Assembly: GCF_030692605.1 (NCBI RefSeq)
Contig: NZ_JAUYUD010000114.1
Location: 1 to 64,000 of the forward strand
Direction: 5' to 3'
Length of the DNA: 64,000 nucleotides
Origin: Lutibacter sp.
GTDB taxonomy: Bacteria > Bacteroidota > Bacteroidia > Flavobacteriales > Flavobacteriaceae
The notes beneath the pieces are model-generated. The model was not told the origin of the DNA and made no database searches. It saw only the letters and a list, made by a program, of their open reading frames with translations. Below, piece after piece: positions 1 to 64,000 of this stretch (positions within the stretch are counted from its first letter, which is position 1; every line of letters begins with the position of its first letter). A program made the position numbers and the translations under genes.

Positions 1-90
1 GATGTAAGCTTTTGACTTATTTTCGTTTAAAAGTGTCTCAATTTGCACTCTTTCTTTGTGAGTAAGCCGACTATTCTTTTTACGTATCAT
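1..90 (-). CDS. IS30-family transposase, N-terminal fragment cut by window edge
   Basis: Reading the minus strand from an ATG at 90 gives 30 codons, beginning MIRKKNSRLTHKERVQIETL and running off the window. This is the typical N-terminal helix-turn-helix start of IS30-family transposases, which begin with a short basic stretch and then a LTxxER.xIExLL pattern. The ORF track missed it because it is short. The rest of the element lies outside the window, so integrity cannot be judged. The nearby palindrome at 93-118 probably belongs to the element end. The family call rests on motif memory only. Confidence 0.7.
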   Translation of the reverse strand, partial: MIRKKNSRLTHKERVQIETLLNENKSKAYI

Positions 91-92
91 AT

Positions 93-118
93 AACAAATC
101 TATAAATTTAGATTTGTT
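93..118. repeat. Palindrome at the probable end of the IS30-like element
   Basis: AACAAATCT (93-101) and AGATTTGTT (110-118) are perfect inverted arms around an AT-rich centre. They lie just upstream of the transposase start and about 10 bp from the pth stop codon. Either part of the insertion-sequence end/transposase promoter region or a weak terminator; the exact outer boundary of the element cannot be set from one end. Confidence 0.45.
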
Positions 119-126
119 GCGTTAAG

Positions 127-756
127 TTATTGAGTACAGGTATTCATAGTATTATTTAAGCCACCGGTTCCATAAGACTTTATTAATTCCATTGATTTTT
201 CTAATCGTTCAGGAAGTAATTTAAATTCTTCTTCACTCCATTGTCCTAGAACAAAATCAGATTGTCTCCCTTTCGAAAATTCAGAACCTACTCCAAATCT
301 AAATCGCGCGTAGTTATTGGTTTGAAGTACGTCATTAATGTCTTTTAAACCATTATGACCACCGTTACTGCCATTTCCTTTTAATCGTATAGATCCAAAT
401 CCAAGATTTAAATCATCACATATAACCAATAAATTTTCAATAGATATATTTTCTTTGGTAAGCCAATAATTAACAGATTTTCCACTTAGATTCATATAAG
501 TAGAAGGTTTTAATAAAATAAATAAGCGTCCTTTAAATCTAAATTGTGCAATATCTCCTAATTTTTCAGTTTTAAAAACAATGCCTTCTTTTTGGGCGAG
601 TTCATCTACTATTTTAAAGCCAATATTATGTCGTGTATTGTAATATTTTTCACCAATGTTTCCAAGACCAGCAATTAAATATTTTTTCATATTTTCTGTT
701 GAATTTTGTTTCTTTTTAGAACCAAATATTTTTGTTATAAATTGAAATAATTGCAT
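127..756 (-). CDS. pth: Peptidyl-tRNA hydrolase
   Basis: Cleaves peptidyl-tRNAs released from stalled ribosomes so that tRNAs can be recycled; cytoplasmic. The core begins with YLIAGLGNIGEKYYNTRHNIGF, containing the family Asn and catalytic His (TRHNIGF), followed by KPSTYMNLSGKSV and the GNGSNGGHNGLKDI segment, all hallmarks of Pth. The 209 residues include a 22-residue basic leader before a second Met (start at 690); such leaders are common in flavobacterial Pth, so the longer start is kept, but the shorter one is possible. The C-terminus (NNTMNTCTQ) ends about 10 bp before the IS30-like end and may have been altered by that insertion. It lies downstream of rplY and is separated from it by a hairpin. 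Confidence 0.95.
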   Translation of the reverse strand: MQLFQFITKIFGSKKKQNSTENMKKYLIAGLGNIGEKYYNTRHNIGFKIVDELAQKEGIVFKTEKLGDIAQFRFKGRLFILLKPSTYMNLSGKSVNYWLTKENISIENLLVICDDLNLGFGSIRLKGNGSNGGHNGLKDINDVLQTNNYARFRFGVGSEFSKGRQSDFVLGQWSEEEFKLLPERLEKSMELIKSYGTGGLNNTMNTCTQ

Positions 757-796
757 TCGGTAAAAATACTAAAAAAGAAGTTAATTTTTATAAATG

Positions 797-826
797 AAAA
801 AAGCGCTGCAAAATGCAACGCTTTTA
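797..826 (-). terminator. Rho-independent terminator of prs-rplY
   Basis: AAAAGCGCTGCA / TGCAACGCTTTT form a 12-bp stem with one mismatch around an AAA loop, lying 20 bp after the rplY stop on the minus strand. The stem runs into a T-run on the minus strand. It separates rplY from pth. Confidence 0.7.
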
Positions 827-845
827 AATTGTATTTTAAAAAAGA

Positions 846-1484
846 TTATTCTGATGCTTCAGAAGACTCTTCAGAACCTTCAGATGCATTTTCTTCACCT
901 TCTTCACCTTCTTCTGCATCTTCCTCATCTGATAAAACAGCAGAACGAGCAGTTCTAATTTGAACAACAACAGAATTTTCTGGGTGTAAAATTGTAAATT
1001 TATTACTAGCTAAAGCAGTAACATAAAGTTTATGACCAATTCTCATTTTTGAGATATCGGCATTTATAAAATCTGGTAAATCAGCAGGTAAAGCTCTAAC
1101 ACTTAATTTACGCATTGCAAAACGCAAAGATCCTCCGTTAATTACACCTGGTGCAACACCAACTAATCTTACAGGTATGTTCATTGTTACCATTTTATCA
1201 TCAAATAATTGGTAAAAATCTACGTGTAAAATACTGTCAGAAACTGGGTGAAACTGAATGTCTTGTAAAATTGCATGAAACGTTTTTCCTTCTAATTCAA
1301 TCGTTGCTGTATATACGTTAGCCGTGTACACTAAATTTTTGAATGAAATTTCATCTGCCGAAAAGTGTAATGGTTTGTCTCCTCCGTATAATACGCAAGG
1401 AACCTTTCCAGCATTACGTAAGGCTTTGGTAGCTACCTTGCCCACGCTTTCTCTATGAGATCCGTTGATTGTAATTGATTGCAT
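846..1484 (-). CDS. rplY: 50S ribosomal protein L25/general stress protein Ctc
   Basis: Binds 5S rRNA in the large ribosomal subunit. The 212-residue length is that of the two-domain Ctc/TL5 form: an N-terminal L25 domain ([21 protein letters not shown], then [15 protein letters not shown] and [16 protein letters not shown]) and a C-terminal beta domain ([19 protein letters not shown]). The last 25 residues are a Glu/Ser-rich acidic tail, frequent in Bacteroidota orthologues. It follows prs after a 24-bp gap, and the prs-rplY-pth order is conserved in many bacteria, so prs and rplY are probably one transcript. Confidence 0.96.
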
Positions 1485-1508
1485 TTATTTATATTTAGTA
1501 TTAATTAT

Positions 1509-2450
1509 TTACATTATATATTGTCCACTAATGGATGCATTGTCTTGAACCTTGTGCATAACATCAGCGAATAAAGGGGCGCAAGATACTACTTTTATTT
1601 TAGAACTTTCTCTTTTTAAAGGAATTGTATCAGAAACAATTAATTCTAGCAATTTAGATTTTTCTATGCTTTCGTACGCATTTCCAGATAAGATAGGGTG
1701 GGTGCAAATTGCTCTAACGCTCAAAGCACCTTTTTCCATCATTAAATCAGCAGCAGTTGTTAAAGTTCCTCCAGTGTCAATCATATCGTCTACTAAAATT
1801 ACATGGCGATCTTTCACCTCCCCAATAAGTTCCATAGTAGAAATAATATTTGCTTTTAAACGTTGCTTGTAACAAATAACAACTTCACTTTCAAGAAATT
1901 TTGAATAAGCATATGCTCGTTTAGAACCTCCCATATCTGGCGAAGCAATGGTTATGTTTTCTAAATTTAGGCTATCTATATATGGTAAAAACATGGTTGA
2001 GGCATACAAATGATCAACAGGTTTTTCAAAAAATCCTTGAATTTGATCTGCGTGTAAATCCATGGTGATAATTCTAGTTGCCCCAGCAGTTTGTATTAAA
2101 TTTGCAACTAATTTGGCTCCTATGGCAACTCTAGGTTGGTCCTTTCTGTCTTGTCTTGCCCATCCAAAATAAGGAATTACAGCAGTTATATGGCGAGCAG
2201 ATGCTCTTTTAGCAGCATCTAACATTAATAACATTTCCATTAAATTATCTGCATTTGGAAAGGTAGAGCCTACAATAAATACACGACGACCTCTAACTGA
2301 TTCAGCAAAAGCAGGCTGAAATTCTCCATCACTAAATCTTGTTACAATTACATTGCCAATAGGAGTACCGTAGCATTTGGCAATTTTAATTGCTAATTCA
2401 TTGCTTTGCGAACATGCAAATATTTTAGGCTCAAGATAAGGACTTTCCAT
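1509..2450 (-). CDS. prs: Ribose-phosphate pyrophosphokinase (PRPP synthetase)
   Basis: Makes PRPP from ribose 5-phosphate and ATP for purine, pyrimidine, His, Trp and NAD synthesis. The 313-residue length is standard. Visible motifs are FACSQSNELAIKIAKCYG at the N-terminus, FSDGEF, the ATP-binding YFGWARQDRK region, DLHADQIQGFF, and the PRPP-binding loop VILVDDMIDTGGTLT. ATG start follows a TAnnTTTG box by about 40 bp. First gene of a prs-rplY transcript. Confidence 0.97.
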   Translation of the reverse strand: MESPYLEPKIFACSQSNELAIKIAKCYGTPIGNVIVTRFSDGEFQPAFAESVRGRRVFIVGSTFPNADNLMEMLLMLDAAKRASARHITAVIPYFGWARQDRKDQPRVAIGAKLVANLIQTAGATRIITMDLHADQIQGFFEKPVDHLYASTMFLPYIDSLNLENITIASPDMGGSKRAYAYSKFLESEVVICYKQRLKANIISTMELIGEVKDRHVILVDDMIDTGGTLTTAADLMMEKGALSVRAICTHPILSGNAYESIEKSKLLELIVSDTIPLKRESSKIKVVSCAPLFADVMHKVQDNASISGQYIM

Positions 2451-2490
2451 TTTTAAGATATGTTAGGTTAGTTTTTTGTTGTTGGTATTG

Positions 2491-2498
2491 CAAATTTA
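2491..2498 (-). promoter_or_regulatory. Bacteroidota -7 box upstream of prs
   Basis: On the minus strand TAAATTTG matches the TAnnTTTG consensus, with a weak GTTT about 20 bp further upstream. It lies about 40 bp before the prs start and diverges from the tRNA promoter. Confidence 0.5.
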
Positions 2499-2560
2499 AA
2501 ATTATTTAAAGAGTTATTAAACATGTTTGAAGTTTTTATTTTTTAGAAAAAAAATAATTG

Positions 2561-2568
2561 TAAATTTG
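2561..2568 (+). promoter_or_regulatory. -7 box of the tRNA-Leu promoter
   Basis: TAAATTTG matches TAnnTTTG and ends 13 bp before the tRNA, leaving the short leader expected for a tRNA transcript. The -33 region is only T-rich. Confidence 0.5.
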
Positions 2569-2581
2569 TGTTCCATTATAG

Positions 2582-2665
2582 GCCTCGATGGCGGAATTGG
2601 TAGACGCGCTGGATTCAAAATCCAGTTTTCGCAAGGAAGTGTGGGTTCGATTCCCACTCGAGGTA
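2582..2665 (+). tRNA. tRNA-Leu (anticodon CAA)
   Basis: A complete class II tRNA cloverleaf. The acceptor GCCTCGA pairs with TCGAGGT (first pair a G-T wobble), with discriminator A at 2665. The anticodon stem-loop CTGGA-TTCAAAA-TCCAG gives CAA, reading UUG. A long variable arm (TTTTCGCAAGGAAGT) and a T-arm with GGTTCGATTCC are present. The 3' CCA is not encoded. D-arm GGCGGAATTGGTAGACGCG is typical of bacterial tRNA-Leu. Confidence 0.97.
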
Positions 2666-2671
2666 CTTTTT

Positions 2672-2704
2672 AAACCTGATAATCATATGATTATCAGGTT
2701 TTTA
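2672..2704 (+). terminator. Strong terminator after tRNA-Leu
   Basis: AAACCTGATAATCAT and ATGATTATCAGGTTT are perfect 15-bp inverted arms immediately downstream of the tRNA and followed by T residues. Confidence 0.85.
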
Positions 2705-2803
2705 TAATTTATTTTTAATAGTATTTTAAATGAATATGTAGAGACTTTTATTTTTCAGGTCAAAAAAATAAGTTGGCTATTCTAACAGTACAACATTATT
2801 TTA

Positions 2804-2811
2804 TAAATTTG
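2804..2811 (+). promoter_or_regulatory. Candidate -7 box of the metal-efflux operon
   Basis: TAAATTTG fits TAnnTTTG, 52 bp before the GTG start of the small Cys-rich gene. No clear -33 TTTG at the expected spacing. Confidence 0.35.
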
Positions 2812-2863
2812 GAAATATTTTTTTGAAATAATAGTGCAACAATTTTATTTGTATATTTAAAAC

Positions 2864-3184
2864 GTGAAATTTTTAACTGTAATATTGGCATTTTACATTT
2901 TGTCCCTCAATCTTGTTCCTTGTGAAGATGGTTTTGATGGATGTGAAGATGCGCAAATTGAAATTGTTCAAAATGGTCAAAATGGTCAAAATCATAATGA
3001 TATTGATTTTTGTTCACCGTTTTGTCAATGTCAATGTTGTCAAATAAATGTAACCTTTAATAGTGTCTTAATCCCTCAAATTATTCCAGATTCCATTTCT
3101 ACTGAAGTATTCTTGTATATCAACCGACTTGAAAGCAATATTTCATATCCTATTTTAAGACCTCCTCGGGCAGTAATTTGTTAG
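2864..3184 (+). CDS. Small exported Cys-rich protein of the metal-efflux operon (DUF6660-like)
   Basis: A 106-residue protein with a GTG start and an N-terminal hydrophobic signal (MKFLTVILAFYILSLNLVPC). The mature part has a Gly-Asn-Gln repeat (QNGQNGQN) and a Cys cluster, CSPFCQCQCC, that could bind a metal ion. It sits 123 bp upstream of the RND pump. Similar short exported proteins with paired Cys occur directly upstream of CusA/CzcA genes in Flavobacteriia, so a periplasmic metal chaperone or sensor is plausible; that function is inferred from position, not shown. The family name is from memory. Confidence 0.7.
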   Translation: MKFLTVILAFYILSLNLVPCEDGFDGCEDAQIEIVQNGQNGQNHNDIDFCSPFCQCQCCQINVTFNSVLIPQIIPDSISTEVFLYINRLESNISYPILRPPRAVIC

Positions 3185-3307
3185 TTTCTTTATAACAAGA
3201 AACGGTTTCAAACCTATTTTATAATAGCAAATTAGAAACAAATTTATTCGAGCAATTTTATCCTATAAAATTGCCTCGAGAAGTTCAACAAAATTAAATT
3301 ATCAAGT

Positions 3308-6300
3308 ATGCTTAATAAAATTATTAAGTATTCTATTACCCATAAATTGGTAATAGGATTACTCACATTTGCCTTAATTATTGCAGGAATTTATTCCTTA
3401 AAACAACTCCCTATAGATGCCGTTCCAGACATTACGAATAATCAAGTACAAGTTATCACTTCCTCACCTACACTTGCGGCTCAAGAAGTAGAACGTTTAA
3501 TAACATTTCCCATTGAAATTACAATGGCTACCATTCCAGAACTTGAAGAAATTAGGTCATTTTCCCGTTTTGGATTATCAGTAGTCACTATTGTTTTTAA
3601 AGAAGATGTAGATGTCTATTGGGCTCGGCAACAGGTTAATGAGCGTCTTTTACAGGCACAATCTCAAATTCCAGAATCAATTGGTAAACCTGGAATTGCT
3701 CCACTAACCACAGGTTTAGGTGAAATTTACCAATATGTTATTACCACAAAATCCGGATATGAAGACAGATATAATGCCACTGAACTTAGAACCATTCAAG
3801 ATTGGGTAATTAAAAGACAATTATTAGGCACGCCTGGGGTGGCAGATGTAAGTAGTTTTGGAGGTTATTTAAAACAATACGAAATTGCAATCCGCCCAGA
3901 ACGCTTAAATGCAATGAATATATCTATTTCAGAAATATTCAATGTACTTGAAAATAACAACCAAAATACAGGTGGAGCTTATATAGAAAAGAATGATAAG
4001 GCTCTATTTATAAGAAGCGAAGGATTAGTTGGTTCTATGGAGGATATAAACAATATTCTTATTAAGCATACTGCTGATGGCATTCCAATTTTAATTAGCG
4101 ATGTGGCTAAAGTACAGACAGGTAATGCCATTAGATATGGCGCAACTACTCGAAATGGAGAAGGTGAAGTTGTAAGTGCTATTGTAATGATGTTAAAAGG
4201 TGCAAACTCAGCAGAAGTTATTAAAAAAGTGAAGGATAGAATAAACATTATTAGTAAAACACTTCCTGAAGGAGTAGTTATAGAACCTTTTTTAGACAGA
4301 ACAAAATTAGTAGACAACGCTATTAGTACCGTTACTACCAATCTTATTGAAGGTGCTTTAATTGTTATTTTTATCCTATTGCTATTATTGGGTAATTGGC
4401 GAGCTGGCTTAATAACTGCATCAGTTATTCCGTTAGCATTGTTCTTTGCGTTTAGTATGATGCACTTATTTGGTGTTTCTGCAAACCTAATGAGCCTTGG
4501 TGCTATTGATTTTGGTTTAATAGTAGATGGTGCCGTTATTATAGTTGAGGCAACCTTGTTTCATTTAGGGTCATTAAAACTTAGTAAAAAACTCACCCAA
4601 AAAGAAATGGATGAAGAAGTGTTTAAATCTTCAAGTAAAATTAGAAATTCTGCAGCTTTTGGTGAAATAATTATTTTAATTGTGTACTTACCTATTTTAG
4701 CATTAGTGGGTACTGAAGGTAAGATGTTTGGTCCTATGGCGCAAACAGTAAGTTTTGCAATTCTTGGTGCCTTTATTTTATCCCTAACATATGTACCAAT
4801 GATTTCTGCTTTAGCACTCAGTAAAAAATCAGAACACAAAAAAAATATTTCTGATAAAATAATGAATGGTTTTTATAGCTTGTATAAACCAGTAATTTAT
4901 TGGTCAATGCATAAAAGAAAGTTGATACTCACAATAACATTAGGATTGTTTGTGTTGGCTTTTTTACTATTTAAAAATCTTGGAGGTGAGTTTATTCCAA
5001 CCCTCGAAGAAGGAGATTTTGCCGTTGAAACAAGAGTAATTACTGGTAGTTCACTTGCAAATACTATAAAAGCAACAACGAAAGCAGAAAAAATATTACT
5101 TGATAATTTTCCAGAAGTAATTCAAGTAGTTTCAAAAATTGGCTCTGGAGAAATCCCTACAGACCCAATGCCTATAGAGGCAGCTGACTTAATGATTATT
5201 TTAAAAGATAAATCGGAATGGGTTTCTGCAGATAACAGAGAAGAATTGGCGAATAAAATGGCTGAAGCATTGGAAGTTATTCCTGGGGTAACATTTGGGT
5301 TTCAACAACCTATTCAAATGCGCTTTAATGAATTAATGACTGGTGTACGACAAGATGTTGCCATTAAAATTTATGGCGAAGATTTAGACCAGCTTTCAAA
5401 GTATGCCAATCAAATAGGTAAAATTGCGAGTACAGTAATTGGCGCAACCGATATTTATGTTGAAGAAGTAACTGGTGTTCCTCAAATTGTAGTTGATTTT
5501 AATCGTTCGCAATTGGCAAAATATGGTCTCGATATAAAATCGGTCAATATGGCTATACAAACTGCGTTTGCTGGAACCTCAGCAGGATTAGTATATGAAG
5601 GTGAAAAACAATTTGATTTGGTGGTTCGTTTAGATGATAAAAACAGAACGAATATTAAAGATGTTCAAAATTTATATATAAATGGCAAAAATGGGGAGCA
5701 AATACCTTTGCATCAATTGGCAACAATTGCTATTAAAGAGGGACCTTACCAAATTCAGAGAGATAATACACAAAGGCGAATTATTACAGCATTTAATGTA
5801 CGAAATAGAGATGTAGAAAGCGTGGTTGAAGAGGTTAGCAATAAAATTGATGCTCAAATCAACTTAGATTCGGGTTATCATATTAGATATGGTGGTCAGT
5901 TTGAGAATTTAGTTGAAGCAAAACAGCGCTTGGCAATTGCAGTGCCTTTAGCACTTTTACTTATTTTTATCTTATTATTTTTCACTTTTGGTTCCATAAA
6001 ACAAGGGGTTTTAATTTTTACCGCTATTCCACTTTCTGCTGTTGGCGGTATTGCGGCGCTTTGGATTCGTGATTTGCCATTTAGCATCTCGGCAGGTGTT
6101 GGGTTTATAGCGTTATTTGGAGTAGCTGTATTAAATGGGATTGTACTTATCGCAGAATTTAACCGTTTGAAGAAGGACGGTGTAACAGATGTGTTTGAAC
6201 GTATTTATACTGGCAGCCATACGCGATTACGTCCTGTAATTATTACAGCTGCTGTAGCATCTTTAGGTTTTTTACCTATGGCAATTTCTCAAACTTCGGG

Positions 6301-7687
6301 GGCTGAAGTACAGAGACCGTTGGCAACTGTTGTAATTGGAGGACTTATTTCTGCTACTCTTTTAACTTTAATAGTTTTGCCTATTCTTTACTATTATTTT
6401 GAAAAAAATATAAAAGTAAAAATCAATAAAAAAGTACTTGCATCTATAATAGCTGTTTTAGGTACTATAGCATACACAAATGCACAAACAACTAACAATA
6501 TAATTTTATATAAAAGTATTGATGAAGTACTGAATGTTGCAATTAAAAACAATCTGAACATTAAAGTTTCCGAATTGCAAACACAACAACAAAGAGCACT
6601 TAAAGGCTCGAGCTTTGATATTCCAAAAACCGATTTTGAAGTTGAATACGGTCAAACTAATGGTAGTAACAATGATACACGTTTTGCAATAAGTCAAACC
6701 TTTGCTTTTCCTACCCTTTATTTTAATAAAAACAAAGTATCAAAAACTAAAATCTCACTTGGAGAATTGAATCAGAAAATTGTAAAAAGTGAGGTATTAA
6801 AGCAAGTTAAATCTGCGTATTACAATCTTTGGTTTTTTAAGAATAAGAAAATGCTTTTACAAAAACAAGATAGCACCTACAAGCGTTTTGAGAGTGCTGC
6901 TAATTTACGTTTTAAAACAGGTGAAAGTAATGCATTGGAACAGGCAACGGCAACTACAGAAGTTGCCAATCTTCAAATTCTAATTCAAGAGAATGATTCA
7001 GCCATAAAAAAGTATCAATTACAACTACAACAATTACTAAACTTAACTAACCTTGTTGATATTGAAGTTGGCTCCTTGCAATTAAAATCAATCATAATTT
7101 TAACACTTCAAGATACAACGGTTATTGATAATAATCCATTAGTTAATTTCTATAAACAACAAGTAGGAGTGGCAGAAACTGAGAAATCTCTGGTTGCTTC
7201 AGAATTGCTTCCAGAAATAACAATAGGGTATTTTAATCAATCATTTATTGGTAATGGAGAAAACACAAATGGTGTTCCTATCGTTTTTGATTCAAATGAT
7301 AGGTTTTCAGGGGTTCAATTAGGACTTACAATTCCATTATGGTTTAATTCACATTCAGCAAAAATAAAAGCGGCTAAGATTCATATTACAGAAAGTGAAA
7401 CAAGGCTAAGTAACAGTATAAATAATACAAAAATACAATCAAATTTATTGCTGCATGAACTTCAAAAACATCAAAATAATTTAGAATACTATAGCCAAAA
7501 AGGGTTACCTCAAGCTGAGTTATTATTAAAACATGCTCAAAGAGGTTTTAAAGAAGGTGCAATTGGGTATAATGAATATGTTCAAGGGTTAAATCGCGCA
7601 TTACATATTCAAACCAATTACTTAGAGTTTATCAATCAGTACAATCAAACAGTTATAGAAATAGAACATTTAATCGCAAATAATTAA
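3308..7687 (+). CDS. CusA/CzcA heavy-metal RND pump fused to a TolC-type outer-membrane channel
   Basis: Proton-driven export of metal cations (Cu/Ag or Zn/Co/Cd) across the envelope. Residues 1 to about 1040 are a heavy-metal RND pump: DAVPDITNNQVQV near the N-terminus, the TM4 motif GAIDFGLIVDGAVIIVE with the proton-relay Asp, porter domains, and the second TM block ending near LPILYYYFEKN. From about residue 1055 to 1459 the protein switches to an outer-membrane efflux (OEP) fold with SIDEVLNVAIKNNLNIKVSE and a coiled-coil-rich C-terminus. A sequence like a signal peptide (KVLASIIAVLGTIAYTNAQ) lies at the junction, as expected if the channel part is exported by that segment. Such fusions are common in Bacteroidota, so this is not a frameshift artefact. 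The metal cannot be told from sequence. Confidence 0.93.
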   Translation: MLNKIIKYSITHKLVIGLLTFALIIAGIYSLKQLPIDAVPDITNNQVQVITSSPTLAAQEVERLITFPIEITMATIPELEEIRSFSRFGLSVVTIVFKEDVDVYWARQQVNERLLQAQSQIPESIGKPGIAPLTTGLGEIYQYVITTKSGYEDRYNATELRTIQDWVIKRQLLGTPGVADVSSFGGYLKQYEIAIRPERLNAMNISISEIFNVLENNNQNTGGAYIEKNDKALFIRSEGLVGSMEDINNILIKHTADGIPILISDVAKVQTGNAIRYGATTRNGEGEVVSAIVMMLKGANSAEVIKKVKDRINIISKTLPEGVVIEPFLDRTKLVDNAISTVTTNLIEGALIVIFILLLLLGNWRAGLITASVIPLALFFAFSMMHLFGVSANLMSLGAIDFGLIVDGAVIIVEATLFHLGSLKLSKKLTQKEMDEEVFKSSSKIRNSAAFGEIIILIVYLPILALVGTEGKMFGPMAQTVSFAILGAFILSLTYVPMISALALSKKSEHKKNISDKIMNGFYSLYKPVIYWSMHKRKLILTITLGLFVLAFLLFKNLGGEFIPTLEEGDFAVETRVITGSSLANTIKATTKAEKILLDNFPEVIQVVSKIGSGEIPTDPMPIEAADLMIILKDKSEWVSADNREELANKMAEALEVIPGVTFGFQQPIQMRFNELMTGVRQDVAIKIYGEDLDQLSKYANQIGKIASTVIGATDIYVEEVTGVPQIVVDFNRSQLAKYGLDIKSVNMAIQTAFAGTSAGLVYEGEKQFDLVVRLDDKNRTNIKDVQNLYINGKNGEQIPLHQLATIAIKEGPYQIQRDNTQRRIITAFNVRNRDVESVVEEVSNKIDAQINLDSGYHIRYGGQFENLVEAKQRLAIAVPLALLLIFILLFFTFGSIKQGVLIFTAIPLSAVGGIAALWIRDLPFSISAGVGFIALFGVAVLNGIVLIAEFNRLKKDGVTDVFERIYTGSHTRLRPVIITAAVASLGFLPMAISQTSGAEVQRPLATVVIGGLISATLLTLIVLPILYYYFEKNIKVKINKKVLASIIAVLGTIAYTNAQTTNNIILYKSIDEVLNVAIKNNLNIKVSELQTQQQRALKGSSFDIPKTDFEVEYGQTNGSNNDTRFAISQTFAFPTLYFNKNKVSKTKISLGELNQKIVKSEVLKQVKSAYYNLWFFKNKKMLLQKQDSTYKRFESAANLRFKTGESNALEQATATTEVANLQILIQENDSAIKKYQLQLQQLLNLTNLVDIEVGSLQLKSIIILTLQDTTVIDNNPLVNFYKQQVGVAETEKSLVASELLPEITIGYFNQSFIGNGENTNGVPIVFDSNDRFSGVQLGLTIPLWFNSHSAKIKAAKIHITESETRLSNSINNTKIQSNLLLHELQKHQNNLEYYSQKGLPQAELLLKHAQRGFKEGAIGYNEYVQGLNRALHIQTNYLEFINQYNQTVIEIEHLIANN

Positions 7688-7690
7688 AAG

Positions 7691-8884
7691 ATGAAAAAAA
7701 AAATATTTAGCCTACTAACACTTACAGTTATCATTTTTTTTGTAAGCTGTAAAGATAATTCTTCAGTAAAAGAAGAAGAAAATCACGAAATAGTGAATGA
7801 AAACAATATAGAGTTAACGGATGCTCAACTATCACAAACCCAAATTACTATAGGAAAACTTCAAAAGAAAAAAATAGGAAGTGAATTGACAGTAAATGGA
7901 CTAATTGACGTTCCACCGCAGGGAAATGTCTCAATAACAGTTCCTTATGGTGGTTTTTTGAAGTACACGAGTATGCTTCCAGGAACACGTTTAAAAAAAG
8001 GACAACTTATTGCAAAAGTTGAAAACCCCGAATTTATAGAATTTCAGAAAGAATATTTAGAAGCAATTGCCAAAAACGAGTATTTAAAAGCTGATTTTGA
8101 GCGGCAAGAAACTCTATATAAAGAAGATGTTAGTTCAAAAAAAGTATATCAACAAGCAAAAAGCAATTATTTAATTAATAAAGCTACCATTCAAACGTTA
8201 GAAAGTAAGTTTAGATTAATTGGTATTAGCGCTACAAGTGTTAAAAATGGGACTATAACAACAATCGTAAATATATATTCTCCAATTGATGGCGTGGTTC
8301 GTGAAGTATATATAAATACGGGTAAATATTTTGAGGCAAGAGATGTTTTAATGGATATTACAAATGCCGAGGATTTACATGTAGAACTTAAAGTTTATGA
8401 AGATGATATTCCGCTCATTAAAAATGGACAACGAATTCGTTTTCGATTTGCAAATGCTCCTGAAGAGTGGATGGAGGCAGAGGTGTTTTTAATTGGTAAT
8501 AATGTGCGTGAAGACAGATCCATTACTATTCACGGTCATCTAAAAAATAAAAATCAAGAATTGTTGCCTGGTATGTTTGTTAATGCTAAAATTGAAGTTG
8601 ATACTCATCTAGTTTATGCCATTCCTGAAGATGCAATTGTACGTTTTGAAGGTAACAACTATGTTTTTAAATATAATGGGAAAAGAAAAGAAGGTGAAAA
8701 TACTATGAATGATTTTGAAATGATTGAGATTGTACAAGGTAATGATGAGGACGGTTTTGTAGCGTTTACGTTAAAAGATACAACCCAGGATATTAGTAAA
8801 ATATCATTTGTTTTAAGTGATGCATTTACGCTATTGGCAAAAGCCAAAAATAGTGAGGAAGAAGGAGGTGGTCATGGCCATTAA
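7691..8884 (+). CDS. CusB/CzcB-type periplasmic adaptor lipoprotein
   Basis: Links the RND pump to the outer-membrane channel. It starts 3 bp after the pump gene, so the two are co-translated. The signal peptide ends in a lipobox (FFVSC, Cys about residue 19). The middle shows the membrane-fusion fold: a barrel-sandwich segment around GGFLKYTSMLPGTRLKKGQLIAKVENPEF, a helical hairpin, and the return strand IYSPIDGVVREVYINTGKYF, then a beta-barrel. The C-terminus is GGGHGH, a possible metal-binding tail. 397 residues is normal for the family. Confidence 0.93.
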   Translation: MKKKIFSLLTLTVIIFFVSCKDNSSVKEEENHEIVNENNIELTDAQLSQTQITIGKLQKKKIGSELTVNGLIDVPPQGNVSITVPYGGFLKYTSMLPGTRLKKGQLIAKVENPEFIEFQKEYLEAIAKNEYLKADFERQETLYKEDVSSKKVYQQAKSNYLINKATIQTLESKFRLIGISATSVKNGTITTIVNIYSPIDGVVREVYINTGKYFEARDVLMDITNAEDLHVELKVYEDDIPLIKNGQRIRFRFANAPEEWMEAEVFLIGNNVREDRSITIHGHLKNKNQELLPGMFVNAKIEVDTHLVYAIPEDAIVRFEGNNYVFKYNGKRKEGENTMNDFEMIEIVQGNDEDGFVAFTLKDTTQDISKISFVLSDAFTLLAKAKNSEEEGGGHGH

Positions 8885-9226
8885 AATCAAATAAATGATG
8901 ATTTTATAATAAGGGCGTTTTTTTAAGAATATGAAAGAAACTTAAGTTTTATTTTTTTTAAATTAGTATTCTATTGTTTTGAAATTGGTTGAATACATAA
9001 TTCAAATTATTTAAGTGCTTTAAAAACAATTACTTAAGACACTTATAAATTCTGACATTCAAAGGAATATCTATTGTTTTGTTTTTATTTGACAATAAAA
9101 AACACTATTTTTTAAAAGATGCAATGCAATAATTGAACTTTTATTTGTTTAAATTGATCATTTTACATTGTAACTATATTTGCCTAGATTTGTTAGGTTA
9201 TAATTTTAAATAGGCTAATTAAATTT
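8885..9226. other. 342-bp AT-rich intergenic gap before the PUL
   Basis: No ORF or RNA recognised. It holds an 8-bp AT-rich inverted repeat at 8882-8906 overlapping the adaptor stop (a weak terminator candidate) and, near its 3' end, the promoter of the PUL regulator. Confidence 0.6.
9153..9182 (+). promoter_or_regulatory. Promoter of the PUL regulator gene
   Basis: ATTG (9153-9156), an 18-bp spacer, then TATATTTG (9175-9182) matches the Bacteroidota -33/-7 pattern, about 44 bp before the ATG. Confidence 0.55.
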
Positions 9227-12034
9227 ATGAATATAGGCTTCAAAAATACCACTACTTTCTTTTTCGTTTGGTTAATTGGATACACGATAGGGGTACAAGC
9301 ACAATTTTCTCATTATTTTCAGAATTATGCGCTTTCAGATTATAAAGCAGGAAATCAAAATTGGGATGTTAGCAAGGCAGATGATGGAAAGCTGTATGTT
9401 GCAAATAATGACGGTTTGTTGGAATTTGATGGCCTTAATTGGAATTTTTGGGGAATGCCAAATAAAACAACCATTAGATCTGTTTTAGCGCATAAAGACA
9501 AAATATTTGTAGGTTCATATGAAGAGTTCGGATATTTTATCAGAGATGAAAAAGGAATTTTAAATTATTCATCTCTTGTTGATTTAATTGTTGAAAAGGA
9601 AAAAAACAACGATGAAGAATTTTGGCAAACAATTGTTTTTAAAGACGCTATTGTTTTTAGATCGTTTTCAAGTATTCATATTTACAATAAAAACAAATTA
9701 AAATCGTATTACTTACCCTCCATTATAATGTCGTGTGATATAGTTGAGAACAGGCTATTTGTATCCACATTAAGTAATGGGATTTTTGTATTTAATGGTT
9801 CAAATTTTGAACCTTTTTTTGATTCAGAAGTATTAAGAAATTCAAAAATTGTTTCTATTTTGGCATTAGACAACTATCAATTATTAATTAATACTGAATT
9901 AAAAGGATCGTTTATAGTAGAAAACAATCGAATTTTTCCTTGGGAAACTGCAATAAATCCTATTCTCAAAAAACATCAATTAAATAGATTTTCAAGGTTT
10001 GGAGCAGACAAATTTGTTTTTGGAACCATAAAAGATGGAGTGTATATATCAAATAAAAAAGGGGAAATACTTTTTCATATCAATCGGCAAAGCGGAATTT
10101 TAAATAATACGGTATTAGGACAATTAGTAACCAAAGAAAATGAACTTTGGCTGGGACTAGATAATGGAATTGCCTTTATAGATTTGAAAACACCAAATTA
10201 TTTTTATAATGATGTATCGGGAAGGTTAGGTGCAGTTTACGATATTATAAATTTTAAAAACAGGATTTACATAGGTAGTAACACTGGACTTTATGTTTTG
10301 GATAATGAAAGAAACCTTCAATTTATTGAAAACTCTCAAGGACAGGTTTGGGATTTAAACGAAATTAATGGTGAACTTTTTTGTGGTCATAATAATGGAA
10401 CATATTTAGTTAAAAACAATAAGTTAGAACTAATATCAACTTTCACAGGTGGTTGGGTTATAAAAAAGATACCAGAACAAGAAAATAGTTTTATACAAGG
10501 AACTTATACAGGGTTGGTAAGTTTTAAAAAAATAAGCAACAAATGGGAAATTCAGCATTTAGGAAAAACGACTATTCCAGCTCGTTTTTTAGTATTTGAA
10601 GATAAACAAACAGCCTGGATTGCTCACGTAAATAAAGGAGTGTATAGGGTTAAATTTGATGCCAATTACACTAAAATTATTGAAATGAAAAATTACCTTG
10701 ATAAAGGGTTGTACTCCGATTTTTCAGTTAAAATTTATAAAATTAAAAATAATATTACATTTAAAACTTTAAAAGGTTGGCAAAAATATGAGGCATTATT
10801 AGACAGTATTGTACCCCATAATTTATTAAGTGAAAATTTTCCGGATAATAGTTATATTATTTCTGAAGATAATGTTTCAAAAGCAGCCTTAATAACAGAA
10901 AACGCCATATTATTTAATACTATTTTAAACCCCGAAGGAGGATTTTCTATAGGTAATAAATATTTTAAAAAACGATTAGTTACAGGTTTTGAAAAAATAT
11001 CGAAACTAAATGATTCCTCATTTGCACTTTCTTTGCAAGATGGTTTTATGATTATTAGCCCCCAATTTCACTCCAATTTAAATCAATTAAGAAAGCCCGT
11101 TATAGAACGAATTTATTTAAATAACGAACTTCATAGCACCACATTATTAAGTTTTAAAATACCGTATAAAAATAATTCAATTAAATTAATGGTTTCTTCA
11201 GCTTTTTCAAAAGACCATAGTTTTGAATACACACTTTCAAATTCTAGCCGTCAAACAAATTGGATAGAAGCTAAAAAAGGTGTTGTTGAGCTTTCTAAAC
11301 TTTCTAATGGAAGTTATAATTTATTGATAAGATCTATTAATAACGATGCCAAATCTGAAATTTTGGCTATTGAAATTGAGGTGTTAGCACCTTGGTATAA
11401 AAATACAATAGGATTTGTAATTTATGCTTTTTTAATTTTATTAGTTGGCTTAATGATGTATTTAACGCATAAAAGAAAAATGCGAAAAGTGCAAGACTTT
11501 CTTCGGGTTAAATTCGAAGAAGAGCAAAGTAAAATGCTCGAAATTAAAAAAAGAGAAAGTGAAAAGGAAATTATAAACCTAAAAACCGAAACTTTAAAAA
11601 ACGAGGTTAAGTTAAAAAGCAAACAATTAGCAAATACAGCCATGGCCTTGGTTAAAAAGAATGAAATATTGCAAAATTTAAAAGATGAATTAGTAACAAA
11701 TAAAGATAATTTTAACAACCAATATTCTTTTAAAAAGTTAATAAAGCAAATTAATAACTCTATTGAACACGAAGATCAATGGGAAATTTTTGAATACAAT
11801 TTTAATCAGGTTCACGAAGAATTTTTTAAACATCTCACGTCATCTTTTCCAAGTTTAACTCATAAAGACCTTAAAATTTGTGCTTATTTAAAAATGAATC
11901 TTTCTACTAAAGAAATTGCACCATTGTTAAATATTTCTACACGAGGCATAGAAACTCATAGGTATCGACTAAAATTAAAACTTGGTTTAGAAAAACAAGA
12001 TAGTTTAAGGGGTTTTTTACAAAAAATTAATTAG
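9227..12034 (+). CDS. Membrane-anchored PUL regulator: propeller sensor, Y_Y_Y domain, TM helix, LuxR-type HTH
   Basis: Predicted sensor-regulator that switches on the following PUL when a glycan fragment binds outside the inner membrane. It has a signal peptide (ending GVQAQ), about 600 residues of two-component-regulator propeller repeats (LEFDGLNWNFW, LWLGLDNGIAFIDL), then a Y_Y_Y-like Ig domain (about 690-730) ending in APWYKNTIGF. One TM helix (about 731-750) and a coiled coil follow. The C-terminal 65 residues are a LuxR-type HTH (LKICAYLKMNLSTKEIAPLL, then ISTRGIETHRYRLKLKLGL). There is no histidine kinase or receiver domain, so this is the one-component form rather than a hybrid two-component system. 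It is transcribed towards susC, 226 bp away. Confidence 0.88.
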   Translation: MNIGFKNTTTFFFVWLIGYTIGVQAQFSHYFQNYALSDYKAGNQNWDVSKADDGKLYVANNDGLLEFDGLNWNFWGMPNKTTIRSVLAHKDKIFVGSYEEFGYFIRDEKGILNYSSLVDLIVEKEKNNDEEFWQTIVFKDAIVFRSFSSIHIYNKNKLKSYYLPSIIMSCDIVENRLFVSTLSNGIFVFNGSNFEPFFDSEVLRNSKIVSILALDNYQLLINTELKGSFIVENNRIFPWETAINPILKKHQLNRFSRFGADKFVFGTIKDGVYISNKKGEILFHINRQSGILNNTVLGQLVTKENELWLGLDNGIAFIDLKTPNYFYNDVSGRLGAVYDIINFKNRIYIGSNTGLYVLDNERNLQFIENSQGQVWDLNEINGELFCGHNNGTYLVKNNKLELISTFTGGWVIKKIPEQENSFIQGTYTGLVSFKKISNKWEIQHLGKTTIPARFLVFEDKQTAWIAHVNKGVYRVKFDANYTKIIEMKNYLDKGLYSDFSVKIYKIKNNITFKTLKGWQKYEALLDSIVPHNLLSENFPDNSYIISEDNVSKAALITENAILFNTILNPEGGFSIGNKYFKKRLVTGFEKISKLNDSSFALSLQDGFMIISPQFHSNLNQLRKPVIERIYLNNELHSTTLLSFKIPYKNNSIKLMVSSAFSKDHSFEYTLSNSSRQTNWIEAKKGVVELSKLSNGSYNLLIRSINNDAKSEILAIEIEVLAPWYKNTIGFVIYAFLILLVGLMMYLTHKRKMRKVQDFLRVKFEEEQSKMLEIKKRESEKEIINLKTETLKNEVKLKSKQLANTAMALVKKNEILQNLKDELVTNKDNFNNQYSFKKLIKQINNSIEHEDQWEIFEYNFNQVHEEFFKHLTSSFPSLTHKDLKICAYLKMNLSTKEIAPLLNISTRGIETHRYRLKLKLGLEKQDSLRGFLQKIN

Positions 12035-12070
12035 ACAAGACTTCGCCATTATCATTTTTTCAATAGTTTT

Positions 12071-12182
12071 ACTACGTCATTAATACGCCATTATAAAACA
12101 CGCAATCGTTGTTTTAAAGCTTTACATATCTTTTTTTAACTACGTCAGCAGGGTTTTTTAAATAAATATTAAAAGTGGCGTA
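12071..12182 (+). promoter_or_regulatory. Candidate operator region upstream of susC
   Basis: Two direct copies of ACTACGTCA (12071-12079 and 12139-12147) plus a long-range inverted pair TACGCCA (12084-12090) / TGGCGTA (12176-12182) occupy the 226-bp gap between the regulator and susC. This is the place where the upstream HTH regulator would act. Binding is inferred only. Confidence 0.4.
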
Positions 12183-12260
12183 CTTAAAACGTATGCTGAA
12201 TTAATTTTCCGTTTAATTAATTTCTAATTTTAATAATTATTAAACATTAACTTAATTTAA

Positions 12261-15200
12261 ATGAAAGCAAAATTAATTTTCACCTTATTATTAGTATTTC
12301 CTTTTCTAATTTTTGCGCAGGAAAGAAATATCACAGGTAAAGTTACTTCTACAGACGGAGTTCCACTTCCTTCGGTAAATGTTTTAGTAAAAAACAAAGC
12401 AAAAGGAACAACAACTAATTTTGACGGAGTATACTCGATAAGTGCTTCTAACAATGAAATATTAGTATTTAGTTACATTGGTATGAAAACAAAAGAAATT
12501 GTTGTTGGAGTTACTAATGAAATAAATATTATTTTAGAAGATGACTCTCAAAGTTTGGACGAAGTAGTAGTTGTTGGTTATGGAAAAATGAATGTTAAGG
12601 ATTTAACCTCATCCATTACAACTATTAAATCGGAAGAAATTTCGAAAACACCTACAGGCTCCGCTATGCAAGCTTTACAAGGTAAGGTTACTGGTTTACA
12701 AGTTGTAAGCAATGGTTCACCAGGAGAAAGCCCAACAGTACGTGTTCGTGGAGTTGGTTCTTATCCAGGAAGTGGTAGTACAGCTCCACTTTATGTTGTA
12801 GATGGAATGTTTTTTGATAATATTGATTTTTTAAACACATCCGATATTACATCTATCTCAGTACTAAAAGACGCTTCAGCTTCAGCAATTTATGGGGTTA
12901 AAGCTGCAAACGGAGTGGTGCTTATAGAAACTAAATCGGGTTCGTACAATCAAAAAACAGAAATTTCTTATGATGGATATTCTGGATTTCAAGTTGCTCA
13001 AAATGTGCTAAAAATGGCAAATGCTGAGCAATTTACTTCGATGGCTTTAGAATCTGGTTCTCCAGCTGATGTTAGTTTTATATTAAACGCCATGCAACGT
13101 TTTGGTAGAAGTAGAATTAATCCGAATGTGCCAGATGTAAATACAGATTGGTATAAAGAAATTCTTCGTCAAGCGGCAATTCAAAATCACAATATTGGTA
13201 TTACAGGGGGTAGCGATAAAGCTACGTATTCCATTGGTTTAAATTATTTTTCTCAAGATGGTATTTTGGATATGAAAAATGAATATGAGCGATTTAATGT
13301 TAGATCAAAAATTGATTTTAAAGCTACAGATTGGCTTACTGTTGGTGGTAATATGATTTTGAGCAATGCCACCAAATTTAATGAAGCATCAGAAGCTTGG
13401 AATCAGGCTTATTTTGCTGTTCCAATTTTACCAATTTTTGATGAAGATAACACAAATGCTTGGCCAACAAATTATGCAAGTGCCCAAAGTATTGGATATA
13501 GAGGAGGGCAAAATCCTTTCCCAGCATTAGATTTTAATAACGACCGTACAAAAACAAGAAATGTATTGGCTAATTTCTACATGCAATTTGAATTGATTCC
13601 TAGTAAGTTGACATTCAAAACAACATACAACCACAGTTTTAAATCGTTAGACAACAGAGATGTTGAACTACCTTATTATATTACAGACGGTTTCCAAAGA
13701 CCAGTTTCTGCCATTACAAAACGAACAGAAACTTTTTCAAATCAAATTTGGGATAATGTGTTAACCTTTTCAGACAGTTATGGGAAACACGATATTACTG
13801 CAATGGTAGGAACATCGTTTAGAGACGATCAGTGGAATATGTTAACTGCAAGAGGTGAAGATATTGCATCTATTGGACAAGAAGTATCTTGGTATATAAG
13901 TCAGGCAAGTACCATTAATACAAGCAGTGTTCGCGACGATGGTGTTAGACAATATGGGATGTCTTATTTTAGTAGAATAGCTTATAAATTTGATGAAAAA
14001 TACTTGGTATATGGTACTTTACGTGCAGACGGAACTTCAAAATATCAAGAAAAATGGGGTTATTTCCCGACTATAGGATTAGGATGGGTTCTTTCTGAAG
14101 AAAACTTTATGAAAGACATTAATACTTTTAACTATTTAAAATTACGTGGAAGCTGGGGTCAACTTGGAAACAGCAATGTTCCTGCAAGCGATGGTGCAAC
14201 CACAACAAGAATTGTTGATACTGCAATTGATGGCGTTCTTGTTTCAGGAACAATAGCTACAAGCACTTTTTCTGCACTTGGATGGGAACTTACCGAAGAA
14301 ACCAATGTTGGTATAACTTCTAGATTATTTGATAACAGATTAACAATTGATGCAGATTATTACATTCGAGATACCAAAGAAGCTGTTATTCCTGTTGGAT
14401 TCCCACTAATTGGAGGTGGGGTTAATAAAAGTGTGGGCTCTATAAGAAACTCAGGTTTTGAATTGGCATTAAATTGGAATAACAAAATTTCAGATGAACT
14501 TAGTTATAATGTTGGTGCTAATTTTTCAACGCTTAAAAATGAGGTATTAGATCTTTATGGTCAAGAATATTTGGATGGTGGAATGGCCGAATTTCGTCAA
14601 AGATCTTATGTAGGAGAACCATTGTTAGCATTTTACGGAAGAGAAATAGTTGGTGTTTATCAAAATGCTGCTCAAGTTCTCGCAGATCCAGTAGCAGTAG
14701 CAAATGGGTTGGCGCCTGGAGATTTTATTTATAAAGATCAAAATGATGATGGTTTCATAAATGATGAAGACCGCGTAATTTTAGGCTCTTATTTACCATC
14801 ATTTATGTATGGTGCAAATTTGAATATAACCTATAAAAACTTTGAATTTTCTACAAGTTTATCAGGACAAACAGGAAATAAAATTTTGAATCGAAAAAGA
14901 GGAGAAATGATTTGGACATCGGATGGAAATTTGGATGCAGATTTAGCTATAAACCGTTGGCACGGAGAAGGAACTTCAAACTCCTATCCATCTTCAGCAG
15001 GATTAAGAAAAGGATGGAATCAAAAAATGAGTGATTATTTTGTAGAAGATGGCTCTTTTTTTAGAATTCAAAATGTACAAATGGCTTATAACATAAAAAA
15101 TGGCGAACAAGTTTTTGGAACAATAATGCCTGATATTAGAATTTCATTAACTGCAGAACGGCCATTTACATCGTTCAAGTATAATGGATTTAGTCCAGAA

Positions 15201-15275
15201 ATAGCAAATGGAGTTGATACTCAAACATATCCAATACCTGCTGTTTATACATTAGGAATAAACATTAAAATTTAA
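12261..15275 (+). CDS. susC: SusC/RagA-family TonB-dependent outer-membrane transporter
   Basis: Imports oligosaccharides across the outer membrane with TonB energy. After a signal peptide (IFTLLLVFPFLIFAQ) comes a carboxypeptidase-D-like domain (NITGKVTSTDGVPLPSVNVL), then the TonB-box/plug region (LDEVVVVGYGKMNVKDLTSS, and LYVVDGMFF), and a 22-strand-type barrel ending in AVYTLGINIKI. The 1004-residue length is normal. The susD partner follows 12 bp downstream. The symbol denotes the family, not orthology to the starch protein. Confidence 0.96.
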   Translation: MKAKLIFTLLLVFPFLIFAQERNITGKVTSTDGVPLPSVNVLVKNKAKGTTTNFDGVYSISASNNEILVFSYIGMKTKEIVVGVTNEINIILEDDSQSLDEVVVVGYGKMNVKDLTSSITTIKSEEISKTPTGSAMQALQGKVTGLQVVSNGSPGESPTVRVRGVGSYPGSGSTAPLYVVDGMFFDNIDFLNTSDITSISVLKDASASAIYGVKAANGVVLIETKSGSYNQKTEISYDGYSGFQVAQNVLKMANAEQFTSMALESGSPADVSFILNAMQRFGRSRINPNVPDVNTDWYKEILRQAAIQNHNIGITGGSDKATYSIGLNYFSQDGILDMKNEYERFNVRSKIDFKATDWLTVGGNMILSNATKFNEASEAWNQAYFAVPILPIFDEDNTNAWPTNYASAQSIGYRGGQNPFPALDFNNDRTKTRNVLANFYMQFELIPSKLTFKTTYNHSFKSLDNRDVELPYYITDGFQRPVSAITKRTETFSNQIWDNVLTFSDSYGKHDITAMVGTSFRDDQWNMLTARGEDIASIGQEVSWYISQASTINTSSVRDDGVRQYGMSYFSRIAYKFDEKYLVYGTLRADGTSKYQEKWGYFPTIGLGWVLSEENFMKDINTFNYLKLRGSWGQLGNSNVPASDGATTTRIVDTAIDGVLVSGTIATSTFSALGWELTEETNVGITSRLFDNRLTIDADYYIRDTKEAVIPVGFPLIGGGVNKSVGSIRNSGFELALNWNNKISDELSYNVGANFSTLKNEVLDLYGQEYLDGGMAEFRQRSYVGEPLLAFYGREIVGVYQNAAQVLADPVAVANGLAPGDFIYKDQNDDGFINDEDRVILGSYLPSFMYGANLNITYKNFEFSTSLSGQTGNKILNRKRGEMIWTSDGNLDADLAINRWHGEGTSNSYPSSAGLRKGWNQKMSDYFVEDGSFFRIQNVQMAYNIKNGEQVFGTIMPDIRISLTAERPFTSFKYNGFSPEIANGVDTQTYPIPAVYTLGINIKI

Positions 15276-15287
15276 AAAAACAGTATT

Positions 15288-16820
15288 ATGAACTATATTA
15301 ATAATTTTATAAAACTCATGTTACTTGCAGTAGCCTTTTTAGTTACAGGGGCTTGTAATGACAATTTAGACGAGTTAGCAGAAAACAGATCTTTTACAGG
15401 AGATACAGATTATACCATTTCATCTAATATGATAAACCCTTTAATAGGTGCATATGCTGAATTTAACGGAAGAGGTTGGGAAGATTTTCCGCTTATTTCT
15501 GTTAGAGGAGACGATGTAAATGCAGGTGGACTTGGAGATCAACAAGATTATGCAGAAACAGATAAATACAACTACAATAAAGATTATTGGATGTATAATT
15601 CTGTGTGGCAAAATCTTTATTTCGATATTTTAGTAATGCACTCTACTATAGAGCAAATTGAATTGTATAAAGCTAATGGAGGAAACCCTGTGTTGGCCGA
15701 ACAATACATTGCTGAAGCTAAAGTTCTTAGAGGATTTTTATTACTGCAAGTATCAAGAGTTTGGGGTAATGTGTTTATAACAAAAGGTTCAGACCCTTCA
15801 GATTTATTGATAGCGCCAGTTTCTTCAAAAGCAGAGGTTATGCAGCATATTTCTAATCAAATGGATGAAGCAATTCCAGTATTATTAGATGTGCGCCCAA
15901 ATCAACGTACAGATATTAGAGGTGGAGCAACAAAGTATACTGCATTAGCTATAAAAGCATTGGTTAATCTTGAGTTAAAAAAATATGATGTTGTGGCATC
16001 TGCAACAGCTCAAATCATTTCTTCAAGCAAATTTAGTCTTGCAACAGATTTTTACGAATTGTTTAAATTGGATGGAAAACTGAATAATGAAAATTTATTA
16101 GAGCTTCAATTTTCTGATTTCGGACAAGGTTCAGGAAATAACAGAGGTCATTTATTTGCATTTTATGGACCAGAAAATTGGACTCCTAGTGTTACAGGTT
16201 CTGGTAGTGGTTGGGGCTTTTATGAGCCTAGTTTAAAATACATTAAATTTATGTTAAGCAGAGGTGAACAAGTTCGTTTAGAAACAAGTGTACTGTTTAC
16301 CAATAGAGGAATTAATGCGATTAAAGCCGATCCAGCATATGCTACTTTGCCAAGTTGGATTACAAATACAACTAGAGATGGTGATCGTATTAATGATTAT
16401 GCGCGTGCAATGTTTGCAAGCGGAAAACACTACTTACCTTCAAACCAATTAACTACTGGAAGAACCGATTATGGCACCAATAAAAACTTTACATGCATAC
16501 GTTATGCTGAAATTTTATTAATGCATGCCGAGGCATTAACACAAGGTGCTTCTAGCACTGGATTAACCGCAGCACAGGCCGTTAATTTAGTGAGAACTAG
16601 AGCTGGCTTATCTTCACTTTCAGCTGTTACAAATGCTCAAGTAATGGATGAAAAATTTGCAGAGTTGGCTATGGAGTGGGGAACTCGATATTACGATAAT
16701 ATCAGATTAGGAAATATCGCGGCTCTAACATACGATGGTAGAACATTTTCTGAAAATAAAACCTTTTTGCCATATCCTCAAGCGCAAGTTGATAAATTGC
16801 CAATATTGAGAGGTCAATAA
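15288..16820 (+). CDS. susD: SusD/RagB-family surface glycan-binding lipoprotein
   Basis: Forms the lid of the SusC transporter and binds the incoming glycan at the cell surface. The signal peptide ends in a lipobox (FLVTGAC, Cys about residue 23) followed by NDNLDELAEN. TPR-like helices and the SusD hallmark EAKVLRGFLLLQVSRVWG are present, as is the C-terminal RYAEILLMHAEAL motif. 510 residues fits. It is the second gene of the susCD pair, and a 31-bp gap leads to the LamG lipoprotein. Confidence 0.96.
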   Translation: MNYINNFIKLMLLAVAFLVTGACNDNLDELAENRSFTGDTDYTISSNMINPLIGAYAEFNGRGWEDFPLISVRGDDVNAGGLGDQQDYAETDKYNYNKDYWMYNSVWQNLYFDILVMHSTIEQIELYKANGGNPVLAEQYIAEAKVLRGFLLLQVSRVWGNVFITKGSDPSDLLIAPVSSKAEVMQHISNQMDEAIPVLLDVRPNQRTDIRGGATKYTALAIKALVNLELKKYDVVASATAQIISSSKFSLATDFYELFKLDGKLNNENLLELQFSDFGQGSGNNRGHLFAFYGPENWTPSVTGSGSGWGFYEPSLKYIKFMLSRGEQVRLETSVLFTNRGINAIKADPAYATLPSWITNTTRDGDRINDYARAMFASGKHYLPSNQLTTGRTDYGTNKNFTCIRYAEILLMHAEALTQGASSTGLTAAQAVNLVRTRAGLSSLSAVTNAQVMDEKFAELAMEWGTRYYDNIRLGNIAALTYDGRTFSENKTFLPYPQAQVDKLPILRGQ

Positions 16821-16851
16821 TATAAATTGATTATTTAAAACAATTAAAAAG

Positions 16852-18564
16852 ATGAAAAAATTTAAAAATATAATTCTAGTTATAGTTGTCTCTCTTTTTG
16901 CATTTTCATGTGAAGATGGTATAGATGATATTACTAAAGTAGATCCGGGAGCTGACGCTACAGCTCCAATAATAAAGGTAAATTATCCTTTAGAAGGAAC
17001 CAAAATTCAAGTAAAAGAAATTGTTACCTCCATAAATATTCAATTTGAAGTGACTGATGATATTGAAATTGGAAAAATTGACGTTTTTATAGATAATGTT
17101 AAAATAGTTGAATTTTCAGAATTTAAAGATTATCGAAGAGCTATAAAGGAATATTTGCATACAAACTTAACTAATGGTGCACATGTTTTAAAAATTGTAG
17201 CTACAGATATTGAAGGGAAAGCCACTATAAAATTGATTAATTTTGAAAAAGTGTCTCCTTATACAACTTTGTTTAATGGTGAAGTGCTTTATATGTCTTT
17301 TGATGGCGATTATTTAGATTTAATCAGTTTTAAAACAGCTTCAAAAGTTGGAACACCTGGCTTTACAACTGCAAGTTTTGCTGGTTTAAATGCGTATAAA
17401 GGAGCAACAGATAGTTACCTTACATTTCCTACTACAGGGTTATTAAGCGCTGAATTTAGTGCAGGATTCTGGTATAAAGTAGATGCCTCTCCAGATAGAT
17501 CTGGAATACTAACAATAGGAAAAGACGATAATAGAACTCAGGGTTTTAGATTATTTAGAGAAGGAAGTGGTGCTAAACAAAGAATTAAACTTAACGTTGG
17601 AACTGGAAATGGTGAAAGTTGGAATGATGGTGGAGAAATAGATGTTGCAGCTGGTCAATGGGTTTATGTTGCATTTACAATATCCCCTATAAACACGAAA
17701 ATTTATTTCAATGGTATTTTAATGAACACTGCAGGAACGGGTGCTAGTGTTGATTGGTCTGGGTGTAATTCAATGAGTATAGGTTCTGGAGCTCCAACAT
17801 TTAGTTATTGGGATCATAAATCTGATAAGAGTTCTATAGATGAGTTAAGAATTTTTAATAAAGCATTATCTCAATCTGAAATTCAAAATATAATAAATGT
17901 AACCAATCCTTATACACCTAAATATGCAGGAGAAACATTTTATATGCCATTTAATGGAACAAATACGGAATTAATTACAAATACCGAAGCTTCAAAAATT
18001 GGGTTACCAACCTTTGCTGGTTCAGGATTTAGTGGTGGAAATTCCTATAAAGGAGCAACGGATTCTTACTTAACGTATCCTATTAATGGATTATTTGGTA
18101 ACGAATTTAGTGGTTCGTTTTGGTATAAAGTAAATGGAACTCCAGATCGCTCAGGAATTTTAGTTGTAGGAAATAATGTGCCTGAAAATCGAAATCAAGG
18201 TTTCAGATTGTTTAGAGAAGGAAGTCCAACTAATCAACGACTAAAACTAAATGTTGGAACTGGAAATGGCGAAAGCTGGAATGATGGTGGCGTTATAGAT
18301 GTTACAGCTGGAGAATGGGTGCACGTTGTGTTCACTGTTTCACAAACCAAAAGCACTATTTATTTTAATGGTGTAGAAATGTTATCTTCTACGTTAAGTA
18401 CAAAAGTTGATTGGACAGGTTGTAATAGTCTTTCTATTGGGTCTGGTGCGCCAACCTTCAGCTATTGGGATCATAAATCAGATCAAAGTAATTTAGACGA
18501 ATTACGATTGTTTAACAAAGCATTATCGCTTACTGAAGTTCAAAAAATCTACAACGATAAATAA
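16852..18564 (+). CDS. Surface lipoprotein with Ig-like domain and two tandem LamG (concanavalin-like) domains
   Basis: Occupies the SusE/SusF position and is probably a surface glycan-binding protein. The signal peptide ends FAFSC (lipobox), then an Ig-like domain (about 35-140). Two LamG-type domains follow, about 145-355 and 360-570. They are clearly an internal duplication: SIGSGAPTFSYWDHKSD, RLFREGS and LNVGTGNGESWNDGG occur in both halves. No catalytic motif is seen. The ligand is unknown; binding of the PUL glucan is inferred from the neighbours. Confidence 0.85.
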   Translation: MKKFKNIILVIVVSLFAFSCEDGIDDITKVDPGADATAPIIKVNYPLEGTKIQVKEIVTSINIQFEVTDDIEIGKIDVFIDNVKIVEFSEFKDYRRAIKEYLHTNLTNGAHVLKIVATDIEGKATIKLINFEKVSPYTTLFNGEVLYMSFDGDYLDLISFKTASKVGTPGFTTASFAGLNAYKGATDSYLTFPTTGLLSAEFSAGFWYKVDASPDRSGILTIGKDDNRTQGFRLFREGSGAKQRIKLNVGTGNGESWNDGGEIDVAAGQWVYVAFTISPINTKIYFNGILMNTAGTGASVDWSGCNSMSIGSGAPTFSYWDHKSDKSSIDELRIFNKALSQSEIQNIINVTNPYTPKYAGETFYMPFNGTNTELITNTEASKIGLPTFAGSGFSGGNSYKGATDSYLTYPINGLFGNEFSGSFWYKVNGTPDRSGILVVGNNVPENRNQGFRLFREGSPTNQRLKLNVGTGNGESWNDGGVIDVTAGEWVHVVFTVSQTKSTIYFNGVEMLSSTLSTKVDWTGCNSLSIGSGAPTFSYWDHKSDQSNLDELRLFNKALSLTEVQKIYNDK

Positions 18565-18586
18565 TATTGATTAATTTTAAAGGGGT

Positions 18587-18652
18587 TGTCTGAAAAAAAA
18601 ATCATTTACTTGAACTTGTTTATGAAGAAATGATTTAGGATCTTTTCAGACA
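18587..18652 (+). other. Long nested hairpin inside the PUL operon
   Basis: TGTCTGAAAA (18587-18596) pairs with TTTTCAGACA (18643-18652), and inside it AAATCATTT (18599-18607) pairs with AAATGATTT (18628-18636). It occupies the 168-bp gap between the LamG gene and the first GH144 gene, the largest gap within the susC-to-GH3 run. It could be an attenuator or processing/stability element separating highly expressed susCD mRNA from the enzyme genes. Confidence 0.5.
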
Positions 18653-18732
18653 TCTCACTTTAATAAAAACATTACAGTAATTGGGGGTTATACTTTTCAA
18701 GGTGTAGCCATCTTTATACTATTTCTTTATAT

Positions 18733-20097
18733 ATGAACAATTTCAATTCTATTATAACAATTTGTTTAGTTACACTTTTTGTAAACACTAGTTGTGGACC
18801 ACATAAAAACAAAAGCGCTCAAATTAGTGTAGTAACCGAAAGCGTTGACAATGCTCTTTTAACAAGAGTACAAAAAGAAACCTTCAATTATTTTTGGGAA
18901 GGAGCAGAACCAATATCAGGTATGGCTCGTGAGCGTATTCATATGGATAATATTTATCCACAAAACGATCAAGATATTGTTACCTCTGGCGGTACGGGAT
19001 TTGGGTTAATGGCTATTTTGGTTGGTGTTGAACGCAATTTTATAACCAGAGAACAAGCTTTTCATCGATTTGTGAGAATCACTAATTTTCTTGAAAAAGC
19101 CGATCGTTTTCATGGAGCTTGGCCTCATTGGATAGATGGTAAAACAGGTAAAGTAAAAGCTTTTAGCAAAAAAGATGATGGCGGCGATTTGGTTGAAACT
19201 GCATTTTTAATTCAAGGATTGTTAACCGTTTCAGAATATTTTGAAAATGGAAATGAACAAGAAAAAGCGCTTATTGCCAAAATTGATAAATTATGGAAAG
19301 AAGTGGAATGGAGTTGGTATACTAAGGGAGGTGAAAAGGTGTTATATTGGCACTGGTCACCTAACTATGGCTGGGAAATGAATTTTCCTGTAGGCGGTTA
19401 TAACGAATGCTTAATTATGTATGTTTTAGCAGCATCATCACCAACATATCCAATTTCTAAAGAGGTTTATGACAATGGATGGGCTAAAAGAGGAGCTATT
19501 AGATCTTCAGAAGTGTATTTTGAAGAAGAGGTTGTTCTTAATTATTTCGAACACGATGACGCACCTATTGGGCCTTTATTTTGGGCTCATTATTCCTACT
19601 TAGGCTTAAATCCAACAGGTTTAAAAGATCAATATGCCGATTATTGGAAGTTAACCCAAAACCATGCTAAAATTCATTACAATTATAGTATATCCAATCC
19701 TAAAAATTACAAAGGTTACGGGGAGAATGTTTGGGGATTAACCTCAAGTTATTCAATGAAAGGTTATTCGGGGCATAGACCAGGTGACGATTTAGGCGTA
19801 GTTTCACCAACAGCAGCATTATCATCGTTTCCTTATACCCCAATAGAAAGTATGAAAATGTTGAAATATTTGTATGATAATTCAGATAAGTTGATTGGAA
19901 AATACGGACCGTACGATGCTTTTAGTGAACATCATAATTGGTATTTACCTAGATATTTAGCAATAGATCAAGGACCTATTCCTGTGATGATTGAAAATTA
20001 TAGATCAGGTTTATTATGGAACTTATTTATGAAAAATAATGATGTAAAAGTAGGCTTAAGTAAATTAGGATTCGAAAGTACAGTACTAAAAAATTAA
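18733..20097 (+). CDS. GH144-like endo-beta-1,2-glucanase lipoprotein (first copy)
   Basis: Predicted to cut beta-1,2-glucan into sophoro-oligosaccharides at the surface or in the periplasm. The signal peptide ends in a lipobox (FVNTSC, Cys about 21). The rest is the (alpha/alpha)6 glucoamylase-like domain: LTRVQKETFNYFWEGA, ARERIH, GGTGFGLMAILVGVER, AHFHGAWPHWIDG-type motif (FHGAWPHWIDG), DGGDLVETAFLIQGLL, YWHWSPNYGWEMN and LFWAHYSYLGLNPTGL. 454 residues matches characterised GH144 enzymes. An isocoded neighbour starts 5 bp downstream. The family shares its fold with other glucoamylase-like proteins, so substrate is inferred, strengthened by the GH3 genes nearby. Confidence 0.85.
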   Translation: MNNFNSIITICLVTLFVNTSCGPHKNKSAQISVVTESVDNALLTRVQKETFNYFWEGAEPISGMARERIHMDNIYPQNDQDIVTSGGTGFGLMAILVGVERNFITREQAFHRFVRITNFLEKADRFHGAWPHWIDGKTGKVKAFSKKDDGGDLVETAFLIQGLLTVSEYFENGNEQEKALIAKIDKLWKEVEWSWYTKGGEKVLYWHWSPNYGWEMNFPVGGYNECLIMYVLAASSPTYPISKEVYDNGWAKRGAIRSSEVYFEEEVVLNYFEHDDAPIGPLFWAHYSYLGLNPTGLKDQYADYWKLTQNHAKIHYNYSISNPKNYKGYGENVWGLTSSYSMKGYSGHRPGDDLGVVSPTAALSSFPYTPIESMKMLKYLYDNSDKLIGKYGPYDAFSEHHNWYLPRYLAIDQGPIPVMIENYRSGLLWNLFMKNNDVKVGLSKLGFESTVLKN

Positions 20098-20102
20098 AGG
20101 TC

Positions 20103-21473
20103 ATGAAAAAGTATGCGGTTTTATGGATATTGGTAATGTTTGTGTTTTATTCTTGTAAAAAGGATGATTATACCTATACACCTATTGTTTTTCCAGTTGA
20201 TAATGGCGCTATTATACCAACTATAGGCGATGAAGAATTATTAAATTTTACGCAACGCGAGACTTTTAAATATTTTTGGGATTTTGCCGAAACTAATTCA
20301 GGCGCAGCACGAGAGCGCTATCACCCAAATAACCCATCACAAGATGCACATGTAGTAGCAACCGGAGGAACTGGATTTGGTTTAATGAGTATAATTGTTG
20401 GTATTGAAAGAGGTTTTGTAACCAAAGAACAAGGTTATATGCGATTAAATAAAATAATAGATTTTTTGACAGCAGCTCAGCGTTTTCATGGTGCTTGGCC
20501 TCATTGGATTGACGGTAGAAATGGTAATGTCATTCCTTTTAGCGCACAAGATAATGGTGGCGACTTGGTTGAAACTGCATTTTTAGCTCAAGGCCTTATT
20601 TGTGTTAAAGAATATTTTAAAAACGGAAATGATAATGAAAAAGCATTGTCAAATAAAGCTGATGGATTATGGAAAGGGGTAGAATGGAATTGGTATACTC
20701 AAAACCAAAATGTGTTGTACTGGCATTGGTCACCTAACAATAACTTTAACATAAATATGCAGCTTAAAGGTTACAATGAAGTCTTGATTACCTATATTTT
20801 GGCAGCCGCTTCTCCTGATTTTGGAATTGCCAAAATTGTTTACACCAACGGATGGGCTTCCAACGGAAGTATCAAATCTACAAATATTAAATATGGCCAC
20901 CCTCTTATAGTTAAACATAATGGCGCTATAGAATATGGGGGTCCTCTTTTTTGGGCTCATTATTCATACTTAGGTTTAAATCCAAACAATCTTGCAGATG
21001 AATTTGTTAATTATTGGGATGTAAATACAAATCATTCAAAAATAAATTACAAATATTGTGTTGAAAACCCTAAAGGTTTTAAAGACTATGGAGAAAATTG
21101 TTGGGGGCTTACAGCTAGTTATTCTAGAAACGCGAACGGAAGTATTGGCTATTCTGGGCATAAACCTGGAGAAGAAGATATTGGAGTTATCTCTCCAACA
21201 GCAGCGATTAGTTCAATGCCTTATACACCAACAGAATCATTGAAAGCGCTGCATTATTTTTATAAAAATAAAGATAAATTACTAGGACCAGCTGGGTTTT
21301 ATGACGCCTTTAGTCCTCATCATAATTTTTGGGTTGCAGATGCTTATTTAGCCATAGACCAAGGGCCAATTATTATTATGATTGAGAATTATAGGTCTAA
21401 ATTGATTTGGAATTTGTTTATGCAAAACACCGAGGTTAAAAAAGGGTTAACAAAACTTGGCTTCACCTATTAA
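20103..21473 (+). CDS. GH144-like endo-beta-1,2-glucanase lipoprotein (second copy)
   Basis: Tandem paralogue of the preceding gene with the same domain and motif order: NFTQRETFKYFWDFAE, GGTGFGLMSIIVGIERG, FHGAWPHWIDGRNG, NGGDLVETAFLAQGL, YWHWSPNNNFNIN and LFWAHYSYLGLNPNNL. It also has a lipobox signal (FVFYSC followed by KKDD). By eye more than half of residues are shared, but loops differ (an extra NANGS near SYSRNANGS), suggesting the two copies may prefer different chain lengths or locations. Co-transcribed, 5 bp after the first copy. Confidence 0.85.
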   Translation: MKKYAVLWILVMFVFYSCKKDDYTYTPIVFPVDNGAIIPTIGDEELLNFTQRETFKYFWDFAETNSGAARERYHPNNPSQDAHVVATGGTGFGLMSIIVGIERGFVTKEQGYMRLNKIIDFLTAAQRFHGAWPHWIDGRNGNVIPFSAQDNGGDLVETAFLAQGLICVKEYFKNGNDNEKALSNKADGLWKGVEWNWYTQNQNVLYWHWSPNNNFNINMQLKGYNEVLITYILAAASPDFGIAKIVYTNGWASNGSIKSTNIKYGHPLIVKHNGAIEYGGPLFWAHYSYLGLNPNNLADEFVNYWDVNTNHSKINYKYCVENPKGFKDYGENCWGLTASYSRNANGSIGYSGHKPGEEDIGVISPTAAISSMPYTPTESLKALHYFYKNKDKLLGPAGFYDAFSPHHNFWVADAYLAIDQGPIIIMIENYRSKLIWNLFMQNTEVKKGLTKLGFTY

Positions 21474-21491
21474 AACTTCAAAATTAGAAGA

Positions 21492-22319
21492 ATGAATAGC
21501 TTTAATAATTATTTAAAATCATTTTTTTTTGTAAGGTTAAAAATCGTAGTTTGTTTAATAATATTAGGTTTAAGTCCTAATTTAAACGCTCAAGATCAAG
21601 AAATTTTTCAAAAAAAAGTGTTTGTAAAAGGGAAAGACACGTTGCTTTATAGAATATTGTATCCTGTAAATTTTTCAAAAGAAAAAACGTATCCTGTGTT
21701 GTTATTTTTACACGGAGCAGGTGAAAGAGGGAATGATAATGCATCTCAATTAACACATGGAAGTGCTTTATTTACCAACCCCAATAATAGAATACTTTTT
21801 CCTGTAATTGTTCTATTTCCTCAATGTTCACTTGATAATTATTGGTCTAATGTTGAAATAGACCGATCAACAAAACCAATTTCATTTAAATTTCAGAGTG
21901 ATGAAGCTCCAACTAAATCCTTAGGATTAGTTATTGAATTAATGGATTATCTATTGCAAAAACCTTTTGTTAATAGGCAACAAGTTTATGTTATGGGATT
22001 GTCTATGGGAGGAATGGGAACTTTCGAAATATTGGCAAAAAGACCTACTGTTTTTGCAGCAGCAATTCCAATTTGTGGTGGCGGAAATCCTTCAACTGCA
22101 ACATTATATGCAAAAAATACAGCACTATGGGTATTTCATGGCTCAAAAGACGATGTTGTGAACCCACAGTTTTCAGTTGAAATGGTGAAAGGAATTTTAG
22201 ATGCAGGAGGAAATCCAAATTTCACATTATTCGGAGATGCCAATCATAATAGTTGGGATCATGCTTTTGCCGAGCAGAATTTATTAGGATGGCTATTCTC
22301 AAAAAAAAGAAAAGAATAA
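21492..22319 (+). CDS. Secreted alpha/beta-hydrolase (prolyl-oligopeptidase/esterase-like)
   Basis: An exported hydrolase with a signal peptide ending near LNAQ. It shows an oxyanion/HGAGERG strand (LLFLHGAGERGND), a nucleophile elbow GLSMGG (Ser about 171), an Asp after strand 7 (FHGSKDD, about 220) and a His in ANHNSW (about 252), a complete catalytic triad. The size and motifs fit the PHB-depolymerase/carbohydrate-esterase-like group often encoded in PULs. It could remove acyl decorations from the glycan; substrate unknown. It starts 18 bp after the second GH144 gene and ends 11 bp before the GH3 start. Confidence 0.82.
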   Translation: MNSFNNYLKSFFFVRLKIVVCLIILGLSPNLNAQDQEIFQKKVFVKGKDTLLYRILYPVNFSKEKTYPVLLFLHGAGERGNDNASQLTHGSALFTNPNNRILFPVIVLFPQCSLDNYWSNVEIDRSTKPISFKFQSDEAPTKSLGLVIELMDYLLQKPFVNRQQVYVMGLSMGGMGTFEILAKRPTVFAAAIPICGGGNPSTATLYAKNTALWVFHGSKDDVVNPQFSVEMVKGILDAGGNPNFTLFGDANHNSWDHAFAEQNLLGWLFSKKRKE

Positions 22320-22330
22320 AAATAAGAAGA

Positions 22331-24643
22331 ATGAAAATTAGAAAAATAAATATAATTACAAGTAGTGTTTTTACGTTGCTGTTTTTTTATGGCTGCACAA
22401 GCACAAAAATAAATACGATAAAGCAGGTATCATCAATTGACCAGAAAGTTGATTCTATTGTAAAATTAATGACCTTAGGGGAAAAATTAGGACAACTAAA
22501 TTTGCCTGGTGCAGGGGATATAACTACCGGTCAGGCCAAAAGTTCTGATATCGCTAAAAAAATTGAAGAAGGAAAAGTAGGTGGTTTATTCAGCATAAAA
22601 GGTGTACAAAAAATAAAGGAAGTTCAAAAATTGGCAGTTGAAAAAAGTAGGTTAAAAATACCATTGCTTTTTGGAATGGATGTTATTCATGGGTATGAAA
22701 CAACGTTCCCTATACCCTTAGGATTATCCGCTTCTTGGGACATGGATTTGATTGAAAAAACTACTCGAATAGCAGCTCAAGAGGCAAGTGCCGATGGTAT
22801 TAATTGGACCTTTTCTCCGATGGTAGATATTTCTAGAGATCCAAGGTGGGGAAGGGTTTCAGAAGGTGTTGGTGAAGATCCTTTTTTAGGCGGAGAGATT
22901 GCCAAAGCTATGATAAAAGGGTATCAAGGCGATGATTTAACCAAGAACAATACGATTATGGCTTGTGTTAAACATTTTGCTTTATATGGAGCTCCTGAAG
23001 CGGGGAGGGATTACAATACCGTTGATATGAGTAGGATTCGTATGTATAATGAGTATTTTCATCCCTATAAAGCAGCAGTAGAAGCGGGGGTTGGTTCTGT
23101 TATGACATCGTTCAATGAAATTGATGGTATTCCCGCAACGGGTAATAAATGGTTGCTAGACGAAGTGTTAAGAAAACAATGGGGATTTGATGGTTTTGTT
23201 GTTACGGACTATACAGGTATAAATGAAATGATTGAACATGGAATGGGAGATTTAAAAGAAAGTTCGGCCCTAGCTTTAAATGCAGGCACAGATATGGATA
23301 TGATTGGAGAAGGGTATTTGAAAACTTTAGAATTAGCACTGAAAGAAGGTTTGGTTAATATCGAACAAATTGACAATGCTGTAAAAAGAATTTTAAAAGC
23401 CAAATACAAATTAGGATTATTTCAAGATCCATACAAATATTGTGATGAGAACAGGGCTGAAACTGAAATTTTTACAAATGAAAACAGAGCTTTTTCTAGA
23501 AAAGTAGCTGCTGAAACAATGGTTTTATTAAAAAATGAACGTCAAGTATTGCCTCTAAAAAAAGCTGGAACAATTGCGTTAATTGGTCCTTTAGCAAATA
23601 CTAAAGAAAACATGCCTGGCACCTGGAGTGTTGCAACAAAACACAATTTGGCAGTCTCTTTTTTAGATGGTCTTAAAACTGTTGTTGGTGACAAAGCAAT
23701 TATTTTGTATGCTAAAGGAAGTAATCTAGATTATGATGCTGAATTTGAGAGTAAAGCTACTATGTTTGGTAAAGAATTACATAGAGATAGTAGAACAGAT
23801 AAGCAACTATTAGATGAGGCTATAGCTATTGCTTCTAGAGCAGATGTAATTATTGCTGCAATAGGAGAATCTTCTGAAATGAGTGGAGAATCTAGTAGCA
23901 GAACGAATCTAGAAATTCCACAAGCTCAAAAAGACTTGTTGAACGCATTGCTTAAAATAGGAAAACCTGTTGTGTTAACATTATTTACAGGGAGACCACT
24001 AGTTTTAAAGGAGGAAATGAAAACAGTTCCAGCTATTCTAAATGTTTGGTTTCCTGGAAGTGAAGGAGGCTTGCCAATAGCAGATGTGTTATTTGGAGAT
24101 GTAAACCCATCTGGTAAATTAACGGCAACTTTTCCTCAAAATGTTGGCCAAATTCCAATTTTTTACAATCATAAAAATACAGGGAGACCTCTGGATAATA
24201 CAGAAGGAAAGTTTGTTAAATTTTTATCTAATTATATAGATGAAAGAAACGAACCATTATTCCCATTCGGTTTTGGACTTAGTTATACAACTTTTGCGTA
24301 CAGCAATTTAAAATTAAGTACAGATAAAATTACATTTAATGGAACTTTAGAAGTTTCGATTGAGGTTACCAATACTGGAAATTACGATGGAAAAGAAGTA
24401 GTACAATTATATATTAGAGACCTAGTTGGTTCTGTTACCAGACCAGTAAAAGAATTAAAAGGATTTAAGAAAATTGAACTAAAAAAAGGACAAACAGAAA
24501 CTGTGAAATTCCTGTTAACTGTTGAAGATTTAAAATTCTACAATTACAACTTAGATTTTGTTGCAGAACCTGGTAATTTTGAAATTTTTGTTGGAACTAG
24601 TTCTGTCGAAAATTTAAAATCAAATTTCAAATTAATTAAATAA
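22331..24643 (+). CDS. GH3 beta-glucosidase lipoprotein (first copy)
   Basis: Removes glucose from the non-reducing end of beta-gluco-oligosaccharides. The start at 22331 (MKIRKINIITS) is chosen over the ORF-track start at 22253 because it gives a proper lipobox signal peptide (FFYGC) and avoids a 67-bp overlap with the esterase. The N-terminal barrel carries GMDVIHGYETTFPIPLG and the nucleophile motif GFVVTDY (Asp about 293 from this start). The second domain has GESSEMSGESSSRTNLEIP, where the acid/base Glu is expected, and a C-terminal Fn3-like domain (VEVTNTGNYDGKEVVQLYI). 770 residues is standard. Together with GH144 this resembles known sophoro-oligosaccharide-cleaving GH3 enzymes. Confidence 0.92.
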   Translation: MKIRKINIITSSVFTLLFFYGCTSTKINTIKQVSSIDQKVDSIVKLMTLGEKLGQLNLPGAGDITTGQAKSSDIAKKIEEGKVGGLFSIKGVQKIKEVQKLAVEKSRLKIPLLFGMDVIHGYETTFPIPLGLSASWDMDLIEKTTRIAAQEASADGINWTFSPMVDISRDPRWGRVSEGVGEDPFLGGEIAKAMIKGYQGDDLTKNNTIMACVKHFALYGAPEAGRDYNTVDMSRIRMYNEYFHPYKAAVEAGVGSVMTSFNEIDGIPATGNKWLLDEVLRKQWGFDGFVVTDYTGINEMIEHGMGDLKESSALALNAGTDMDMIGEGYLKTLELALKEGLVNIEQIDNAVKRILKAKYKLGLFQDPYKYCDENRAETEIFTNENRAFSRKVAAETMVLLKNERQVLPLKKAGTIALIGPLANTKENMPGTWSVATKHNLAVSFLDGLKTVVGDKAIILYAKGSNLDYDAEFESKATMFGKELHRDSRTDKQLLDEAIAIASRADVIIAAIGESSEMSGESSSRTNLEIPQAQKDLLNALLKIGKPVVLTLFTGRPLVLKEEMKTVPAILNVWFPGSEGGLPIADVLFGDVNPSGKLTATFPQNVGQIPIFYNHKNTGRPLDNTEGKFVKFLSNYIDERNEPLFPFGFGLSYTTFAYSNLKLSTDKITFNGTLEVSIEVTNTGNYDGKEVVQLYIRDLVGSVTRPVKELKGFKKIELKKGQTETVKFLLTVEDLKFYNYNLDFVAEPGNFEIFVGTSSVENLKSNFKLIK

Positions 24644-24684
24644 AAAAGAAACAACTCTTTTATAGAGGTATTACAACTATTATT

Positions 24685-26433
24685 ATGAAGAAACTATTTT
24701 TTTTCTGTGCCGTGTTTTCATTTTTTGGTCTTATTGCACAGCAAAAAACGTATTGTAATCCTGTAAATATTGATTATGGATACACTCCTTTTAAAGTATT
24801 TTCACAAGAAGGAAAGCATAGAACAACTGCAGATCCTGTTATTGTAAACTTTAAAAACAATTATTTTTTGTTTGCCACCAATCAAGAAGGTTATTGGTGG
24901 AGCGACAATATGCTTGATTGGAATTTTGTGTATAGAAAATTTTTAATAGATGATAAGTATATTCACGATTTAAATGCACCAGGAGTATTTGCAATGAAAG
25001 ATACGCTGTACGTTCATGGCTCAACCCACCAAAAAGATTTTCCTATTTGGAAAAGCGGAAACCCTACTAAAGATGAATGGTTTATAGCCGTAGACACCTT
25101 AAACGTAGGAGCTTGGGATCCAGCATTTTTCTACGACAAGGAAAAAGACAAACTGTTTTTATATTGGGGCTCTAGCAACGAATTTCCTTTATTAGGAACA
25201 GAACTAAATACTAAAACGTTACAATCGGACGGATTTGTTAAACCATTAATTTCGCTAAAACCTCAAGATCACGGTTGGGAACGATTTGGAGAATATAATG
25301 ACAATACTTTTTTAAAACCATTTTTAGAAGGTGCCGAGATTACCAAATACAACAATAAATATTACCTACAATATGGCGCACCCGCTACAGAATTTAGCGG
25401 TTATGCAGATGGTGTTTACGTTAGTAAAAATCCTTTAGAAGGCTTTCAATATCAATCTCATAACCCGTTTTCATATAAGCCTGGAGGTTTTGCAAGAGGT
25501 GCAGGTCATGGTGCAACATACCAAGATCATTTTGGCAATTGGTGGCATACATCAACCATAATTTTAGGTGTTAAAAATAATTTTGAAAGAAGAATAGGTA
25601 TTTGGCCAGCAGGTTTTGATAAAGACGATGTGATGTATAGCAACACCGCCTATGGAGATTATCCAACTTTTTTACCACATCAAAATGCAAACCATCTTAA
25701 TGGGTTATTTACCGGTTGGATGTTGTTAAACTATAATAAACCTGTTCAGGTTTCATCAACTCTAGGAGGCTATAATCCAAATTATGCGGTTGATGAAGAT
25801 ATGAAAACGCATTGGTCTGCCAAAACAAGTAACAAAGGTGAGTGGTTTCAAACCGATTTAGGAGAAATTTCTACCATAAAAGCCATACAACTTAATTATG
25901 CCGATCAAGATGTTGAATTTATGGGTAAATCTTTAGGTAAGTTTCACCAATTCAAAATATATAGTTCAAATGATGGAAAGAGTTGGAAAATCTTAATTGA
26001 TAAAAGTCAAAATAAAACAGATGTGCCACATGATTATATAGAGCTTGGAAACCCAATAAAAGCACGCTATCTAAAAATAGAAAATATTGCGATGCCAACA
26101 GGTAAATTTGCCATTAGCGGTTTTAGAGTTTTCGGTAATGGAATGTCTGAGAAACCATCTGTTGTAGAAAAATTTGTGGTTTTGCGTGCCGATCCTAATA
26201 GAGATGGGGAACGGAGAAGTGCTTGGTTAAAATGGCAACAGAATAAAGAAGCTGATGGCTACGTAATCTATTTTGGAAAAACACCGGATAAATTATATGG
26301 AAGCATTATGGTTTACAGTAAAAACGATTATTCTTTTACAGGAATGGATAGATTAGATACGTATTATTTTCAAATAGAGGCGTTTAATAACACAGGAATA
26401 TCACCTCGTTCCAACATGGTAATTTCGCAATAA
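24685..26433 (+). CDS. GH43-like five-bladed propeller enzyme with discoidin (F5/8C) and Fn3 domains
   Basis: Exported enzyme (signal peptide ending GLIAQ). The propeller has three acidic residues in the GH43 pattern: Asp about 50 in TADPVIV, Asp about 145 in GAWDPAFFYD, and Glu about 218 in EGAEITKYNNKYYLQYG. A discoidin/CBM32-like domain follows (about 350-475: YNPNYAVDEDMKTHWSA, GEWFQTDLGEISTIKAI), then an Fn3-like domain (about 490-582: ADGYVIYFGKTPDKLYG). GH43 enzymes usually act on arabinose, xylose or galactose linkages, so its place in a glucan PUL is unexpected. It may process a side chain or represent a divergent subfamily. Confidence 0.78.
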   Translation: MKKLFFFCAVFSFFGLIAQQKTYCNPVNIDYGYTPFKVFSQEGKHRTTADPVIVNFKNNYFLFATNQEGYWWSDNMLDWNFVYRKFLIDDKYIHDLNAPGVFAMKDTLYVHGSTHQKDFPIWKSGNPTKDEWFIAVDTLNVGAWDPAFFYDKEKDKLFLYWGSSNEFPLLGTELNTKTLQSDGFVKPLISLKPQDHGWERFGEYNDNTFLKPFLEGAEITKYNNKYYLQYGAPATEFSGYADGVYVSKNPLEGFQYQSHNPFSYKPGGFARGAGHGATYQDHFGNWWHTSTIILGVKNNFERRIGIWPAGFDKDDVMYSNTAYGDYPTFLPHQNANHLNGLFTGWMLLNYNKPVQVSSTLGGYNPNYAVDEDMKTHWSAKTSNKGEWFQTDLGEISTIKAIQLNYADQDVEFMGKSLGKFHQFKIYSSNDGKSWKILIDKSQNKTDVPHDYIELGNPIKARYLKIENIAMPTGKFAISGFRVFGNGMSEKPSVVEKFVVLRADPNRDGERRSAWLKWQQNKEADGYVIYFGKTPDKLYGSIMVYSKNDYSFTGMDRLDTYYFQIEAFNNTGISPRSNMVISQ

Positions 26434-26462
26434 AAACAAAATAAAAGTTTAAATAATTATAA

Positions 26463-28715
26463 ATGACAAGAATTATTAAGTTTTCAGTTCTAATGCTAAG
26501 CATCGTATTTATTTTTTCGAACTGTGAAAAAAATAATAAGAATAATCAAAGCGAAGTAGACGATGTAATGGACAATTTTATAGATAGTTTGTTGCAAGAA
26601 ATGACCTTAGATGAAAAAATTGGTCAAACAGTTTTATTTTCTGCAGGGTGGGAAGTAACAGGTCCTACATTAGATTCTAATTATGTTGTTTATTTAAAAG
26701 AAGGTATGGTAGGTGCTATTTTTAATATCCATTCTGCAAAAGGATCAAAAGAATTTCAACGCATAGCAGTTGAGGAAACACGTTTAGGAATTCCATTATT
26801 ATTTGGTTATGATGTAATACATGGCTATAAAACTATTTTTCCAATTTCATTGGGCGAATCTGCTTCTTGGGATTTGGAGATGATTGAACAATCCGCTCGA
26901 GTTGCAGCCGAGGAAGCTTCATCCGCAGGTTTACATTGGACTTTTGCGCCTATGATTGATGTAACAAGGGATCCTCGTTGGGGCAGGGTGTCCGAAGGTT
27001 CTGGAGAAGATGTATATTTAGGAAACCAAATTGCAATGGCTCGGGTTAAAGGTTTTCAAGGAGACGATTTATCTAATAACAATACCATATTAGCTTGCGC
27101 TAAACATTATGCAGCTTATGGTGCACCATTGGCGGGTAGAGATTATAATACGGTCGATATGTCGGAACGTGAATTGAGAACAACATATCTTCCTCCTTTT
27201 AAAGCGGCTATTGATGCTGGCGTATCCACTTTTATGACTTCATTCAACGATTTAAACGGAATTCCAGCATCTGGTAATAAGTTTCTATTAACTGATATTT
27301 TAAGAAATGAATGGAATTTTGAAGGTTTTGTGGTTACAGATTATACTTCCATAAACGAAATGATTCCTCACGGTTTTTCAAAAGATGAAAAGCATGCAGG
27401 AGAACAAGCCATAAATGCAGGAGTTGATATGGATATGCAAGGCGGAATTTTCTTAAGAAATTTAAAAACCTTGGTTGAAGAAGGAAAAGTATCAGAAAAA
27501 ACAATAACCGAAGCTGCAAGAAAAATTTTGGTTATGAAATATAAATTAGGGCTGTTTGAAGATCCTTATAGATATGCTGATGAAGAAAGAGAAGCAGCGA
27601 CACTTAATAAACCAGAATTCTTGGAAAAAGCGCGAGAAATGGCACGAAAATCAATGGTTCTATTAAAAAATGAAAATCAAACATTACCACTTTCAAAAAA
27701 TACAAAAATTGCATTAATTGGCCCTTTGGTAAAAGATGAAAACCATATTATAGGCTCTTGGTCGGCTCAAGGCGATCGTAATGGAAAAGCAGTAAGTGTT
27801 TTTGAAGGTGTTACAGAAATTTTAGGTTCGAGCAAAAATATTCTTTACTCAAAAGGATGTGAAATTGAAGGAGAAGATAAAACTTATTTTAATGAGGCAA
27901 TTCGTATAGCAAAACAATCGGATGTTGTTGTTATGGTAGTTGGAGAAAGCGAAGGCATGAGCGGCGAAGCTAGAAGTAGAACAAATTTGGATTTACCCGG
28001 TGTACAAAAAGAATTAATAGCTGAAATGAAAAAAACCGGAAAACCAATCGTTTTAGTTTTGATGAATGGCAGACCATTAACACTTGAATATGAAAATAAG
28101 ACTGCTGATGCAATTTTAGAAACTTGGTGGCCAGGTACCATGGGCGGTTTGGCAATTGCTGATGTGCTATTTGGAGATTATAACCCTTCTGGAAAATTAC
28201 CAATAACATTTCCTAGAAATGTAGGTCAAATACCAATTTTTTATAATGCAAAAAACACAGGTAGACCTTATGATCCTAAGACACCTGAAATTACATATAG
28301 ATCAAGATATCTAGATGTTGCAAATACGCCTTTGTATCCTTTTGGATACGGATTGAGCTATACATCATTTGAATATTCGAATTTAACAATTAACAAAGCA
28401 GAATTTAGCTTAAATGAAACAATTAATATAAATGTAACTATAAAAAATACAGGTAAATACAAAGGAGAAGAAACCATACAGCTATATGTTCAAGATTTAG
28501 TCGGTAGTGTTACAAGACCGTTAAAAGAGCTTAAAAGGTTTAAAAAAATAACACTAACACCAAATCAATCTAAAAACATAACATTTACGTTAACAGCAGA
28601 AGATTTAGTATTTTACACCTATGATATGAGTTTTAAAGCTGAGACAGGTGAATTTAAAATATTTGTTGGCACAAATAGTCGCGATGTTTTAGAAAATAAA
28701 TTTATTTTAAAATAA
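26463..28715 (+). CDS. GH3 beta-glucosidase lipoprotein (second copy)
   Basis: Paralogue of the first GH3, with a lipobox signal (FIFSNC), FGYDVIHGYKTIFPISLG, nucleophile motif GFVVTDY (Asp about 293), GESEGMSGEARSRTNLDLP and the C-terminal Fn3-like domain. The two differ around the substrate entrance (the first copy has GAPEAGRDYN, this one GAPLAGRDYN, with more divergence in the N-terminal loops), so different chain lengths or linkages are possible. It starts 29 bp after the GH43-like gene and is probably the last enzyme of the operon. 750 residues is normal. Confidence 0.92.
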   Translation: MTRIIKFSVLMLSIVFIFSNCEKNNKNNQSEVDDVMDNFIDSLLQEMTLDEKIGQTVLFSAGWEVTGPTLDSNYVVYLKEGMVGAIFNIHSAKGSKEFQRIAVEETRLGIPLLFGYDVIHGYKTIFPISLGESASWDLEMIEQSARVAAEEASSAGLHWTFAPMIDVTRDPRWGRVSEGSGEDVYLGNQIAMARVKGFQGDDLSNNNTILACAKHYAAYGAPLAGRDYNTVDMSERELRTTYLPPFKAAIDAGVSTFMTSFNDLNGIPASGNKFLLTDILRNEWNFEGFVVTDYTSINEMIPHGFSKDEKHAGEQAINAGVDMDMQGGIFLRNLKTLVEEGKVSEKTITEAARKILVMKYKLGLFEDPYRYADEEREAATLNKPEFLEKAREMARKSMVLLKNENQTLPLSKNTKIALIGPLVKDENHIIGSWSAQGDRNGKAVSVFEGVTEILGSSKNILYSKGCEIEGEDKTYFNEAIRIAKQSDVVVMVVGESEGMSGEARSRTNLDLPGVQKELIAEMKKTGKPIVLVLMNGRPLTLEYENKTADAILETWWPGTMGGLAIADVLFGDYNPSGKLPITFPRNVGQIPIFYNAKNTGRPYDPKTPEITYRSRYLDVANTPLYPFGYGLSYTSFEYSNLTINKAEFSLNETININVTIKNTGKYKGEETIQLYVQDLVGSVTRPLKELKRFKKITLTPNQSKNITFTLTAEDLVFYTYDMSFKAETGEFKIFVGTNSRDVLENKFILK

Positions 28716-28942
28716 AGTTTTTTCAGAAGTTTCTTGTAAGAATTAAAAAAACCTTATTTAAAATTTACGATTCTTCTAAAATGAATTTTAAAATGCAAGT
28801 AAAGAATCAATAAATAAAAATTTTAAAAACTGGAATAACAAAAAATAATTAAATCACTTCAATTTTAACTAAAGTTATAAAAGAATTATCGTATTTTCAT
28901 CGCTTTAAAAAATTACATAATATTAATTTTAAATATTTAACA

Positions 28943-30655
28943 ATGAATACAACAAAACCAACGAATTACCCAGCACTTTATACCTTAATTGGTGTTTTCT
29001 TTTTTTGGGGATTTATTGCAGCCTCAAATGGCGTTTTTATTCCATTTGCAAAATCTTATTTTGATTTATCTCAATTTCAAAGTCAGTTAATCGACTCATC
29101 GTTTTATTTCGCCTATTACATAGGAGCCTTTTTATTATTTATATTATCTATTATAGGTAAAAAAGATTTATTAAATTCATGGGGATTGAAAAACGGTATT
29201 GTATATGGGTTATTGCTTTCAGTTGTAGGTGCTTTTATGATGTATCCTGCATTAGCATCTAATAGTTTTGGTTTTGTTTTAAGTGCATTGTTTTTAATTG
29301 CTTTAGGATTTTCATTACAACAAACAGCTGCACAACCTTTTGCTATTGCTTTGGGAGACGAAAGCACAGGTTCTCATCGATTAAATTTAGCTGGAGGTAT
29401 TAACTCATTCGGGACTACTATTGGTCCAATTGTATTTGCTTTAGCATTATTCGGGACTACCAAATTAGATGAAAGTTTAATTAAAGGGTTAAATATGTCT
29501 ACCGTTCAATGGTTGTATGTAATTGTTGGAGTAGCCTTTTTAGTTGCCGCAATTTTGTTTAAATTTTCTAAAAAATTACCTGAAGCGAAAGCTGATTCAA
29601 CTATCGATAATGAATCTAAAGCTACCGGAATAATGAGTTTAATAACTGTTGTATTGATAGTTGTATTGGCAATGATTTTTTATCAATATACAGGAGATAA
29701 TGTTGACCATTCAAGTAAAATGGGATTGTATTTGATATTAATTGGGATTGGAACGTTGGTATTTGGATTATTATATTCCAATGCTAAAGCGAAAAAAAAT
29801 GCCGAAGGTTGGGGAGCTTTTAAATATCCACAATTAGTTTTAGGGATGTTAGCGATTTTCACCTATGTGGGAGTTGAAGTGACTATTCAAAGTAATTTGG
29901 GGGAGTATCTAAAACATATGGATTTTACAGCTTTTTTAGGAATAAATCCAGAAACTACTTATGCTGATTTTAGTAAAATGTTATCAGATAAAACGGTTGA
30001 AGGTTATTGGGCAGGATTAACACCAATGTTAATTTCGTTGTATTGGGGAAGTTTAATGATTGGACGTTGGGCGGGTGCTATTTCTGCTTTTAGTTTGTCT
30101 TCTTCTGCCAAAAAAGTTGCTTTAATTGTTGTTCCTTATGTTGCGTTTTTAGTGATTTTAGCTTCCAATTTTATTGCAGATTTTTCAGTTGATAACACAT
30201 TAACTATACTTCCTTATGCTGTAGTAATTTTAATTCAAATCTTTGGTTTTTGGTTAGGACAAGATAAACCGGCTAAAACGTTAATGATTTTTGCAATTTT
30301 AGGAATGATTGCTATGTTTATTGGAATGTACACAACAGGAAGTATTTCAGTATTTGCATTTGTAAGTGGTGGATTATTTGCTTCGGTAATGTGGCCTGTA
30401 ATATTCTCTTTAGCGTTACAAGGTCTTGGGAAGTTTACTTCTCAAGGTTCTGCATTTTTGATTATGATGATACTTGGTGGTGCTTTTATTCCACCTTTAC
30501 AAGGTAAAATAGCCGATATGTTTAACATTACTATTTCTTATTGGGTACCATTGGTTGGTTTTGGTTATTTAACCTTATTCGCTATTATGGTAAAAGGAAT
30601 TTTAAAAAAGCAAAATATTGATGTCGATACCCTTGCAGCTGCAGCGACTCATTAA
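28943..30655 (+). CDS. FHS-family (FucP/GlcP-like) sugar:proton symporter
   Basis: Inner-membrane importer of the sugar released by the PUL enzymes, presumably glucose or sophorose. The first helix carries YTLIGVFFFWGFIAASNGVF; the family motifs QQTAAQPFAIALGDE and RLNLAGGINSFGTTIGPI are present. At 570 residues it is longer than FucP (about 440), with extra hydrophobic segments in the middle (about 225-270) and 12 to 14 predicted helices. It sits 227 bp after the second GH3 and has a good terminator, so it may be either the operon end or separately transcribed. Confidence 0.88.
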   Translation: MNTTKPTNYPALYTLIGVFFFWGFIAASNGVFIPFAKSYFDLSQFQSQLIDSSFYFAYYIGAFLLFILSIIGKKDLLNSWGLKNGIVYGLLLSVVGAFMMYPALASNSFGFVLSALFLIALGFSLQQTAAQPFAIALGDESTGSHRLNLAGGINSFGTTIGPIVFALALFGTTKLDESLIKGLNMSTVQWLYVIVGVAFLVAAILFKFSKKLPEAKADSTIDNESKATGIMSLITVVLIVVLAMIFYQYTGDNVDHSSKMGLYLILIGIGTLVFGLLYSNAKAKKNAEGWGAFKYPQLVLGMLAIFTYVGVEVTIQSNLGEYLKHMDFTAFLGINPETTYADFSKMLSDKTVEGYWAGLTPMLISLYWGSLMIGRWAGAISAFSLSSSAKKVALIVVPYVAFLVILASNFIADFSVDNTLTILPYAVVILIQIFGFWLGQDKPAKTLMIFAILGMIAMFIGMYTTGSISVFAFVSGGLFASVMWPVIFSLALQGLGKFTSQGSAFLIMMILGGAFIPPLQGKIADMFNITISYWVPLVGFGYLTLFAIMVKGILKKQNIDVDTLAAAATH

Positions 30656-30693
30656 AATGTAAGCATCCTTTTAGTGTTGTGAAATAATACTTA

Positions 30694-30726
30694 AAAAACA
30701 CGTTAAGAAATTAATGTGTTTTTTTT
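30694..30726 (+). terminator. Terminator after the sugar transporter, closing the PUL
   Basis: AAAAAACACGTTAA (30694-30707) pairs with TTAATGTGTTTTTT (30712-30725) with one G-T wobble, loop of four, ending in a T-run. It lies about 40 bp after the transporter stop. Confidence 0.75.
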
Positions 30727-30730
30727 ATTA

Positions 30731-30738
30731 TATTTTTG
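30731..30738 (+). promoter_or_regulatory. -7 box upstream of the ABC exporter gene
   Basis: TATTTTTG fits TAnnTTTG, 33 bp before the ATG and just after the preceding terminator. Confidence 0.45.
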
Positions 30739-30771
30739 CAACTTCACATTCCTTAATTTAATACTAACAAA

Positions 30772-32514
30772 ATGACATCAAAAAAGCATAAAGTAACTAT
30801 TGCGCAAGTATTTAAAGAATTTATTTGGCCACGAAGGAAAATGCTTTTTGTGGGTCTTTTCTTAATAATTGTAAGCCGATTGGCCGCTTTGGTTTTACCT
30901 GGCGCAAGCAAATATTTAATAGATGATGTAATTGTAAATAAAGACTTTGAGTTATTGAAAATATTATTATTAGTGGTTGTTGCATCTATAATTGTTCAAG
31001 CAGTAACGTCATTTATATTAACTAGATTATTAAGTGTAGAAGCACAACGTTTAATTTCGCAATTGAGGGTAAAGGTTCAAAAACAGATATTAACCTTACC
31101 AATAGGTTATTTTGATAATCAAAAATCGGGGGCTCTAGTTTCTAGAATTATGAATGATGTTGAAGGTGTTCGAAATTTGATTGGAACAGGCCTAGTTCAA
31201 TTAATAGGGGGTAGTTTAACAGCTGTTGTTGCGTTAATTTTGTTAATTAGAATCAATCCTTTAATGACAGTTTATGTACTAGTTCCAATTTCAATATTTG
31301 CGATAATTGCCTTAAAAGCATTTGGGTATATTCGACCTATTTTTAAAGAAAGATCCATTATAAATGCCGAAGTTACCGGAAGGTTAACAGAAACTTTAAA
31401 TGGTGTAAGAGTAATTAAAGGGTTTAATGCAGAAGCACAAGAAATTGCAACGTTTGAAAAAGGTGTTGAAAGATTGTATTTAAACGTAAAAACGAGTTTA
31501 ACTTCAACAGCATTATTAACTAGTTCATCTACTTTTTTATTGGGAATGGCAACGGCAGGAATTATGGGAATGGGTGGTTATTTTATTATAAAAGGAGAAA
31601 TGACCTTTGGAGATTTTCTATCTTTTACCTTATACTTGGGCTTTATGATTGCGCCTATTGTGCAAATGAGCAACATAGGAAGCCAGTTAACTGAATCTTT
31701 TGCAGGTTTGGACAGAACGGAAGAAATAATGAATATGAAACCTGAAGACAATCCAGAAGTGCGCACAGAGATTTTAACTGAATTAAAAGGCGACATCATT
31801 TTTGAAGACGTTTCGTTTTCTTACGAAGATGGAAATGAAGTAATTCATAGTATCTCTTTTGAAGCTCCGCAAGGATCGATAATAGCATTAGTTGGCTCAT
31901 CAGGTTCTGGAAAATCGACCATCGCTGGATTAGCAGCTTCTTTTTTAAATCCAGATTCTGGTAAAATTACTGTGGACGGAAAAGATTTGGCTAAAATATC
32001 GTTGAATAGCTTCAGAAAAAATTTAGGAGTGGTGTTACAAGATGAATTTTTGTTTGAAGGAACCATTAGAGAAAACATTTTATTTTCTAAACCAGATGCT
32101 TCTGAAGAAGAAATTCAATTAGCGGTAAAATCTGCTTATGTTAGTGAATTTACAGATCGATTTGAGAAAGGCTTAGAAACAGTTATTGGAGAGCGTGGGG
32201 TTAAATTATCAGGTGGTCAGCGGCAACGATTGGCCATTGCTAGAGCTATTTTGGCAAATCCAAAAATTATTATTTTAGACGAAGCTACATCAAGTTTAGA
32301 TACCGAAAGTGAAACATATATTCAACAAAGTTTAAATCAATTAATTCAAGGAAGAACCACCTTTGTAATTGCACACAGGTTAAGTACAATTAGACAAGCA
32401 AGCCAAATATTGGTTATTGAAAATGGTATTATTGCTGAACAAGGGAATCACGACGAATTAATAGCCAAAAAAGGACGCTATTTTGATTTATATACCTATC
32501 AGGCTAGAATATAA
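30772..32514 (+). CDS. MsbA-like ABC exporter (fused TM and ATPase domains)
   Basis: A half-transporter working as a homodimer, probably a lipid or drug flippase. Residues about 20-310 are the six-helix exporter domain, with the coupling segment PIGYFDNQKSGALVSRIMNDVE. Residues about 345-580 are the ATPase: Walker A GSSGSGKST, Q-loop VVLQDEFLFEG, signature LSGGQRQR, Walker B IIILDEATSSLD and switch His IAHRLST. 580 residues is standard. No lipid A genes adjoin it, so the substrate is not settled; many Bacteroidota have several such paralogues. Confidence 0.9.
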   Translation: MTSKKHKVTIAQVFKEFIWPRRKMLFVGLFLIIVSRLAALVLPGASKYLIDDVIVNKDFELLKILLLVVVASIIVQAVTSFILTRLLSVEAQRLISQLRVKVQKQILTLPIGYFDNQKSGALVSRIMNDVEGVRNLIGTGLVQLIGGSLTAVVALILLIRINPLMTVYVLVPISIFAIIALKAFGYIRPIFKERSIINAEVTGRLTETLNGVRVIKGFNAEAQEIATFEKGVERLYLNVKTSLTSTALLTSSSTFLLGMATAGIMGMGGYFIIKGEMTFGDFLSFTLYLGFMIAPIVQMSNIGSQLTESFAGLDRTEEIMNMKPEDNPEVRTEILTELKGDIIFEDVSFSYEDGNEVIHSISFEAPQGSIIALVGSSGSGKSTIAGLAASFLNPDSGKITVDGKDLAKISLNSFRKNLGVVLQDEFLFEGTIRENILFSKPDASEEEIQLAVKSAYVSEFTDRFEKGLETVIGERGVKLSGGQRQRLAIARAILANPKIIILDEATSSLDTESETYIQQSLNQLIQGRTTFVIAHRLSTIRQASQILVIENGIIAEQGNHDELIAKKGRYFDLYTYQARI

Positions 32515-32642
32515 ATGATGAATTATTTACATTAAGAAAAATTTAACAATCTAAAACAGAGGAAATATTCGTATTGAACGACTTAGTTTATAATATTGAT
32601 TAATTTTACAAATTCTAATAAAAAATGAAATCATTTTAACTG

Positions 32643-34601
32643 ATGAAAAAAATATTATTTTTAATTGTCTTCGTTCTTATAAGTATTAATAATTATGCTC
32701 AAATTCACGACCCTGTAAAATGGTCAACATCTGTTGAAAAAATTTCGGACAATGAATTTTATTTGGTGAGTACTGCAACTATTGAAGAGGGATGGCATTT
32801 GTATTCTCAAAATGTACCTGAAAATGGTCCAATTCCTACAAATTTTATATATAATTTAAACAGTAATTTCGAATTGGTTGATAAAACTTCGGAAGAAGAA
32901 GGACATATTGTTGATGATCCAATTTTTGAAATGAAAATTAAATATTTTAGTACGAAAGCAATTTTTAAGCAACGTGTTAAACTATTAATTGGAGGTGCTC
33001 AAACAATTAAAGGAGAAGTGGAATTTATGGTTTGCGATGATACAAGCTGTTTGCCACCAACAATAGAAGATCTTGAGTATTTAATAAAAGAAAACGATGC
33101 TAAAATTACAGAAATTGTGGCTCCAGAAGCTTTAAAATCTGATAAAAATAAATCGAGCAGAACTTTATTAAGTATATTTTTAATTGCATTTTTTTCTGGT
33201 TTTGCCGCATTGTTAACCCCTTGTGTATTTCCTATGATTCCTATGACTGTAAGTTTCTTTACCAAACAAAGTAAAAATAGAACTACAGGGATAAGAAATG
33301 CCATTATTTTTGGAATTTCGATAGTGGTAATTTATGTTGTTTTAGGTTTATTAGTAAGCGTTATTTTTGGTCCAAATGCTTTAAATGCATTATCTACAAA
33401 CGTGTGGTTTAATGTTATTTTCTTTTTACTATTGTTGATTTTTGCAGTATCGTTTTTAGGTGCTTTTGAATTAACACTACCAAGTTCTTGGGGGACAAAA
33501 GCAGATGCTCAGGCCGACAAAGGTGGTATTATTGGTATCTTTTTTATGGCGTTAGCATTGGCAATTGTTTCTTTTTCTTGTACAGGACCAATTGTTGGCT
33601 ATTTGTTAGTTGATGCTGCAGTGGGTGGAAATCAAATTGGACCAATTATAGGTATGTTAGGTTTTTCATTAGCGTTAGCAATTCCTTTTGGGTTGTTTGC
33701 AGCTTTTCCTGGTTGGATGAATTCATTACCAAAATCAGGTGGTTGGTTAAATACAGTTAAAGTGGTTTTAGGATTTTTAGAACTAGCCTTAGCGTTTAAA
33801 TTTTTATCGAATGCCGACTTAGTATTGCAATTACATTGGTTAGAACGAGAAGTATTTTTAGCCATTTGGATTGCAATATTTGGAACCCTAGCATTGTACC
33901 TTTTTGGTAAAATACAATTACCTCATGATTCACCAATAACTCATATTTCTGTGGGTAGATTGAGCCTTGGGTTGTTATCGTTATCATTTACTATATATAT
34001 GATCCCAGGTTTATGGGGAGCGCCATTAAACTTAATTAGCGCATTTCCTCCGGCACAGCATTATGCCGAGTCACCTTATGGAGTGGGTTTTACCAAACAA
34101 AATAACCCAACTTCAATAAGTGAAATGGATTCAAAAATACCAGAGGGAGCTCATTTAATGGCGCCACATAATATTTTGGCTTTTAACGATTACGAAAAAG
34201 GATTGGCTTATGCAAAACAAGTAAATAAACCTGTGATGCTAGACTTTACGGGGCACGCCTGTGTTAATTGCAGAAAGATGGAGCAAAATGTATGGGCGAA
34301 AGAAAAGGTATTACAAATTTTGAAAAACGAGGTGGTTTTAATTTCATTGTATGTTGATGATAAAAGAGAATTACCAGACGGAGAAGCGGTAGATTCAAAA
34401 CTAAACCCAGGTAAAAAGTTAAGATATATTGGTCAGAAATGGAGTGAATTTCAAACCATTAAATACGGTGCAAATGCACAACCGTTTTATGTGTTAATGG
34501 ATCACAACGAAGAAAATTTGATTGATCCGGTTGCCTACACTCCAGATGTTGATGTTTATCATAATTGGTTAAAAGTAGGAATTTCAAAATTTAATAAATA
34601 G
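32643..34601 (+). CDS. DsbD-like thiol:disulfide interchange protein
   Basis: Transfers electrons from cytoplasmic thioredoxin across the inner membrane to periplasmic reductants. After a signal peptide (NNYAQ) comes the DsbD alpha-type domain with the Cys pair region VCDDTSCLPPT. Eight TM helices follow, with the redox Cys in LLTPCVFPMIPMTV and FSCTGPIVGYLL. The C-terminal thioredoxin domain carries CVNC (FTGHACVNCRKME). 652 residues matches the family. It is a likely partner of the TlpA-like thioredoxins at 48858 and 51833. Confidence 0.93.
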   Translation: MKKILFLIVFVLISINNYAQIHDPVKWSTSVEKISDNEFYLVSTATIEEGWHLYSQNVPENGPIPTNFIYNLNSNFELVDKTSEEEGHIVDDPIFEMKIKYFSTKAIFKQRVKLLIGGAQTIKGEVEFMVCDDTSCLPPTIEDLEYLIKENDAKITEIVAPEALKSDKNKSSRTLLSIFLIAFFSGFAALLTPCVFPMIPMTVSFFTKQSKNRTTGIRNAIIFGISIVVIYVVLGLLVSVIFGPNALNALSTNVWFNVIFFLLLLIFAVSFLGAFELTLPSSWGTKADAQADKGGIIGIFFMALALAIVSFSCTGPIVGYLLVDAAVGGNQIGPIIGMLGFSLALAIPFGLFAAFPGWMNSLPKSGGWLNTVKVVLGFLELALAFKFLSNADLVLQLHWLEREVFLAIWIAIFGTLALYLFGKIQLPHDSPITHISVGRLSLGLLSLSFTIYMIPGLWGAPLNLISAFPPAQHYAESPYGVGFTKQNNPTSISEMDSKIPEGAHLMAPHNILAFNDYEKGLAYAKQVNKPVMLDFTGHACVNCRKMEQNVWAKEKVLQILKNEVVLISLYVDDKRELPDGEAVDSKLNPGKKLRYIGQKWSEFQTIKYGANAQPFYVLMDHNEENLIDPVAYTPDVDVYHNWLKVGISKFNK

Positions 34602-34663
34602 ATTTTGATTGTAACAGATTCATTTTATGTTTATAAATTCAATTTGTTAAATCAATACATATT

Positions 34664-36199
34664 ATGAAATTATTCAAAAATACATTCTTTAAATCTAAAC
34701 AAGTGAAAGAAACGTCTTTTGAAGATTCAGTACCTTCTAAATTAGAAATATATTTTCAAAAATTTAGAGAAAACATTGTTGGAGTTCATCAAAAATTTCA
34801 ATCGCCATATGGTGAACAAAAAATTATTTATACTGATTGGACTGCGAGCGGACGTTTATATAGACCAATTGAGGATAAACTAGTAAACGAATTTGGACCT
34901 TTTGTTGCAAATACACATACAGAAACTTCAATTACAGGCTCTACAATGACCCTGGCTTATCATAAAGCCCAAGTAATAATTAAGCAACATGTAAATGCAT
35001 CAAACGACGACGTTTTAATTACCAACGGAACTGGAATGACAGGTGTGGTTAATAAATTTCAACGAATTTTGGGATTAAAAGTCTCGGAGAATTTAAAAAA
35101 TTATACAATGGTTCCAGATGAATTACGACCAATTGTATTTATTACCCATATGGAACACCATTCTAATCAAACTTCTTGGTTAGAAACTATTGCGAATGTT
35201 GAAATAATACCTTGTCAAGATTCAGGTCTTATTTGTTTTGATAGTTTTAAAAAATTGCTTGAAAAATATAAAGAAAGACCGATAAAAATAGCCTCTGTTA
35301 CGGCTTGTTCAAATGTAACTGGAATCAGGACCGATTATCATAAAATAGCAAAAATTATTCACCAACAAGGTGGACTATGTTTTGTTGATTTTGCTTGTTC
35401 TGCTCCTTACGTTCAAATTGATATGCATCCTGCTGACCCGGAAGGTTACTTGGATGCAATTTTCTTTTCACCACATAAATTTTTAGGTGGTCCGGGAACC
35501 TCTGGGGTACTAATATTTAATAAAAAATTGTATAAAAATTTAGTGCCAGATAGCCCTGGTGGAGGCACTGTAAATTACACAAACCCTTGGGGAGACCACG
35601 ATTATATAGACGACATAGAAACCAGAGAAGATGGGGGAACGCCAGGTTTTTTACAAACCATTAAAATTGCTTTAGCAATAAAGCTGAAAGAAGAGATGGG
35701 AGTTGTTAATATGCTTGAAAGAGAACATGAGTTAAACACGTTTATTTTTAAAAAGCTATCGAGCATTTCAAATTTGAATATTTTAGCCGCCAACCATACA
35801 GATAGATTGGGAATTTTTTCATTTTATATAACAGATGTTCATTTTAATTTAATTGTGAAATTATTAAATGATAGATTTGGAATTCAAACACGAGGTGGGT
35901 GTTCTTGTGCCGGTACCTATGGTCATTTTTTGCTTCATGTAGATCAGCAAAAATCAAAAAGTATTGAGGAGAAAATTATGAGCGGTTGTTTAATTGAACG
36001 ACCGGGATGGATTAGAATGTCGATTCACCCAACCATTACAAATCAAGAAGTCCAGTTTGTTTGTGAAAGCATCAAAAAAGTTGCTGAAAACTATAAAGAA
36101 TGGGGATTAGATTATAATTATGATGCCATCAAAAACGAATATATTCATAAAACTGCTGCATCAATTGAAAATGAAATAGTAGCAAATTGGTTTGCTTAA
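34664..36199 (+). CDS. Class V aminotransferase-fold PLP enzyme (cysteine-desulfurase-like)
   Basis: A PLP-dependent enzyme of the aminotransferase class V fold. The PLP lysine is in FFSPHKFLGGPGTSGVL, with an upstream THMEHHSNQTSW segment typical of the cofactor-stacking His and a distal RGGCSCAGTYGH Cys-containing loop. It lacks the usual SufS size (about 405) and has 511 residues with extra N- and C-terminal parts, like a group annotated only as aminotransferase class V in Flavobacteriia. The true reaction (desulfurase or other lyase) is not clear. It stands alone; no suf genes are near. Confidence 0.8.
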   Translation: MKLFKNTFFKSKQVKETSFEDSVPSKLEIYFQKFRENIVGVHQKFQSPYGEQKIIYTDWTASGRLYRPIEDKLVNEFGPFVANTHTETSITGSTMTLAYHKAQVIIKQHVNASNDDVLITNGTGMTGVVNKFQRILGLKVSENLKNYTMVPDELRPIVFITHMEHHSNQTSWLETIANVEIIPCQDSGLICFDSFKKLLEKYKERPIKIASVTACSNVTGIRTDYHKIAKIIHQQGGLCFVDFACSAPYVQIDMHPADPEGYLDAIFFSPHKFLGGPGTSGVLIFNKKLYKNLVPDSPGGGTVNYTNPWGDHDYIDDIETREDGGTPGFLQTIKIALAIKLKEEMGVVNMLEREHELNTFIFKKLSSISNLNILAANHTDRLGIFSFYITDVHFNLIVKLLNDRFGIQTRGGCSCAGTYGHFLLHVDQQKSKSIEEKIMSGCLIERPGWIRMSIHPTITNQEVQFVCESIKKVAENYKEWGLDYNYDAIKNEYIHKTAASIENEIVANWFA

Positions 36200-36238
36200 A
36201 TAATGAATTTTAAAATTTATATCAAATAGTATTTATCA

Positions 36239-36823
36239 ATGGATAATTTTATTTTTTATCTTAAACAAGGCTTATTCCACGTATTGGATTGGAATGCTTA
36301 TGACCACATTTTATTTTTAATTGCATTGGTCGTTATTTACGATTTTAAAAATTGGGGAAAATTGGCGTGGCTGGTAACACTTTTTACCATTGGTCACACA
36401 TTATCATTAATCTTGGCGGCATACAAAATAGTGAATGTGAGTGGAGATTGGATTGAATTTTTAATACCTGTAACTATTTTAATTACCGCTGTAGCAAATG
36501 TTATTTTTTCAAAAAACGTTAATAAATACGCTAAAACAAGCACAAATTTGATTTTTGCATTATTTTTTGGGTTAATTCATGGGCTCGGATTTTCAAGCTA
36601 TTTTAAAATGATTATTGGAAATGAGGAAGATAAGTTTATTCCATTGTTAGAATTTGCGTTGGGTATCGAAATTTCCCAAATTATAATTGTAATAATTGTA
36701 CTTATTTTGAGTTTTATTTTTCAATCACTTTTTAGATTTTCAAAAAGAGATTGGGTATTGGTTTCTTCTTCAATTGTTATTGGAATGGTACTTCCAATTT
36801 TAAAGAGTTCAATATTTTGGTAA
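36239..36823 (+). CDS. HupE/UreJ-like membrane protein
   Basis: A 194-residue protein of about six TM helices. The HupE/UreJ pattern is visible in GLFHVLDWNAYDHILFLIAL at the start, FTIGHTLSLILA, and LFFGLIHGLGFSSYF, with conserved His residues that could bind nickel or another metal. No hydrogenase or urease genes adjoin; in Bacteroidota such proteins are commonly orphan, with unproven transport function. Starts 39 bp after the aminotransferase gene. Confidence 0.82.
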   Translation: MDNFIFYLKQGLFHVLDWNAYDHILFLIALVVIYDFKNWGKLAWLVTLFTIGHTLSLILAAYKIVNVSGDWIEFLIPVTILITAVANVIFSKNVNKYAKTSTNLIFALFFGLIHGLGFSSYFKMIIGNEEDKFIPLLEFALGIEISQIIIVIIVLILSFIFQSLFRFSKRDWVLVSSSIVIGMVLPILKSSIFW

Positions 36824-36878
36824 AATTATAACAGTGCATTTGTCTAATTCTTAATATATTGGTAGCATAGAATAAATT

Positions 36879-37301
36879 ATGGATAAAAAACAACTAAAAT
36901 ACGATGAGGCTTATATGCGAATGGCTTTTGAATGGGCAAAATTATCGTATTGTGAACGGAAAAAAGTAGGAGCATTAATTGTAAAAGATAGAATGATTAT
37001 TTCGGATGGATTTAACGGAACTCCAACCGGATTTGAAAATTGTTGTGAAGAGGAAGGGTCTACAAAGTGGTATGTTTTACATGCTGAAGCAAATGCAATA
37101 TTAAAAGTTGCTGCATCAACACAATCTTGTAAAAACTCAACGTTATATATTACCATGTCTCCTTGCAAAGAATGCAGTAAATTAATTCATCAATCAGGAA
37201 TAAAAAGAGTTGTATATGCAAATGCATATAAAGACACTACAGGGCTTGAATTTTTACAAAAAGCAGGTGTAGAATTAACATATCTTAATAACATAAAATG
37301 A
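36879..37301 (+). CDS. dCMP deaminase family protein
   Basis: Converts dCMP to dUMP for thymidylate synthesis. The zinc site is HAEANAIL with PCKECSKLI, and the N-terminal region YMRMAFEWAKLSYCERKKVGALIVKD is typical of the deoxycytidylate deaminase group. 140 residues is normal. Its stop overlaps the start of the next gene (ATGA), indicating translational coupling with the S41 protease, an arrangement conserved in flavobacteria. Confidence 0.92.
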   Translation: MDKKQLKYDEAYMRMAFEWAKLSYCERKKVGALIVKDRMIISDGFNGTPTGFENCCEEEGSTKWYVLHAEANAILKVAASTQSCKNSTLYITMSPCKECSKLIHQSGIKRVVYANAYKDTTGLEFLQKAGVELTYLNNIK

Positions 37302-38938
37302 AAAAAAGTAAAATATATCTTCCATTAATTATTGGTGTTGCTATTGCTGCAGGAATTTTGATTGGCAGCAATTTCAATTTTAAAAATAAGCCAGCCTTTT
37401 TCAGCTCAAATTCCAACGAGTCTAAAATAAAAAAGTTGATAAACTTTATCGAATTTGATTATGTTGATAAAGTTGATACTGATAGTTTGTTAGATGAGGC
37501 TATTTCTAATATTTTACTAAAATTAGATCCGCATTCTGTATATATTCCAAAAGAAGAATTAAAACAACTTACAGAAAGTATGCAAGGTAGTTTTGTTGGT
37601 ATTGGAGTCACTTTTTTAATGTACCAAGATACGGTAACAGTAACTAATGTAATTGAAGGTGGGCCAAGCGAAAGAGCAGGCCTTATAGACGGAGATAGAA
37701 TTTTAATTGCCGGGAGAGATACATTATTTGGCAAAAGTATTGAGAAAAAAGCACATTTAAATGCTATCGAAAAAGGAACTCCAATTGGAAACAGAAAGGT
37801 AAGTGATGCGGTAATGAAAGCGTTAAAAGGAGAACCAGACACAAAAGTTGAAATTACAGTTTATAGAAGATCGAGCAATAAAGTGCTAAAAATTCCAATT
37901 ACTAGAGGAGAGGTTGAAATAAAGAGCGTTACCGCTCATTATATGATTAATAAAAATCTTGGGTATATTAATATTGAGCGTTTTGCTAGAACAACCTATG
38001 ATGAATTTAAGGGAGCATTAGATGAGTTAAAAGCTAAAGGAATGACAGCGCTGGTATTAGATTTAAGAGGGAATCCAGGTGGCTTTATGGACATTGCGAA
38101 TAACATAATAGATGAATTTTTAGAAGATGGAAAACTAATAGTTTATACTAAAAATAAATCTGGATCAGTTGAAAAATCATTTTCAACAAAAAAAGGGGAT
38201 TTTGAGAATGGAGATGTGTATGTTTTAATAGATCAAAATTCAGCGTCTGCAAGTGAAATTGTAGCTGGAGCATTGCAAGACAATGATAAAGGAATAATAA
38301 TTGGCCGTCGCTCTTTCGGTAAAGGATTAGTGCAACAAGAAATGGGATTAGGTGACGGGTCTGCAGTACGGTTAACAGTTTCACGCTATTATACTCCTAC
38401 AGGAAGATCAATTCAAAAACCGTATGAACATGGTTCAAATAATGTATATAATAATGACTATATAGAAAGAATTCATAATGGTGAGTTGTTTTCAAGAGAT
38501 AGTATAAAAGTTGATAAAAAAAGAAAATATATTACTCCAAAAGGAAAAGAAGTTTATGGTGGAGGGGGAATTATCCCAGATATTTTCGTGCCATTAGACA
38601 CTTTAAATGGTTTTAGTACAGTTTATTATGGACAGATTAACGATTTTATTTTCACTTATATAGATAACCATAGAACAGAAATGAATAAATGGACTATGGA
38701 TAATTTTGTTGCTAATTTTGATAAGGATGAGAGAATATTTAATCTTTATATCAAAGAATTAGATTTAAAATTCCCCGTAGCTCCATTAATTAGAAAAAAC
38801 TTAAAAATATATTTTAATGCTGTTGTAGCACGAAATTTATTTGAAGAAACTGGTTATTATTTAATTACTCATAAGGAGGATACCATGATTCAAAAAGTAC
38901 TTGAGTTAGAGGCTAAGAAGAAAATAAAAACTAAATAA
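37298..38938 (+). CDS. S41-family C-terminal processing peptidase with PDZ domain
   Basis: A periplasmic, membrane-anchored serine protease that trims or degrades envelope proteins. One N-terminal TM anchor (YLPLIIGVAIAAGILIGS), a PDZ domain (about 85-200; GIGVTFLMYQDTVTVTNVIEGGPSERAGL), and the S41 core with DLRGNPGG, the nucleophile Ser in QNSASASEIVAGAL and the Lys in RRSFGKGLVQ. 546 residues fits CtpA-type enzymes of Bacteroidota. Overlaps the dCMP deaminase gene by 4 bp. Confidence 0.93.
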   Translation: MKKSKIYLPLIIGVAIAAGILIGSNFNFKNKPAFFSSNSNESKIKKLINFIEFDYVDKVDTDSLLDEAISNILLKLDPHSVYIPKEELKQLTESMQGSFVGIGVTFLMYQDTVTVTNVIEGGPSERAGLIDGDRILIAGRDTLFGKSIEKKAHLNAIEKGTPIGNRKVSDAVMKALKGEPDTKVEITVYRRSSNKVLKIPITRGEVEIKSVTAHYMINKNLGYINIERFARTTYDEFKGALDELKAKGMTALVLDLRGNPGGFMDIANNIIDEFLEDGKLIVYTKNKSGSVEKSFSTKKGDFENGDVYVLIDQNSASASEIVAGALQDNDKGIIIGRRSFGKGLVQQEMGLGDGSAVRLTVSRYYTPTGRSIQKPYEHGSNNVYNNDYIERIHNGELFSRDSIKVDKKRKYITPKGKEVYGGGGIIPDIFVPLDTLNGFSTVYYGQINDFIFTYIDNHRTEMNKWTMDNFVANFDKDERIFNLYIKELDLKFPVAPLIRKNLKIYFNAVVARNLFEETGYYLITHKEDTMIQKVLELEAKKKIKTK

Positions 38939-38956
38939 ATGGGCATATTTTAAATT

Positions 38957-39712
38957 TTGAAAATAACAAGAAAAATATATTTTGCCTCGGATCAACATTT
39001 TGGAGCTCCTACTTTTGAATTAAGTAAAGTAAGAGAACAAAAATTTGTGAATTGGCTTGATGTTATTAAAATAGATGCCGAAGTTATTTTCTTGTTAGGA
39101 GATTTATTCGATTTTTGGTTCGAGTATAAAAAAGCGGTTCCAAAAGGTTTTGTACGCGTTTTAGGAAAATTGGCCGAATTGCAAGATAGCGGAATTCAAA
39201 TTCACTTTTTTGTTGGTAATCACGATTTATGGATGAATGATTATTTTGAAAAAGAACTAAATATTCCTGTATATCACCAACCAAAAGAGTTTCAATTTAA
39301 TGATAAATTTTTTTTAATTGGACATGGAGATGGTTTAGGTCCTGGCGATAAGGGTTATAAACGAATGAAAAAAGTATTTACTAATCCGTTTTCTAAATGG
39401 CTTTATAAATGGCTTCATCCAGATATTGGTATACGTTTAGCACAATATCTATCTGTATCAAATAAATTAATTTCAGGAGCCGAAGATGTAAAATTTTTAG
39501 GAGAAGAAAATGAATGGTTGGCTCAATATTGTAAAAAGAAATTAACAGAGAAATACTATGATTTTTTTATTTTTGGACATCGTCATCTGCCTTTAGAAAT
39601 AAGTATTTCTGAAACTTCAAAATACATAAATACAGGCGATTGGATTGTTCATTTTACCTATGCCGTTTTTGAGGGAGAAAAATTAGAGTTAAAAACATTC
39701 GGGTTAATCTAA
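38957..39712 (+). CDS. lpxH: UDP-2,3-diacylglucosamine diphosphatase, LpxH-like
   Basis: Metallophosphoesterase of lipid A synthesis. Metal-binding motifs are FASDQHFGAP (D-x-H), LGDLFDFWFEY (GDxxD), VGNHDLWM (GNHD), GHGDGLGPGD and FGHRHLP (GHxH). 251 residues is normal. The start is TTG: the nearest upstream ATG (38939) runs straight into a stop, and the residues after the TTG (MKITRKIYFASDQH) match the expected N-terminus. Separated from the protease gene by 18 bp, probably the same transcript. Confidence 0.9.
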   Translation: MKITRKIYFASDQHFGAPTFELSKVREQKFVNWLDVIKIDAEVIFLLGDLFDFWFEYKKAVPKGFVRVLGKLAELQDSGIQIHFFVGNHDLWMNDYFEKELNIPVYHQPKEFQFNDKFFLIGHGDGLGPGDKGYKRMKKVFTNPFSKWLYKWLHPDIGIRLAQYLSVSNKLISGAEDVKFLGEENEWLAQYCKKKLTEKYYDFFIFGHRHLPLEISISETSKYINTGDWIVHFTYAVFEGEKLELKTFGLI

Positions 39713-39960
39713 ATAAAACATTTTTTTAAGTGATTAAAAATAAACAGTAACAGTATTTTAATATTTGATGTAAACATTCGTCAAAAAAAAGGGATGTTTA
39801 AAATTTTCAAAAAAAAACTTAATTTAAAGTTGTTAATTTCTTATTAAACCCTTGTTATTCCTTAAATTTTTAACCAATTTTTAACAAAGAAACAGAAAAA
39901 AAATCCGCTATTTGCAGTGCGAATTAAAGGGTGCCATTTTGCACAAAAAAATATAGAATT

Positions 39961-40968
39961 ATGATAGAAGATACCAATACTACATTTGATATTAAAGCTA
40001 TTAATGAAAAAATAGAAAGAGAAAGTGCTTTTGTTGATTTGTTAATGATGGAAATGAACAAAGTTATTGTAGGACAAAAACATATGGTTGAACGACTTTT
40101 AATAGGTTTATTAGGCAATGGGCATATTTTGCTTGAAGGTGTTCCTGGATTAGCTAAAACACTTGCTATTAACACCTTAGCTAAAGCTGTTGATGGTAAG
40201 TTTAGTAGAATTCAGTTTACACCAGATTTGTTGCCTGCAGATGTTGTAGGAACAATGATTTACAGTGTAAAAGACAATGATTTTACCATAAAAAAAGGAC
40301 CAATTTTCGCAAACTTTGTTTTAGCAGATGAGATTAACAGAGCGCCTGCAAAAGTGCAATCGGCATTATTAGAAGCAATGCAAGAGCGACAAATTACTAT
40401 TGGAGATACTACTTTTAAATTAGACGAGCCTTTTTTAGTAATGGCAACTCAAAACCCTATAGAGCAAGAAGGAACGTATCCGTTGCCCGAAGCACAAGTG
40501 GATCGTTTTATGCTTAAAACGGTAATTGATTACCCTAAAATGGATGAAGAACAATTGATTATGCGTCAGAATTTAAATGATTCTAGCGCAACGGTTAATT
40601 CGGTAGCGTCTTTAGCACAAATTAAAAAAGCCAGACAAGCCGTGAAGGAAGTTTACATGGATGAAAAAATCGAAAAATATATATTAGATATTGTTTTCGC
40701 AACGCGTTATCCTGAAAAATACAACTTACAAGAATTAAAAGGTCTTATTAGTTTTGGAGCTTCACCTAGAGGAAGTATCAACCTTGCCCTTTCAGCTAAA
40801 TGTTATGCTTTTATTAAACGAAGAGGATATGTAATTCCTGAAGATGTACGCGCAGTTGTGCACGATGTGCTTCGTCATAGAATTGGAATTACTTATGAAG
40901 CCGAGGCTGAAAACATTACTTCAGAAGACATAATTAATAAAATTGTAAATCAAGTAGAAGTCCCTTAA
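39961..40968 (+). CDS. MoxR-family AAA+ ATPase
   Basis: AAA+ chaperone-type ATPase that works with von Willebrand A proteins, here the following Bat proteins. Walker A GVPGLAKT, Walker B VLADEINRAP, sensor MATQNPIEQEGTYPLPEAQ and arginine-rich QVDRFMLK are visible. The ATG at 39961 is preferred over the track's GTG at 39931, because MIEDTNTTFDIKAINEKI is the usual flavobacterial N-terminus. 335 residues is standard. A 248-bp gap precedes it, so it is likely the operon's first gene. Confidence 0.93.
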   Translation: MIEDTNTTFDIKAINEKIERESAFVDLLMMEMNKVIVGQKHMVERLLIGLLGNGHILLEGVPGLAKTLAINTLAKAVDGKFSRIQFTPDLLPADVVGTMIYSVKDNDFTIKKGPIFANFVLADEINRAPAKVQSALLEAMQERQITIGDTTFKLDEPFLVMATQNPIEQEGTYPLPEAQVDRFMLKTVIDYPKMDEEQLIMRQNLNDSSATVNSVASLAQIKKARQAVKEVYMDEKIEKYILDIVFATRYPEKYNLQELKGLISFGASPRGSINLALSAKCYAFIKRRGYVIPEDVRAVVHDVLRHRIGITYEAEAENITSEDIINKIVNQVEVP

Positions 40969-41069
40969 GCCCCTTTTAATTCCCCAAAGGGGAAATTTAA
41001 GAAAGCTTAAATAGTAAAATTTAACAAAAAGTCCTCTTTCCTTTGGAGAGAGGGTTGGGAGAGAGGCCA
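40969..41069. repeat. Short G/C-rich intergenic repeat inside the bat operon
   Basis: Contains CCCC-AAA-GGGG (TTCCCCAAAGGGGAA) and a purine tract CCTTTGGAGAGAGGGTTGGGAGAGAGG. This pattern looks like the short dispersed intergenic elements of Flavobacteriia and is much more G/C-rich than its surroundings. Only one copy is in the window, so dispersal is inferred from general knowledge. Confidence 0.45.
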
Positions 41070-41942
41070 ATGGATACCAAAGAAATACTTAAAAAAGTTC
41101 GAAAAATAGAGATTAAGACTCGTAAGCTGTCTGATCATATTTTTTCAGGTGAATATCATAGTTCATTTAAAGGACGCGGTATGACTTTTTCCGAAGTGCG
41201 TCAATATCAATATGGAGACGATGTGAGAGCTATTGACTGGAATGTTACTGCTCGATTTAATGAACCATATATAAAAGTTTTTGAGGAAGAAAGAGAGCTA
41301 ACTATGATGTTGTTAGTTGATATAAGTGGTTCAGAATTTTTTGGAACAACACAACAATTTAAAAGAGACACCATTACAGAAATTGCTGCAACCTTAGCGT
41401 TTTCGGCAATACAAAATAACGATAAAGTTGGTTTGATGCTGTTTTCTGATTCGGTAGAGTTATTTATTCCTCCTAAAAAGGGGAAAAGTCACGTTTTAAG
41501 AATTATTAGGGAATTAATAGAATTTCATCCAAAAAGCACCAATACTAATATTACCGAAGCGCTTAAATTTTTATCGAGTGTAATAAAAAAGAAAGCGATT
41601 GTTTTTATGTTGTCCGATTTTATAGATACCGCCTATGAACAAACGCTTAAAATAGTCGGTAAAAAACACGATTTAACTGGAATAAGAGTATTTGATAAAC
41701 ATGATGTGGAAATTCCAAATTTAGGAATGGTTCATATGTTAGATGCAGAAACAGGGAATACCATTGTAGTTAATACGGCTTCAAAAAAAGTGAGAACAAG
41801 CTACAAGGCAAATTATCTAGAAAGTGTCGATTATTTTGAAAAATCTTTTAGTCATAGTGGTGCAGGAGTTATAAGCACAAGAATTGACGAAGGTTATGTT
41901 AAAAAATTATTAGGATATTTTAAACGCAAAGGAGCAAGATAG
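41070..41942 (+). CDS. DUF58 domain protein of the bat operon
   Basis: A DUF58/VWA-like cytoplasmic protein that always follows MoxR in this operon type. Family motif GRGMTFSEVRQYQYGDDVRAIDWNVTAR near the N-terminus and a degenerate VWA domain (MMLLVDISGSEFFG). Start chosen at ATG 41070 (MDTKEILKKVRKIE); the track's TTG at 41043 would read through the purine-rich repeat. 290 residues fits. The function, probably in envelope stress tolerance, is unproven. Confidence 0.9.
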   Translation: MDTKEILKKVRKIEIKTRKLSDHIFSGEYHSSFKGRGMTFSEVRQYQYGDDVRAIDWNVTARFNEPYIKVFEEERELTMMLLVDISGSEFFGTTQQFKRDTITEIAATLAFSAIQNNDKVGLMLFSDSVELFIPPKKGKSHVLRIIRELIEFHPKSTNTNITEALKFLSSVIKKKAIVFMLSDFIDTAYEQTLKIVGKKHDLTGIRVFDKHDVEIPNLGMVHMLDAETGNTIVVNTASKKVRTSYKANYLESVDYFEKSFSHSGAGVISTRIDEGYVKKLLGYFKRKGAR

Positions 41943-41961
41943 CCAATTGAAAAGAGAGTTT

Positions 41962-42882
41962 ATGCGGAATTTAAGGAAACATTTAGTTTATATATTTTTA
42001 GTTATTGGTATTATTGGATATTCCCAGCAAAACCTAATAAAAGTAACTGTTGATACTACTGCTATTAAAATTGGAGAACAAATTCAATATAAAATAAGTG
42101 TTGAAGGAAAAAGAAACATTCTTTTTTCAAAATTCGCTTTAGATAGCTTGGGAAAAATAGAAGTTGTTGAATCGTTTCCAGTAGATACCCTTAAAAACAG
42201 CTTAGAAAAAAGATATTTACTTACAAGTTTTGATAGTGGTCGGTATGTGATTCCAAAACAACAAGTGCTTCTTAATAATAAAATATACCTTACAGATTCG
42301 GTATTGATAAATGTTGCCACCGTAAAAGTTGACACGTTAAAACAAAAAATGTTTGAGATAAAAGCAATTAAAAGCGAACCAAAAACATTTGATGATTATA
42401 AACCATTATTATGGTGGATATTATTGATTTTGGCCATAATTGCAATTGCACTCTATTTTATTTTAAGAAAGAAAAAAGTAAAAGAAATACCTGTAATTTA
42501 TATTGCTCCAATTCAAGAAGCAATGCAACGTTTAAAAGAATTAGACGAAAAGCAATTGTTACAGCAAAACAAAATTAAATTGTATTATACGGAATTAACC
42601 GAAATTGTTAGAACGTATATAGAAAAAGAAACTCATATACCAGCACTAGAATCAACTACGAATGAATTGATTGAAACGATTATAGATTTTAATTCATCAA
42701 GTAATTTAGGAATTTCTAAAAACACCATAATAGAATTAAAAGAAGTATTACAAAGTGCTGATTTAGTAAAATTTGCAAAGTCAAAACCAATAGTTGAAGA
42801 AATTAAACAGCATAGAAACCTATCTGAACAAATTATTCAAAATATAAAAACCATTAAAAAAGAAGAAAATGAACTGGAATAA
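41962..42882 (+). CDS. Bat-operon membrane protein of unknown function
   Basis: A 306-residue protein in the conserved slot between DUF58 and BatA. It has an N-terminal signal/anchor (HLVYIFLVIGIIGYSQ), a beta-rich periplasmic part resembling the start of BatD (IKVTVDTTAIKIGEQIQYKI), one TM helix at about 155-172 (LLWWILLILAIIAIALYFIL) and a cytoplasmic helical tail. The ATG at 41962 is preferred over TTG 41947. It overlaps the BatA gene by 14 bp. It probably assists assembly of the MoxR/Bat complex; this is positional inference. Confidence 0.8.
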   Translation: MRNLRKHLVYIFLVIGIIGYSQQNLIKVTVDTTAIKIGEQIQYKISVEGKRNILFSKFALDSLGKIEVVESFPVDTLKNSLEKRYLLTSFDSGRYVIPKQQVLLNNKIYLTDSVLINVATVKVDTLKQKMFEIKAIKSEPKTFDDYKPLLWWILLILAIIAIALYFILRKKKVKEIPVIYIAPIQEAMQRLKELDEKQLLQQNKIKLYYTELTEIVRTYIEKETHIPALESTTNELIETIIDFNSSSNLGISKNTIIELKEVLQSADLVKFAKSKPIVEEIKQHRNLSEQIIQNIKTIKKEENELE

Positions 42883-43876
42883 TTTTGAGTTTATGCATCC
42901 TCAGTTTTTGTGGCTTTTACTAGTAGTGCCACTTATTGGGTTATGGTTTTTCTTCAATAGAAAAAAGGATACAGCTACCTTAAAAATGGCAAGCACCAAA
43001 GGTTTTCTAAAAAGCGAATCATTTATTTCGAAGTTAAAACCTGTTTTATATGGTTTAAGACTGATTTCAATTTCATTATTGTTAGTTGCGCTAGCAAGGC
43101 CAAGAATAGTAGAGGTTAGCGAACAAACCAAAACAAATAAAGGAATTGATATTGTTATGGCAATTGACGTTTCGGCTAGTATGTTGGCAAGAGATTTAAA
43201 ACCGAACAGGCTAGAAGCATTAAAAATTGTAGCCACAGAATTTGTAAATCAGCGTCCAAATGATCGTATTGGAATAGTGGTATATGCTGGAGAAAGTTTT
43301 ACACAAACACCCATTACAAGCGATAAAAGAATAATTAGAAACACCATTGAAAACATAAAGTGGGGTGACCTTGAAGGAGGAACAGCAGTTGGAATGGGTT
43401 TAGGATCGGCCGTAAATAGGTTAAAAGAGAGTAAAGCCACTAGTAAAGTAATTATTTTACTTACAGATGGTGTTAATAATACTGGATTTGTAGACCCAAA
43501 AACGGCTACAGAATTAGCGGTTGGACTTGGCATAAAAGTATACACCATTGGTATTGGAACCAACGGAACGGCATCATTCCCGTATGCTCAAGATCCAGTC
43601 ACAGGGCAATTGTTATTTAGAAATTCGCCTGTTGAAATTGATGAAGAATTGCTAAAATATATTGCAAAAGAAACAGAAGGTAGGTATTTTAGAGCAACAG
43701 ACAATAGTAAACTAAAAGCCATTTATCAAGAAATTAATAAATTGGAAAAAACAGAGGTTGAGGAATTTAAATATTATAATTACCAAGAAAAATATAGAAT
43801 ATTGGTGATTTTAGCACTGTTTTTAATTGCAATAGAATTGGCGCTAAAACATACCATATTTAGAAGTTTTATTTAG
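42869..43876 (+). CDS. batA: BatA: von Willebrand A membrane protein
   Basis: VWA protein anchored in the inner membrane, part of the Bacteroides aerotolerance-type operon. Two N-terminal TM helices (FLWLLLVVPLIGLWFF and LRLISISLLLVALA), a VWA domain with the MIDAS motif DVSAS (AIDVSASMLARDLKPNR), TDGVNNTGF, and a C-terminal TM helix. 335 residues matches BatA. It overlaps the previous gene by 14 bp, indicating coupling. Confidence 0.93.
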   Translation: MNWNNFEFMHPQFLWLLLVVPLIGLWFFFNRKKDTATLKMASTKGFLKSESFISKLKPVLYGLRLISISLLLVALARPRIVEVSEQTKTNKGIDIVMAIDVSASMLARDLKPNRLEALKIVATEFVNQRPNDRIGIVVYAGESFTQTPITSDKRIIRNTIENIKWGDLEGGTAVGMGLGSAVNRLKESKATSKVIILLTDGVNNTGFVDPKTATELAVGLGIKVYTIGIGTNGTASFPYAQDPVTGQLLFRNSPVEIDEELLKYIAKETEGRYFRATDNSKLKAIYQEINKLEKTEVEEFKYYNYQEKYRILVILALFLIAIELALKHTIFRSFI

Positions 43877-43958
43877 AAAGTTAAATGTTTAGATATCAAA
43901 AGTTGAAAATCAAACTATAAACTGAAAGTTTAGAACTTAAAACTTAAAATTAGTAAGA

Positions 43959-45014
43959 ATGTATCAAATAGAAGAACCAACATATTTTATATACCTTTCA
44001 ATTATTCCGGTAATAGTTGCGATGTTTTTTTGGTTGCTTTGGTGGAAAAAAAAGACTCAAAAAAACTTTGCAGACAAGTTGTTATTGGAAAAATTGAGTC
44101 CCGAAAAATCTTCGTTTAAGTCCTTTTTAAAAATAACAGTAATTTGTTTGGCATTGGCTTTTTTAGTTGTTTCTCTAACGAATCCCAAAATGGGAACTAA
44201 ATTAGAAACAGTTAAAAGACAAGGAGTAGATATTGTTTTTGCATTAGATGTGTCTGCAAGTATGTTAGCCGAAGATATCGCCCCAAGTAGGTTAGACAAG
44301 GCAAAACAAATAATAACCAAAGTAATAGATAATTTAGGAAGCGATAGAATTGGTGTTATTATTTATGCCGGAAATTCGTACCCACTTTTACCAATTACTA
44401 CCGATCACGCAGCGGCAAAAATGTTTTTGCAAAATGCCAGTACCAATATGGTTTCTAGTCAAGGAACAGCAATAAATGAAGCAATTGAAAGGGCTATAAC
44501 CTATTATGATAATGATGAAAAAACCAATCGGTTTTTATTTATTGTTTCAGATGGTGAGGATCACGAAGAAAACACATTAGAATTGGCTAGAAAAGCCAAT
44601 GAAGAAAAAATAAAAATATTTACCATTGCGATTGGGACCGAGCAAGGAGGTCCAATTCCTTTAAAAGAAAATAACACGGTAATTGGTTACAAGAAAGACT
44701 CAAAAGGGGAAGTAGTTATTACTCAAATGAAAGCTCAAGTATTAAAGGATATTGCTTTAGAAGGCAATGGTAAATATATTGATGGAAACAGAACTCAAGA
44801 AACAATAAATACAATTAAAGATTTGTTGGTAAAAGCGGAGAAAAGCGAATTTGAAACCAAACAATTTTCCGATTATAAAGATCAATTCCAGTGGTTTATT
44901 GCACTAGGTTTGTTATTTCTTATTTTTGACGCGTTGTTGCTAGATAAGAAAACCAAATGGGTTCAAAAGTTAAATTTATTCAATCAGTCCAATGAAAATA
45001 AAAGTAAAAAATAG
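43959..45014 (+). CDS. batB: BatB: von Willebrand A membrane protein
   Basis: Second VWA protein of the operon, paralogous to BatA: two N-terminal TM helices, MIDAS DVSAS (ALDVSASMLAEDIAPSR), SDGEDHEENTLE, and a C-terminal TM helix (FIALGLLFLIFDALLL). 351 residues. An 82-bp A-rich spacer separates it from batA, and its last 23 bp overlap the BatC start. Confidence 0.93.
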   Translation: MYQIEEPTYFIYLSIIPVIVAMFFWLLWWKKKTQKNFADKLLLEKLSPEKSSFKSFLKITVICLALAFLVVSLTNPKMGTKLETVKRQGVDIVFALDVSASMLAEDIAPSRLDKAKQIITKVIDNLGSDRIGVIIYAGNSYPLLPITTDHAAAKMFLQNASTNMVSSQGTAINEAIERAITYYDNDEKTNRFLFIVSDGEDHEENTLELARKANEEKIKIFTIAIGTEQGGPIPLKENNTVIGYKKDSKGEVVITQMKAQVLKDIALEGNGKYIDGNRTQETINTIKDLLVKAEKSEFETKQFSDYKDQFQWFIALGLLFLIFDALLLDKKTKWVQKLNLFNQSNENKSKK

Positions 45015-45801
45015 CATCCATTCATCTTACCTATTTTTACTATTTATAGGGTGTACAACTGTGGTTTTTTCGCAAGAAATATCGCCGGAACAACTGCAAC
45101 GTGAAGCTAGAAAAGAAGTTAGAGATGGAAATAAATTATACAACGAACTTAAATTTGATGAAGCAGAAGCAGCTTATAAAAGAGCTTTAGCAAAAACGCC
45201 TAATTACCCAACTGCTTCATATAATTTAGGAAACTCAGTTTATCAACAAAATAGAAATAAAGAAGCAGTTGGCCAGTTTGAAATAGCTGCAAAAACTGCA
45301 AAAGATAAATTTTCTTTGGCAGAATCTTTTCATAATATGGGAAATGCTACTATGAAAGAAAAACAATACGCACAAGCTGTTGAAGCTTATAAAAATGCCC
45401 TGAGGAACAATTCAAAAGATGATGAAACACGTTATAACTTAGCTTTAGCACAAGAATTATTAAAAAAAGAACAAGATAAAAACAAAGACGATAAAAAAGA
45501 TAACAAAGACGATAAAAATAAAGATCAAAAAGATAAAGAAGGAGGAGATAAAGATAAAAAGGACGATAAAAAGGACAACGAAAATAAAGGAAAAGACAAA
45601 AAAGACGATCATGGCAATCAGAAAAAAGAGGATCAAAAGCAAGATCAAAAAGAGAAGAAGCAACAACGACCAAGTGAATTGTCTCCTGAACAAATAGCTC
45701 AATTATTAGAGGCAATGAACAACGAGGAAAATAAAACACAACAAAAAATTAACGCCAAACAAGCTAAAGGCAAAAAAATAAAACAAGAAAAAGACTGGTA
45801 A
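44992..45801 (+). CDS. batC: BatC: TPR protein with a Lys/Asp-rich tail
   Basis: Exported TPR protein (signal segment SSYLFLLFIGCTTVVFSQ). TPR units are at about 45-135 (AEAAYKRALAKTPNYPTASYNLG, SFHNMGNATMKEKQYAQAVE). Residues about 155-225 are a low-complexity Lys/Asp run (repeats of DKKDNKDDKNKDQ). The C-terminus contains ELSPEQIAQLLEAMNNEE. The charged run is typical of BatC and is probably a disordered linker. It overlaps batB by 23 bp and batD follows 4 bp later. Confidence 0.9.
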   Translation: MKIKVKNSIHSSYLFLLFIGCTTVVFSQEISPEQLQREARKEVRDGNKLYNELKFDEAEAAYKRALAKTPNYPTASYNLGNSVYQQNRNKEAVGQFEIAAKTAKDKFSLAESFHNMGNATMKEKQYAQAVEAYKNALRNNSKDDETRYNLALAQELLKKEQDKNKDDKKDNKDDKNKDQKDKEGGDKDKKDDKKDNENKGKDKKDDHGNQKKEDQKQDQKEKKQQRPSELSPEQIAQLLEAMNNEENKTQQKINAKQAKGKKIKQEKDW

Positions 45802-45805
45802 TAGA

Positions 45806-47569
45806 ATGAGAATATTAAAGGTTTACATAATAGCTATTTTAAGTTTTACAACTCAAATCTGTTTTGCTCAAGTTGAGTTCAAAACAATTGTTAGTAAAAG
45901 TAATTTAGGCGTAAATCAGCGTTTTAGAATTGAATTTTCTATAAATAAGCAAGGCGCCGATAATTTTCAACCACCTTCTTTTAACCAATTTAGAATTGTT
46001 GGAGGACCAAGCTCATCTGTAAATCAATCTTGGATTAATGGTAAGGCAAGTTTTGCGCAGTCGTATATATACATTTTAGAGCCAAAAAAAGAAGGTGTTT
46101 TTACCATTGAACCAGCAACTATAGAATATGATGGAGAGGTTCTTAAATCAAATGATGTTGATATTACTGTATCAAAATCAGTTGAAATTCCTAAAGATCC
46201 TACTAACCCAGAATATGTAGCCCAGCAAAATATTCATTTAGTAGCGGAGGTTTCTAATACAAATCCGTATGTTGGAGAAGGAATTTATGTGGTATATAAG
46301 TTATTTGTTAGTGAAAACATTAGTGTTAACGATTGGCGCGTAAGTGAAAACCCACAGTATAATGGTTTTTGGAATCAAGATATTGAAGTTAATGAAATTA
46401 ATGTTCAACGAGGAAAATACAACGGTGAAGATTATCGATTTATAGTACTAAAAAAAGCAATATTAATTCCTCAAAAGGATGGTAAATTAATTATTGAGCC
46501 AATGAAAATGGATTTTTCCTTAGGTATTCCAACTGGTAGAGGAGATTTTTTTGGAAATATGATTACTAGAAGTATTAATTATTCCGAACAATCAGCTGTA
46601 AGAACCGTTAATGTGAAACCCTTGCCAGAAGTTGGAAAACCTGTTGGATTTTTAGGAGCTGTTGGAGACTTTAATTTTGAAGTTGTTGCCAATAAAAGTG
46701 TTTTGAAGGCTAATGAAGCTGCCGAAATTAAAGTTACCATAACTGGAAGTGGAAATTTAAAATTATTTGAAATTCCAAAACTTGTTACTCCAACCGAATT
46801 GGAAGTATATACTCCCGAGCATAAAGAGCAAGTTGTAACCTCATTAGGTGGACTAAGAGGTGCTATTTCCGACTCTTACACGGTAGTTCCTCAATTTAAA
46901 GGAAAGTACAAAATTCCAGAAGTTTCATTTTCTTTTTTTAATCCAAAAACTAAAAAATACGAAACAATAACTTCCTTACAAATGGTTCTTGAAGTTGTTG
47001 ATGGAAAAGATTTACCTTTAGGTTCTAACGAAATAACAGCATCTAACAAGCAAAAAGTAGTTGCTAGCAATAGTTTTAAATACATTGCCTTAAAAACCCA
47101 ATTAGAGCCAATAGAACAAGAAAATTTTTTTAAATCGAAGTGGTTTTATTTTGTTTTTTTAGCACCGTTTTTGTTAATTCCAATAGCCATTTTAATTGGG
47201 AAACGAAGTGAAGAACGCGCTAATGATATTTTTGGAAATAAAATTAGAAAGGCCGATAAATTGGCTAAAAAATATTTATACGAAGCCAAAAAGCAAATGG
47301 GTAAAAAAGAGGCGTTTTACATTGCATTAGAAAAAGCACTTCATAATTTTTTAAAGGCGAAACTGCACATTGAAACAAGTGACATTTCAGTTGAGAAAAT
47401 TGCAGAAATATTAACTGAGAAAGGAGTTGATAAAAGTACAGTTTCAGAATTTACAACGGTATTGAAAGATTGTGATTTTGCACGTTATACACCATCTACA
47501 AACGTAATGATGGAGCAAGAATTTGATAAAGCGAAAACAATTATCACTAAAATTGATAAATATGTCTAA
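45806..47569 (+). CDS. batD: BatD family protein
   Basis: Large periplasmic beta-domain protein of the operon. Signal peptide ending CFAQ, then the BatD N-terminal domain (VEFKTIVSKSNLGVNQRFRIEF, and QSYIYILEPKKEGVFTIEPA), repeated beta domains, one TM helix at about 443-462 (WFYFVFLAPFLLIPIAILIG) and a cytoplasmic helical tail. 587 residues matches. Its stop overlaps the BatE start (ATGTCTAA). Confidence 0.92.
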   Translation: MRILKVYIIAILSFTTQICFAQVEFKTIVSKSNLGVNQRFRIEFSINKQGADNFQPPSFNQFRIVGGPSSSVNQSWINGKASFAQSYIYILEPKKEGVFTIEPATIEYDGEVLKSNDVDITVSKSVEIPKDPTNPEYVAQQNIHLVAEVSNTNPYVGEGIYVVYKLFVSENISVNDWRVSENPQYNGFWNQDIEVNEINVQRGKYNGEDYRFIVLKKAILIPQKDGKLIIEPMKMDFSLGIPTGRGDFFGNMITRSINYSEQSAVRTVNVKPLPEVGKPVGFLGAVGDFNFEVVANKSVLKANEAAEIKVTITGSGNLKLFEIPKLVTPTELEVYTPEHKEQVVTSLGGLRGAISDSYTVVPQFKGKYKIPEVSFSFFNPKTKKYETITSLQMVLEVVDGKDLPLGSNEITASNKQKVVASNSFKYIALKTQLEPIEQENFFKSKWFYFVFLAPFLLIPIAILIGKRSEERANDIFGNKIRKADKLAKKYLYEAKKQMGKKEAFYIALEKALHNFLKAKLHIETSDISVEKIAEILTEKGVDKSTVSEFTTVLKDCDFARYTPSTNVMMEQEFDKAKTIITKIDKYV

Positions 47570-48323
47570 TCTAAAATTGTTTTTATTAAATATCGTAATG
47601 CTAATTGGCTTTTTTTTAAACGCCCAATCTGCTGATGTTTTGTTTTTAAATGCAAATGGTTTTTATAAAAACGAGAACTATGAGCAGGCTATAAAACAGT
47701 ATCAAGCTATCGAAAAACAAGGGTTGGTTTCAGCAGATTTGTATTTTAATATGGGTAATTGTTATTACAAACAAAATAGCGTTGCCTATGCTGTTTATTA
47801 TTATGAAAAAGCTTTAAAATTAGATCCAAATCATTCAGATGCAAGTCAAAATTTAATCTTTGCAAAACGAATGACTATTGATGCCATTGAAGAAATTCCT
47901 AAAACTTTTTTACAACGTTTTTCAACCAACATAATTCAAAAATTCGATTATAACACGTGGGCTTTAGGGGCTATTTTAGGTTCAGTATTGACCACATTAT
48001 TGTTTTTAGTTTATTATTTTTCAGAGAGAAGTAGCATTAAATTGTTATTTTTTAACGCTTCCATTTTTGCAATGTTTTTAATGTCGGTTAGTTTAATTTT
48101 CGCATATATTAATTTTGAAACTGTTCAAAAAAATAGTGGTGCGGTGATTTTTAGTCCAAAAGTTGAAGTTACCAATGCCCCGGCAAGTAATGGAGAAGTT
48201 AGTTTTGTATTACACGAAGGAACAAAAGTGATTATTTTAGATCAAACAGAAAATTGGCGTAAAATTAAAATTGCAGATGGTAAAGAAGGATGGATTAGAA
48301 TAACTGAAATAAAAGAAATATAA
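47562..48323 (+). CDS. batE: BatE: TPR and SH3-like domain membrane protein
   Basis: Last gene of the operon. A signal peptide (LLNIVMLIGFFLNAQ), TPRs (LYFNMGNCYYKQNSVAYAVYYYEKALKLDP), two TM helices (about 130-190) and a C-terminal SH3b domain (VSFVLHEGTKVIILDQTENWRKIKI, then GKEGWI). The ATG at 47562 is chosen over the TTG at 47523 because it starts at the usual position just inside the batD stop. 253 residues. Confidence 0.9.
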   Translation: MSNLKLFLLNIVMLIGFFLNAQSADVLFLNANGFYKNENYEQAIKQYQAIEKQGLVSADLYFNMGNCYYKQNSVAYAVYYYEKALKLDPNHSDASQNLIFAKRMTIDAIEEIPKTFLQRFSTNIIQKFDYNTWALGAILGSVLTTLLFLVYYFSERSSIKLLFFNASIFAMFLMSVSLIFAYINFETVQKNSGAVIFSPKVEVTNAPASNGEVSFVLHEGTKVIILDQTENWRKIKIADGKEGWIRITEIKEI

Positions 48324-48324
48324 A

Positions 48325-48840
48325 TTAGTCTTCAATTTCAACAATTACTTCAATTTCTACCACCATATTAAAGGGTAAAGAGTTCATTCCAACAGCACTT
48401 CTAGCGTGTTTACCTTTTTCTTTAAATACAGCTACCATAACATCAGAAAATCCGTTTATAACCATGGGATGTTGTGTGAAAGTAGCATCGCAATTTACCA
48501 TTCCAAGTACTTTTACAATTCTTTTAACCCTATTTAATGAGCCAAGTTCAGTTTTTAAAACAGCTAACTGATGTGATGCCACTAATTTTGCAGCAAGTTT
48601 AGCTTCTTCAACAGTAATGGTTGAACCTACTTTGCCAACAATATAGGAGCCATCTGGGTTTTTGGGGCCTTTTCCAGATAGATAAAGCAAATTACCTACT
48701 CTAACCACATCTACAAAATTGGCCACCGGAGTAACAGGTGTTGGGAGTTTAATATCTAATTCAATAATCATTTCTTCAGGAGATTGTGCAACAGAAAATG
48801 TTGATATAAAAAATAGAAAACACAAGGTAAATATTTTCAT
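48325..48840 (-). CDS. Exported RidA/YjgF-family protein
   Basis: A RidA-fold protein with an N-terminal signal peptide (IFTLCFLFFISTFSVAQ), which canonical cytosolic RidA lacks. The RidA core is seen in GNLLYLSGKGP and in the active-site stretch HARSAVGMNSLPFNMVVEIEVIV, with the conserved Arg. Enamine/imine deaminase activity is possible but not shown for exported forms. 171 residues against about 128 for RidA, the difference being the signal and an insertion. It ends 2 bp from the convergent batE gene. Confidence 0.85.
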   Translation of the reverse strand: MKIFTLCFLFFISTFSVAQSPEEMIIELDIKLPTPVTPVANFVDVVRVGNLLYLSGKGPKNPDGSYIVGKVGSTITVEEAKLAAKLVASHQLAVLKTELGSLNRVKRIVKVLGMVNCDATFTQHPMVINGFSDVMVAVFKEKGKHARSAVGMNSLPFNMVVEIEVIVEIED

Positions 48841-48857
48841 AAAATTTAGGTATTAAA

Positions 48858-49976
48858 TTATTCTTTAAAAAGGGAATCAATTTTTTCTTCTAATTTTTTA
48901 CCATGTAAATTAACTGCAATAATTTTTCCAGACGAGTCTATTAAATAGTTAATTGGCAAACTATTTATTCCATAATTTATAGCAATTGGGGTTTCAAAAC
49001 CTTCTAAGGTAGAACCATTAGGCCAGTTTCGTTGATCTTTTTCTAAGGCAAATAACCACTTTTCTTTATTAGTATCTAATGAAATCCCATAAATTTCAAA
49101 ACCTTTATTGCCGTATGTTTTGTATAAATTTATCAATAAACCACTTTCAGTTCTACAAGGCGGGCACCAACTTGCCCAAAAGTCTATAAGGGTGTAGGTT
49201 GCTTTTTCTGGAGTTAAAACTATGTTATTACCGTCCTTATCTGAAATTGATACATCTAAAAAGACACTCCCAATACTCGACTTTTTTAGTTGATTTATTC
49301 TCGATTTTAGATAAGTAGTACTCTCTAATTTAGGTTTTTTTTGTTCGAAATTGGTTACCAACTTTTGTAAAAATTCAAAATCCACATCGCTTTTCCATCT
49401 GCTGGCAGTAGCTAAAATTGCAATAGAAGTACCCATTTTTGTTTTTACAAAATTGGTTAATTCTTTTATATGTTCATTATAATTTTCAACTTCTAAACTT
49501 CTAAGTTTTGCAATTTCTTCTTCTGAAGAATTCTGATTTTCTTTAATCTTAATTTCGGCTCGTACAGATTTTACCAATCGATTTAACGATTCAATTCTAA
49601 AGGCTTCATATTGTTGTAATAATTGCGTATCAATTGATCCAGAAATGGTTAAATTATCTTTTGATTCTCCTTCAATTAAAATATGTTGCCCTTTATCTAT
49701 GGCCAAAGGAATTGAAACGCCATCTCCAACTAAGGTAAAAAGGTTTGGTTCTATAAAAAAATGAGTACTAAACGAACCATTTTCATCTACCAATAACGAA
49801 TCTATAACACTATTCTTTATGGAACTATTTTCACTTTGTTTGGAAAGATAAAGGGTCGTGTTTTTTAAGGTTGGAATTGTGCCAGAAATGGAAAAAACAG
49901 GTTCACTTTTTTGTGAGCAATTACTAAAAATTACAAAAACTGAAACTAAAATTAATTGGGATGGTTTTATAAGCAT
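48858..49976 (-). CDS. TlpA-like thioredoxin lipoprotein with DUF4369-type N-terminus
   Basis: Periplasmic thiol-disulfide oxidoreductase. Lipobox signal (VFVIFSNC), a beta-rich N-terminal domain of DUF4369 type (about 30-130), a helical linker, and a C-terminal thioredoxin domain with WASWCPPCRTE and the cis-Pro region LPINYLID. 372 residues is usual for this Bacteroidota group. Probably kept reduced by the DsbD-like protein at 32643. It precedes the RidA-like gene by 17 bp and may be co-transcribed with it. Confidence 0.9.
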   Translation of the reverse strand: MLIKPSQLILVSVFVIFSNCSQKSEPVFSISGTIPTLKNTTLYLSKQSENSSIKNSVIDSLLVDENGSFSTHFFIEPNLFTLVGDGVSIPLAIDKGQHILIEGESKDNLTISGSIDTQLLQQYEAFRIESLNRLVKSVRAEIKIKENQNSSEEEIAKLRSLEVENYNEHIKELTNFVKTKMGTSIAILATASRWKSDVDFEFLQKLVTNFEQKKPKLESTTYLKSRINQLKKSSIGSVFLDVSISDKDGNNIVLTPEKATYTLIDFWASWCPPCRTESGLLINLYKTYGNKGFEIYGISLDTNKEKWLFALEKDQRNWPNGSTLEGFETPIAINYGINSLPINYLIDSSGKIIAVNLHGKKLEEKIDSLFKE

Positions 49977-50023
49977 AGGTTATATAGTTGAAACATTTTG
50001 GTCGAGGTTATAATCAAAACCTA

Positions 50024-50548
50024 TCATTTAATCGTAGATTTTTTTATTTCTTTCGGATCATCTTTAATAATTTTGACAAAAGAAGGGAATAGCAATGGCG
50101 CTAAATTTTTTATGGGTTCGTATAAAATTACAGCTTCTTTTTTTTCAGGTGATAGAAGTGGTATAATGTTGTTTAATTTACTAAACACCAATAAAACAAC
50201 ACTTAAAATAAGCGCGAATTTTAAAGCTCCAAAAACACCTCCAACTATTTTGTTTACAATACCCAAAGAAGCAAATGATGCCAATTTTGTAAATAGTTTA
50301 CCAAATAATGTGATTACTAAAACAATAAATGAAAAAGTAATTGCAAAAGAAATAAGCGTAATATATCTTTCATTCCAAGATACTTTTCTTGCCAAAAAAT
50401 TCCCTACAATATCTGAGAAATGAATTGCACAATAAATACCAACAATTAAAGAAACCACTGAAGCAACTTCAACAAAAAGTCCTTTAAATACGCCTTTTAC
50501 AAATCCAATAATTAATATAACCAGTATAACAAGGTCAAAAGTAGTCAT
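50024..50548 (-). CDS. CvpA family membrane protein
   Basis: A 174-residue, four-TM protein. CvpA pattern in FDLVILVILIIGFVKGVFKGLFVEVASV at the N-terminus and GGVFGALKFALILSVVLLVF at about 100-120. In enterobacteria CvpA affects colicin V export and envelope homeostasis; the biochemical role is unclear. The opposite-strand ORF at 49998 is its shadow. Its start lies 64 bp from the divergent gene at 50613. Confidence 0.88.
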   Translation of the reverse strand: MTTFDLVILVILIIGFVKGVFKGLFVEVASVVSLIVGIYCAIHFSDIVGNFLARKVSWNERYITLISFAITFSFIVLVITLFGKLFTKLASFASLGIVNKIVGGVFGALKFALILSVVLLVFSKLNNIIPLLSPEKKEAVILYEPIKNLAPLLFPSFVKIIKDDPKEIKKSTIK

Positions 50549-50584
50549 GAAAATTGTTTTTGTAAATATACATTTTTCGATTTG

Positions 50585-50592
50585 TATATTTG
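50585..50592 (+). promoter_or_regulatory. -7 box upstream of the 117-residue conserved gene
   Basis: TATATTTG fits TAnnTTTG, 20 bp before the ATG; TTTTTG lies 22 bp upstream, slightly more than usual spacing. Confidence 0.5.
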
Positions 50593-50612
50593 CAATTAAC
50601 TAAACGAATCAA

Positions 50613-50966
50613 ATGTCAAGAGATTTACAATTAAAAGAAGATTGGGAACAATTATTAGCTATTTTGGCCACTAAATTTGGTGATGGAGAACAATTAAATA
50701 TGGATGCCATTATTTATCTTATTGGAGTCCAAGAATTGGGTCAAGGGCAGCGGGAATTTAAAAAAGACGATAAAGTAAATTTAATGCATATTGCCATTTG
50801 TAGGCTTTTGGAGCCTTTTGGTTATTATCAATTTGATTATTTCGACGAAGATGCTTGGCCTCATTATAAAACCATAGAACAATTGCCTGAATTAAAACCA
50901 GGAGAACAAACAGTTTTAATGAAAGAAGCGATTGTTTTGTATTTTAGACAACTGGAGTTAATTTAG
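50613..50966 (+). CDS. Conserved Bacteroidota protein of unknown function
   Basis: A soluble 117-residue protein (MSRDLQLKEDWEQLLAIL...) without signal or TM segments. It contains a conserved-looking core, YLIGVQELGQGQREFKKDDK and FDEDAWPHYKTIEQLPEL. It has its own promoter box and sits divergent to cvpA, overlapping the convergent SDR gene by 4 bp at the stops. I recognise similar hypothetical proteins in flavobacteria but no function. Confidence 0.8.
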   Translation: MSRDLQLKEDWEQLLAILATKFGDGEQLNMDAIIYLIGVQELGQGQREFKKDDKVNLMHIAICRLLEPFGYYQFDYFDEDAWPHYKTIEQLPELKPGEQTVLMKEAIVLYFRQLELI

Positions 50967-51757
50967 GTAACCGCCATTTTTCTGATTAAAAGAGATACTA
51001 ATTTAGGGTAAAACCGCTTTGCATAAACGCCTAATTTTTCTTTAAATCCGGCTATATAAACTTCTTCTTGTTGTTTTGCAACTGCTTTTAAAAATAAATG
51101 AGCAAATTTAGTTGCAGGAATACCATTTTTAGTGGCTTCATCCATACTGTTTTGTGCTGTTCCATTTCCAATTAAAGCATTAAGCGAAATGTCGGTTTGC
51201 ACAAAACCAGGGCAAATAAGAGTTACATTAATATTGTGTTTATAAACTTCTGCGCGTAAACTATCAAAAAAACCGTGTAATGCGTGTTTTGATGCTGCAT
51301 AAGAGGAGCGTAATGGCGTTCCAATTTTTCCTACAATGCTGGTTGTAACCACAAAATGACCCTTATTATTTTTTATAAAATGAGGTAAAATTGCCTTGCT
51401 TAAGGCTACAGTTCCTAAATAATTAATATCCATAATACGCTTGTCAACGCTTATTAAAGTGTCTATAGCAAAAGAACGTTGACTTACCCCACCATTATTT
51501 ATAAGGATATCAATAGTTCCAAAAAGTTGCAACGCTTTTTCTACTTTGATAGATAAATTAGTATAATCCTCTAAGTCTAAAGTCAAAATTTTGATATTTT
51601 CGGGATGTTTACAGGCGTTTTTTACTTCAATTAAAGCCTCGTTATTTCTGGCTGAAATTATAAGTTTTACATTTTTTTGAGATAATTCTAATGCCAAGGA
51701 TTTTCCTATTCCTGAAGAGGCTCCTGTTATCCAAACAATTTTATTGGTAAAATACAT
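50963..51757 (-). CDS. Short-chain dehydrogenase/reductase (SDR)
   Basis: NAD(P)-dependent oxidoreductase of unknown substrate. Classical SDR motifs: TGASSGIG cofactor loop (residues about 11-18), NNGG, catalytic Ser in VVTTSIVGKIG and SYAASKHALHGF (Tyr-x3-Lys). The RNNEA segment after the second strand hints at NADP use. 264 residues is standard for the dehydrogenase/reductase SDR family member 7-like group. Its stop overlaps the convergent neighbour. Confidence 0.9.
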   Translation of the reverse strand: MYFTNKIVWITGASSGIGKSLALELSQKNVKLIISARNNEALIEVKNACKHPENIKILTLDLEDYTNLSIKVEKALQLFGTIDILINNGGVSQRSFAIDTLISVDKRIMDINYLGTVALSKAILPHFIKNNKGHFVVTTSIVGKIGTPLRSSYAASKHALHGFFDSLRAEVYKHNINVTLICPGFVQTDISLNALIGNGTAQNSMDEATKNGIPATKFAHLFLKAVAKQQEEVYIAGFKEKLGVYAKRFYPKLVSLLIRKMAVT

Positions 51758-51763
51758 GGGTAA

Positions 51764-51796
51764 GTTGTTTATAAAAGTTAAAAATAATTACTTTTG
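51764..51796 (+). promoter_or_regulatory. Promoter of the TlpA-like gene at 51833
   Basis: GTTG (51764-51767), 21-bp spacer and TACTTTTG (51789-51796) fit the Bacteroidota pattern. A transcript starting about 51803 would place the TTG at 51806 at its very 5' end, supporting ATG 51833 as the start. Confidence 0.5.
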
Positions 51797-51832
51797 GTGT
51801 TATAGTTGTTTAATTTATCAAAAAAGAAAAAA

Positions 51833-53179
51833 ATGGGTAAAAAATTTCTGATTTTAATAGTGTTATTTAATTTTTCAATTTACGCTCAAACTCATATTTC
51901 GGGTTCCTTAACTCCGTTTAACACGGAGTATAATTGGGTAATTTTATATCAACTTAAAGGAGTCAAGCAAGTTTATGTAGCGAACACTGAAATTGTGAAT
52001 GGAAATTTTTCAATAGAGTTGCCTTCAAATTCTCCCAAAGGAATGTATCGATTAATGTATGATTTAGACAAAAATGGGTTTATTGATTTCATTTATAATA
52101 ATCAGTCTATTAATGTTGCATTTAATCCAAATAATGCTCAGGAAACAATTGTTTTTTCTAATTCTGAAGAAAATAAGCAATATCAAAGTTACCTAAATGA
52201 AGCTGAAGGAATTAAACGAAAATTAGATTCACTTCAAATTACTTTTTTAGCTGTAAATCAAACGCAAGAGAAAAGTGATTTTAACGCGTTGTACCAAAAG
52301 GTAAAAACCCATTACGATGAGCTACAGCAGCATTACGAAAAAGTAACCAACAATAAATTGGCGCATCATTTTATAAAAGGAAACTTTAAATATTATCCAA
52401 CTGAGTTAATTGCTACGCCACAATTGTATTTAAATAGTGAAAGGAATCATTTTTTCGATTACATCAATTTTGAAGATAAAGAGTTGTTAAACTCCACTTT
52501 TTTGACCGAAAAAATAATCGATTATGTTTTTTATTTAAATAGTTCAGATGATTTTGAAGCGCAGAATAAATTACACCTAGCGGCCATTAAAACTATTATG
52601 GATAAAGCCGCTGGTAATTATGAGTTAAAAATCGAATTGCTAACCACGTTATTATATGCGTTTGGACAGATGGAAAATGCAACAATAGTACATTTTGTTC
52701 TAAATAATTATTACAATAAATTACCAGCTGAAAAACAAGAGAAAAAGGTTATTGAGGAGGTGTTAGAGCTTGTGAAAACAGCAATTGGAAACGCTGCTCC
52801 AGAAATAGAATGGATAGAAAAAGGAAAATCGAACAAATTAACTACCCTTGCAAAAGCTGACCATTATTTATTGGTTTTTTATAGTTCAACCTGTTCACAT
52901 TGTTTGATAGAAGTCCCTAAATTGTATAATTTTAGTCAAAATTTAAGCAAGGTAAAAGTAATTGCAGTTGCACTTGAAGATAATGATGTGCAATTTAAAA
53001 TACATGCAGCAACATTTAAAAAATGGAGCAATATTTTAGCACTTGGAAAGTGGGAGAACACTATAGCAAAAAATTATGGTATTAAATCTACACCTACTTA
53101 TTTTGTGTTAGATCAGCATAAAAAGATTGTTTCAAAACCACATTTATTAGAAGATGTCTTTAAATTTTTCGGTAATTAG
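51833..53179 (+). CDS. TlpA-like exported thioredoxin protein
   Basis: A 448-residue exported protein with a C-terminal thioredoxin domain. Signal peptide GKKFLILIVLFNFSIYAQ. The N-terminal domain is beta-rich (DUF4369-like, about 20-130), followed by a long helical linker. Redox motif CSHC (YSSTCSHCLIEVPK, about residue 360) and cis-Pro region KSTPTYFVLD. Start moved from TTG 51806 to ATG 51833 because the signal peptide begins there. Likely target of the DsbD-like reductase. Convergent with YraN, 4-bp overlap. Confidence 0.88.
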   Translation: MGKKFLILIVLFNFSIYAQTHISGSLTPFNTEYNWVILYQLKGVKQVYVANTEIVNGNFSIELPSNSPKGMYRLMYDLDKNGFIDFIYNNQSINVAFNPNNAQETIVFSNSEENKQYQSYLNEAEGIKRKLDSLQITFLAVNQTQEKSDFNALYQKVKTHYDELQQHYEKVTNNKLAHHFIKGNFKYYPTELIATPQLYLNSERNHFFDYINFEDKELLNSTFLTEKIIDYVFYLNSSDDFEAQNKLHLAAIKTIMDKAAGNYELKIELLTTLLYAFGQMENATIVHFVLNNYYNKLPAEKQEKKVIEEVLELVKTAIGNAAPEIEWIEKGKSNKLTTLAKADHYLLVFYSSTCSHCLIEVPKLYNFSQNLSKVKVIAVALEDNDVQFKIHAATFKKWSNILALGKWENTIAKNYGIKSTPTYFVLDQHKKIVSKPHLLEDVFKFFGN

Positions 53180-53535
53180 AAGTGTAAAAAAGCATCGGTA
53201 ATATGGTTTATTTTAACCTTATTTTGACTATTTATAATGGCAATAATATCAAACCGAACTTCAACATCTAAATTTTTTGAAATTACATATTCATTTATAG
53301 CAGTTACCAGTAATCCAATTTTTTTAGCATTCACAAAATCTTGTGGATTCCCAAAATAATCGGTAGATCTGGTTTTAACTTCAACCACGGCCAGCGTATT
53401 ATCTTTGGAGGCAATAATATCTACTTCTGCCTTTTGATAGCGCCAATTTTTTTCAAGAATTTTATAACCGTTTTTTAGTAGAAAATCTACTGCTAATTCT
53501 TCACCTTTTATACCAAGATTATTGTGTGATGCCAT
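53176..53535 (-). CDS. YraN/UPF0102 family nuclease-fold protein
   Basis: A 119-residue restriction-endonuclease-like fold protein. Motifs: GIKGEELAVDFLLKNGYKILEKNWR, then VDIIASKDNTLAVVEVKTRS with the D-ExK catalytic pattern. Bacterial function poorly defined. It lies 10 bp downstream of the LD-carboxypeptidase gene on the same strand, a pairing commonly seen in flavobacteria. Confidence 0.9.
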   Translation of the reverse strand: MASHNNLGIKGEELAVDFLLKNGYKILEKNWRYQKAEVDIIASKDNTLAVVEVKTRSTDYFGNPQDFVNAKKIGLLVTAINEYVISKNLDVEVRFDIIAIINSQNKVKINHITDAFLHF

Positions 53536-53545
53536 ATTTTTTTTG

Positions 53546-54568
53546 TTATTCAGAAAAGCGAATCGTTGTTTTTTCTTTGCAAACTTTTATTTCAACTTCT
53601 CTTCCTAAAAAAAGGGCGTTATTTTCAACTTTATGTCCAGCTGCAACATTAAAAATGATGGGAAAACTATATTCTTTAGTTGCTTCTATTATTATTTCTT
53701 CAAGAGTTTTACCGTAAGGTGTTATTAAATTTTCTTTAATATCGCTAAAATCACCAATAATTAATCCAGCAATATTATTGAAATAGCCACTCCTTTTTAA
53801 GGAATAAAGCATTCTGTCAATTTTATACAAAGGCTCGCTAACTTCTTCTAAAAATAAGATTTTACCGGTTGTATTTATGGTGGTTGAAGAGCCCAAAACA
53901 CTTTGTAAAATAGATAAATTTCCCCCAACCAATTGTCCCTTAAATGTTCCTTTGGTGTTTAAAGGAGATGTGTCTATTTTATATGTTACTTTTTCTCCAA
54001 ACAGTGCATTTTTAAACGTTGAAATTGTATTAGTTAATTCAATTTCTTCAGTTTTCATATTAATAGGCATCATTGCATGCAGCGTTTCATATCCTAAATT
54101 ATGTAAATGATTGTGTAAAACAGTAATATCCGAATAGCCTACAATCCATTTTGGAACTGCTTTAAAATTTGAAAAATCAAGTGCATCAATAATTCGGACA
54201 CTTCCGTAACCACCTCTAGCACACCAAATTGCCTTTACCGATTTATTGTCTAGTGCATTTTGAAAATCTTCTCTTCGTTGTTCATCAGTGCCTGAAAAAT
54301 GAAAATTTGTAACAAAAACATTTTTACCTACCAGCACATGTAACCCCCAACTTTCGGCTAATAATTTTGCTTTTTCAATAGGTTCTGTTTCTTTTATAAC
54401 ACCCGAAGGAGCAACTATTGCTATGGTATCTCCAGCCTTTAAATAACTTGGTTTAATTAGTTTTTGTGGTTCAAAAGGTAATGAACTATCATTTTGTGAG
54501 AATACTAATAATGGCAACAAGGCAAAGATTATAATTAGGTTGTTTTTAAAAATAGAATTGAAAGTCAT
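53546..54568 (-). CDS. S66 LD-carboxypeptidase (LdcA-like)
   Basis: Serine peptidase that removes the terminal D-Ala from murein tetrapeptides during peptidoglycan recycling. A signal peptide (IIIFALLPLLVFSQ) suggests a periplasmic form, unlike cytosolic E. coli LdcA. The S66 residues are visible: Ser in CARGGYGSVRIID, Glu in LFLEEVSEPLYKIDRML and His in NVAAGHKVEN. 340 residues fits. Confidence 0.9.
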   Translation of the reverse strand: MTFNSIFKNNLIIIFALLPLLVFSQNDSSLPFEPQKLIKPSYLKAGDTIAIVAPSGVIKETEPIEKAKLLAESWGLHVLVGKNVFVTNFHFSGTDEQRREDFQNALDNKSVKAIWCARGGYGSVRIIDALDFSNFKAVPKWIVGYSDITVLHNHLHNLGYETLHAMMPINMKTEEIELTNTISTFKNALFGEKVTYKIDTSPLNTKGTFKGQLVGGNLSILQSVLGSSTTINTTGKILFLEEVSEPLYKIDRMLYSLKRSGYFNNIAGLIIGDFSDIKENLITPYGKTLEEIIIEATKEYSFPIIFNVAAGHKVENNALFLGREVEIKVCKEKTTIRFSE

Positions 54569-54678
54569 TGCTTATTTTTTTGTAAAAATACCAAAATTTA
54601 ATGTTTACCATTCAAAATCAACTATTTATTTGTATTGGTTGTTATTGAATTGTTCTCAAACAAGTCAACATTAATTAT

Positions 54679-54686
54679 TACTTTTG
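54679..54686 (+). promoter_or_regulatory. -7 box of the metG promoter
   Basis: TACTTTTG matches TAnnTTTG, 21 bp before the metG ATG; the -33 element is not clear. Confidence 0.45.
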
Positions 54687-54707
54687 TGAATTCTAAATAC
54701 AACAAAA

Positions 54708-56915
54708 ATGAGTCGTCCAGAAAGATATACAATTACAGCAGCGTTACCTTATACCAACGGGCCAGTTCATATTGGACATTTAGCAGGTGTTTATGTGCCA
54801 GCCGATATTTACGCACGCTATTTGCGAAATACAGGTAATGATGTTGCATATATATGTGGATCAGATGAACATGGAGTGCCTATTACTATTAAAGCTAAAA
54901 AAGAAGGCGTTTCTCCACAAGATGTGGTTGATAAATACCATGCAATTATTAAAAAATCGTTTGAAGAATTTGGAATTTCATTCGATAATTATTCAAGAAC
55001 TTCGGCAGAAATTCATCATGAAACAGCTTCGGAATTTTTTAAAAAATTATATAATGAAGGAAAGTTTATTGAAGAATTAAACGAACAATTGTATGATGAA
55101 GAAGCAAATCAATTTTTAGCAGATCGGTTTGTTGTTGGTACATGCCCAAAATGTGGCAATGAAGAAAGTTATGGAGACCAGTGCGAAAAATGTGGAACAA
55201 GTCATAATGCAACCGATTTAATAAATCCGAAATCTGCAATTACGGGAAATATACCAACAACAAAAATTACAAAGCATTGGTATTTACCTTTGGATAAATA
55301 TGAAAAATGGCTACGAGAATGGATTGTTGTAGGGCATAAAAACGATTGGAAAACAAATGTATTAGGACAAGTAAAATCGTGGTTAGACGACGGATTAAAG
55401 CCTAGAGCAGTAACTCGTGATTTAGATTGGGGAATTCCTGTTCCTGTTGAAAATGCTGAAGGGAAAGTGTTGTATGTTTGGTTCGATGCGCCTATCGGCT
55501 ATATTTCTTCAACCAAAGAGTGGGCTAAACGCGTTGGAAAAGATTGGGAGCTGTATTGGAAAGATAAAAACACCAAATTGGTTCATTTTATTGGGAAAGA
55601 CAATATAGTGTTTCATTGTATTATTTTTCCAGCAATGTTAAAAGCTGAAGGGAGTTATATTATGCCAGAAAATGTTCCTGCCAACGAGTTTTTAAATTTA
55701 GAAGGAAATAAAATTTCAACGTCTAAAAACTGGGCAGTTTGGTTGCACGAATATTTATTAGATTTTCCGGATCAACAAGATGTGTTGCGTTATGTGTTAA
55801 CGGCAAATGCTCCTGAAACCAAAGACAACGATTTTACGTGGAAAGATTTTCAGGCTCGAAATAACAACGAATTGGTTGCCATTTTTGGTAATTTTATAAA
55901 TAGAGTAGTGGTTTTAACCAATAAATATTATGAAGGGATTATTCCTGAACCAAATGAATTTAGTGATGTAGATAATGAAGTTTTAGAGCAATTACAAAAA
56001 TTTCCTTCCATAATTGCAAGTTCAATTGAACGTTACCGTTTTAGAGAAGCATCTCAGGAATTAATGAATTTAGCACGTTTAGGAAATAAATATTTAGCCG
56101 ATGAAGAACCTTGGAAAGTAATAAAAGAAAATCCGGAACGTGTAAAAACAGTTATGTATGTTGCACTTCAAATAGCAGCTGGTTTATCGGTTGTTTGTGA
56201 ACCATTTTTACCGTTTACTTCAGTTAAATTAAAAGGAATTTTAAATCTACGTCGATACCAGGATGGTAACGATGAAGTAATCACATCAAAGAACGAGATT
56301 GACAATGATGGAATGAAACGTCATAGCGAGGAGTTTTTCACGACGAAGCTATCTGAATCTGCAACAAACAGATTGCCACAGTTTTTATCAAAACTTCGCA
56401 ATGACGAATTAAGCTGGAAAGATGTTTCTGAAAAAGTAGAATTAATTGCTCCAAACCACAAAATTGGCAACGCCGAATTGCTATTTGCTAAAATTGAAGA
56501 TGAAGAAATTCAGAAACAATTAGATAAGTTGGAAGCTACAAAACAAGAAAATGAAGCCGAAAATAAAGTTACAGAACCTCAAAAAGAGACCATTCAATTT
56601 GATGATTTCACCAAATTGGATATCAGAGTAGGAACTATTATTGAAGCTGTTAAAATACCTAAAACTAAAAAATTGCTTCAATTAAAAGTAGACGTTGGTA
56701 TAGATGTTAGAACCATAGTTTCTGGAATTGCAGAAAGTTTTAACTCTTCAGCTATTATTGGTCAAAAAGTAACTGTTTTGGTAAATTTAGCGCCACGTGT
56801 TTTAAAAGGTATTGAAAGTAACGGAATGATTTTAATGGTCGATACACCAGATGGAAAACTCGCCTTTATTGAACCAGAAAATGATTCGGTTGCTAACGGT
56901 GAGCAAATAAGTTAA
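54708..56915 (+). CDS. metG: Methionyl-tRNA synthetase with in-frame repeat-derived insertion
   Basis: Charges tRNA-Met. Motifs: [14 protein letters not shown] (HIGH), the zinc knuckle [18 protein letters not shown], the KMSKS-equivalent [11 protein letters not shown], an anticodon-binding helical domain and a C-terminal EMAPII-like tRNA-binding domain ([22 protein letters not shown]). The protein is 735 residues, longer than I expect for flavobacterial MetG (about 680-690). The excess sits after LKGILNL: about 54 residues ([10 protein letters not shown]... to ...LRNDEL) before the normal [11 protein letters not shown]. This stretch is compositionally unlike the rest and contains the palindromic element at 56319-56406. 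The reading frame is intact, so the enzyme is presumably functional. Confidence 0.95.
56319..56406. repeat. Palindromic dispersed-type repeat inserted in the metG coding sequence
   Basis: The ends CGTCATAGCGA and TCGCAATGACG are near-perfect inverted arms. Inside, TTGC-AGTTTT pairs with AAAACT-GCAA, and GACGAAGCTATCTG/CAGATTGC echo the same motif. Elements of the CGTCATTGCGAGG...GACGAAGCAATCTG...TCGCAATGACG type are widespread intergenic repeats in Bacteroidota by general knowledge. A related AGATTGCC...TTCGCAATGA hairpin occurs at 60411-60450. The translated product is in frame with metG. Confidence 0.7.
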
Positions 56916-56999
56916 TAAATTAGTATTCAGTAATCAGTTTCTGTAAACAGTTTTATTTGTTTTTTTGACTGTAAACTGTGTACTGTTACTAAATTCAAA

Positions 57000-59126
57000 A
57001 TGCAATTAATAAACTACATACAATCCAACACGAATCTTCCTTCAAACGGAATTCAAAATACAGTTGAACTTTTAAATGAAGATTGTACTATTCCTTTCAT
57101 TTCCAGGTACAGAAAAGAAAGAACCGGAAATTTAGATGAAGTTCAAATTGGCGAAATTGTTAAGTTTAAAGCGCTGTTTGAAGAAATTGAAAAACGAAAA
57201 TCAACTATTTTTAAAGCGTTAGAAGAGCAAGAAGTATTAACTAGTGAACTTCAGCAAAAAATTGAAAAATGTTTCGATTTAACCGAATTAGAAGATTTAT
57301 ACCTTCCTTATAAAAAGAAAAGAAATACAAAGGCTGAAATTGCTCGTAAAAATGGTTTAGAACCTTTGGCTAAAATTATGATGAGCCAAAATGCAATGGA
57401 TATTCAATCTATTGCCTCAAAGTATTTAACTAATGATGTTAAAACAGAAGATGATGCATTGGAAGGAGCTCGATTTATTATTGCTGAATGGATTAACGAG
57501 CGAACCGACATAAGAAACAATATTCGTTATCAATTAGTTAAATTTTCTTCTATTAGCACAAAGGTTATTAAAACAAAAGAAGATGATGAAAAAGCGCAAA
57601 AATATAAAGATTATTTTGAGTGGAACGAGCCACTAATGAGATGTCCTTCACATAGGCTGTTAGCTATTTTAAGAGCCGAAAAAGAAGGTTTTATTCGTAT
57701 TAAGATTGAAATTGATGATGAAAAAGCAATTTTAAAAATAGACGACCGCTTAATTACTTCAGCTAACGATTGTTCCAAACAGATTAAATTGGCTATTCAA
57801 GATTCGTATAAAAGATTATTGTTTCCTGCACTTTCCAATGAGATTTTAAACAACGCTAAGGAACTTGCAGATAATGAAGCGATAAAGGTATTTGCTAAAA
57901 ATTTAAAACAGTTATTATTAGGCGCTCCTTTGGGTGAAAAAAATATTTTAGCCATAGATCCAGGATTTAGAAGTGGTTGTAAAATTGTTTGTTTGAATGC
58001 TCAAGGCGGATTAGAATATAACGAAACTATTTATCCGCATGCACCAAAAAACGATGCTATTGGAGCGATGAAAAAAATAAATAGTTTGGTTGATGCTTAT
58101 AAAATTGAAGCCATTGCCATTGGAAATGGAACAGCATCGAGAGAAACCGAGCATTTAATAAAAAAAATGCGCTTTAATAAAGATGTTCAGGTTTTTGTGG
58201 TAAGTGAAGCTGGAGCAAGTATTTATTCAGCATCGAAAATTGCTAGAGATGAATTTCCAAATTTTGATGTTACTGTTAGAGGTTCGGTGTCTATTGGTAG
58301 AAGATTAGCTGATCCGTTGGCAGAATTGGTAAAAATTGATGCTAAATCTATAGGTGTGGGTCAATATCAGCACGATGTAGATCAAAATAAGTTAAAAACG
58401 TCTTTAGATACCGTTGTTGAAAGTTGTGTTAATACAGTTGGTGTAAATATAAATACAGCGAGTATTTCACTGCTAAGTTATGTTTCTGGAATTGGTCCTA
58501 AATTGGCAGAGAATATTGTGAAGTATAGAGGAGAAAACGGTTCATTTTCTAGTAGAATTGACATAAATAAAGTTCCACGTTTAGGCGATAAAGCTTTTGA
58601 GCAAGGCGCAGGATTTTTAAGAATAAAAAATGCTAAAAATCCTTTAGACGATTCTGCGGTGCATCCTGAAAGTTATGCAATAGTAACGAGAATCTCAAAA
58701 GACCAAAAATGTAAAGTTGGAGATTTGATTGGAAACAAATCTGTTTTAACGCAACTAGACTTGCTGAAGTATTGTACTTCTACAATTGGATTACCTACGT
58801 TACAAGACATTGTGAAGGAATTGGAGAAACCAGGTTTAGATCCAAGGCAAACAGCAAAAGTTTTTACCTTCAATCAGAATATTAGAACCATAAACGATGT
58901 GAAAGAAGGAATGTTGCTACCTGGAATTGTAAACAATATTACCAATTTTGGTTGCTTTGTAGATATTGGAATTAAAGAAAGTGGCTTGGTGCATGTTTCC
59001 AATTTATCTAGTACTTTTGTGAGTGATGTAAGTTCTATTGTGGCGCTTCATCAGCAAGTTATAGTTAAGGTATTGGAAGTTGATGTAGCAAGAAAACGGA
59101 TTCAGTTAAGTATGAATTACAAGTAA
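57000..59126 (+). CDS. tex: Tex-family RNA-binding transcription accessory protein
   Basis: S1-domain nucleic-acid-binding protein. Domain order: N-terminal helical Tex domain with FISRYRKERTGNLDEVQI, a YqgF/RNase H-like domain (ILAIDPGFRSGCKIVCL), HhH motifs (LLSYVSGIGPKLAENIVKYRGENG) and a C-terminal S1 domain (LLPGIVNNITNFGCFVDIGI). 708 residues is normal. It follows metG after 84 bp containing repetitive CAGT/ACTG short motifs. Confidence 0.95.
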   Translation: MQLINYIQSNTNLPSNGIQNTVELLNEDCTIPFISRYRKERTGNLDEVQIGEIVKFKALFEEIEKRKSTIFKALEEQEVLTSELQQKIEKCFDLTELEDLYLPYKKKRNTKAEIARKNGLEPLAKIMMSQNAMDIQSIASKYLTNDVKTEDDALEGARFIIAEWINERTDIRNNIRYQLVKFSSISTKVIKTKEDDEKAQKYKDYFEWNEPLMRCPSHRLLAILRAEKEGFIRIKIEIDDEKAILKIDDRLITSANDCSKQIKLAIQDSYKRLLFPALSNEILNNAKELADNEAIKVFAKNLKQLLLGAPLGEKNILAIDPGFRSGCKIVCLNAQGGLEYNETIYPHAPKNDAIGAMKKINSLVDAYKIEAIAIGNGTASRETEHLIKKMRFNKDVQVFVVSEAGASIYSASKIARDEFPNFDVTVRGSVSIGRRLADPLAELVKIDAKSIGVGQYQHDVDQNKLKTSLDTVVESCVNTVGVNINTASISLLSYVSGIGPKLAENIVKYRGENGSFSSRIDINKVPRLGDKAFEQGAGFLRIKNAKNPLDDSAVHPESYAIVTRISKDQKCKVGDLIGNKSVLTQLDLLKYCTSTIGLPTLQDIVKELEKPGLDPRQTAKVFTFNQNIRTINDVKEGMLLPGIVNNITNFGCFVDIGIKESGLVHVSNLSSTFVSDVSSIVALHQQVIVKVLEVDVARKRIQLSMNYK

Positions 59127-59141
59127 TTATTTATGATATTG

Positions 59142-59187
59142 GTGATTATATTCATTAGAAACACGTATATTTGGTGAATATAATCAC
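59142..59187 (+). promoter_or_regulatory. Perfect dyad operator overlapping the ATPase promoter
   Basis: GTGATTATATTCA (59142-59154) and TGAATATAATCAC (59175-59187) are perfect 13-bp inverted arms separated by 20 bp. A TATATTTG -7 box (59166-59173) lies between them. The ATG of the DUF4143 ATPase is 6 bp after the right arm. This geometry suggests a repressor site blocking the promoter, or a leader hairpin covering the start region. Confidence 0.65.
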
Positions 59188-59193
59188 TAAATT

Positions 59194-60309
59194 ATGATTT
59201 ATAGAAGCATAACCGAGAATATTATTTCTAAAATTGGAAAGGGAAAGGCAATTATTTTAATTGGTCCAAGGCAAGTTGGAAAAACCACCTTGTTAAACGC
59301 TGTTTTAAAAGATAAAAATTTTCTTTTTTTAGACGGTGATGATCCAACAGTTAGAAATTTACTCACAAATCCAAATACCGAAACGTTAAAAAGTATTATG
59401 GGTACCCATCAATTTGTATTTATTGATGAAGCCCAACGAATTGAGAATATAGGGTTAACACTTAAAATAGTAACGGATCAATTTAAACAAATTCAGCTTT
59501 TTGTTAGCGGATCATCTGCTTTTGATATAAATAATAGAATTAGAGAGTCTTTAACCGGCAGAAAATGGGAATTTAATTTGTTTCCTATTACTTGGAAAGA
59601 GTTTGAAAGTTATTTTGGATTTTTAAGGTCGGAGCAGCAATTAGAACTGAGGTTGCTATACGGTATGTATCCTGATGTAGTTGTTAACACTGGTGAGGAA
59701 TTTGAAATACTTAAAAATTTAGTTAACAGTTACTTATATAAAGATGTATTGGCATATGCAGGAATACGAAAACCTGAAATTTTAGAAAAATTGCTTCAAG
59801 CACTCGCATTACAAATGGGAAGTGAGGTAAGTTATAATGAACTTTCAAAATTATTAAGAATAGATAAAAACACGGTAAGTAGTTATATTGATATTTTAGA
59901 ACAATCATTTGTTATTTTTAAACTTCCGAGTTTTAGTAAAAACATAAGGAATGAAATTAAAATGAACAAGAAAATCTATTTTTATGATAACGGAATTCGG
60001 AACATGATTATTGGAAACTTTAACGCACTAGACATAAGAACTGACAAAGGAGCATTATGGGAAAATTTTTTAATTAGCGAACGGTTTAAAATAAATAGTT
60101 ATAATAATGTTGGTGTAAAATCGTTTTTCTGGAGAACAACTCAACAACAAGAAATAGATTATGTAGAAACAATTGCTGATGAAATTAATGCGTATGAATT
60201 TAAATGGTCATCTTCAAAAAAAGTTAAGCTACCGAAACCTTTTAAAGAGAATTATAAGGGAAGTTTTAATTTAATCACAAAATCTAATTTTAGGGATTTT
60301 ATTAGCTAA
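59194..60309 (+). CDS. AAA ATPase with C-terminal DUF4143 domain
   Basis: An ATP-binding protein of the AAA_14/DUF4143 type. Walker A GPRQVGKTTLL (about residues 24-34), Walker B FVFIDEAQRI, sensor FVSGSSAF, a winged-helix segment (MGSEVSYNELSKLLRIDKNTVSSYIDIL) and the DUF4143 nuclease-like tail (IYFYDNGIRNMIIGNF, ENFLISERFK, EIDYVE). These are widespread, highly mobile-looking genes of unknown role, often near defence or toxin-antitoxin genes; here it directly borders the Pycsar/HigBA block. 371 residues is typical. Its stop codon abuts the 60308 inverted repeat. Confidence 0.88.
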   Translation: MIYRSITENIISKIGKGKAIILIGPRQVGKTTLLNAVLKDKNFLFLDGDDPTVRNLLTNPNTETLKSIMGTHQFVFIDEAQRIENIGLTLKIVTDQFKQIQLFVSGSSAFDINNRIRESLTGRKWEFNLFPITWKEFESYFGFLRSEQQLELRLLYGMYPDVVVNTGEEFEILKNLVNSYLYKDVLAYAGIRKPEILEKLLQALALQMGSEVSYNELSKLLRIDKNTVSSYIDILEQSFVIFKLPSFSKNIRNEIKMNKKIYFYDNGIRNMIIGNFNALDIRTDKGALWENFLISERFKINSYNNVGVKSFFWRTTQQQEIDYVETIADEINAYEFKWSSSKKVKLPKPFKENYKGSFNLITKSNFRDFIS

Positions 60310-60329
60310 TTAACGTGAGTTCAATATAA
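60308..60329 (+). repeat. Left arm of a 22-bp inverted repeat enclosing the defence block
   Basis: AATTAACGTGAGTTCAATATAA matches the reverse complement of 62991-63012 at 20 of 22 positions. It begins within the ATPase stop codon. Confidence 0.75.
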
Positions 60330-60378
60330 GTAAGAATAATACTATCTGAATATTGGTTATTTGTGTTATTTTGAAGGA

Positions 60379-60646
60379 GGACAACTGTGGCAAACTGTTT
60401 ATGGATAGTCAGATTGCCATATTTTACTTTAAAAAAGTAAAATTCGCAATGATGACAAGGTCATGGGTTTATTTTTCAATGGTTCCTTTGTCATACCGAG
60501 TAGTCGAGGCATCTTACGACGAGTTTTTATAAGATTTGTGCGACTGGAAAATCGGAGATTTTTCGGACGAAGCAAATCGTTTGTTGAATGTTTGTCAGTT
60601 CGTTATTTAGTTTAAATGTAAGCATAAATTTTATGAGGTGTTGTAG
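60379..60646. repeat. Repeat R1 (attC-like), left of the Pycsar module
   Basis: About 268 bp, no ORF. From CGCAAT (60445) to TTGTA (60645) it aligns with R2 at roughly four fifths identity (shared: CATACCGAGTAG, TTATAAGATTTGTGCGACTGG, GTAAGCATAAATTTTATGAGG). Its left 60 bp diverge but keep GACAAC...CAAAC at the equivalent place. It also holds a hairpin at 60421-60443 (ATTTTACTTT/AAAGTAAAAT) that could end the ATPase transcript. The right end GAGGTGTTGTAGCC is complementary to the left end of R2. Confidence 0.75.
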
Positions 60647-60652
60647 CCAGTT

Positions 60653-61381
60653 TTATTTGCAATTTTTATCAATCCAATCATTCATTCCTGTATTGATGAT
60701 ATTTCCGTGATAGCAAGAACGATTCGAATTCCATTCTAATAAACCTTTATTATGGTCATTTAGATTACATTGAAAGTCAGACGAAACCATAACCTCTCTA
60801 TCATTCCAAGTTTTATTGCCGTAACCACATAGATTAGAACTCTCATTTACTACTTCTCCCATCCAAACGACATCATTTAATCCACTTCCATTATAACCTG
60901 CTTTAATCATTAATACTCTACCAAATGCAAGACCAATCCCAATTTCTAATGGGTCAATTCCTTTTTTCTTGTATTTACAATTTAAAGTGTCAATAACGGA
61001 AGAAACTTCTGCCGCTGTAGAAAAAACAGAATCTAGTTGTGGTTTATATTGGGCGTCAAATACTCCCCAAACACAATCACCATTTATATTAATTTCTGAA
61101 CACCAATTATTCCCATTAATAACAGCAACTACCTCTGAAATATAAGATCTATATATTCTTGCTAAAACTGGTCTTTGATATTTAGAAGGTAATTTTGAAG
61201 ATTCTCTGATATCAACAAATAAAGCTGAAGTCTTATTAACATAAAAACCATTATTGAAGGTCAATTTATCTCTTGAAGGTATTTTATCAACTTCTTCAAA
61301 AGATTTGTCTTCAGTTTTTAGAATGTTATCAATTCTTTCACGACTTTTTTCAAAATCATAGTTTATAAAATTACTCTTCAT
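60653..61381 (-). CDS. pycC: Pycsar pyrimidine cyclase (class III nucleotidyl cyclase)
   Basis: Predicted to make a cyclic pyrimidine nucleotide (cCMP or cUMP) on phage infection and so activate the neighbouring membrane effector. The class III cyclase core is visible: metal-binding Asp57 in ALFVDIRESSKLP and Asp102 in ININGDCVWGVFDA, then GIGLAFGRVLMIKAGYNG and WMGEVVNESSNLCGYGN. FVDIRxS with a downstream GD and the small single-domain size (242 residues) are the PycC pattern rather than a multidomain adenylate cyclase. The start at 61381 is preferred over the track's 61423 because it forms a TAATG junction with the effector stop. Which pyrimidine is used cannot be told. Its stop lies 7 bp from R1. 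Confidence 0.85.
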   Translation of the reverse strand: MKSNFINYDFEKSRERIDNILKTEDKSFEEVDKIPSRDKLTFNNGFYVNKTSALFVDIRESSKLPSKYQRPVLARIYRSYISEVVAVINGNNWCSEININGDCVWGVFDAQYKPQLDSVFSTAAEVSSVIDTLNCKYKKKGIDPLEIGIGLAFGRVLMIKAGYNGSGLNDVVWMGEVVNESSNLCGYGNKTWNDREVMVSSDFQCNLNDHNKGLLEWNSNRSCYHGNIINTGMNDWIDKNCK

Positions 61382-61884
61382 TAGAAAGACGCTAAATAGA
61401 TTAGTATTGAAAAAATTAAACAAATTAAGACTCCAAAGAAAAATCTAATACTCCAAGTGACATTTGAAAATTTTTTCCAAGCAATACTTGAATTGGTATG
61501 AATTTGTTCAGTTAATTCTTTTAAGTAACTTTCATCACTTGATAATATATTTGAAGAATGGATTGAATATTCATCCGAGTTTTTAAATTTTTCTTTAATA
61601 TGACCAAAATAAATTATTGAGTTTGGATTTTCATTTTTTAATCTAGGGTTTATACATAAAAAAGAAAAAATTATAGAAATGAGGCTAAATATCATACTTA
61701 TAATTGAAAAACCTAATATCCAATTTGATTTGTTTAATCCAATTAATACATCAGTCGAGTTTGAATATATAATTGTAATTAATACTCCGTATAGTGTCAG
61801 AAGTATAGTCGCTTTGGTATCTGAATATTTTATCCAGTCATTTATATTACCAAGGATGTTCCAATATTCTTGAGTTTTATTCAT
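61381..61884 (-). CDS. pycTM: Pycsar transmembrane effector (PycTM)
   Basis: Predicted membrane effector that binds the cyclic pyrimidine and disrupts the inner membrane, killing the infected cell. 167 residues. The hallmark N-terminal IKYSDTKATILLTLYGVLI (first TM helix, about 18-42) is the Pycsar-effector signature. A second TM helix is at about 50-75 (WILGFSIISMIFSLISIIFSFLC), then a soluble part, and a third TM near the C-terminus (about 146-166). First gene of a two-gene transcript, overlapping the cyclase start by one base. Identification is by motif plus gene pairing. Confidence 0.87.
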   Translation of the reverse strand: MNKTQEYWNILGNINDWIKYSDTKATILLTLYGVLITIIYSNSTDVLIGLNKSNWILGFSIISMIFSLISIIFSFLCINPRLKNENPNSIIYFGHIKEKFKNSDEYSIHSSNILSSDESYLKELTEQIHTNSSIAWKKFSNVTWSIRFFFGVLICLIFSILIYLASF

Positions 61885-61908
61885 AGTTCGATTTTTTTTT
61901 CAAATTGG

Positions 61909-62169
61909 CTACAACAGTTGATAAACGTAATGTGATTCCTCCTTTGGTCGGAATGACACTATTTTCAAACTCTCGCAATAATGATAGGGTCATGAGTTTA
62001 TTTTTCAAAGATTACTTTATCATACCGAGTAGTTGAGGCATGTTACGGGATTTTATAAGATTTGTGCGACTGGATAACCGGAGATTTTTCGGTTGAGGCA
62101 AATCGTTTGTTGAATGTTTGTTGGTTTCTGCTAGTTCAAATGTAAGCATAAATTTTATGAGGTGTTGTA
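61909..62169. repeat. Repeat R2 (attC-like), between Pycsar and HigBA modules
   Basis: About 261 bp without an ORF. Its ends are inverted: TACAACA-GTTG-ATAAA at 61910 and TTTAT-GAGG-TGTTGTA ending 62169, i.e. two complementary box pairs with equal short spacers. The left quarter matches R3 almost exactly (ACAACAGTTGATAAAC.TAATGTGATTCCTCC) and the right three quarters match R1. The flanking bases differ per module: GGC-TACAAC on the Pycsar side and GTTGTA-ACACGTAC on the HigA side. Confidence 0.78.
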
Positions 62170-62182
62170 ACACGTACTTTTC

Positions 62183-62473
62183 TCAGACTTCAATTGAAAT
62201 CTTTACTTTTCCGCCAAGCCCTTTTTCAACAATGTCGTAAAGTGTTTTTAAAGTCAGATTACTTCCATTATTCTCAACGCGAGAAATATAAGTCCTTTTT
62301 TTGTCTACTAAATCGCCAAGTTGCTCTTGAGTCAGATTTTTTTCTTCTCTTGCTTTTCGTAATAAAAGCCCGATTTTAAATGATTCAAAGTCTCTATCAA
62401 GTTCATCTCTGCGTTCAGTTCCTTTTTTTCCGTAAACGGAATCTTTAATATTTTTCCAACTTTTAGTTTCCAT
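62183..62473 (-). CDS. higA: HigA-like antitoxin (XRE-family HTH)
   Basis: Antitoxin and autorepressor. The C-terminal half is an XRE helix-turn-helix (LLRKAREEKNLTQEQLGDLVDKKRTYISRVENNG). The start METKSWKNIKDSVYGKKG at 62473 lies one base after the toxin stop and is preferred; the track start at 62494 would add seven residues and overlap the toxin by 20 bp. 96 residues. The toxin-first order is the HigBA arrangement. Its stop is 14 bp from R2. Confidence 0.9.
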   Translation of the reverse strand: METKSWKNIKDSVYGKKGTERRDELDRDFESFKIGLLLRKAREEKNLTQEQLGDLVDKKRTYISRVENNGSNLTLKTLYDIVEKGLGGKVKISIEV

Positions 62474-62474
62474 T

Positions 62475-62819
62475 TTATTTGTTTTTGTCTTCATAATACG
62501 AGTTCATTAAAATAATGGCTTTGTCAATTTCTTTTTTCGGAGTTTTTTGTGACTTTTTTGTAAATCCGTTCAACAAGATTACAAGTTTTCCTTTGTCAAA
62601 GAAGCAGAACACTCGCCAAATATTCGAACCTAATTTGATTCTTGCTTCGTAAAGTCCTTTTGTTCCTGTAATTAGTTTGAGATACGTCGAAGGAACTCTT
62701 TCGTACGTTTCTATTATTTCAATTACTTTGTATATTTTGTCTTGAACCTTAATAGGTTGCGCAAGTAAGAAATCTTCAAAATGATTCTTGTAAGCGATTA
62801 CTTCTCTGACTTTTTTCAT
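62475..62819 (-). CDS. higB: HigB/RelE-superfamily toxin
   Basis: Predicted ribosome-dependent mRNA interferase or related toxin. 114 residues with the RelE-fold pattern in LYEARIKLGSNIWRVFCFFDKGKLVILLNGFTKKSQKTP (conserved Arg, Phe and the Gly-Phe-x-Lys-Lys-x-x-x-Thr-Pro loop). It is upstream of higA, with the promoter immediately before its ATG. The start codon lies only about 5 bp after the -7 box, so the mRNA may be leaderless. Confidence 0.9.
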   Translation of the reverse strand: MKKVREVIAYKNHFEDFLLAQPIKVQDKIYKVIEIIETYERVPSTYLKLITGTKGLYEARIKLGSNIWRVFCFFDKGKLVILLNGFTKKSQKTPKKEIDKAIILMNSYYEDKNK

Positions 62820-62824
62820 TCGGA

Positions 62825-62855
62825 CAAAGGTAACTTAAAAGTTACAATTTTCAAA
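62825..62855 (-). promoter_or_regulatory. Consensus promoter with embedded palindromic operator for higBA
   Basis: On the minus strand TTTG (62855-62852), exactly 19 bp, then TACCTTTG (62832-62825) matches the Bacteroidota consensus perfectly. The perfect palindrome GTAACTTAAAAGTTAC (62830-62845) overlaps the spacer and -7 box and is the natural site for HigA repression. Confidence 0.75.
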
Positions 62856-62899
62856 ATTATAATTTATTTTTCTGAAGCACAATTTTTTTTTCGTATGTG

Positions 62900-62968
62900 T
62901 TACAACAGTTGATAAACATAATGTGATTCCTCCTTTGGTCGGAATGACACTATTTTTAAACTCCTATT
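62900..62968. repeat. Repeat R3 (partial copy), right of the HigBA module
   Basis: TACAACAGTTGATAAACATAATGTGATTCC through GGAATGACACTATTT matches the left 60 bp of R2 with only a few differences, then homology stops near 62968. It keeps one box pair (TACAAC, ATAAAC) but the complementary end is missing, so this copy is truncated or rearranged. The preceding GTATGTGT is complementary to ACACGTAC after R2, up to one base. Confidence 0.72.
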
Positions 62969-62990
62969 TATTGGTGGTGTGCGATTATTG

Positions 62991-63012
62991 TTATATCGAA
63001 CTTACGTTAATT
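62991..63012 (-). repeat. Right arm of the 22-bp inverted repeat enclosing the defence block
   Basis: TTATATCGAACTTACGTTAATT is the reverse complement of 60308-60329 except at two positions. The remaining sequence to 63136 shows no gene. Confidence 0.75.
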
Positions 63013-63136
63013 ATTTAAAGTGGAATACAAGAAAACGGATTTAGTTAAGTATGTCCTATTATTAAGGAGATTTATGTTTCATTAATGTAGTTTTATGAGC
63101 ACTCTTTTTTTAAACATACAACCTTTATTAAATATA

Positions 63137-63166
63137 AAAGGGACTTCAAATTAATGAAGTCCCTTT
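63137..63166 (-). terminator. Terminator of the outer-membrane beta-barrel gene
   Basis: AAAGGGACTTCA and TGAAGTCCCTTT form a perfect 12-bp stem with a 6-base loop, about 22 bp beyond the gene's stop on the minus strand. Confidence 0.82.
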
Positions 63167-63187
63167 AATCTTTCTTATAATAACAAG

Positions 63188-63970
63188 CTAAAATTTAAAC
63201 CCTAATTTAAAAGAAAATTGAGCAAAGAAAGAAACAGTATCAGTTTCAGATTCCAAGTTAAATTGACCTGGACCTGGAGTTTTTACACTTCCAGCATAGG
63301 TATAAGAAACTGGTTTAACATCAAAACCAAAGTATACATCTTTAGCTAAGTAATAGTCAACACCAGCAACTGCTTGTACACCAAATGCGGTAATATCTAC
63401 GTGACGTGCACCTAGATCGTTTAGTTGATCAAATTGAGAATGTCTAGCATAATCAAAAGGGATTGCAAAACCTAAGTATGGAAATAATCGCTCGTTTTTA
63501 GTATTAAAAAGCCATTGACCTCCAATAGATACATTTAAATCAATCGTTTCATTCGCAACAACTGCTTGATAAGCTGGTAATGGACCAGCAGCAGGTATAC
63601 CTAACACATAAGGAGTATTGCGTAAAATTGCTCCTCCACTAAGTGTTATTGCAAATCTATTGCTAGCATAATACCTTCCTTCTGCACCAACCATATTAGT
63701 AACGCTATTATCATTAGCGCTAACATCATTAGCAAAAGGAGCAGCACCAGACACAGTTGAATTAGAACTTGGTACAACTAAACCACCATTTAAATATGCT
63801 CCACGTCCAAAAACCATTGCTGCTGTGAAATCACCTTTTTGAGGTGCAAATTTATTTGTTGTATCGCAACAAGCATTAGTACATTCGTGTGTGGCATCAT
63901 CTTTATGCTGAGCATTTGCACTAAAAAGTGTAAAGACTAAGATAAAGCTTAATATTAAATAATTTTTCAT
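63188..63970 (-). CDS. Outer-membrane beta-barrel protein of unknown function
   Basis: A 260-residue exported protein with signal peptide (LILSFILVFTLFSANAQ), a Cys/His-rich mature N-terminus (HECTNACCDTTNKF), alternating beta strands such as GRYYASNRFAITLSGGA and a terminal aromatic (FSFKLGFKF), the usual OmpA/OmpW-like barrel signature. Ligand and role unknown; the Cys/His patch could bind a metal. Single gene followed by a strong terminator; its promoter is largely beyond the window edge. Confidence 0.82.
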   Translation of the reverse strand: MKNYLILSFILVFTLFSANAQHKDDATHECTNACCDTTNKFAPQKGDFTAAMVFGRGAYLNGGLVVPSSNSTVSGAAPFANDVSANDNSVTNMVGAEGRYYASNRFAITLSGGAILRNTPYVLGIPAAGPLPAYQAVVANETIDLNVSIGGQWLFNTKNERLFPYLGFAIPFDYARHSQFDQLNDLGARHVDITAFGVQAVAGVDYYLAKDVYFGFDVKPVSYTYAGSVKTPGPGQFNLESETDTVSFFAQFSFKLGFKF

Positions 63971-64000
63971 ATGTTTTAGTTCTTTAAGAGTTCGTATTTG

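Follow-up and report, generated by a model that had tools for sequence, protein, structure and literature searches.

A predicted beta-1,2-glucan utilisation locus of Lutibacter sp. with a GH144 pair of putative surface and periplasmic lipoproteins

Beta-1,2-glucans are widespread bacterial polymers, and knowledge of how Bacteroidota break them down comes from a small number of characterised enzymes. A comparable arrangement is that of the starch utilisation system (Sus), where SusG is a surface GH13 enzyme, SusA a periplasmic GH13 enzyme and SusB a member of GH97. For GH144, a cluster of susCD, GH3 and two GH144 genes has been described in Maribacter dokdonensis 62-1 and in Zobellia (PMC8072126), and GH144 utilisation loci (PULs), which have been attributed to beta-1,2-glucan, count as one of the PUL kinds that are abundant in Bacteroidetes (PMC6499787). 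The locus of Lutibacter sp. analysed here shares with those of Maribacter and Zobellia the grouping of susCD, GH3 and two GH144 genes in one cluster, and, for both GH144 proteins, an identity of about 50% or above to CpSGL, the GH144 enzyme of Chitinophaga pinensis. It differs from them in lacking a sulfatase and in adding a GH3 of another clade, a GH43-like protein and an FHS transporter. The locus type is widespread and already known, and the Lutibacter PUL adds a member to it.

The stretch of DNA analysed (the window) is 64,000 nucleotides long. Its list of open reading frames contains 11 intact frames at 9227-30655, all on the + strand, in the order LuxR-type sensor, SusC, SusD, LamG lipoprotein, GH144a, GH144b, esterase, GH3a, GH43-like protein, GH3b and FHS transporter; every gene named in a sequence-only reading of the same DNA is present and intact. 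As expected of a Bacteroidota PUL, susC and susD lie side by side, accompanied by co-directional CAZymes and a regulator. The region is one co-directional PUL in the sense of common orientation only: the 'one directional run' of the sequence-only reading holds for orientation, and the genes may or may not form a single operon, with intergenic gaps of ~226 bp upstream of susC, 168 bp upstream of GH144a and ~227 bp upstream of the FHS gene. The strong terminator of that reading is borne out by an intrinsic-terminator-like hairpin at 30693..30724 (+ strand), 3' of the FHS gene, which closes the run with a 14-bp stem and a T tract (-13.5 kcal/mol, z -5.5 by folding); a simple GC-based terminator scan made no call there. 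Matches in a sigma-70 promoter scan were at chance level, and a search for the Bacteroidota promoter motif gave no more matches than chance.

The first gene (9227..12034, +) encodes a membrane-spanning sensor/regulator with a large N-terminal region, one transmembrane segment at about residues 727-747 as read from the sequence, and a C-terminal LuxR-type helix-turn-helix (PF00196, GerE/LuxR). It is followed on the same strand by a SusC/RagA TonB-dependent outer-membrane importer (12261..15275; TIGR04056, 770 bits), a SusD-family surface lipoprotein (15288..16820; PF07980) whose N terminus, C-NDNLDE, is export-signal-like, and a putative glycan-binding surface lipoprotein (16852..18564; Big_7 and two Laminin_G_3 domains; N terminus C-EDGIDD). 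The last of these, the LamG lipoprotein, is kept in the PUL of most relatives whose loci were opened. At the far end stands an FHS/GluP-type MFS sugar transporter (28943..30655, +; PF07690, TIGR01272 partial). The other genomes of the genus that were searched gave no FHS match at E 1e-50, which would make this gene an unrelated neighbour; that view is softened by the 80 loci fetched, 15 of which pair an FHS homologue with the GH43-like gene. Almost all of these 15 are GH144 PULs of Flavobacterium, in which the transporter comes after the GH43-like gene.

Both GH144a (18733..20097, +) and GH144b (20103..21473, +) match PF10091, with scores of 262 and 263 bits against a cut-off of 27, and the top PDB match of each is CpSGL (5gzh/5gzk), at 607 and 534 bits respectively. 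Identity to CpSGL over about 425 residues is 61% for GH144a and 55% for GH144b, and the two are 56% identical to each other. Both lack the additional N-terminal portion found in BDI_3064 (5z06), an exo-type GH144 enzyme; they align to its residues 269/281-700. The CpSGL residues D135, D139 and E142, whose importance has been reported (PMC12102758), are invariant together with E211 in GH144a, GH144b and all 88 relatives, and D400 is conserved in both and in all but one of the 88. The family model, the nearest structure and the residue conservation agree in placing both proteins within GH144, as the sequence-only reading had supposed. With the same catalytic candidates as CpSGL, the window differs in carrying two predicted lipoprotein copies whose N-terminal signals are unlike.

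The motif C-X-K-(D/E)2-X is a tested lipoprotein export signal of Capnocytophaga (PMC5080379). The N terminus of GH144b, C-K-K-D-D-Y, fits it exactly, whereas that of GH144a, C-G-P-H-K-N-K, does not. The same contrast recurs among relatives, where two or more acidic residues closely follow the lipid cysteine of 29 of 40 GH144b but only 4 of 38 GH144a proteins; these counts come from related sequences, so that p-values overstate independence and are only indicative. In this respect the surface lipoproteins SusD (36/38) and LamG (33/34) resemble GH144b, and GH3a (1/19) resembles GH144a; GH3b gives 1/9. Compared within loci, 31 of 34 untied pairs have the more acidic N terminus on the second GH144, and two of the three exceptions (L047 and L076) have GH144 proteins from other clades in reversed order, with one copy still bearing a signal. 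In roughly one in four GH144b orthologues the export signal is weak. These data support a surface/periplasm split, in which GH144b would lie outside the cell and GH144a inside the envelope, a division that the sequence-only reading had raised and that the lipoprotein signals predict. The likeness to starch Sus lies in a same-family enzyme pair divided between surface and periplasm around SusCD; the window locus has GH144 and GH3 in place of GH13 and GH97, and another sensor.

GH144 was found in 16 of 38 genomes of the genus and, over the cut-off, in 106 of 400 genomes of the family. Counted by hand, some 75 of the roughly 108 GH144-bearing family genomes listed have at least two copies, mostly about 1.4 kb apart, as do 40 of the 47 loci opened, a set picked partly for having GH144 pairs. 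In the tree, GH144a and GH144b form two clades of 37 sequences each (support 100/100 and 100/99), and each window protein groups with its same-genus orthologues in its own clade, which rules out a recent tandem duplication. The core order SusC-SusD-LamG-GH144a-GH144b-esterase-GH3 is repeated in many genera among the opened loci. Judged by the tree and these counts, having a pair is normal for the family, and the two members diverged long ago; the earlier view that GH144 duplication is unusual is contradicted, also by the published pairs of Maribacter and Zobellia.

The supposed duplication of GH3 likewise gives way to two lineages. GH3a (22331..24643, +), a predicted beta-glucosidase and a lipoprotein without export signal, is near 3u48, 5tf0 and 5xxl; its start is most likely ATG 22331 and not TTG 22253, since it is at 22331 that the signal peptide starts. 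GH3b (26463..28715, +) is also a predicted beta-glucosidase, of another GH3 clade according to the tree. Both are BglX-type by family model and carry PF00933, PF01915 and the nucleophile Asp motif VVTDY, yet their identity is 52% and the tree assigns them to different clades, each with full support. They are full-length homologues of BT3567 (5xxl) and Lin1840 (4zo6), GH3 enzymes of beta-1,2-glucan metabolism, but the closest solved structure is JMB19063 (3u48), and both are also close to general beta-glucosidases, so that action on sophoro-oligosaccharides is a putative specificity. Two GH3 genes in one locus are uncommon (L061 and L073 among the 47 opened, and also L134). The tree partners of GH3b (support 97/98) are a GH3 elsewhere in its own genome (L078), which has one in-frame stop (TAA), and GH3 proteins in genomes G007 and G023; next-nearest are those of single-GH144 PULs of the genus. 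GH3b was recruited rather than copied from GH3a. The loci of its paralogues (L078, at C5:1-20000 of its own genome, L079 and L080) contain a PhoD-like phosphatase and an Exo_endo_phos protein, L079 in addition a fused GDPD-GH16 protein and SusCD, and L078 has acetylesterases, a glycerol-3-phosphate oxidoreductase, an FGGY kinase and a likely GlpF as neighbours; such a gene content suggests that the target is a beta-glucan bearing glycerophosphate.

Of the two remaining genes, one encodes a secreted alpha/beta-hydrolase, a putative esterase (21492..22319, +; PF00326/PF02230/PF00756) with a G-L-S-M-G motif. The other (24685..26433, +) encodes a secreted protein with a GH43-like propeller domain followed by a CBM32-like F5/8C domain and an Fn3-like C terminus. 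Its description as GH43-like, taken from the sequence-only reading, is favoured by a putative GH43-type fold, a five-bladed propeller, and by an acidic triad: the top 40 Foldseek matches of the AlphaFold model are GH43 or related enzymes, though at a middling mean pLDDT of only 67, and D50, D145 and E215 (Asp/Asp/Glu) are invariant. A weak phmmer match to GH43 was also obtained, but the Pfam GH43 model matched neither the N-terminal 358 residues (E 0.01) nor the whole protein (E 0.001). The protein is not specific to GH144 PULs, a possibility ruled out by apparently stand-alone copies, 73-76% identical, in many Chryseobacterium and relatives (L087-L117 and others); no PUL gene of this kind, and in Chryseobacterium no GH144, lies within 10 kb of them.

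Two kinds of PUL occupy one chromosomal site in the genus. In genomes G033, G011 and G032 a PUL with a single GH144 adjoins homologues of 32640-47566, the long gene block that comes after the PUL in the window, and on the other side of the G033 PUL lie homologues of window 130-2462; on these flank homologies both PUL types are placed at one site, in opposite orientation relative to the shared flanks. The window, the single-GH144 type and two same-genus paired loci (L031, L032) have the regulator in common, at 60-61% identity, whereas SusC and GH144 of the single-GH144 type are 37% and 52% identical to those of the window. PUL cores have been exchanged around a kept regulator, in one direction or the other. 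That the window PUL is a mosaic, with regulator and GH3b from the single-GH144 type, is weakened by the same regulator in L031 and L032 and by the closer relationship of GH3b to a GH3 from another locus. The window also has, at 3308-8884 and so between its PUL and the flank at 130-2462, an HlyD-type protein and an efflux pump of CzcA type whose C terminus is a fused outer-membrane efflux-like part; homologues of the two were not seen at the matching site in G033.

Beta-1,2-glucan is the best-supported substrate, as the sequence-only reading had proposed, in that both GH144 proteins are near CpSGL with conserved residues. Laminarin or another beta-1,3/1,6-glucan is very improbable. GH3 enzymes of the GH3a and GH3b type can act on laminari-oligosaccharides, and kin of GH3b lie beside a GDPD-GH16 fusion, a position in other loci that also speaks against a beta-1,2-glucan PUL; yet two intact GH144 genes belong to a family characterised on beta-1,2-glucan, and there is no GH16, GH17 or GH30 in the locus. 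The latter argument, already made from the sequence alone, is valid for the locus, though the genome has two GH16 genes elsewhere. Unsubstituted beta-1,2-glucan does not, on the other hand, explain the GH43-like and esterase genes. A true substrate in the form of a decorated beta-1,2-glucan, with an ester and a GH43-type substituent that the esterase and the GH43-like protein would remove before the backbone is exposed, is a serious possibility, if not the one we favour. Both genes recur in the GH144 PULs of relatives, some of which add GH97 or GH2 genes after the GH3 or GH43-like gene (L031:13713-15845, L030:1828-3672, L069:15278-17878), which suggests variable substituents on the glucan. Many family members outside the genus add sulfatases (PF00884 with SGSH_C; L045:13736-15388, L060:3755-5428, L072:185-2014), and sulfatases in marine GH144 PULs have been taken to imply an unknown sulfated polymer (PMC6499787). 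Against this, sulfatase, GH97 and GH2 genes are all absent from the window locus, and the GH43-like protein, being also found alone in Chryseobacterium, need not act on this polymer. The paired loci of the genus that were opened showed no sulfatase either, and the single PF00884 match of the genome is on another contig.

A division of the GH144 pair by chain length (endo versus exo), instead of or besides compartment, is unlikely: GH144 includes the exo-type BDI_3064, but both window proteins are nearest to the endo-type CpSGL, and the compartment signals of GH144a and GH144b differ consistently. A more elaborate account, rather unlikely as a whole, is that of an ancient Flavobacteriaceae surface/periplasm pair that other GH144 lineages have re-formed at least once in reversed order (L047, L076). 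The pair would serve a relative of the unknown marine beta-1,2-glucan that is decorated but not sulfated, with substituents removed by the esterase and the GH43-like protein.

On the evidence of family membership, conserved catalytic residues, contrasting lipoprotein signals and conserved synteny, we infer that the locus is probably a beta-1,2-glucan PUL working like starch Sus, with GH144 in place of GH13. The LuxR-type sensor would switch on the genes; outside the cell, the LamG lipoprotein, SusD and GH144b would bind and cut the polymer, and SusC would import the oligosaccharides. Periplasmic GH144a would then shorten these, GH3a and GH3b would release glucose from sophoro-oligosaccharides, the esterase and the GH43-like enzyme would take off substituents, and FHS would import the monosaccharide. 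Such a scheme leaves the known picture of what these loci do unchanged. The new element is the recurring contrast in export signals, which offers a testable reason for keeping two GH144 genes, and the exchange of whole cores at one site shows how the locus evolves.

Follow-up and report, generated by a model that had tools for sequence, protein, structure and literature searches.

What is a perfect inverted repeat doing around the promoter of an ATPase gene? In the window (the whole stretch of Lutibacter sp. DNA that we analysed, 64,000 nucleotides long), a perfect 13-bp dyad spans positions 59142–59187, with no strand of its own. Arm 1, GTGATTATATTCA, lies at 59142–59154, and its exact reverse complement follows at 59175–59187 after a 20-nt spacer. 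Between the arms sits the -7 box TATATTTG (59166–59173, forward strand), which fits the Bacteroidota pattern TAnnTTTG, and only 6 bp separate the end of arm 2 from the ATG (59194) of a gene for an AAA_14-DUF4143 ATPase. A preliminary description, made from the sequence alone, had reported the dyad around the -7 box, ending 6 bp before the ATG, and this part held fully. It overlooked that the arms are near-palindromes themselves, which makes the dyad a pair of 16-mer direct repeats with a period of 32 bp, or three helical turns. We refer to these repeats as predicted operator sites, for which there are no binding data: site 1 (GGTGATTATATTCATT, 59141–59156, forward strand) is a near-palindrome of the form GGTGA-N6-TCA, and site 2 (GGTGAATATAATCACT, 59173–59188, forward strand) lies 32 bp 3' of it. 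The resulting array straddles the -7 box, whose final G is also the first G of site 2, a one-base overlap.

Taken alone, the dyad is only moderately unusual. In 20 dinucleotide shuffles of the window, perfect 13-bp dyads with spacers of up to 40 nt occurred with a mean of 0.1. The sole other perfect dyad of at least 13 bp in the window (AAACCTGATAATCAT...) is found at 2672–2701, between prs and the gene that follows it. The exact dyad occurs a single time in the genome, as does the exact 14-mer core of site 2, and the dyad was absent from all 119 relatives searched. On its own this absence would look like a refutation; we rejected that reading, since the sites diverge along with the protein.

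The preliminary description had proposed a check, namely whether the dyad stands upstream of close homologues. It does, with the same geometry but in family-specific letters. Arrays upstream of homologues (for example GGGATTGTATTCCC, TTGGTGAATACAATCACC, AGGATTCAAATCCG, GGTCATTATAATGACC and many more) usually comprise 2–4 sites with a period of 32–33 bp and extend into the -7 box, at times as far as the start codon. TAnnTTTG itself is present within the last 75 nt upstream of 77% of 113 DUF4143 genes. When direct repeats matching at 14/18 or better are counted in these 113 upstream regions, the lag spectrum shows a sharp peak at 32 bp (47%) and 33 bp (11.5%), with all other lags near background. 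The same criterion gives 3.2% and 1.4% at these two lags for control genes and 0.5% and 0.7% for shuffles, and some of the scoring controls are further AAA_14-DUF4143 genes with arrays of their own. Distant DUF4143 members with unrelated sequences, taken from ten genomes, show 31–33 bp repeats in 17 of 53 cases (0.55 expected) and strong dyads in 35 of 53. A 31–33-bp repeat, a strong dyad or both are present at 84 of the 113 related and 44 of the 53 distant genes, against 4.9% of 244 controls. Both gene sets include related sequences, hence these fractions are not independent counts. No clear array was found by the criteria used in 29/113 related and 9/53 distant upstream regions, in part since the caller misses single sites that are degenerate. 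In other phyla, Treponema has a 32-bp period, Sulfitobacter has four copies at 23 bp, and the regions upstream of Thermus and Agrobacterium DUF4143 genes carry weaker 22-bp repeats; two haloarchaeal plasmid relatives that we examined had no array.

A few loci are worth describing in their own right. At many of them the spacer between sites holds a near-palindrome of its own, AAAAGTTATAACTTTT, which includes a -7-like box and recurs across subfamilies. At five loci (L103, L115, L121, L124 and L125) the ATG falls inside the last repeat (GGTGATT-ATG-AT). If this can be inferred from sequence alone, the transcripts of these genes may be leaderless and the start codon may be part of the operator. 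At one locus (L015) the gene has arrays of the same kind on both sides, the upstream one and another (TTTGCGGATACAATCGC) directly 3' of it.

The sites are also largely private to their genes. Genomes whose DUF4143 gene carries the GTGAATRYAATCAC core have 1–2 copies of it, at that gene. We considered and rejected the idea of a regulon, since genomes contain about one copy of the core; lone extra copies without an adjoining DUF4143 gene were seen in five relatives. Paralogues within one genome mostly have different sites. Cross-matching between paralogues is noisy at 14/16 in AT-rich DNA (30 of 269 pairs), and at 15/16 only one pair remains. A Chitinophaga MAG (G515) has 23 DUF4143 matches in a 3.2-Mb genome, with differing upstream repeats.

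The gene behind the array at hand (59194–60309, forward strand) encodes 371 amino acids. Its product matches DUF4143 (3.9e-41) and AAA_14 (3.8e-29) above the Pfam cut-offs, and residues 1–370 match the PADLOC profile PDLC04789 (E 4.9e-164) for PDC-S01, a candidate single-gene defence protein. In an AlphaFold2 model (mean pLDDT 90.4, pTM 0.90) residues 194–246 form a winged helix-turn-helix (59773–59931, forward strand), with helices at 214–221 and 225–237 followed by strands at 241–246 and 259–263. Residues 224–226 are thereby predicted to lie where the recognition helix begins, a stretch that reads D224-K225-N226-T227-V228-S229-S230-Y231 (59863–59886, forward strand). Conservation in 65 sequences further points to a PD-(D/E)XK-type motif, D322 ... 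E335-x-K337 (60157–60204, forward strand): G24, G29, K30, D78, E79 and D322 are invariant, and E335 and K337 nearly so. The conserved Walker and PD-(D/E)XK residues match the architecture described for PDC-S01, from which nuclease and ATPase activity are inferred. The closest solved folds found by Foldseek are the archaeal AAA ATPases 2fna and 2qen, followed by RuvB, Orc1/Cdc6 and Apaf-1.

If the protein reads its own array, then the residues of the recognition helix should change together with the bases of the half-site, and they do. A first labelling of half-sites was contaminated by the spacer palindrome described above, and a fixed core was therefore used to call the sites again, by an automatic procedure that took no account of the protein. 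Mutual information was then computed against all 371 protein columns. The top column is residue 225 for base 2, residue 226 for base 3 and residue 224 for base 4; for residue 226 and base 3 the z score is 16.5, more than twice that of the next column. A comparison restricted to close pairs leaves residues 226 and 224 at the head of the ranking for bases 3 and 4, respectively, whereas base 2 no longer has residue 225 as its best column. In all usable sequences (49/49), G stands at base 3 if residue 226 is Lys and only then; with the winged helix left out of the tree, both the base and the residue change at least five times. The pairs of helix and operator include DKNT with GGTGA, DKKT with GGGGA, NKIT with GGTCAT, NKNT with GGTTAT, DRAT with AGATT, DSKT with TTGGA and SKNT with GTCA. 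Near-neighbours show the same switches: one gene (L106) with NKNT has GGTTAT where its NKIT relatives have GGTCAT, and another (L076) with DKKT has AGGGA among DKNT relatives with GGTGA.

Simple rules, fixed beforehand, were also tested on an additional 69 genes, taken from other genomes. Lys226 predicted G3 in 13 of 13 cases, Asn226 predicted T3 in 15 of 15 and Asp224 predicted G4 in 27 of 29. With the weaker rules included, the automated totals were 31/39 and 27/32. Two rules gave no correct prediction in these held-out genes, that for Val226 (0/4) and that for Asn224 (0/3); by eye the failures could be mis-called sites, although this was judged after the fact. Since recognition-helix residues covary with operator bases, the protein itself is the probable binder. 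That the ATPase recognises its own promoter array is thus strongly supported and very likely, on computational grounds and without binding data.

Our preferred answer to the opening question is autorepression, with the ATPase/nuclease bound to the array at its own promoter; we assign this a probability of about 0.8. Computation has shown that the array exists and is conserved together with the gene, and that residues and bases covary, with out-of-sample prediction. Repression is inferred from the position of the array, without data, for any family member, on binding of the array or on expression. Under our model the DUF4143 winged helix would read the GGTGA half-sites via residues 224–226. With the two near-palindromes exactly three helical turns apart, protomers bound to them would share one face of the DNA, span the -7 box and the presumed start site, and keep RNA polymerase off. 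Site 2 overlaps the -7 box, with the likely start site inside, so bound protein should block the polymerase; it is from this that we infer autorepression. The three-turn spacing, with both sites on one face, suggests that the sites may be filled cooperatively, perhaps governed by nucleotide state. The result would be negative autoregulation of a potentially costly ATPase/nuclease, and infection or DNA stress may relieve the repression. The position of the array alone cannot exclude activation. Among 142 neighbour proteins at DUF4143 loci we found no recurring family except other DUF4143 genes, which leaves no candidate for a separate regulator gene. In Thermus, the transcript of the DUF4143 gene TT_P0211 rose 6.6-fold with a plasmid plus Argonaute (PMC4406477). 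DUF4143 genes can hence be induced, but this does not test the autorepression model. The preliminary description had suggested both a winged helix and autorepression: the winged helix is confidently modelled, and the covariation of the recognition helix backs self-binding, while repression is still only inferred.

A link to defence or stress had been suggested as well, and it is supported solely as candidate status, by the PADLOC assignment to PDC-S01 and the adjoining Pycsar and toxin-antitoxin pairs; phage defence has not been shown. In many congeners tex is followed by an outer-membrane protein gene, equivalent to positions 63188–63970 of the window. In the window about 4 kb (59127–63180) lie between these two genes. 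This segment holds the ATPase gene with its array, a Pycsar pair (PycC-like cyclase and PycTM-like effector, 60653–61884, reverse strand) and a Gp49/HTH_3 (HigBA-like) toxin-antitoxin pair (62183–62819, reverse strand). One could regard the variable segment as a potential insertion spot for defence genes. A direct repeat of about 180 bp (60446–60626 and 61973–62147, 84% identical) brackets the Pycsar pair; part of it recurs behind tex in one congener (L313), and it might be a dispersed repeat.

Gene loss can leave the array behind, as at a Flavobacterium locus without the gene (L139) compared with L051 and L065. In another genome (G028) a broken gene stands behind its own array. We rejected the solo array at L139 as evidence for a mobile element and consider it a deletion relic instead. 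Two further loci (L141 and L142) have arrays of 2–3 sites without a nearby DUF4143 gene and are conceivably relics of the same kind.

Could the array do something other than repress? One could argue that it is mainly a functional site of the nuclease/ATPase, a parking or licensing platform on which the enzyme stays inactive until infection, with self-repression as a by-product. This would account for a dedicated, fast-evolving self-site that is mostly paralogue-specific, and for phased arrays of 2–4 sites; the fold also resembles Orc1/Cdc6, RuvB and STAND ATPases, which assemble on DNA or as signal platforms. However, the sites lie on the core promoter and not at arbitrary nearby spots, for which a repressor is the simpler explanation, and arrays outlive gene loss and are hence harmless without the gene. 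We consider the platform unlikely. An RNA hairpin is less likely still. It would mask the start codon in transcripts that read through from tex; those begun at the start site of the gene itself would lack the 5' arm and be translated. The RNA 59120–59200 indeed folds at -25.7 kcal/mol (z -6.2) with the AUG paired. Among 76 homologues, however, only 25% have z < -4, and z < -2 together with a paired AUG is seen in 39%; arrays far upstream of the ATG could not act in this way, and RNA structure would not predict covariation with the recognition helix. A search of Rfam with 58900–59500 gave no match to a known structured RNA. A hairpin is thus possible at the window gene but not general, and as an explanation of the arrays it is very improbable.

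The same low standing applies to the suggestion of an element that the ATPase gene carries, mobile or replicating, with the repeats as its ends or iterons. In its favour, gene and array were gained together, in the segment of about 4 kb between genes that are adjacent in congeners, and proteins with AAA and winged-helix domains include replication initiators. Against it, a matching downstream repeat is missing at nearly all loci (L015 is the exception), no precise excision was seen, and the gene-less Flavobacterium site keeps the array plus a piece of the 3' end of the gene, which is a plain ragged deletion. Finally, a host regulator of the CRP/FNR type might bind GTGA-N6-TCAC, a core that equals the CRP core consensus. 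This can be all but excluded: the letters of the site change with the helix residues of the ATPase, the sites differ between paralogues of one genome, and the core is found about once per genome and not as a fixed site at many promoters. We therefore rejected a CRP/FNR regulon, the site following the DUF4143 helix instead.

Self-repression by the ATPase/nuclease remains our preferred reading, and a bolder version of it can be entertained as a possibility. PDC-S01 ATPase/nucleases may be a large set of mutually insulated, self-recognising modules, each with its private operator and a simple three-residue code. The promoter-bound ATPase would then be the resting form of a defence enzyme, the occupancy of the array would report the state of the DNA or of infection, and one protein would be sensor, repressor and effector. 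Paralogues, of which there are up to 23 per genome, would stay separate because their codes diverge.

What does this mean for the family? PDC-S01, an ATPase plus PD-(D/E)XK, has been called the fourth most common prokaryotic defence system, and most such defence candidates still await validation (PMC12988326). PDC-S01 is itself without a validated function or known DNA target, and the array is the family's first predicted DNA ligand. The dyad is one case of a widespread rule, in which the paired sites of DUF4143 genes change in step with the helix that reads the DNA. The code from residue to base will allow our model to be tested by a single swap, N226K together with T3 to G3. A readout from the self-operator could reveal inducing conditions, and assays of PDC-S01 without the native promoter may miss regulation.

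How does such a module compare with known systems? By profile the window protein is a member of PDC-S01 (AAA_14-DUF4143), which it resembles in being an ATPase plus PD-(D/E)XK. In the literature we searched, which left most subscription journals out of scope, DUF4143 was named in one paper, and no operator, self-regulation or DNA specificity was reported for PDC-S01. SSO1545 (2fna), PABY2304 (2qen) and Orc1/Cdc6 share the AAA domain plus winged helix at 12–15% identity to the window protein, but Orc1/Cdc6 is known for binding origins and not a private promoter array. RptR is alike in the direct repeats at the promoter and in being a repressor that silences defence genes. RptR is, however, a small regulator in its own right, with TAGCTA as its conserved site; at DUF4143 loci there is no separate regulator gene, and the site diverges along with the enzyme. 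Autorepressing antitoxins and the control proteins of restriction-modification systems bind operators over their own promoters. In contrast to these, the predicted binder here is the ATPase/nuclease itself, in a module of a single gene. Self-binding regulators are already known; what sets the present case apart, within the literature that we searched, is that a defence candidate of one gene, an ATPase/nuclease, is predicted to bind an operator that is private to it and diverges fast.
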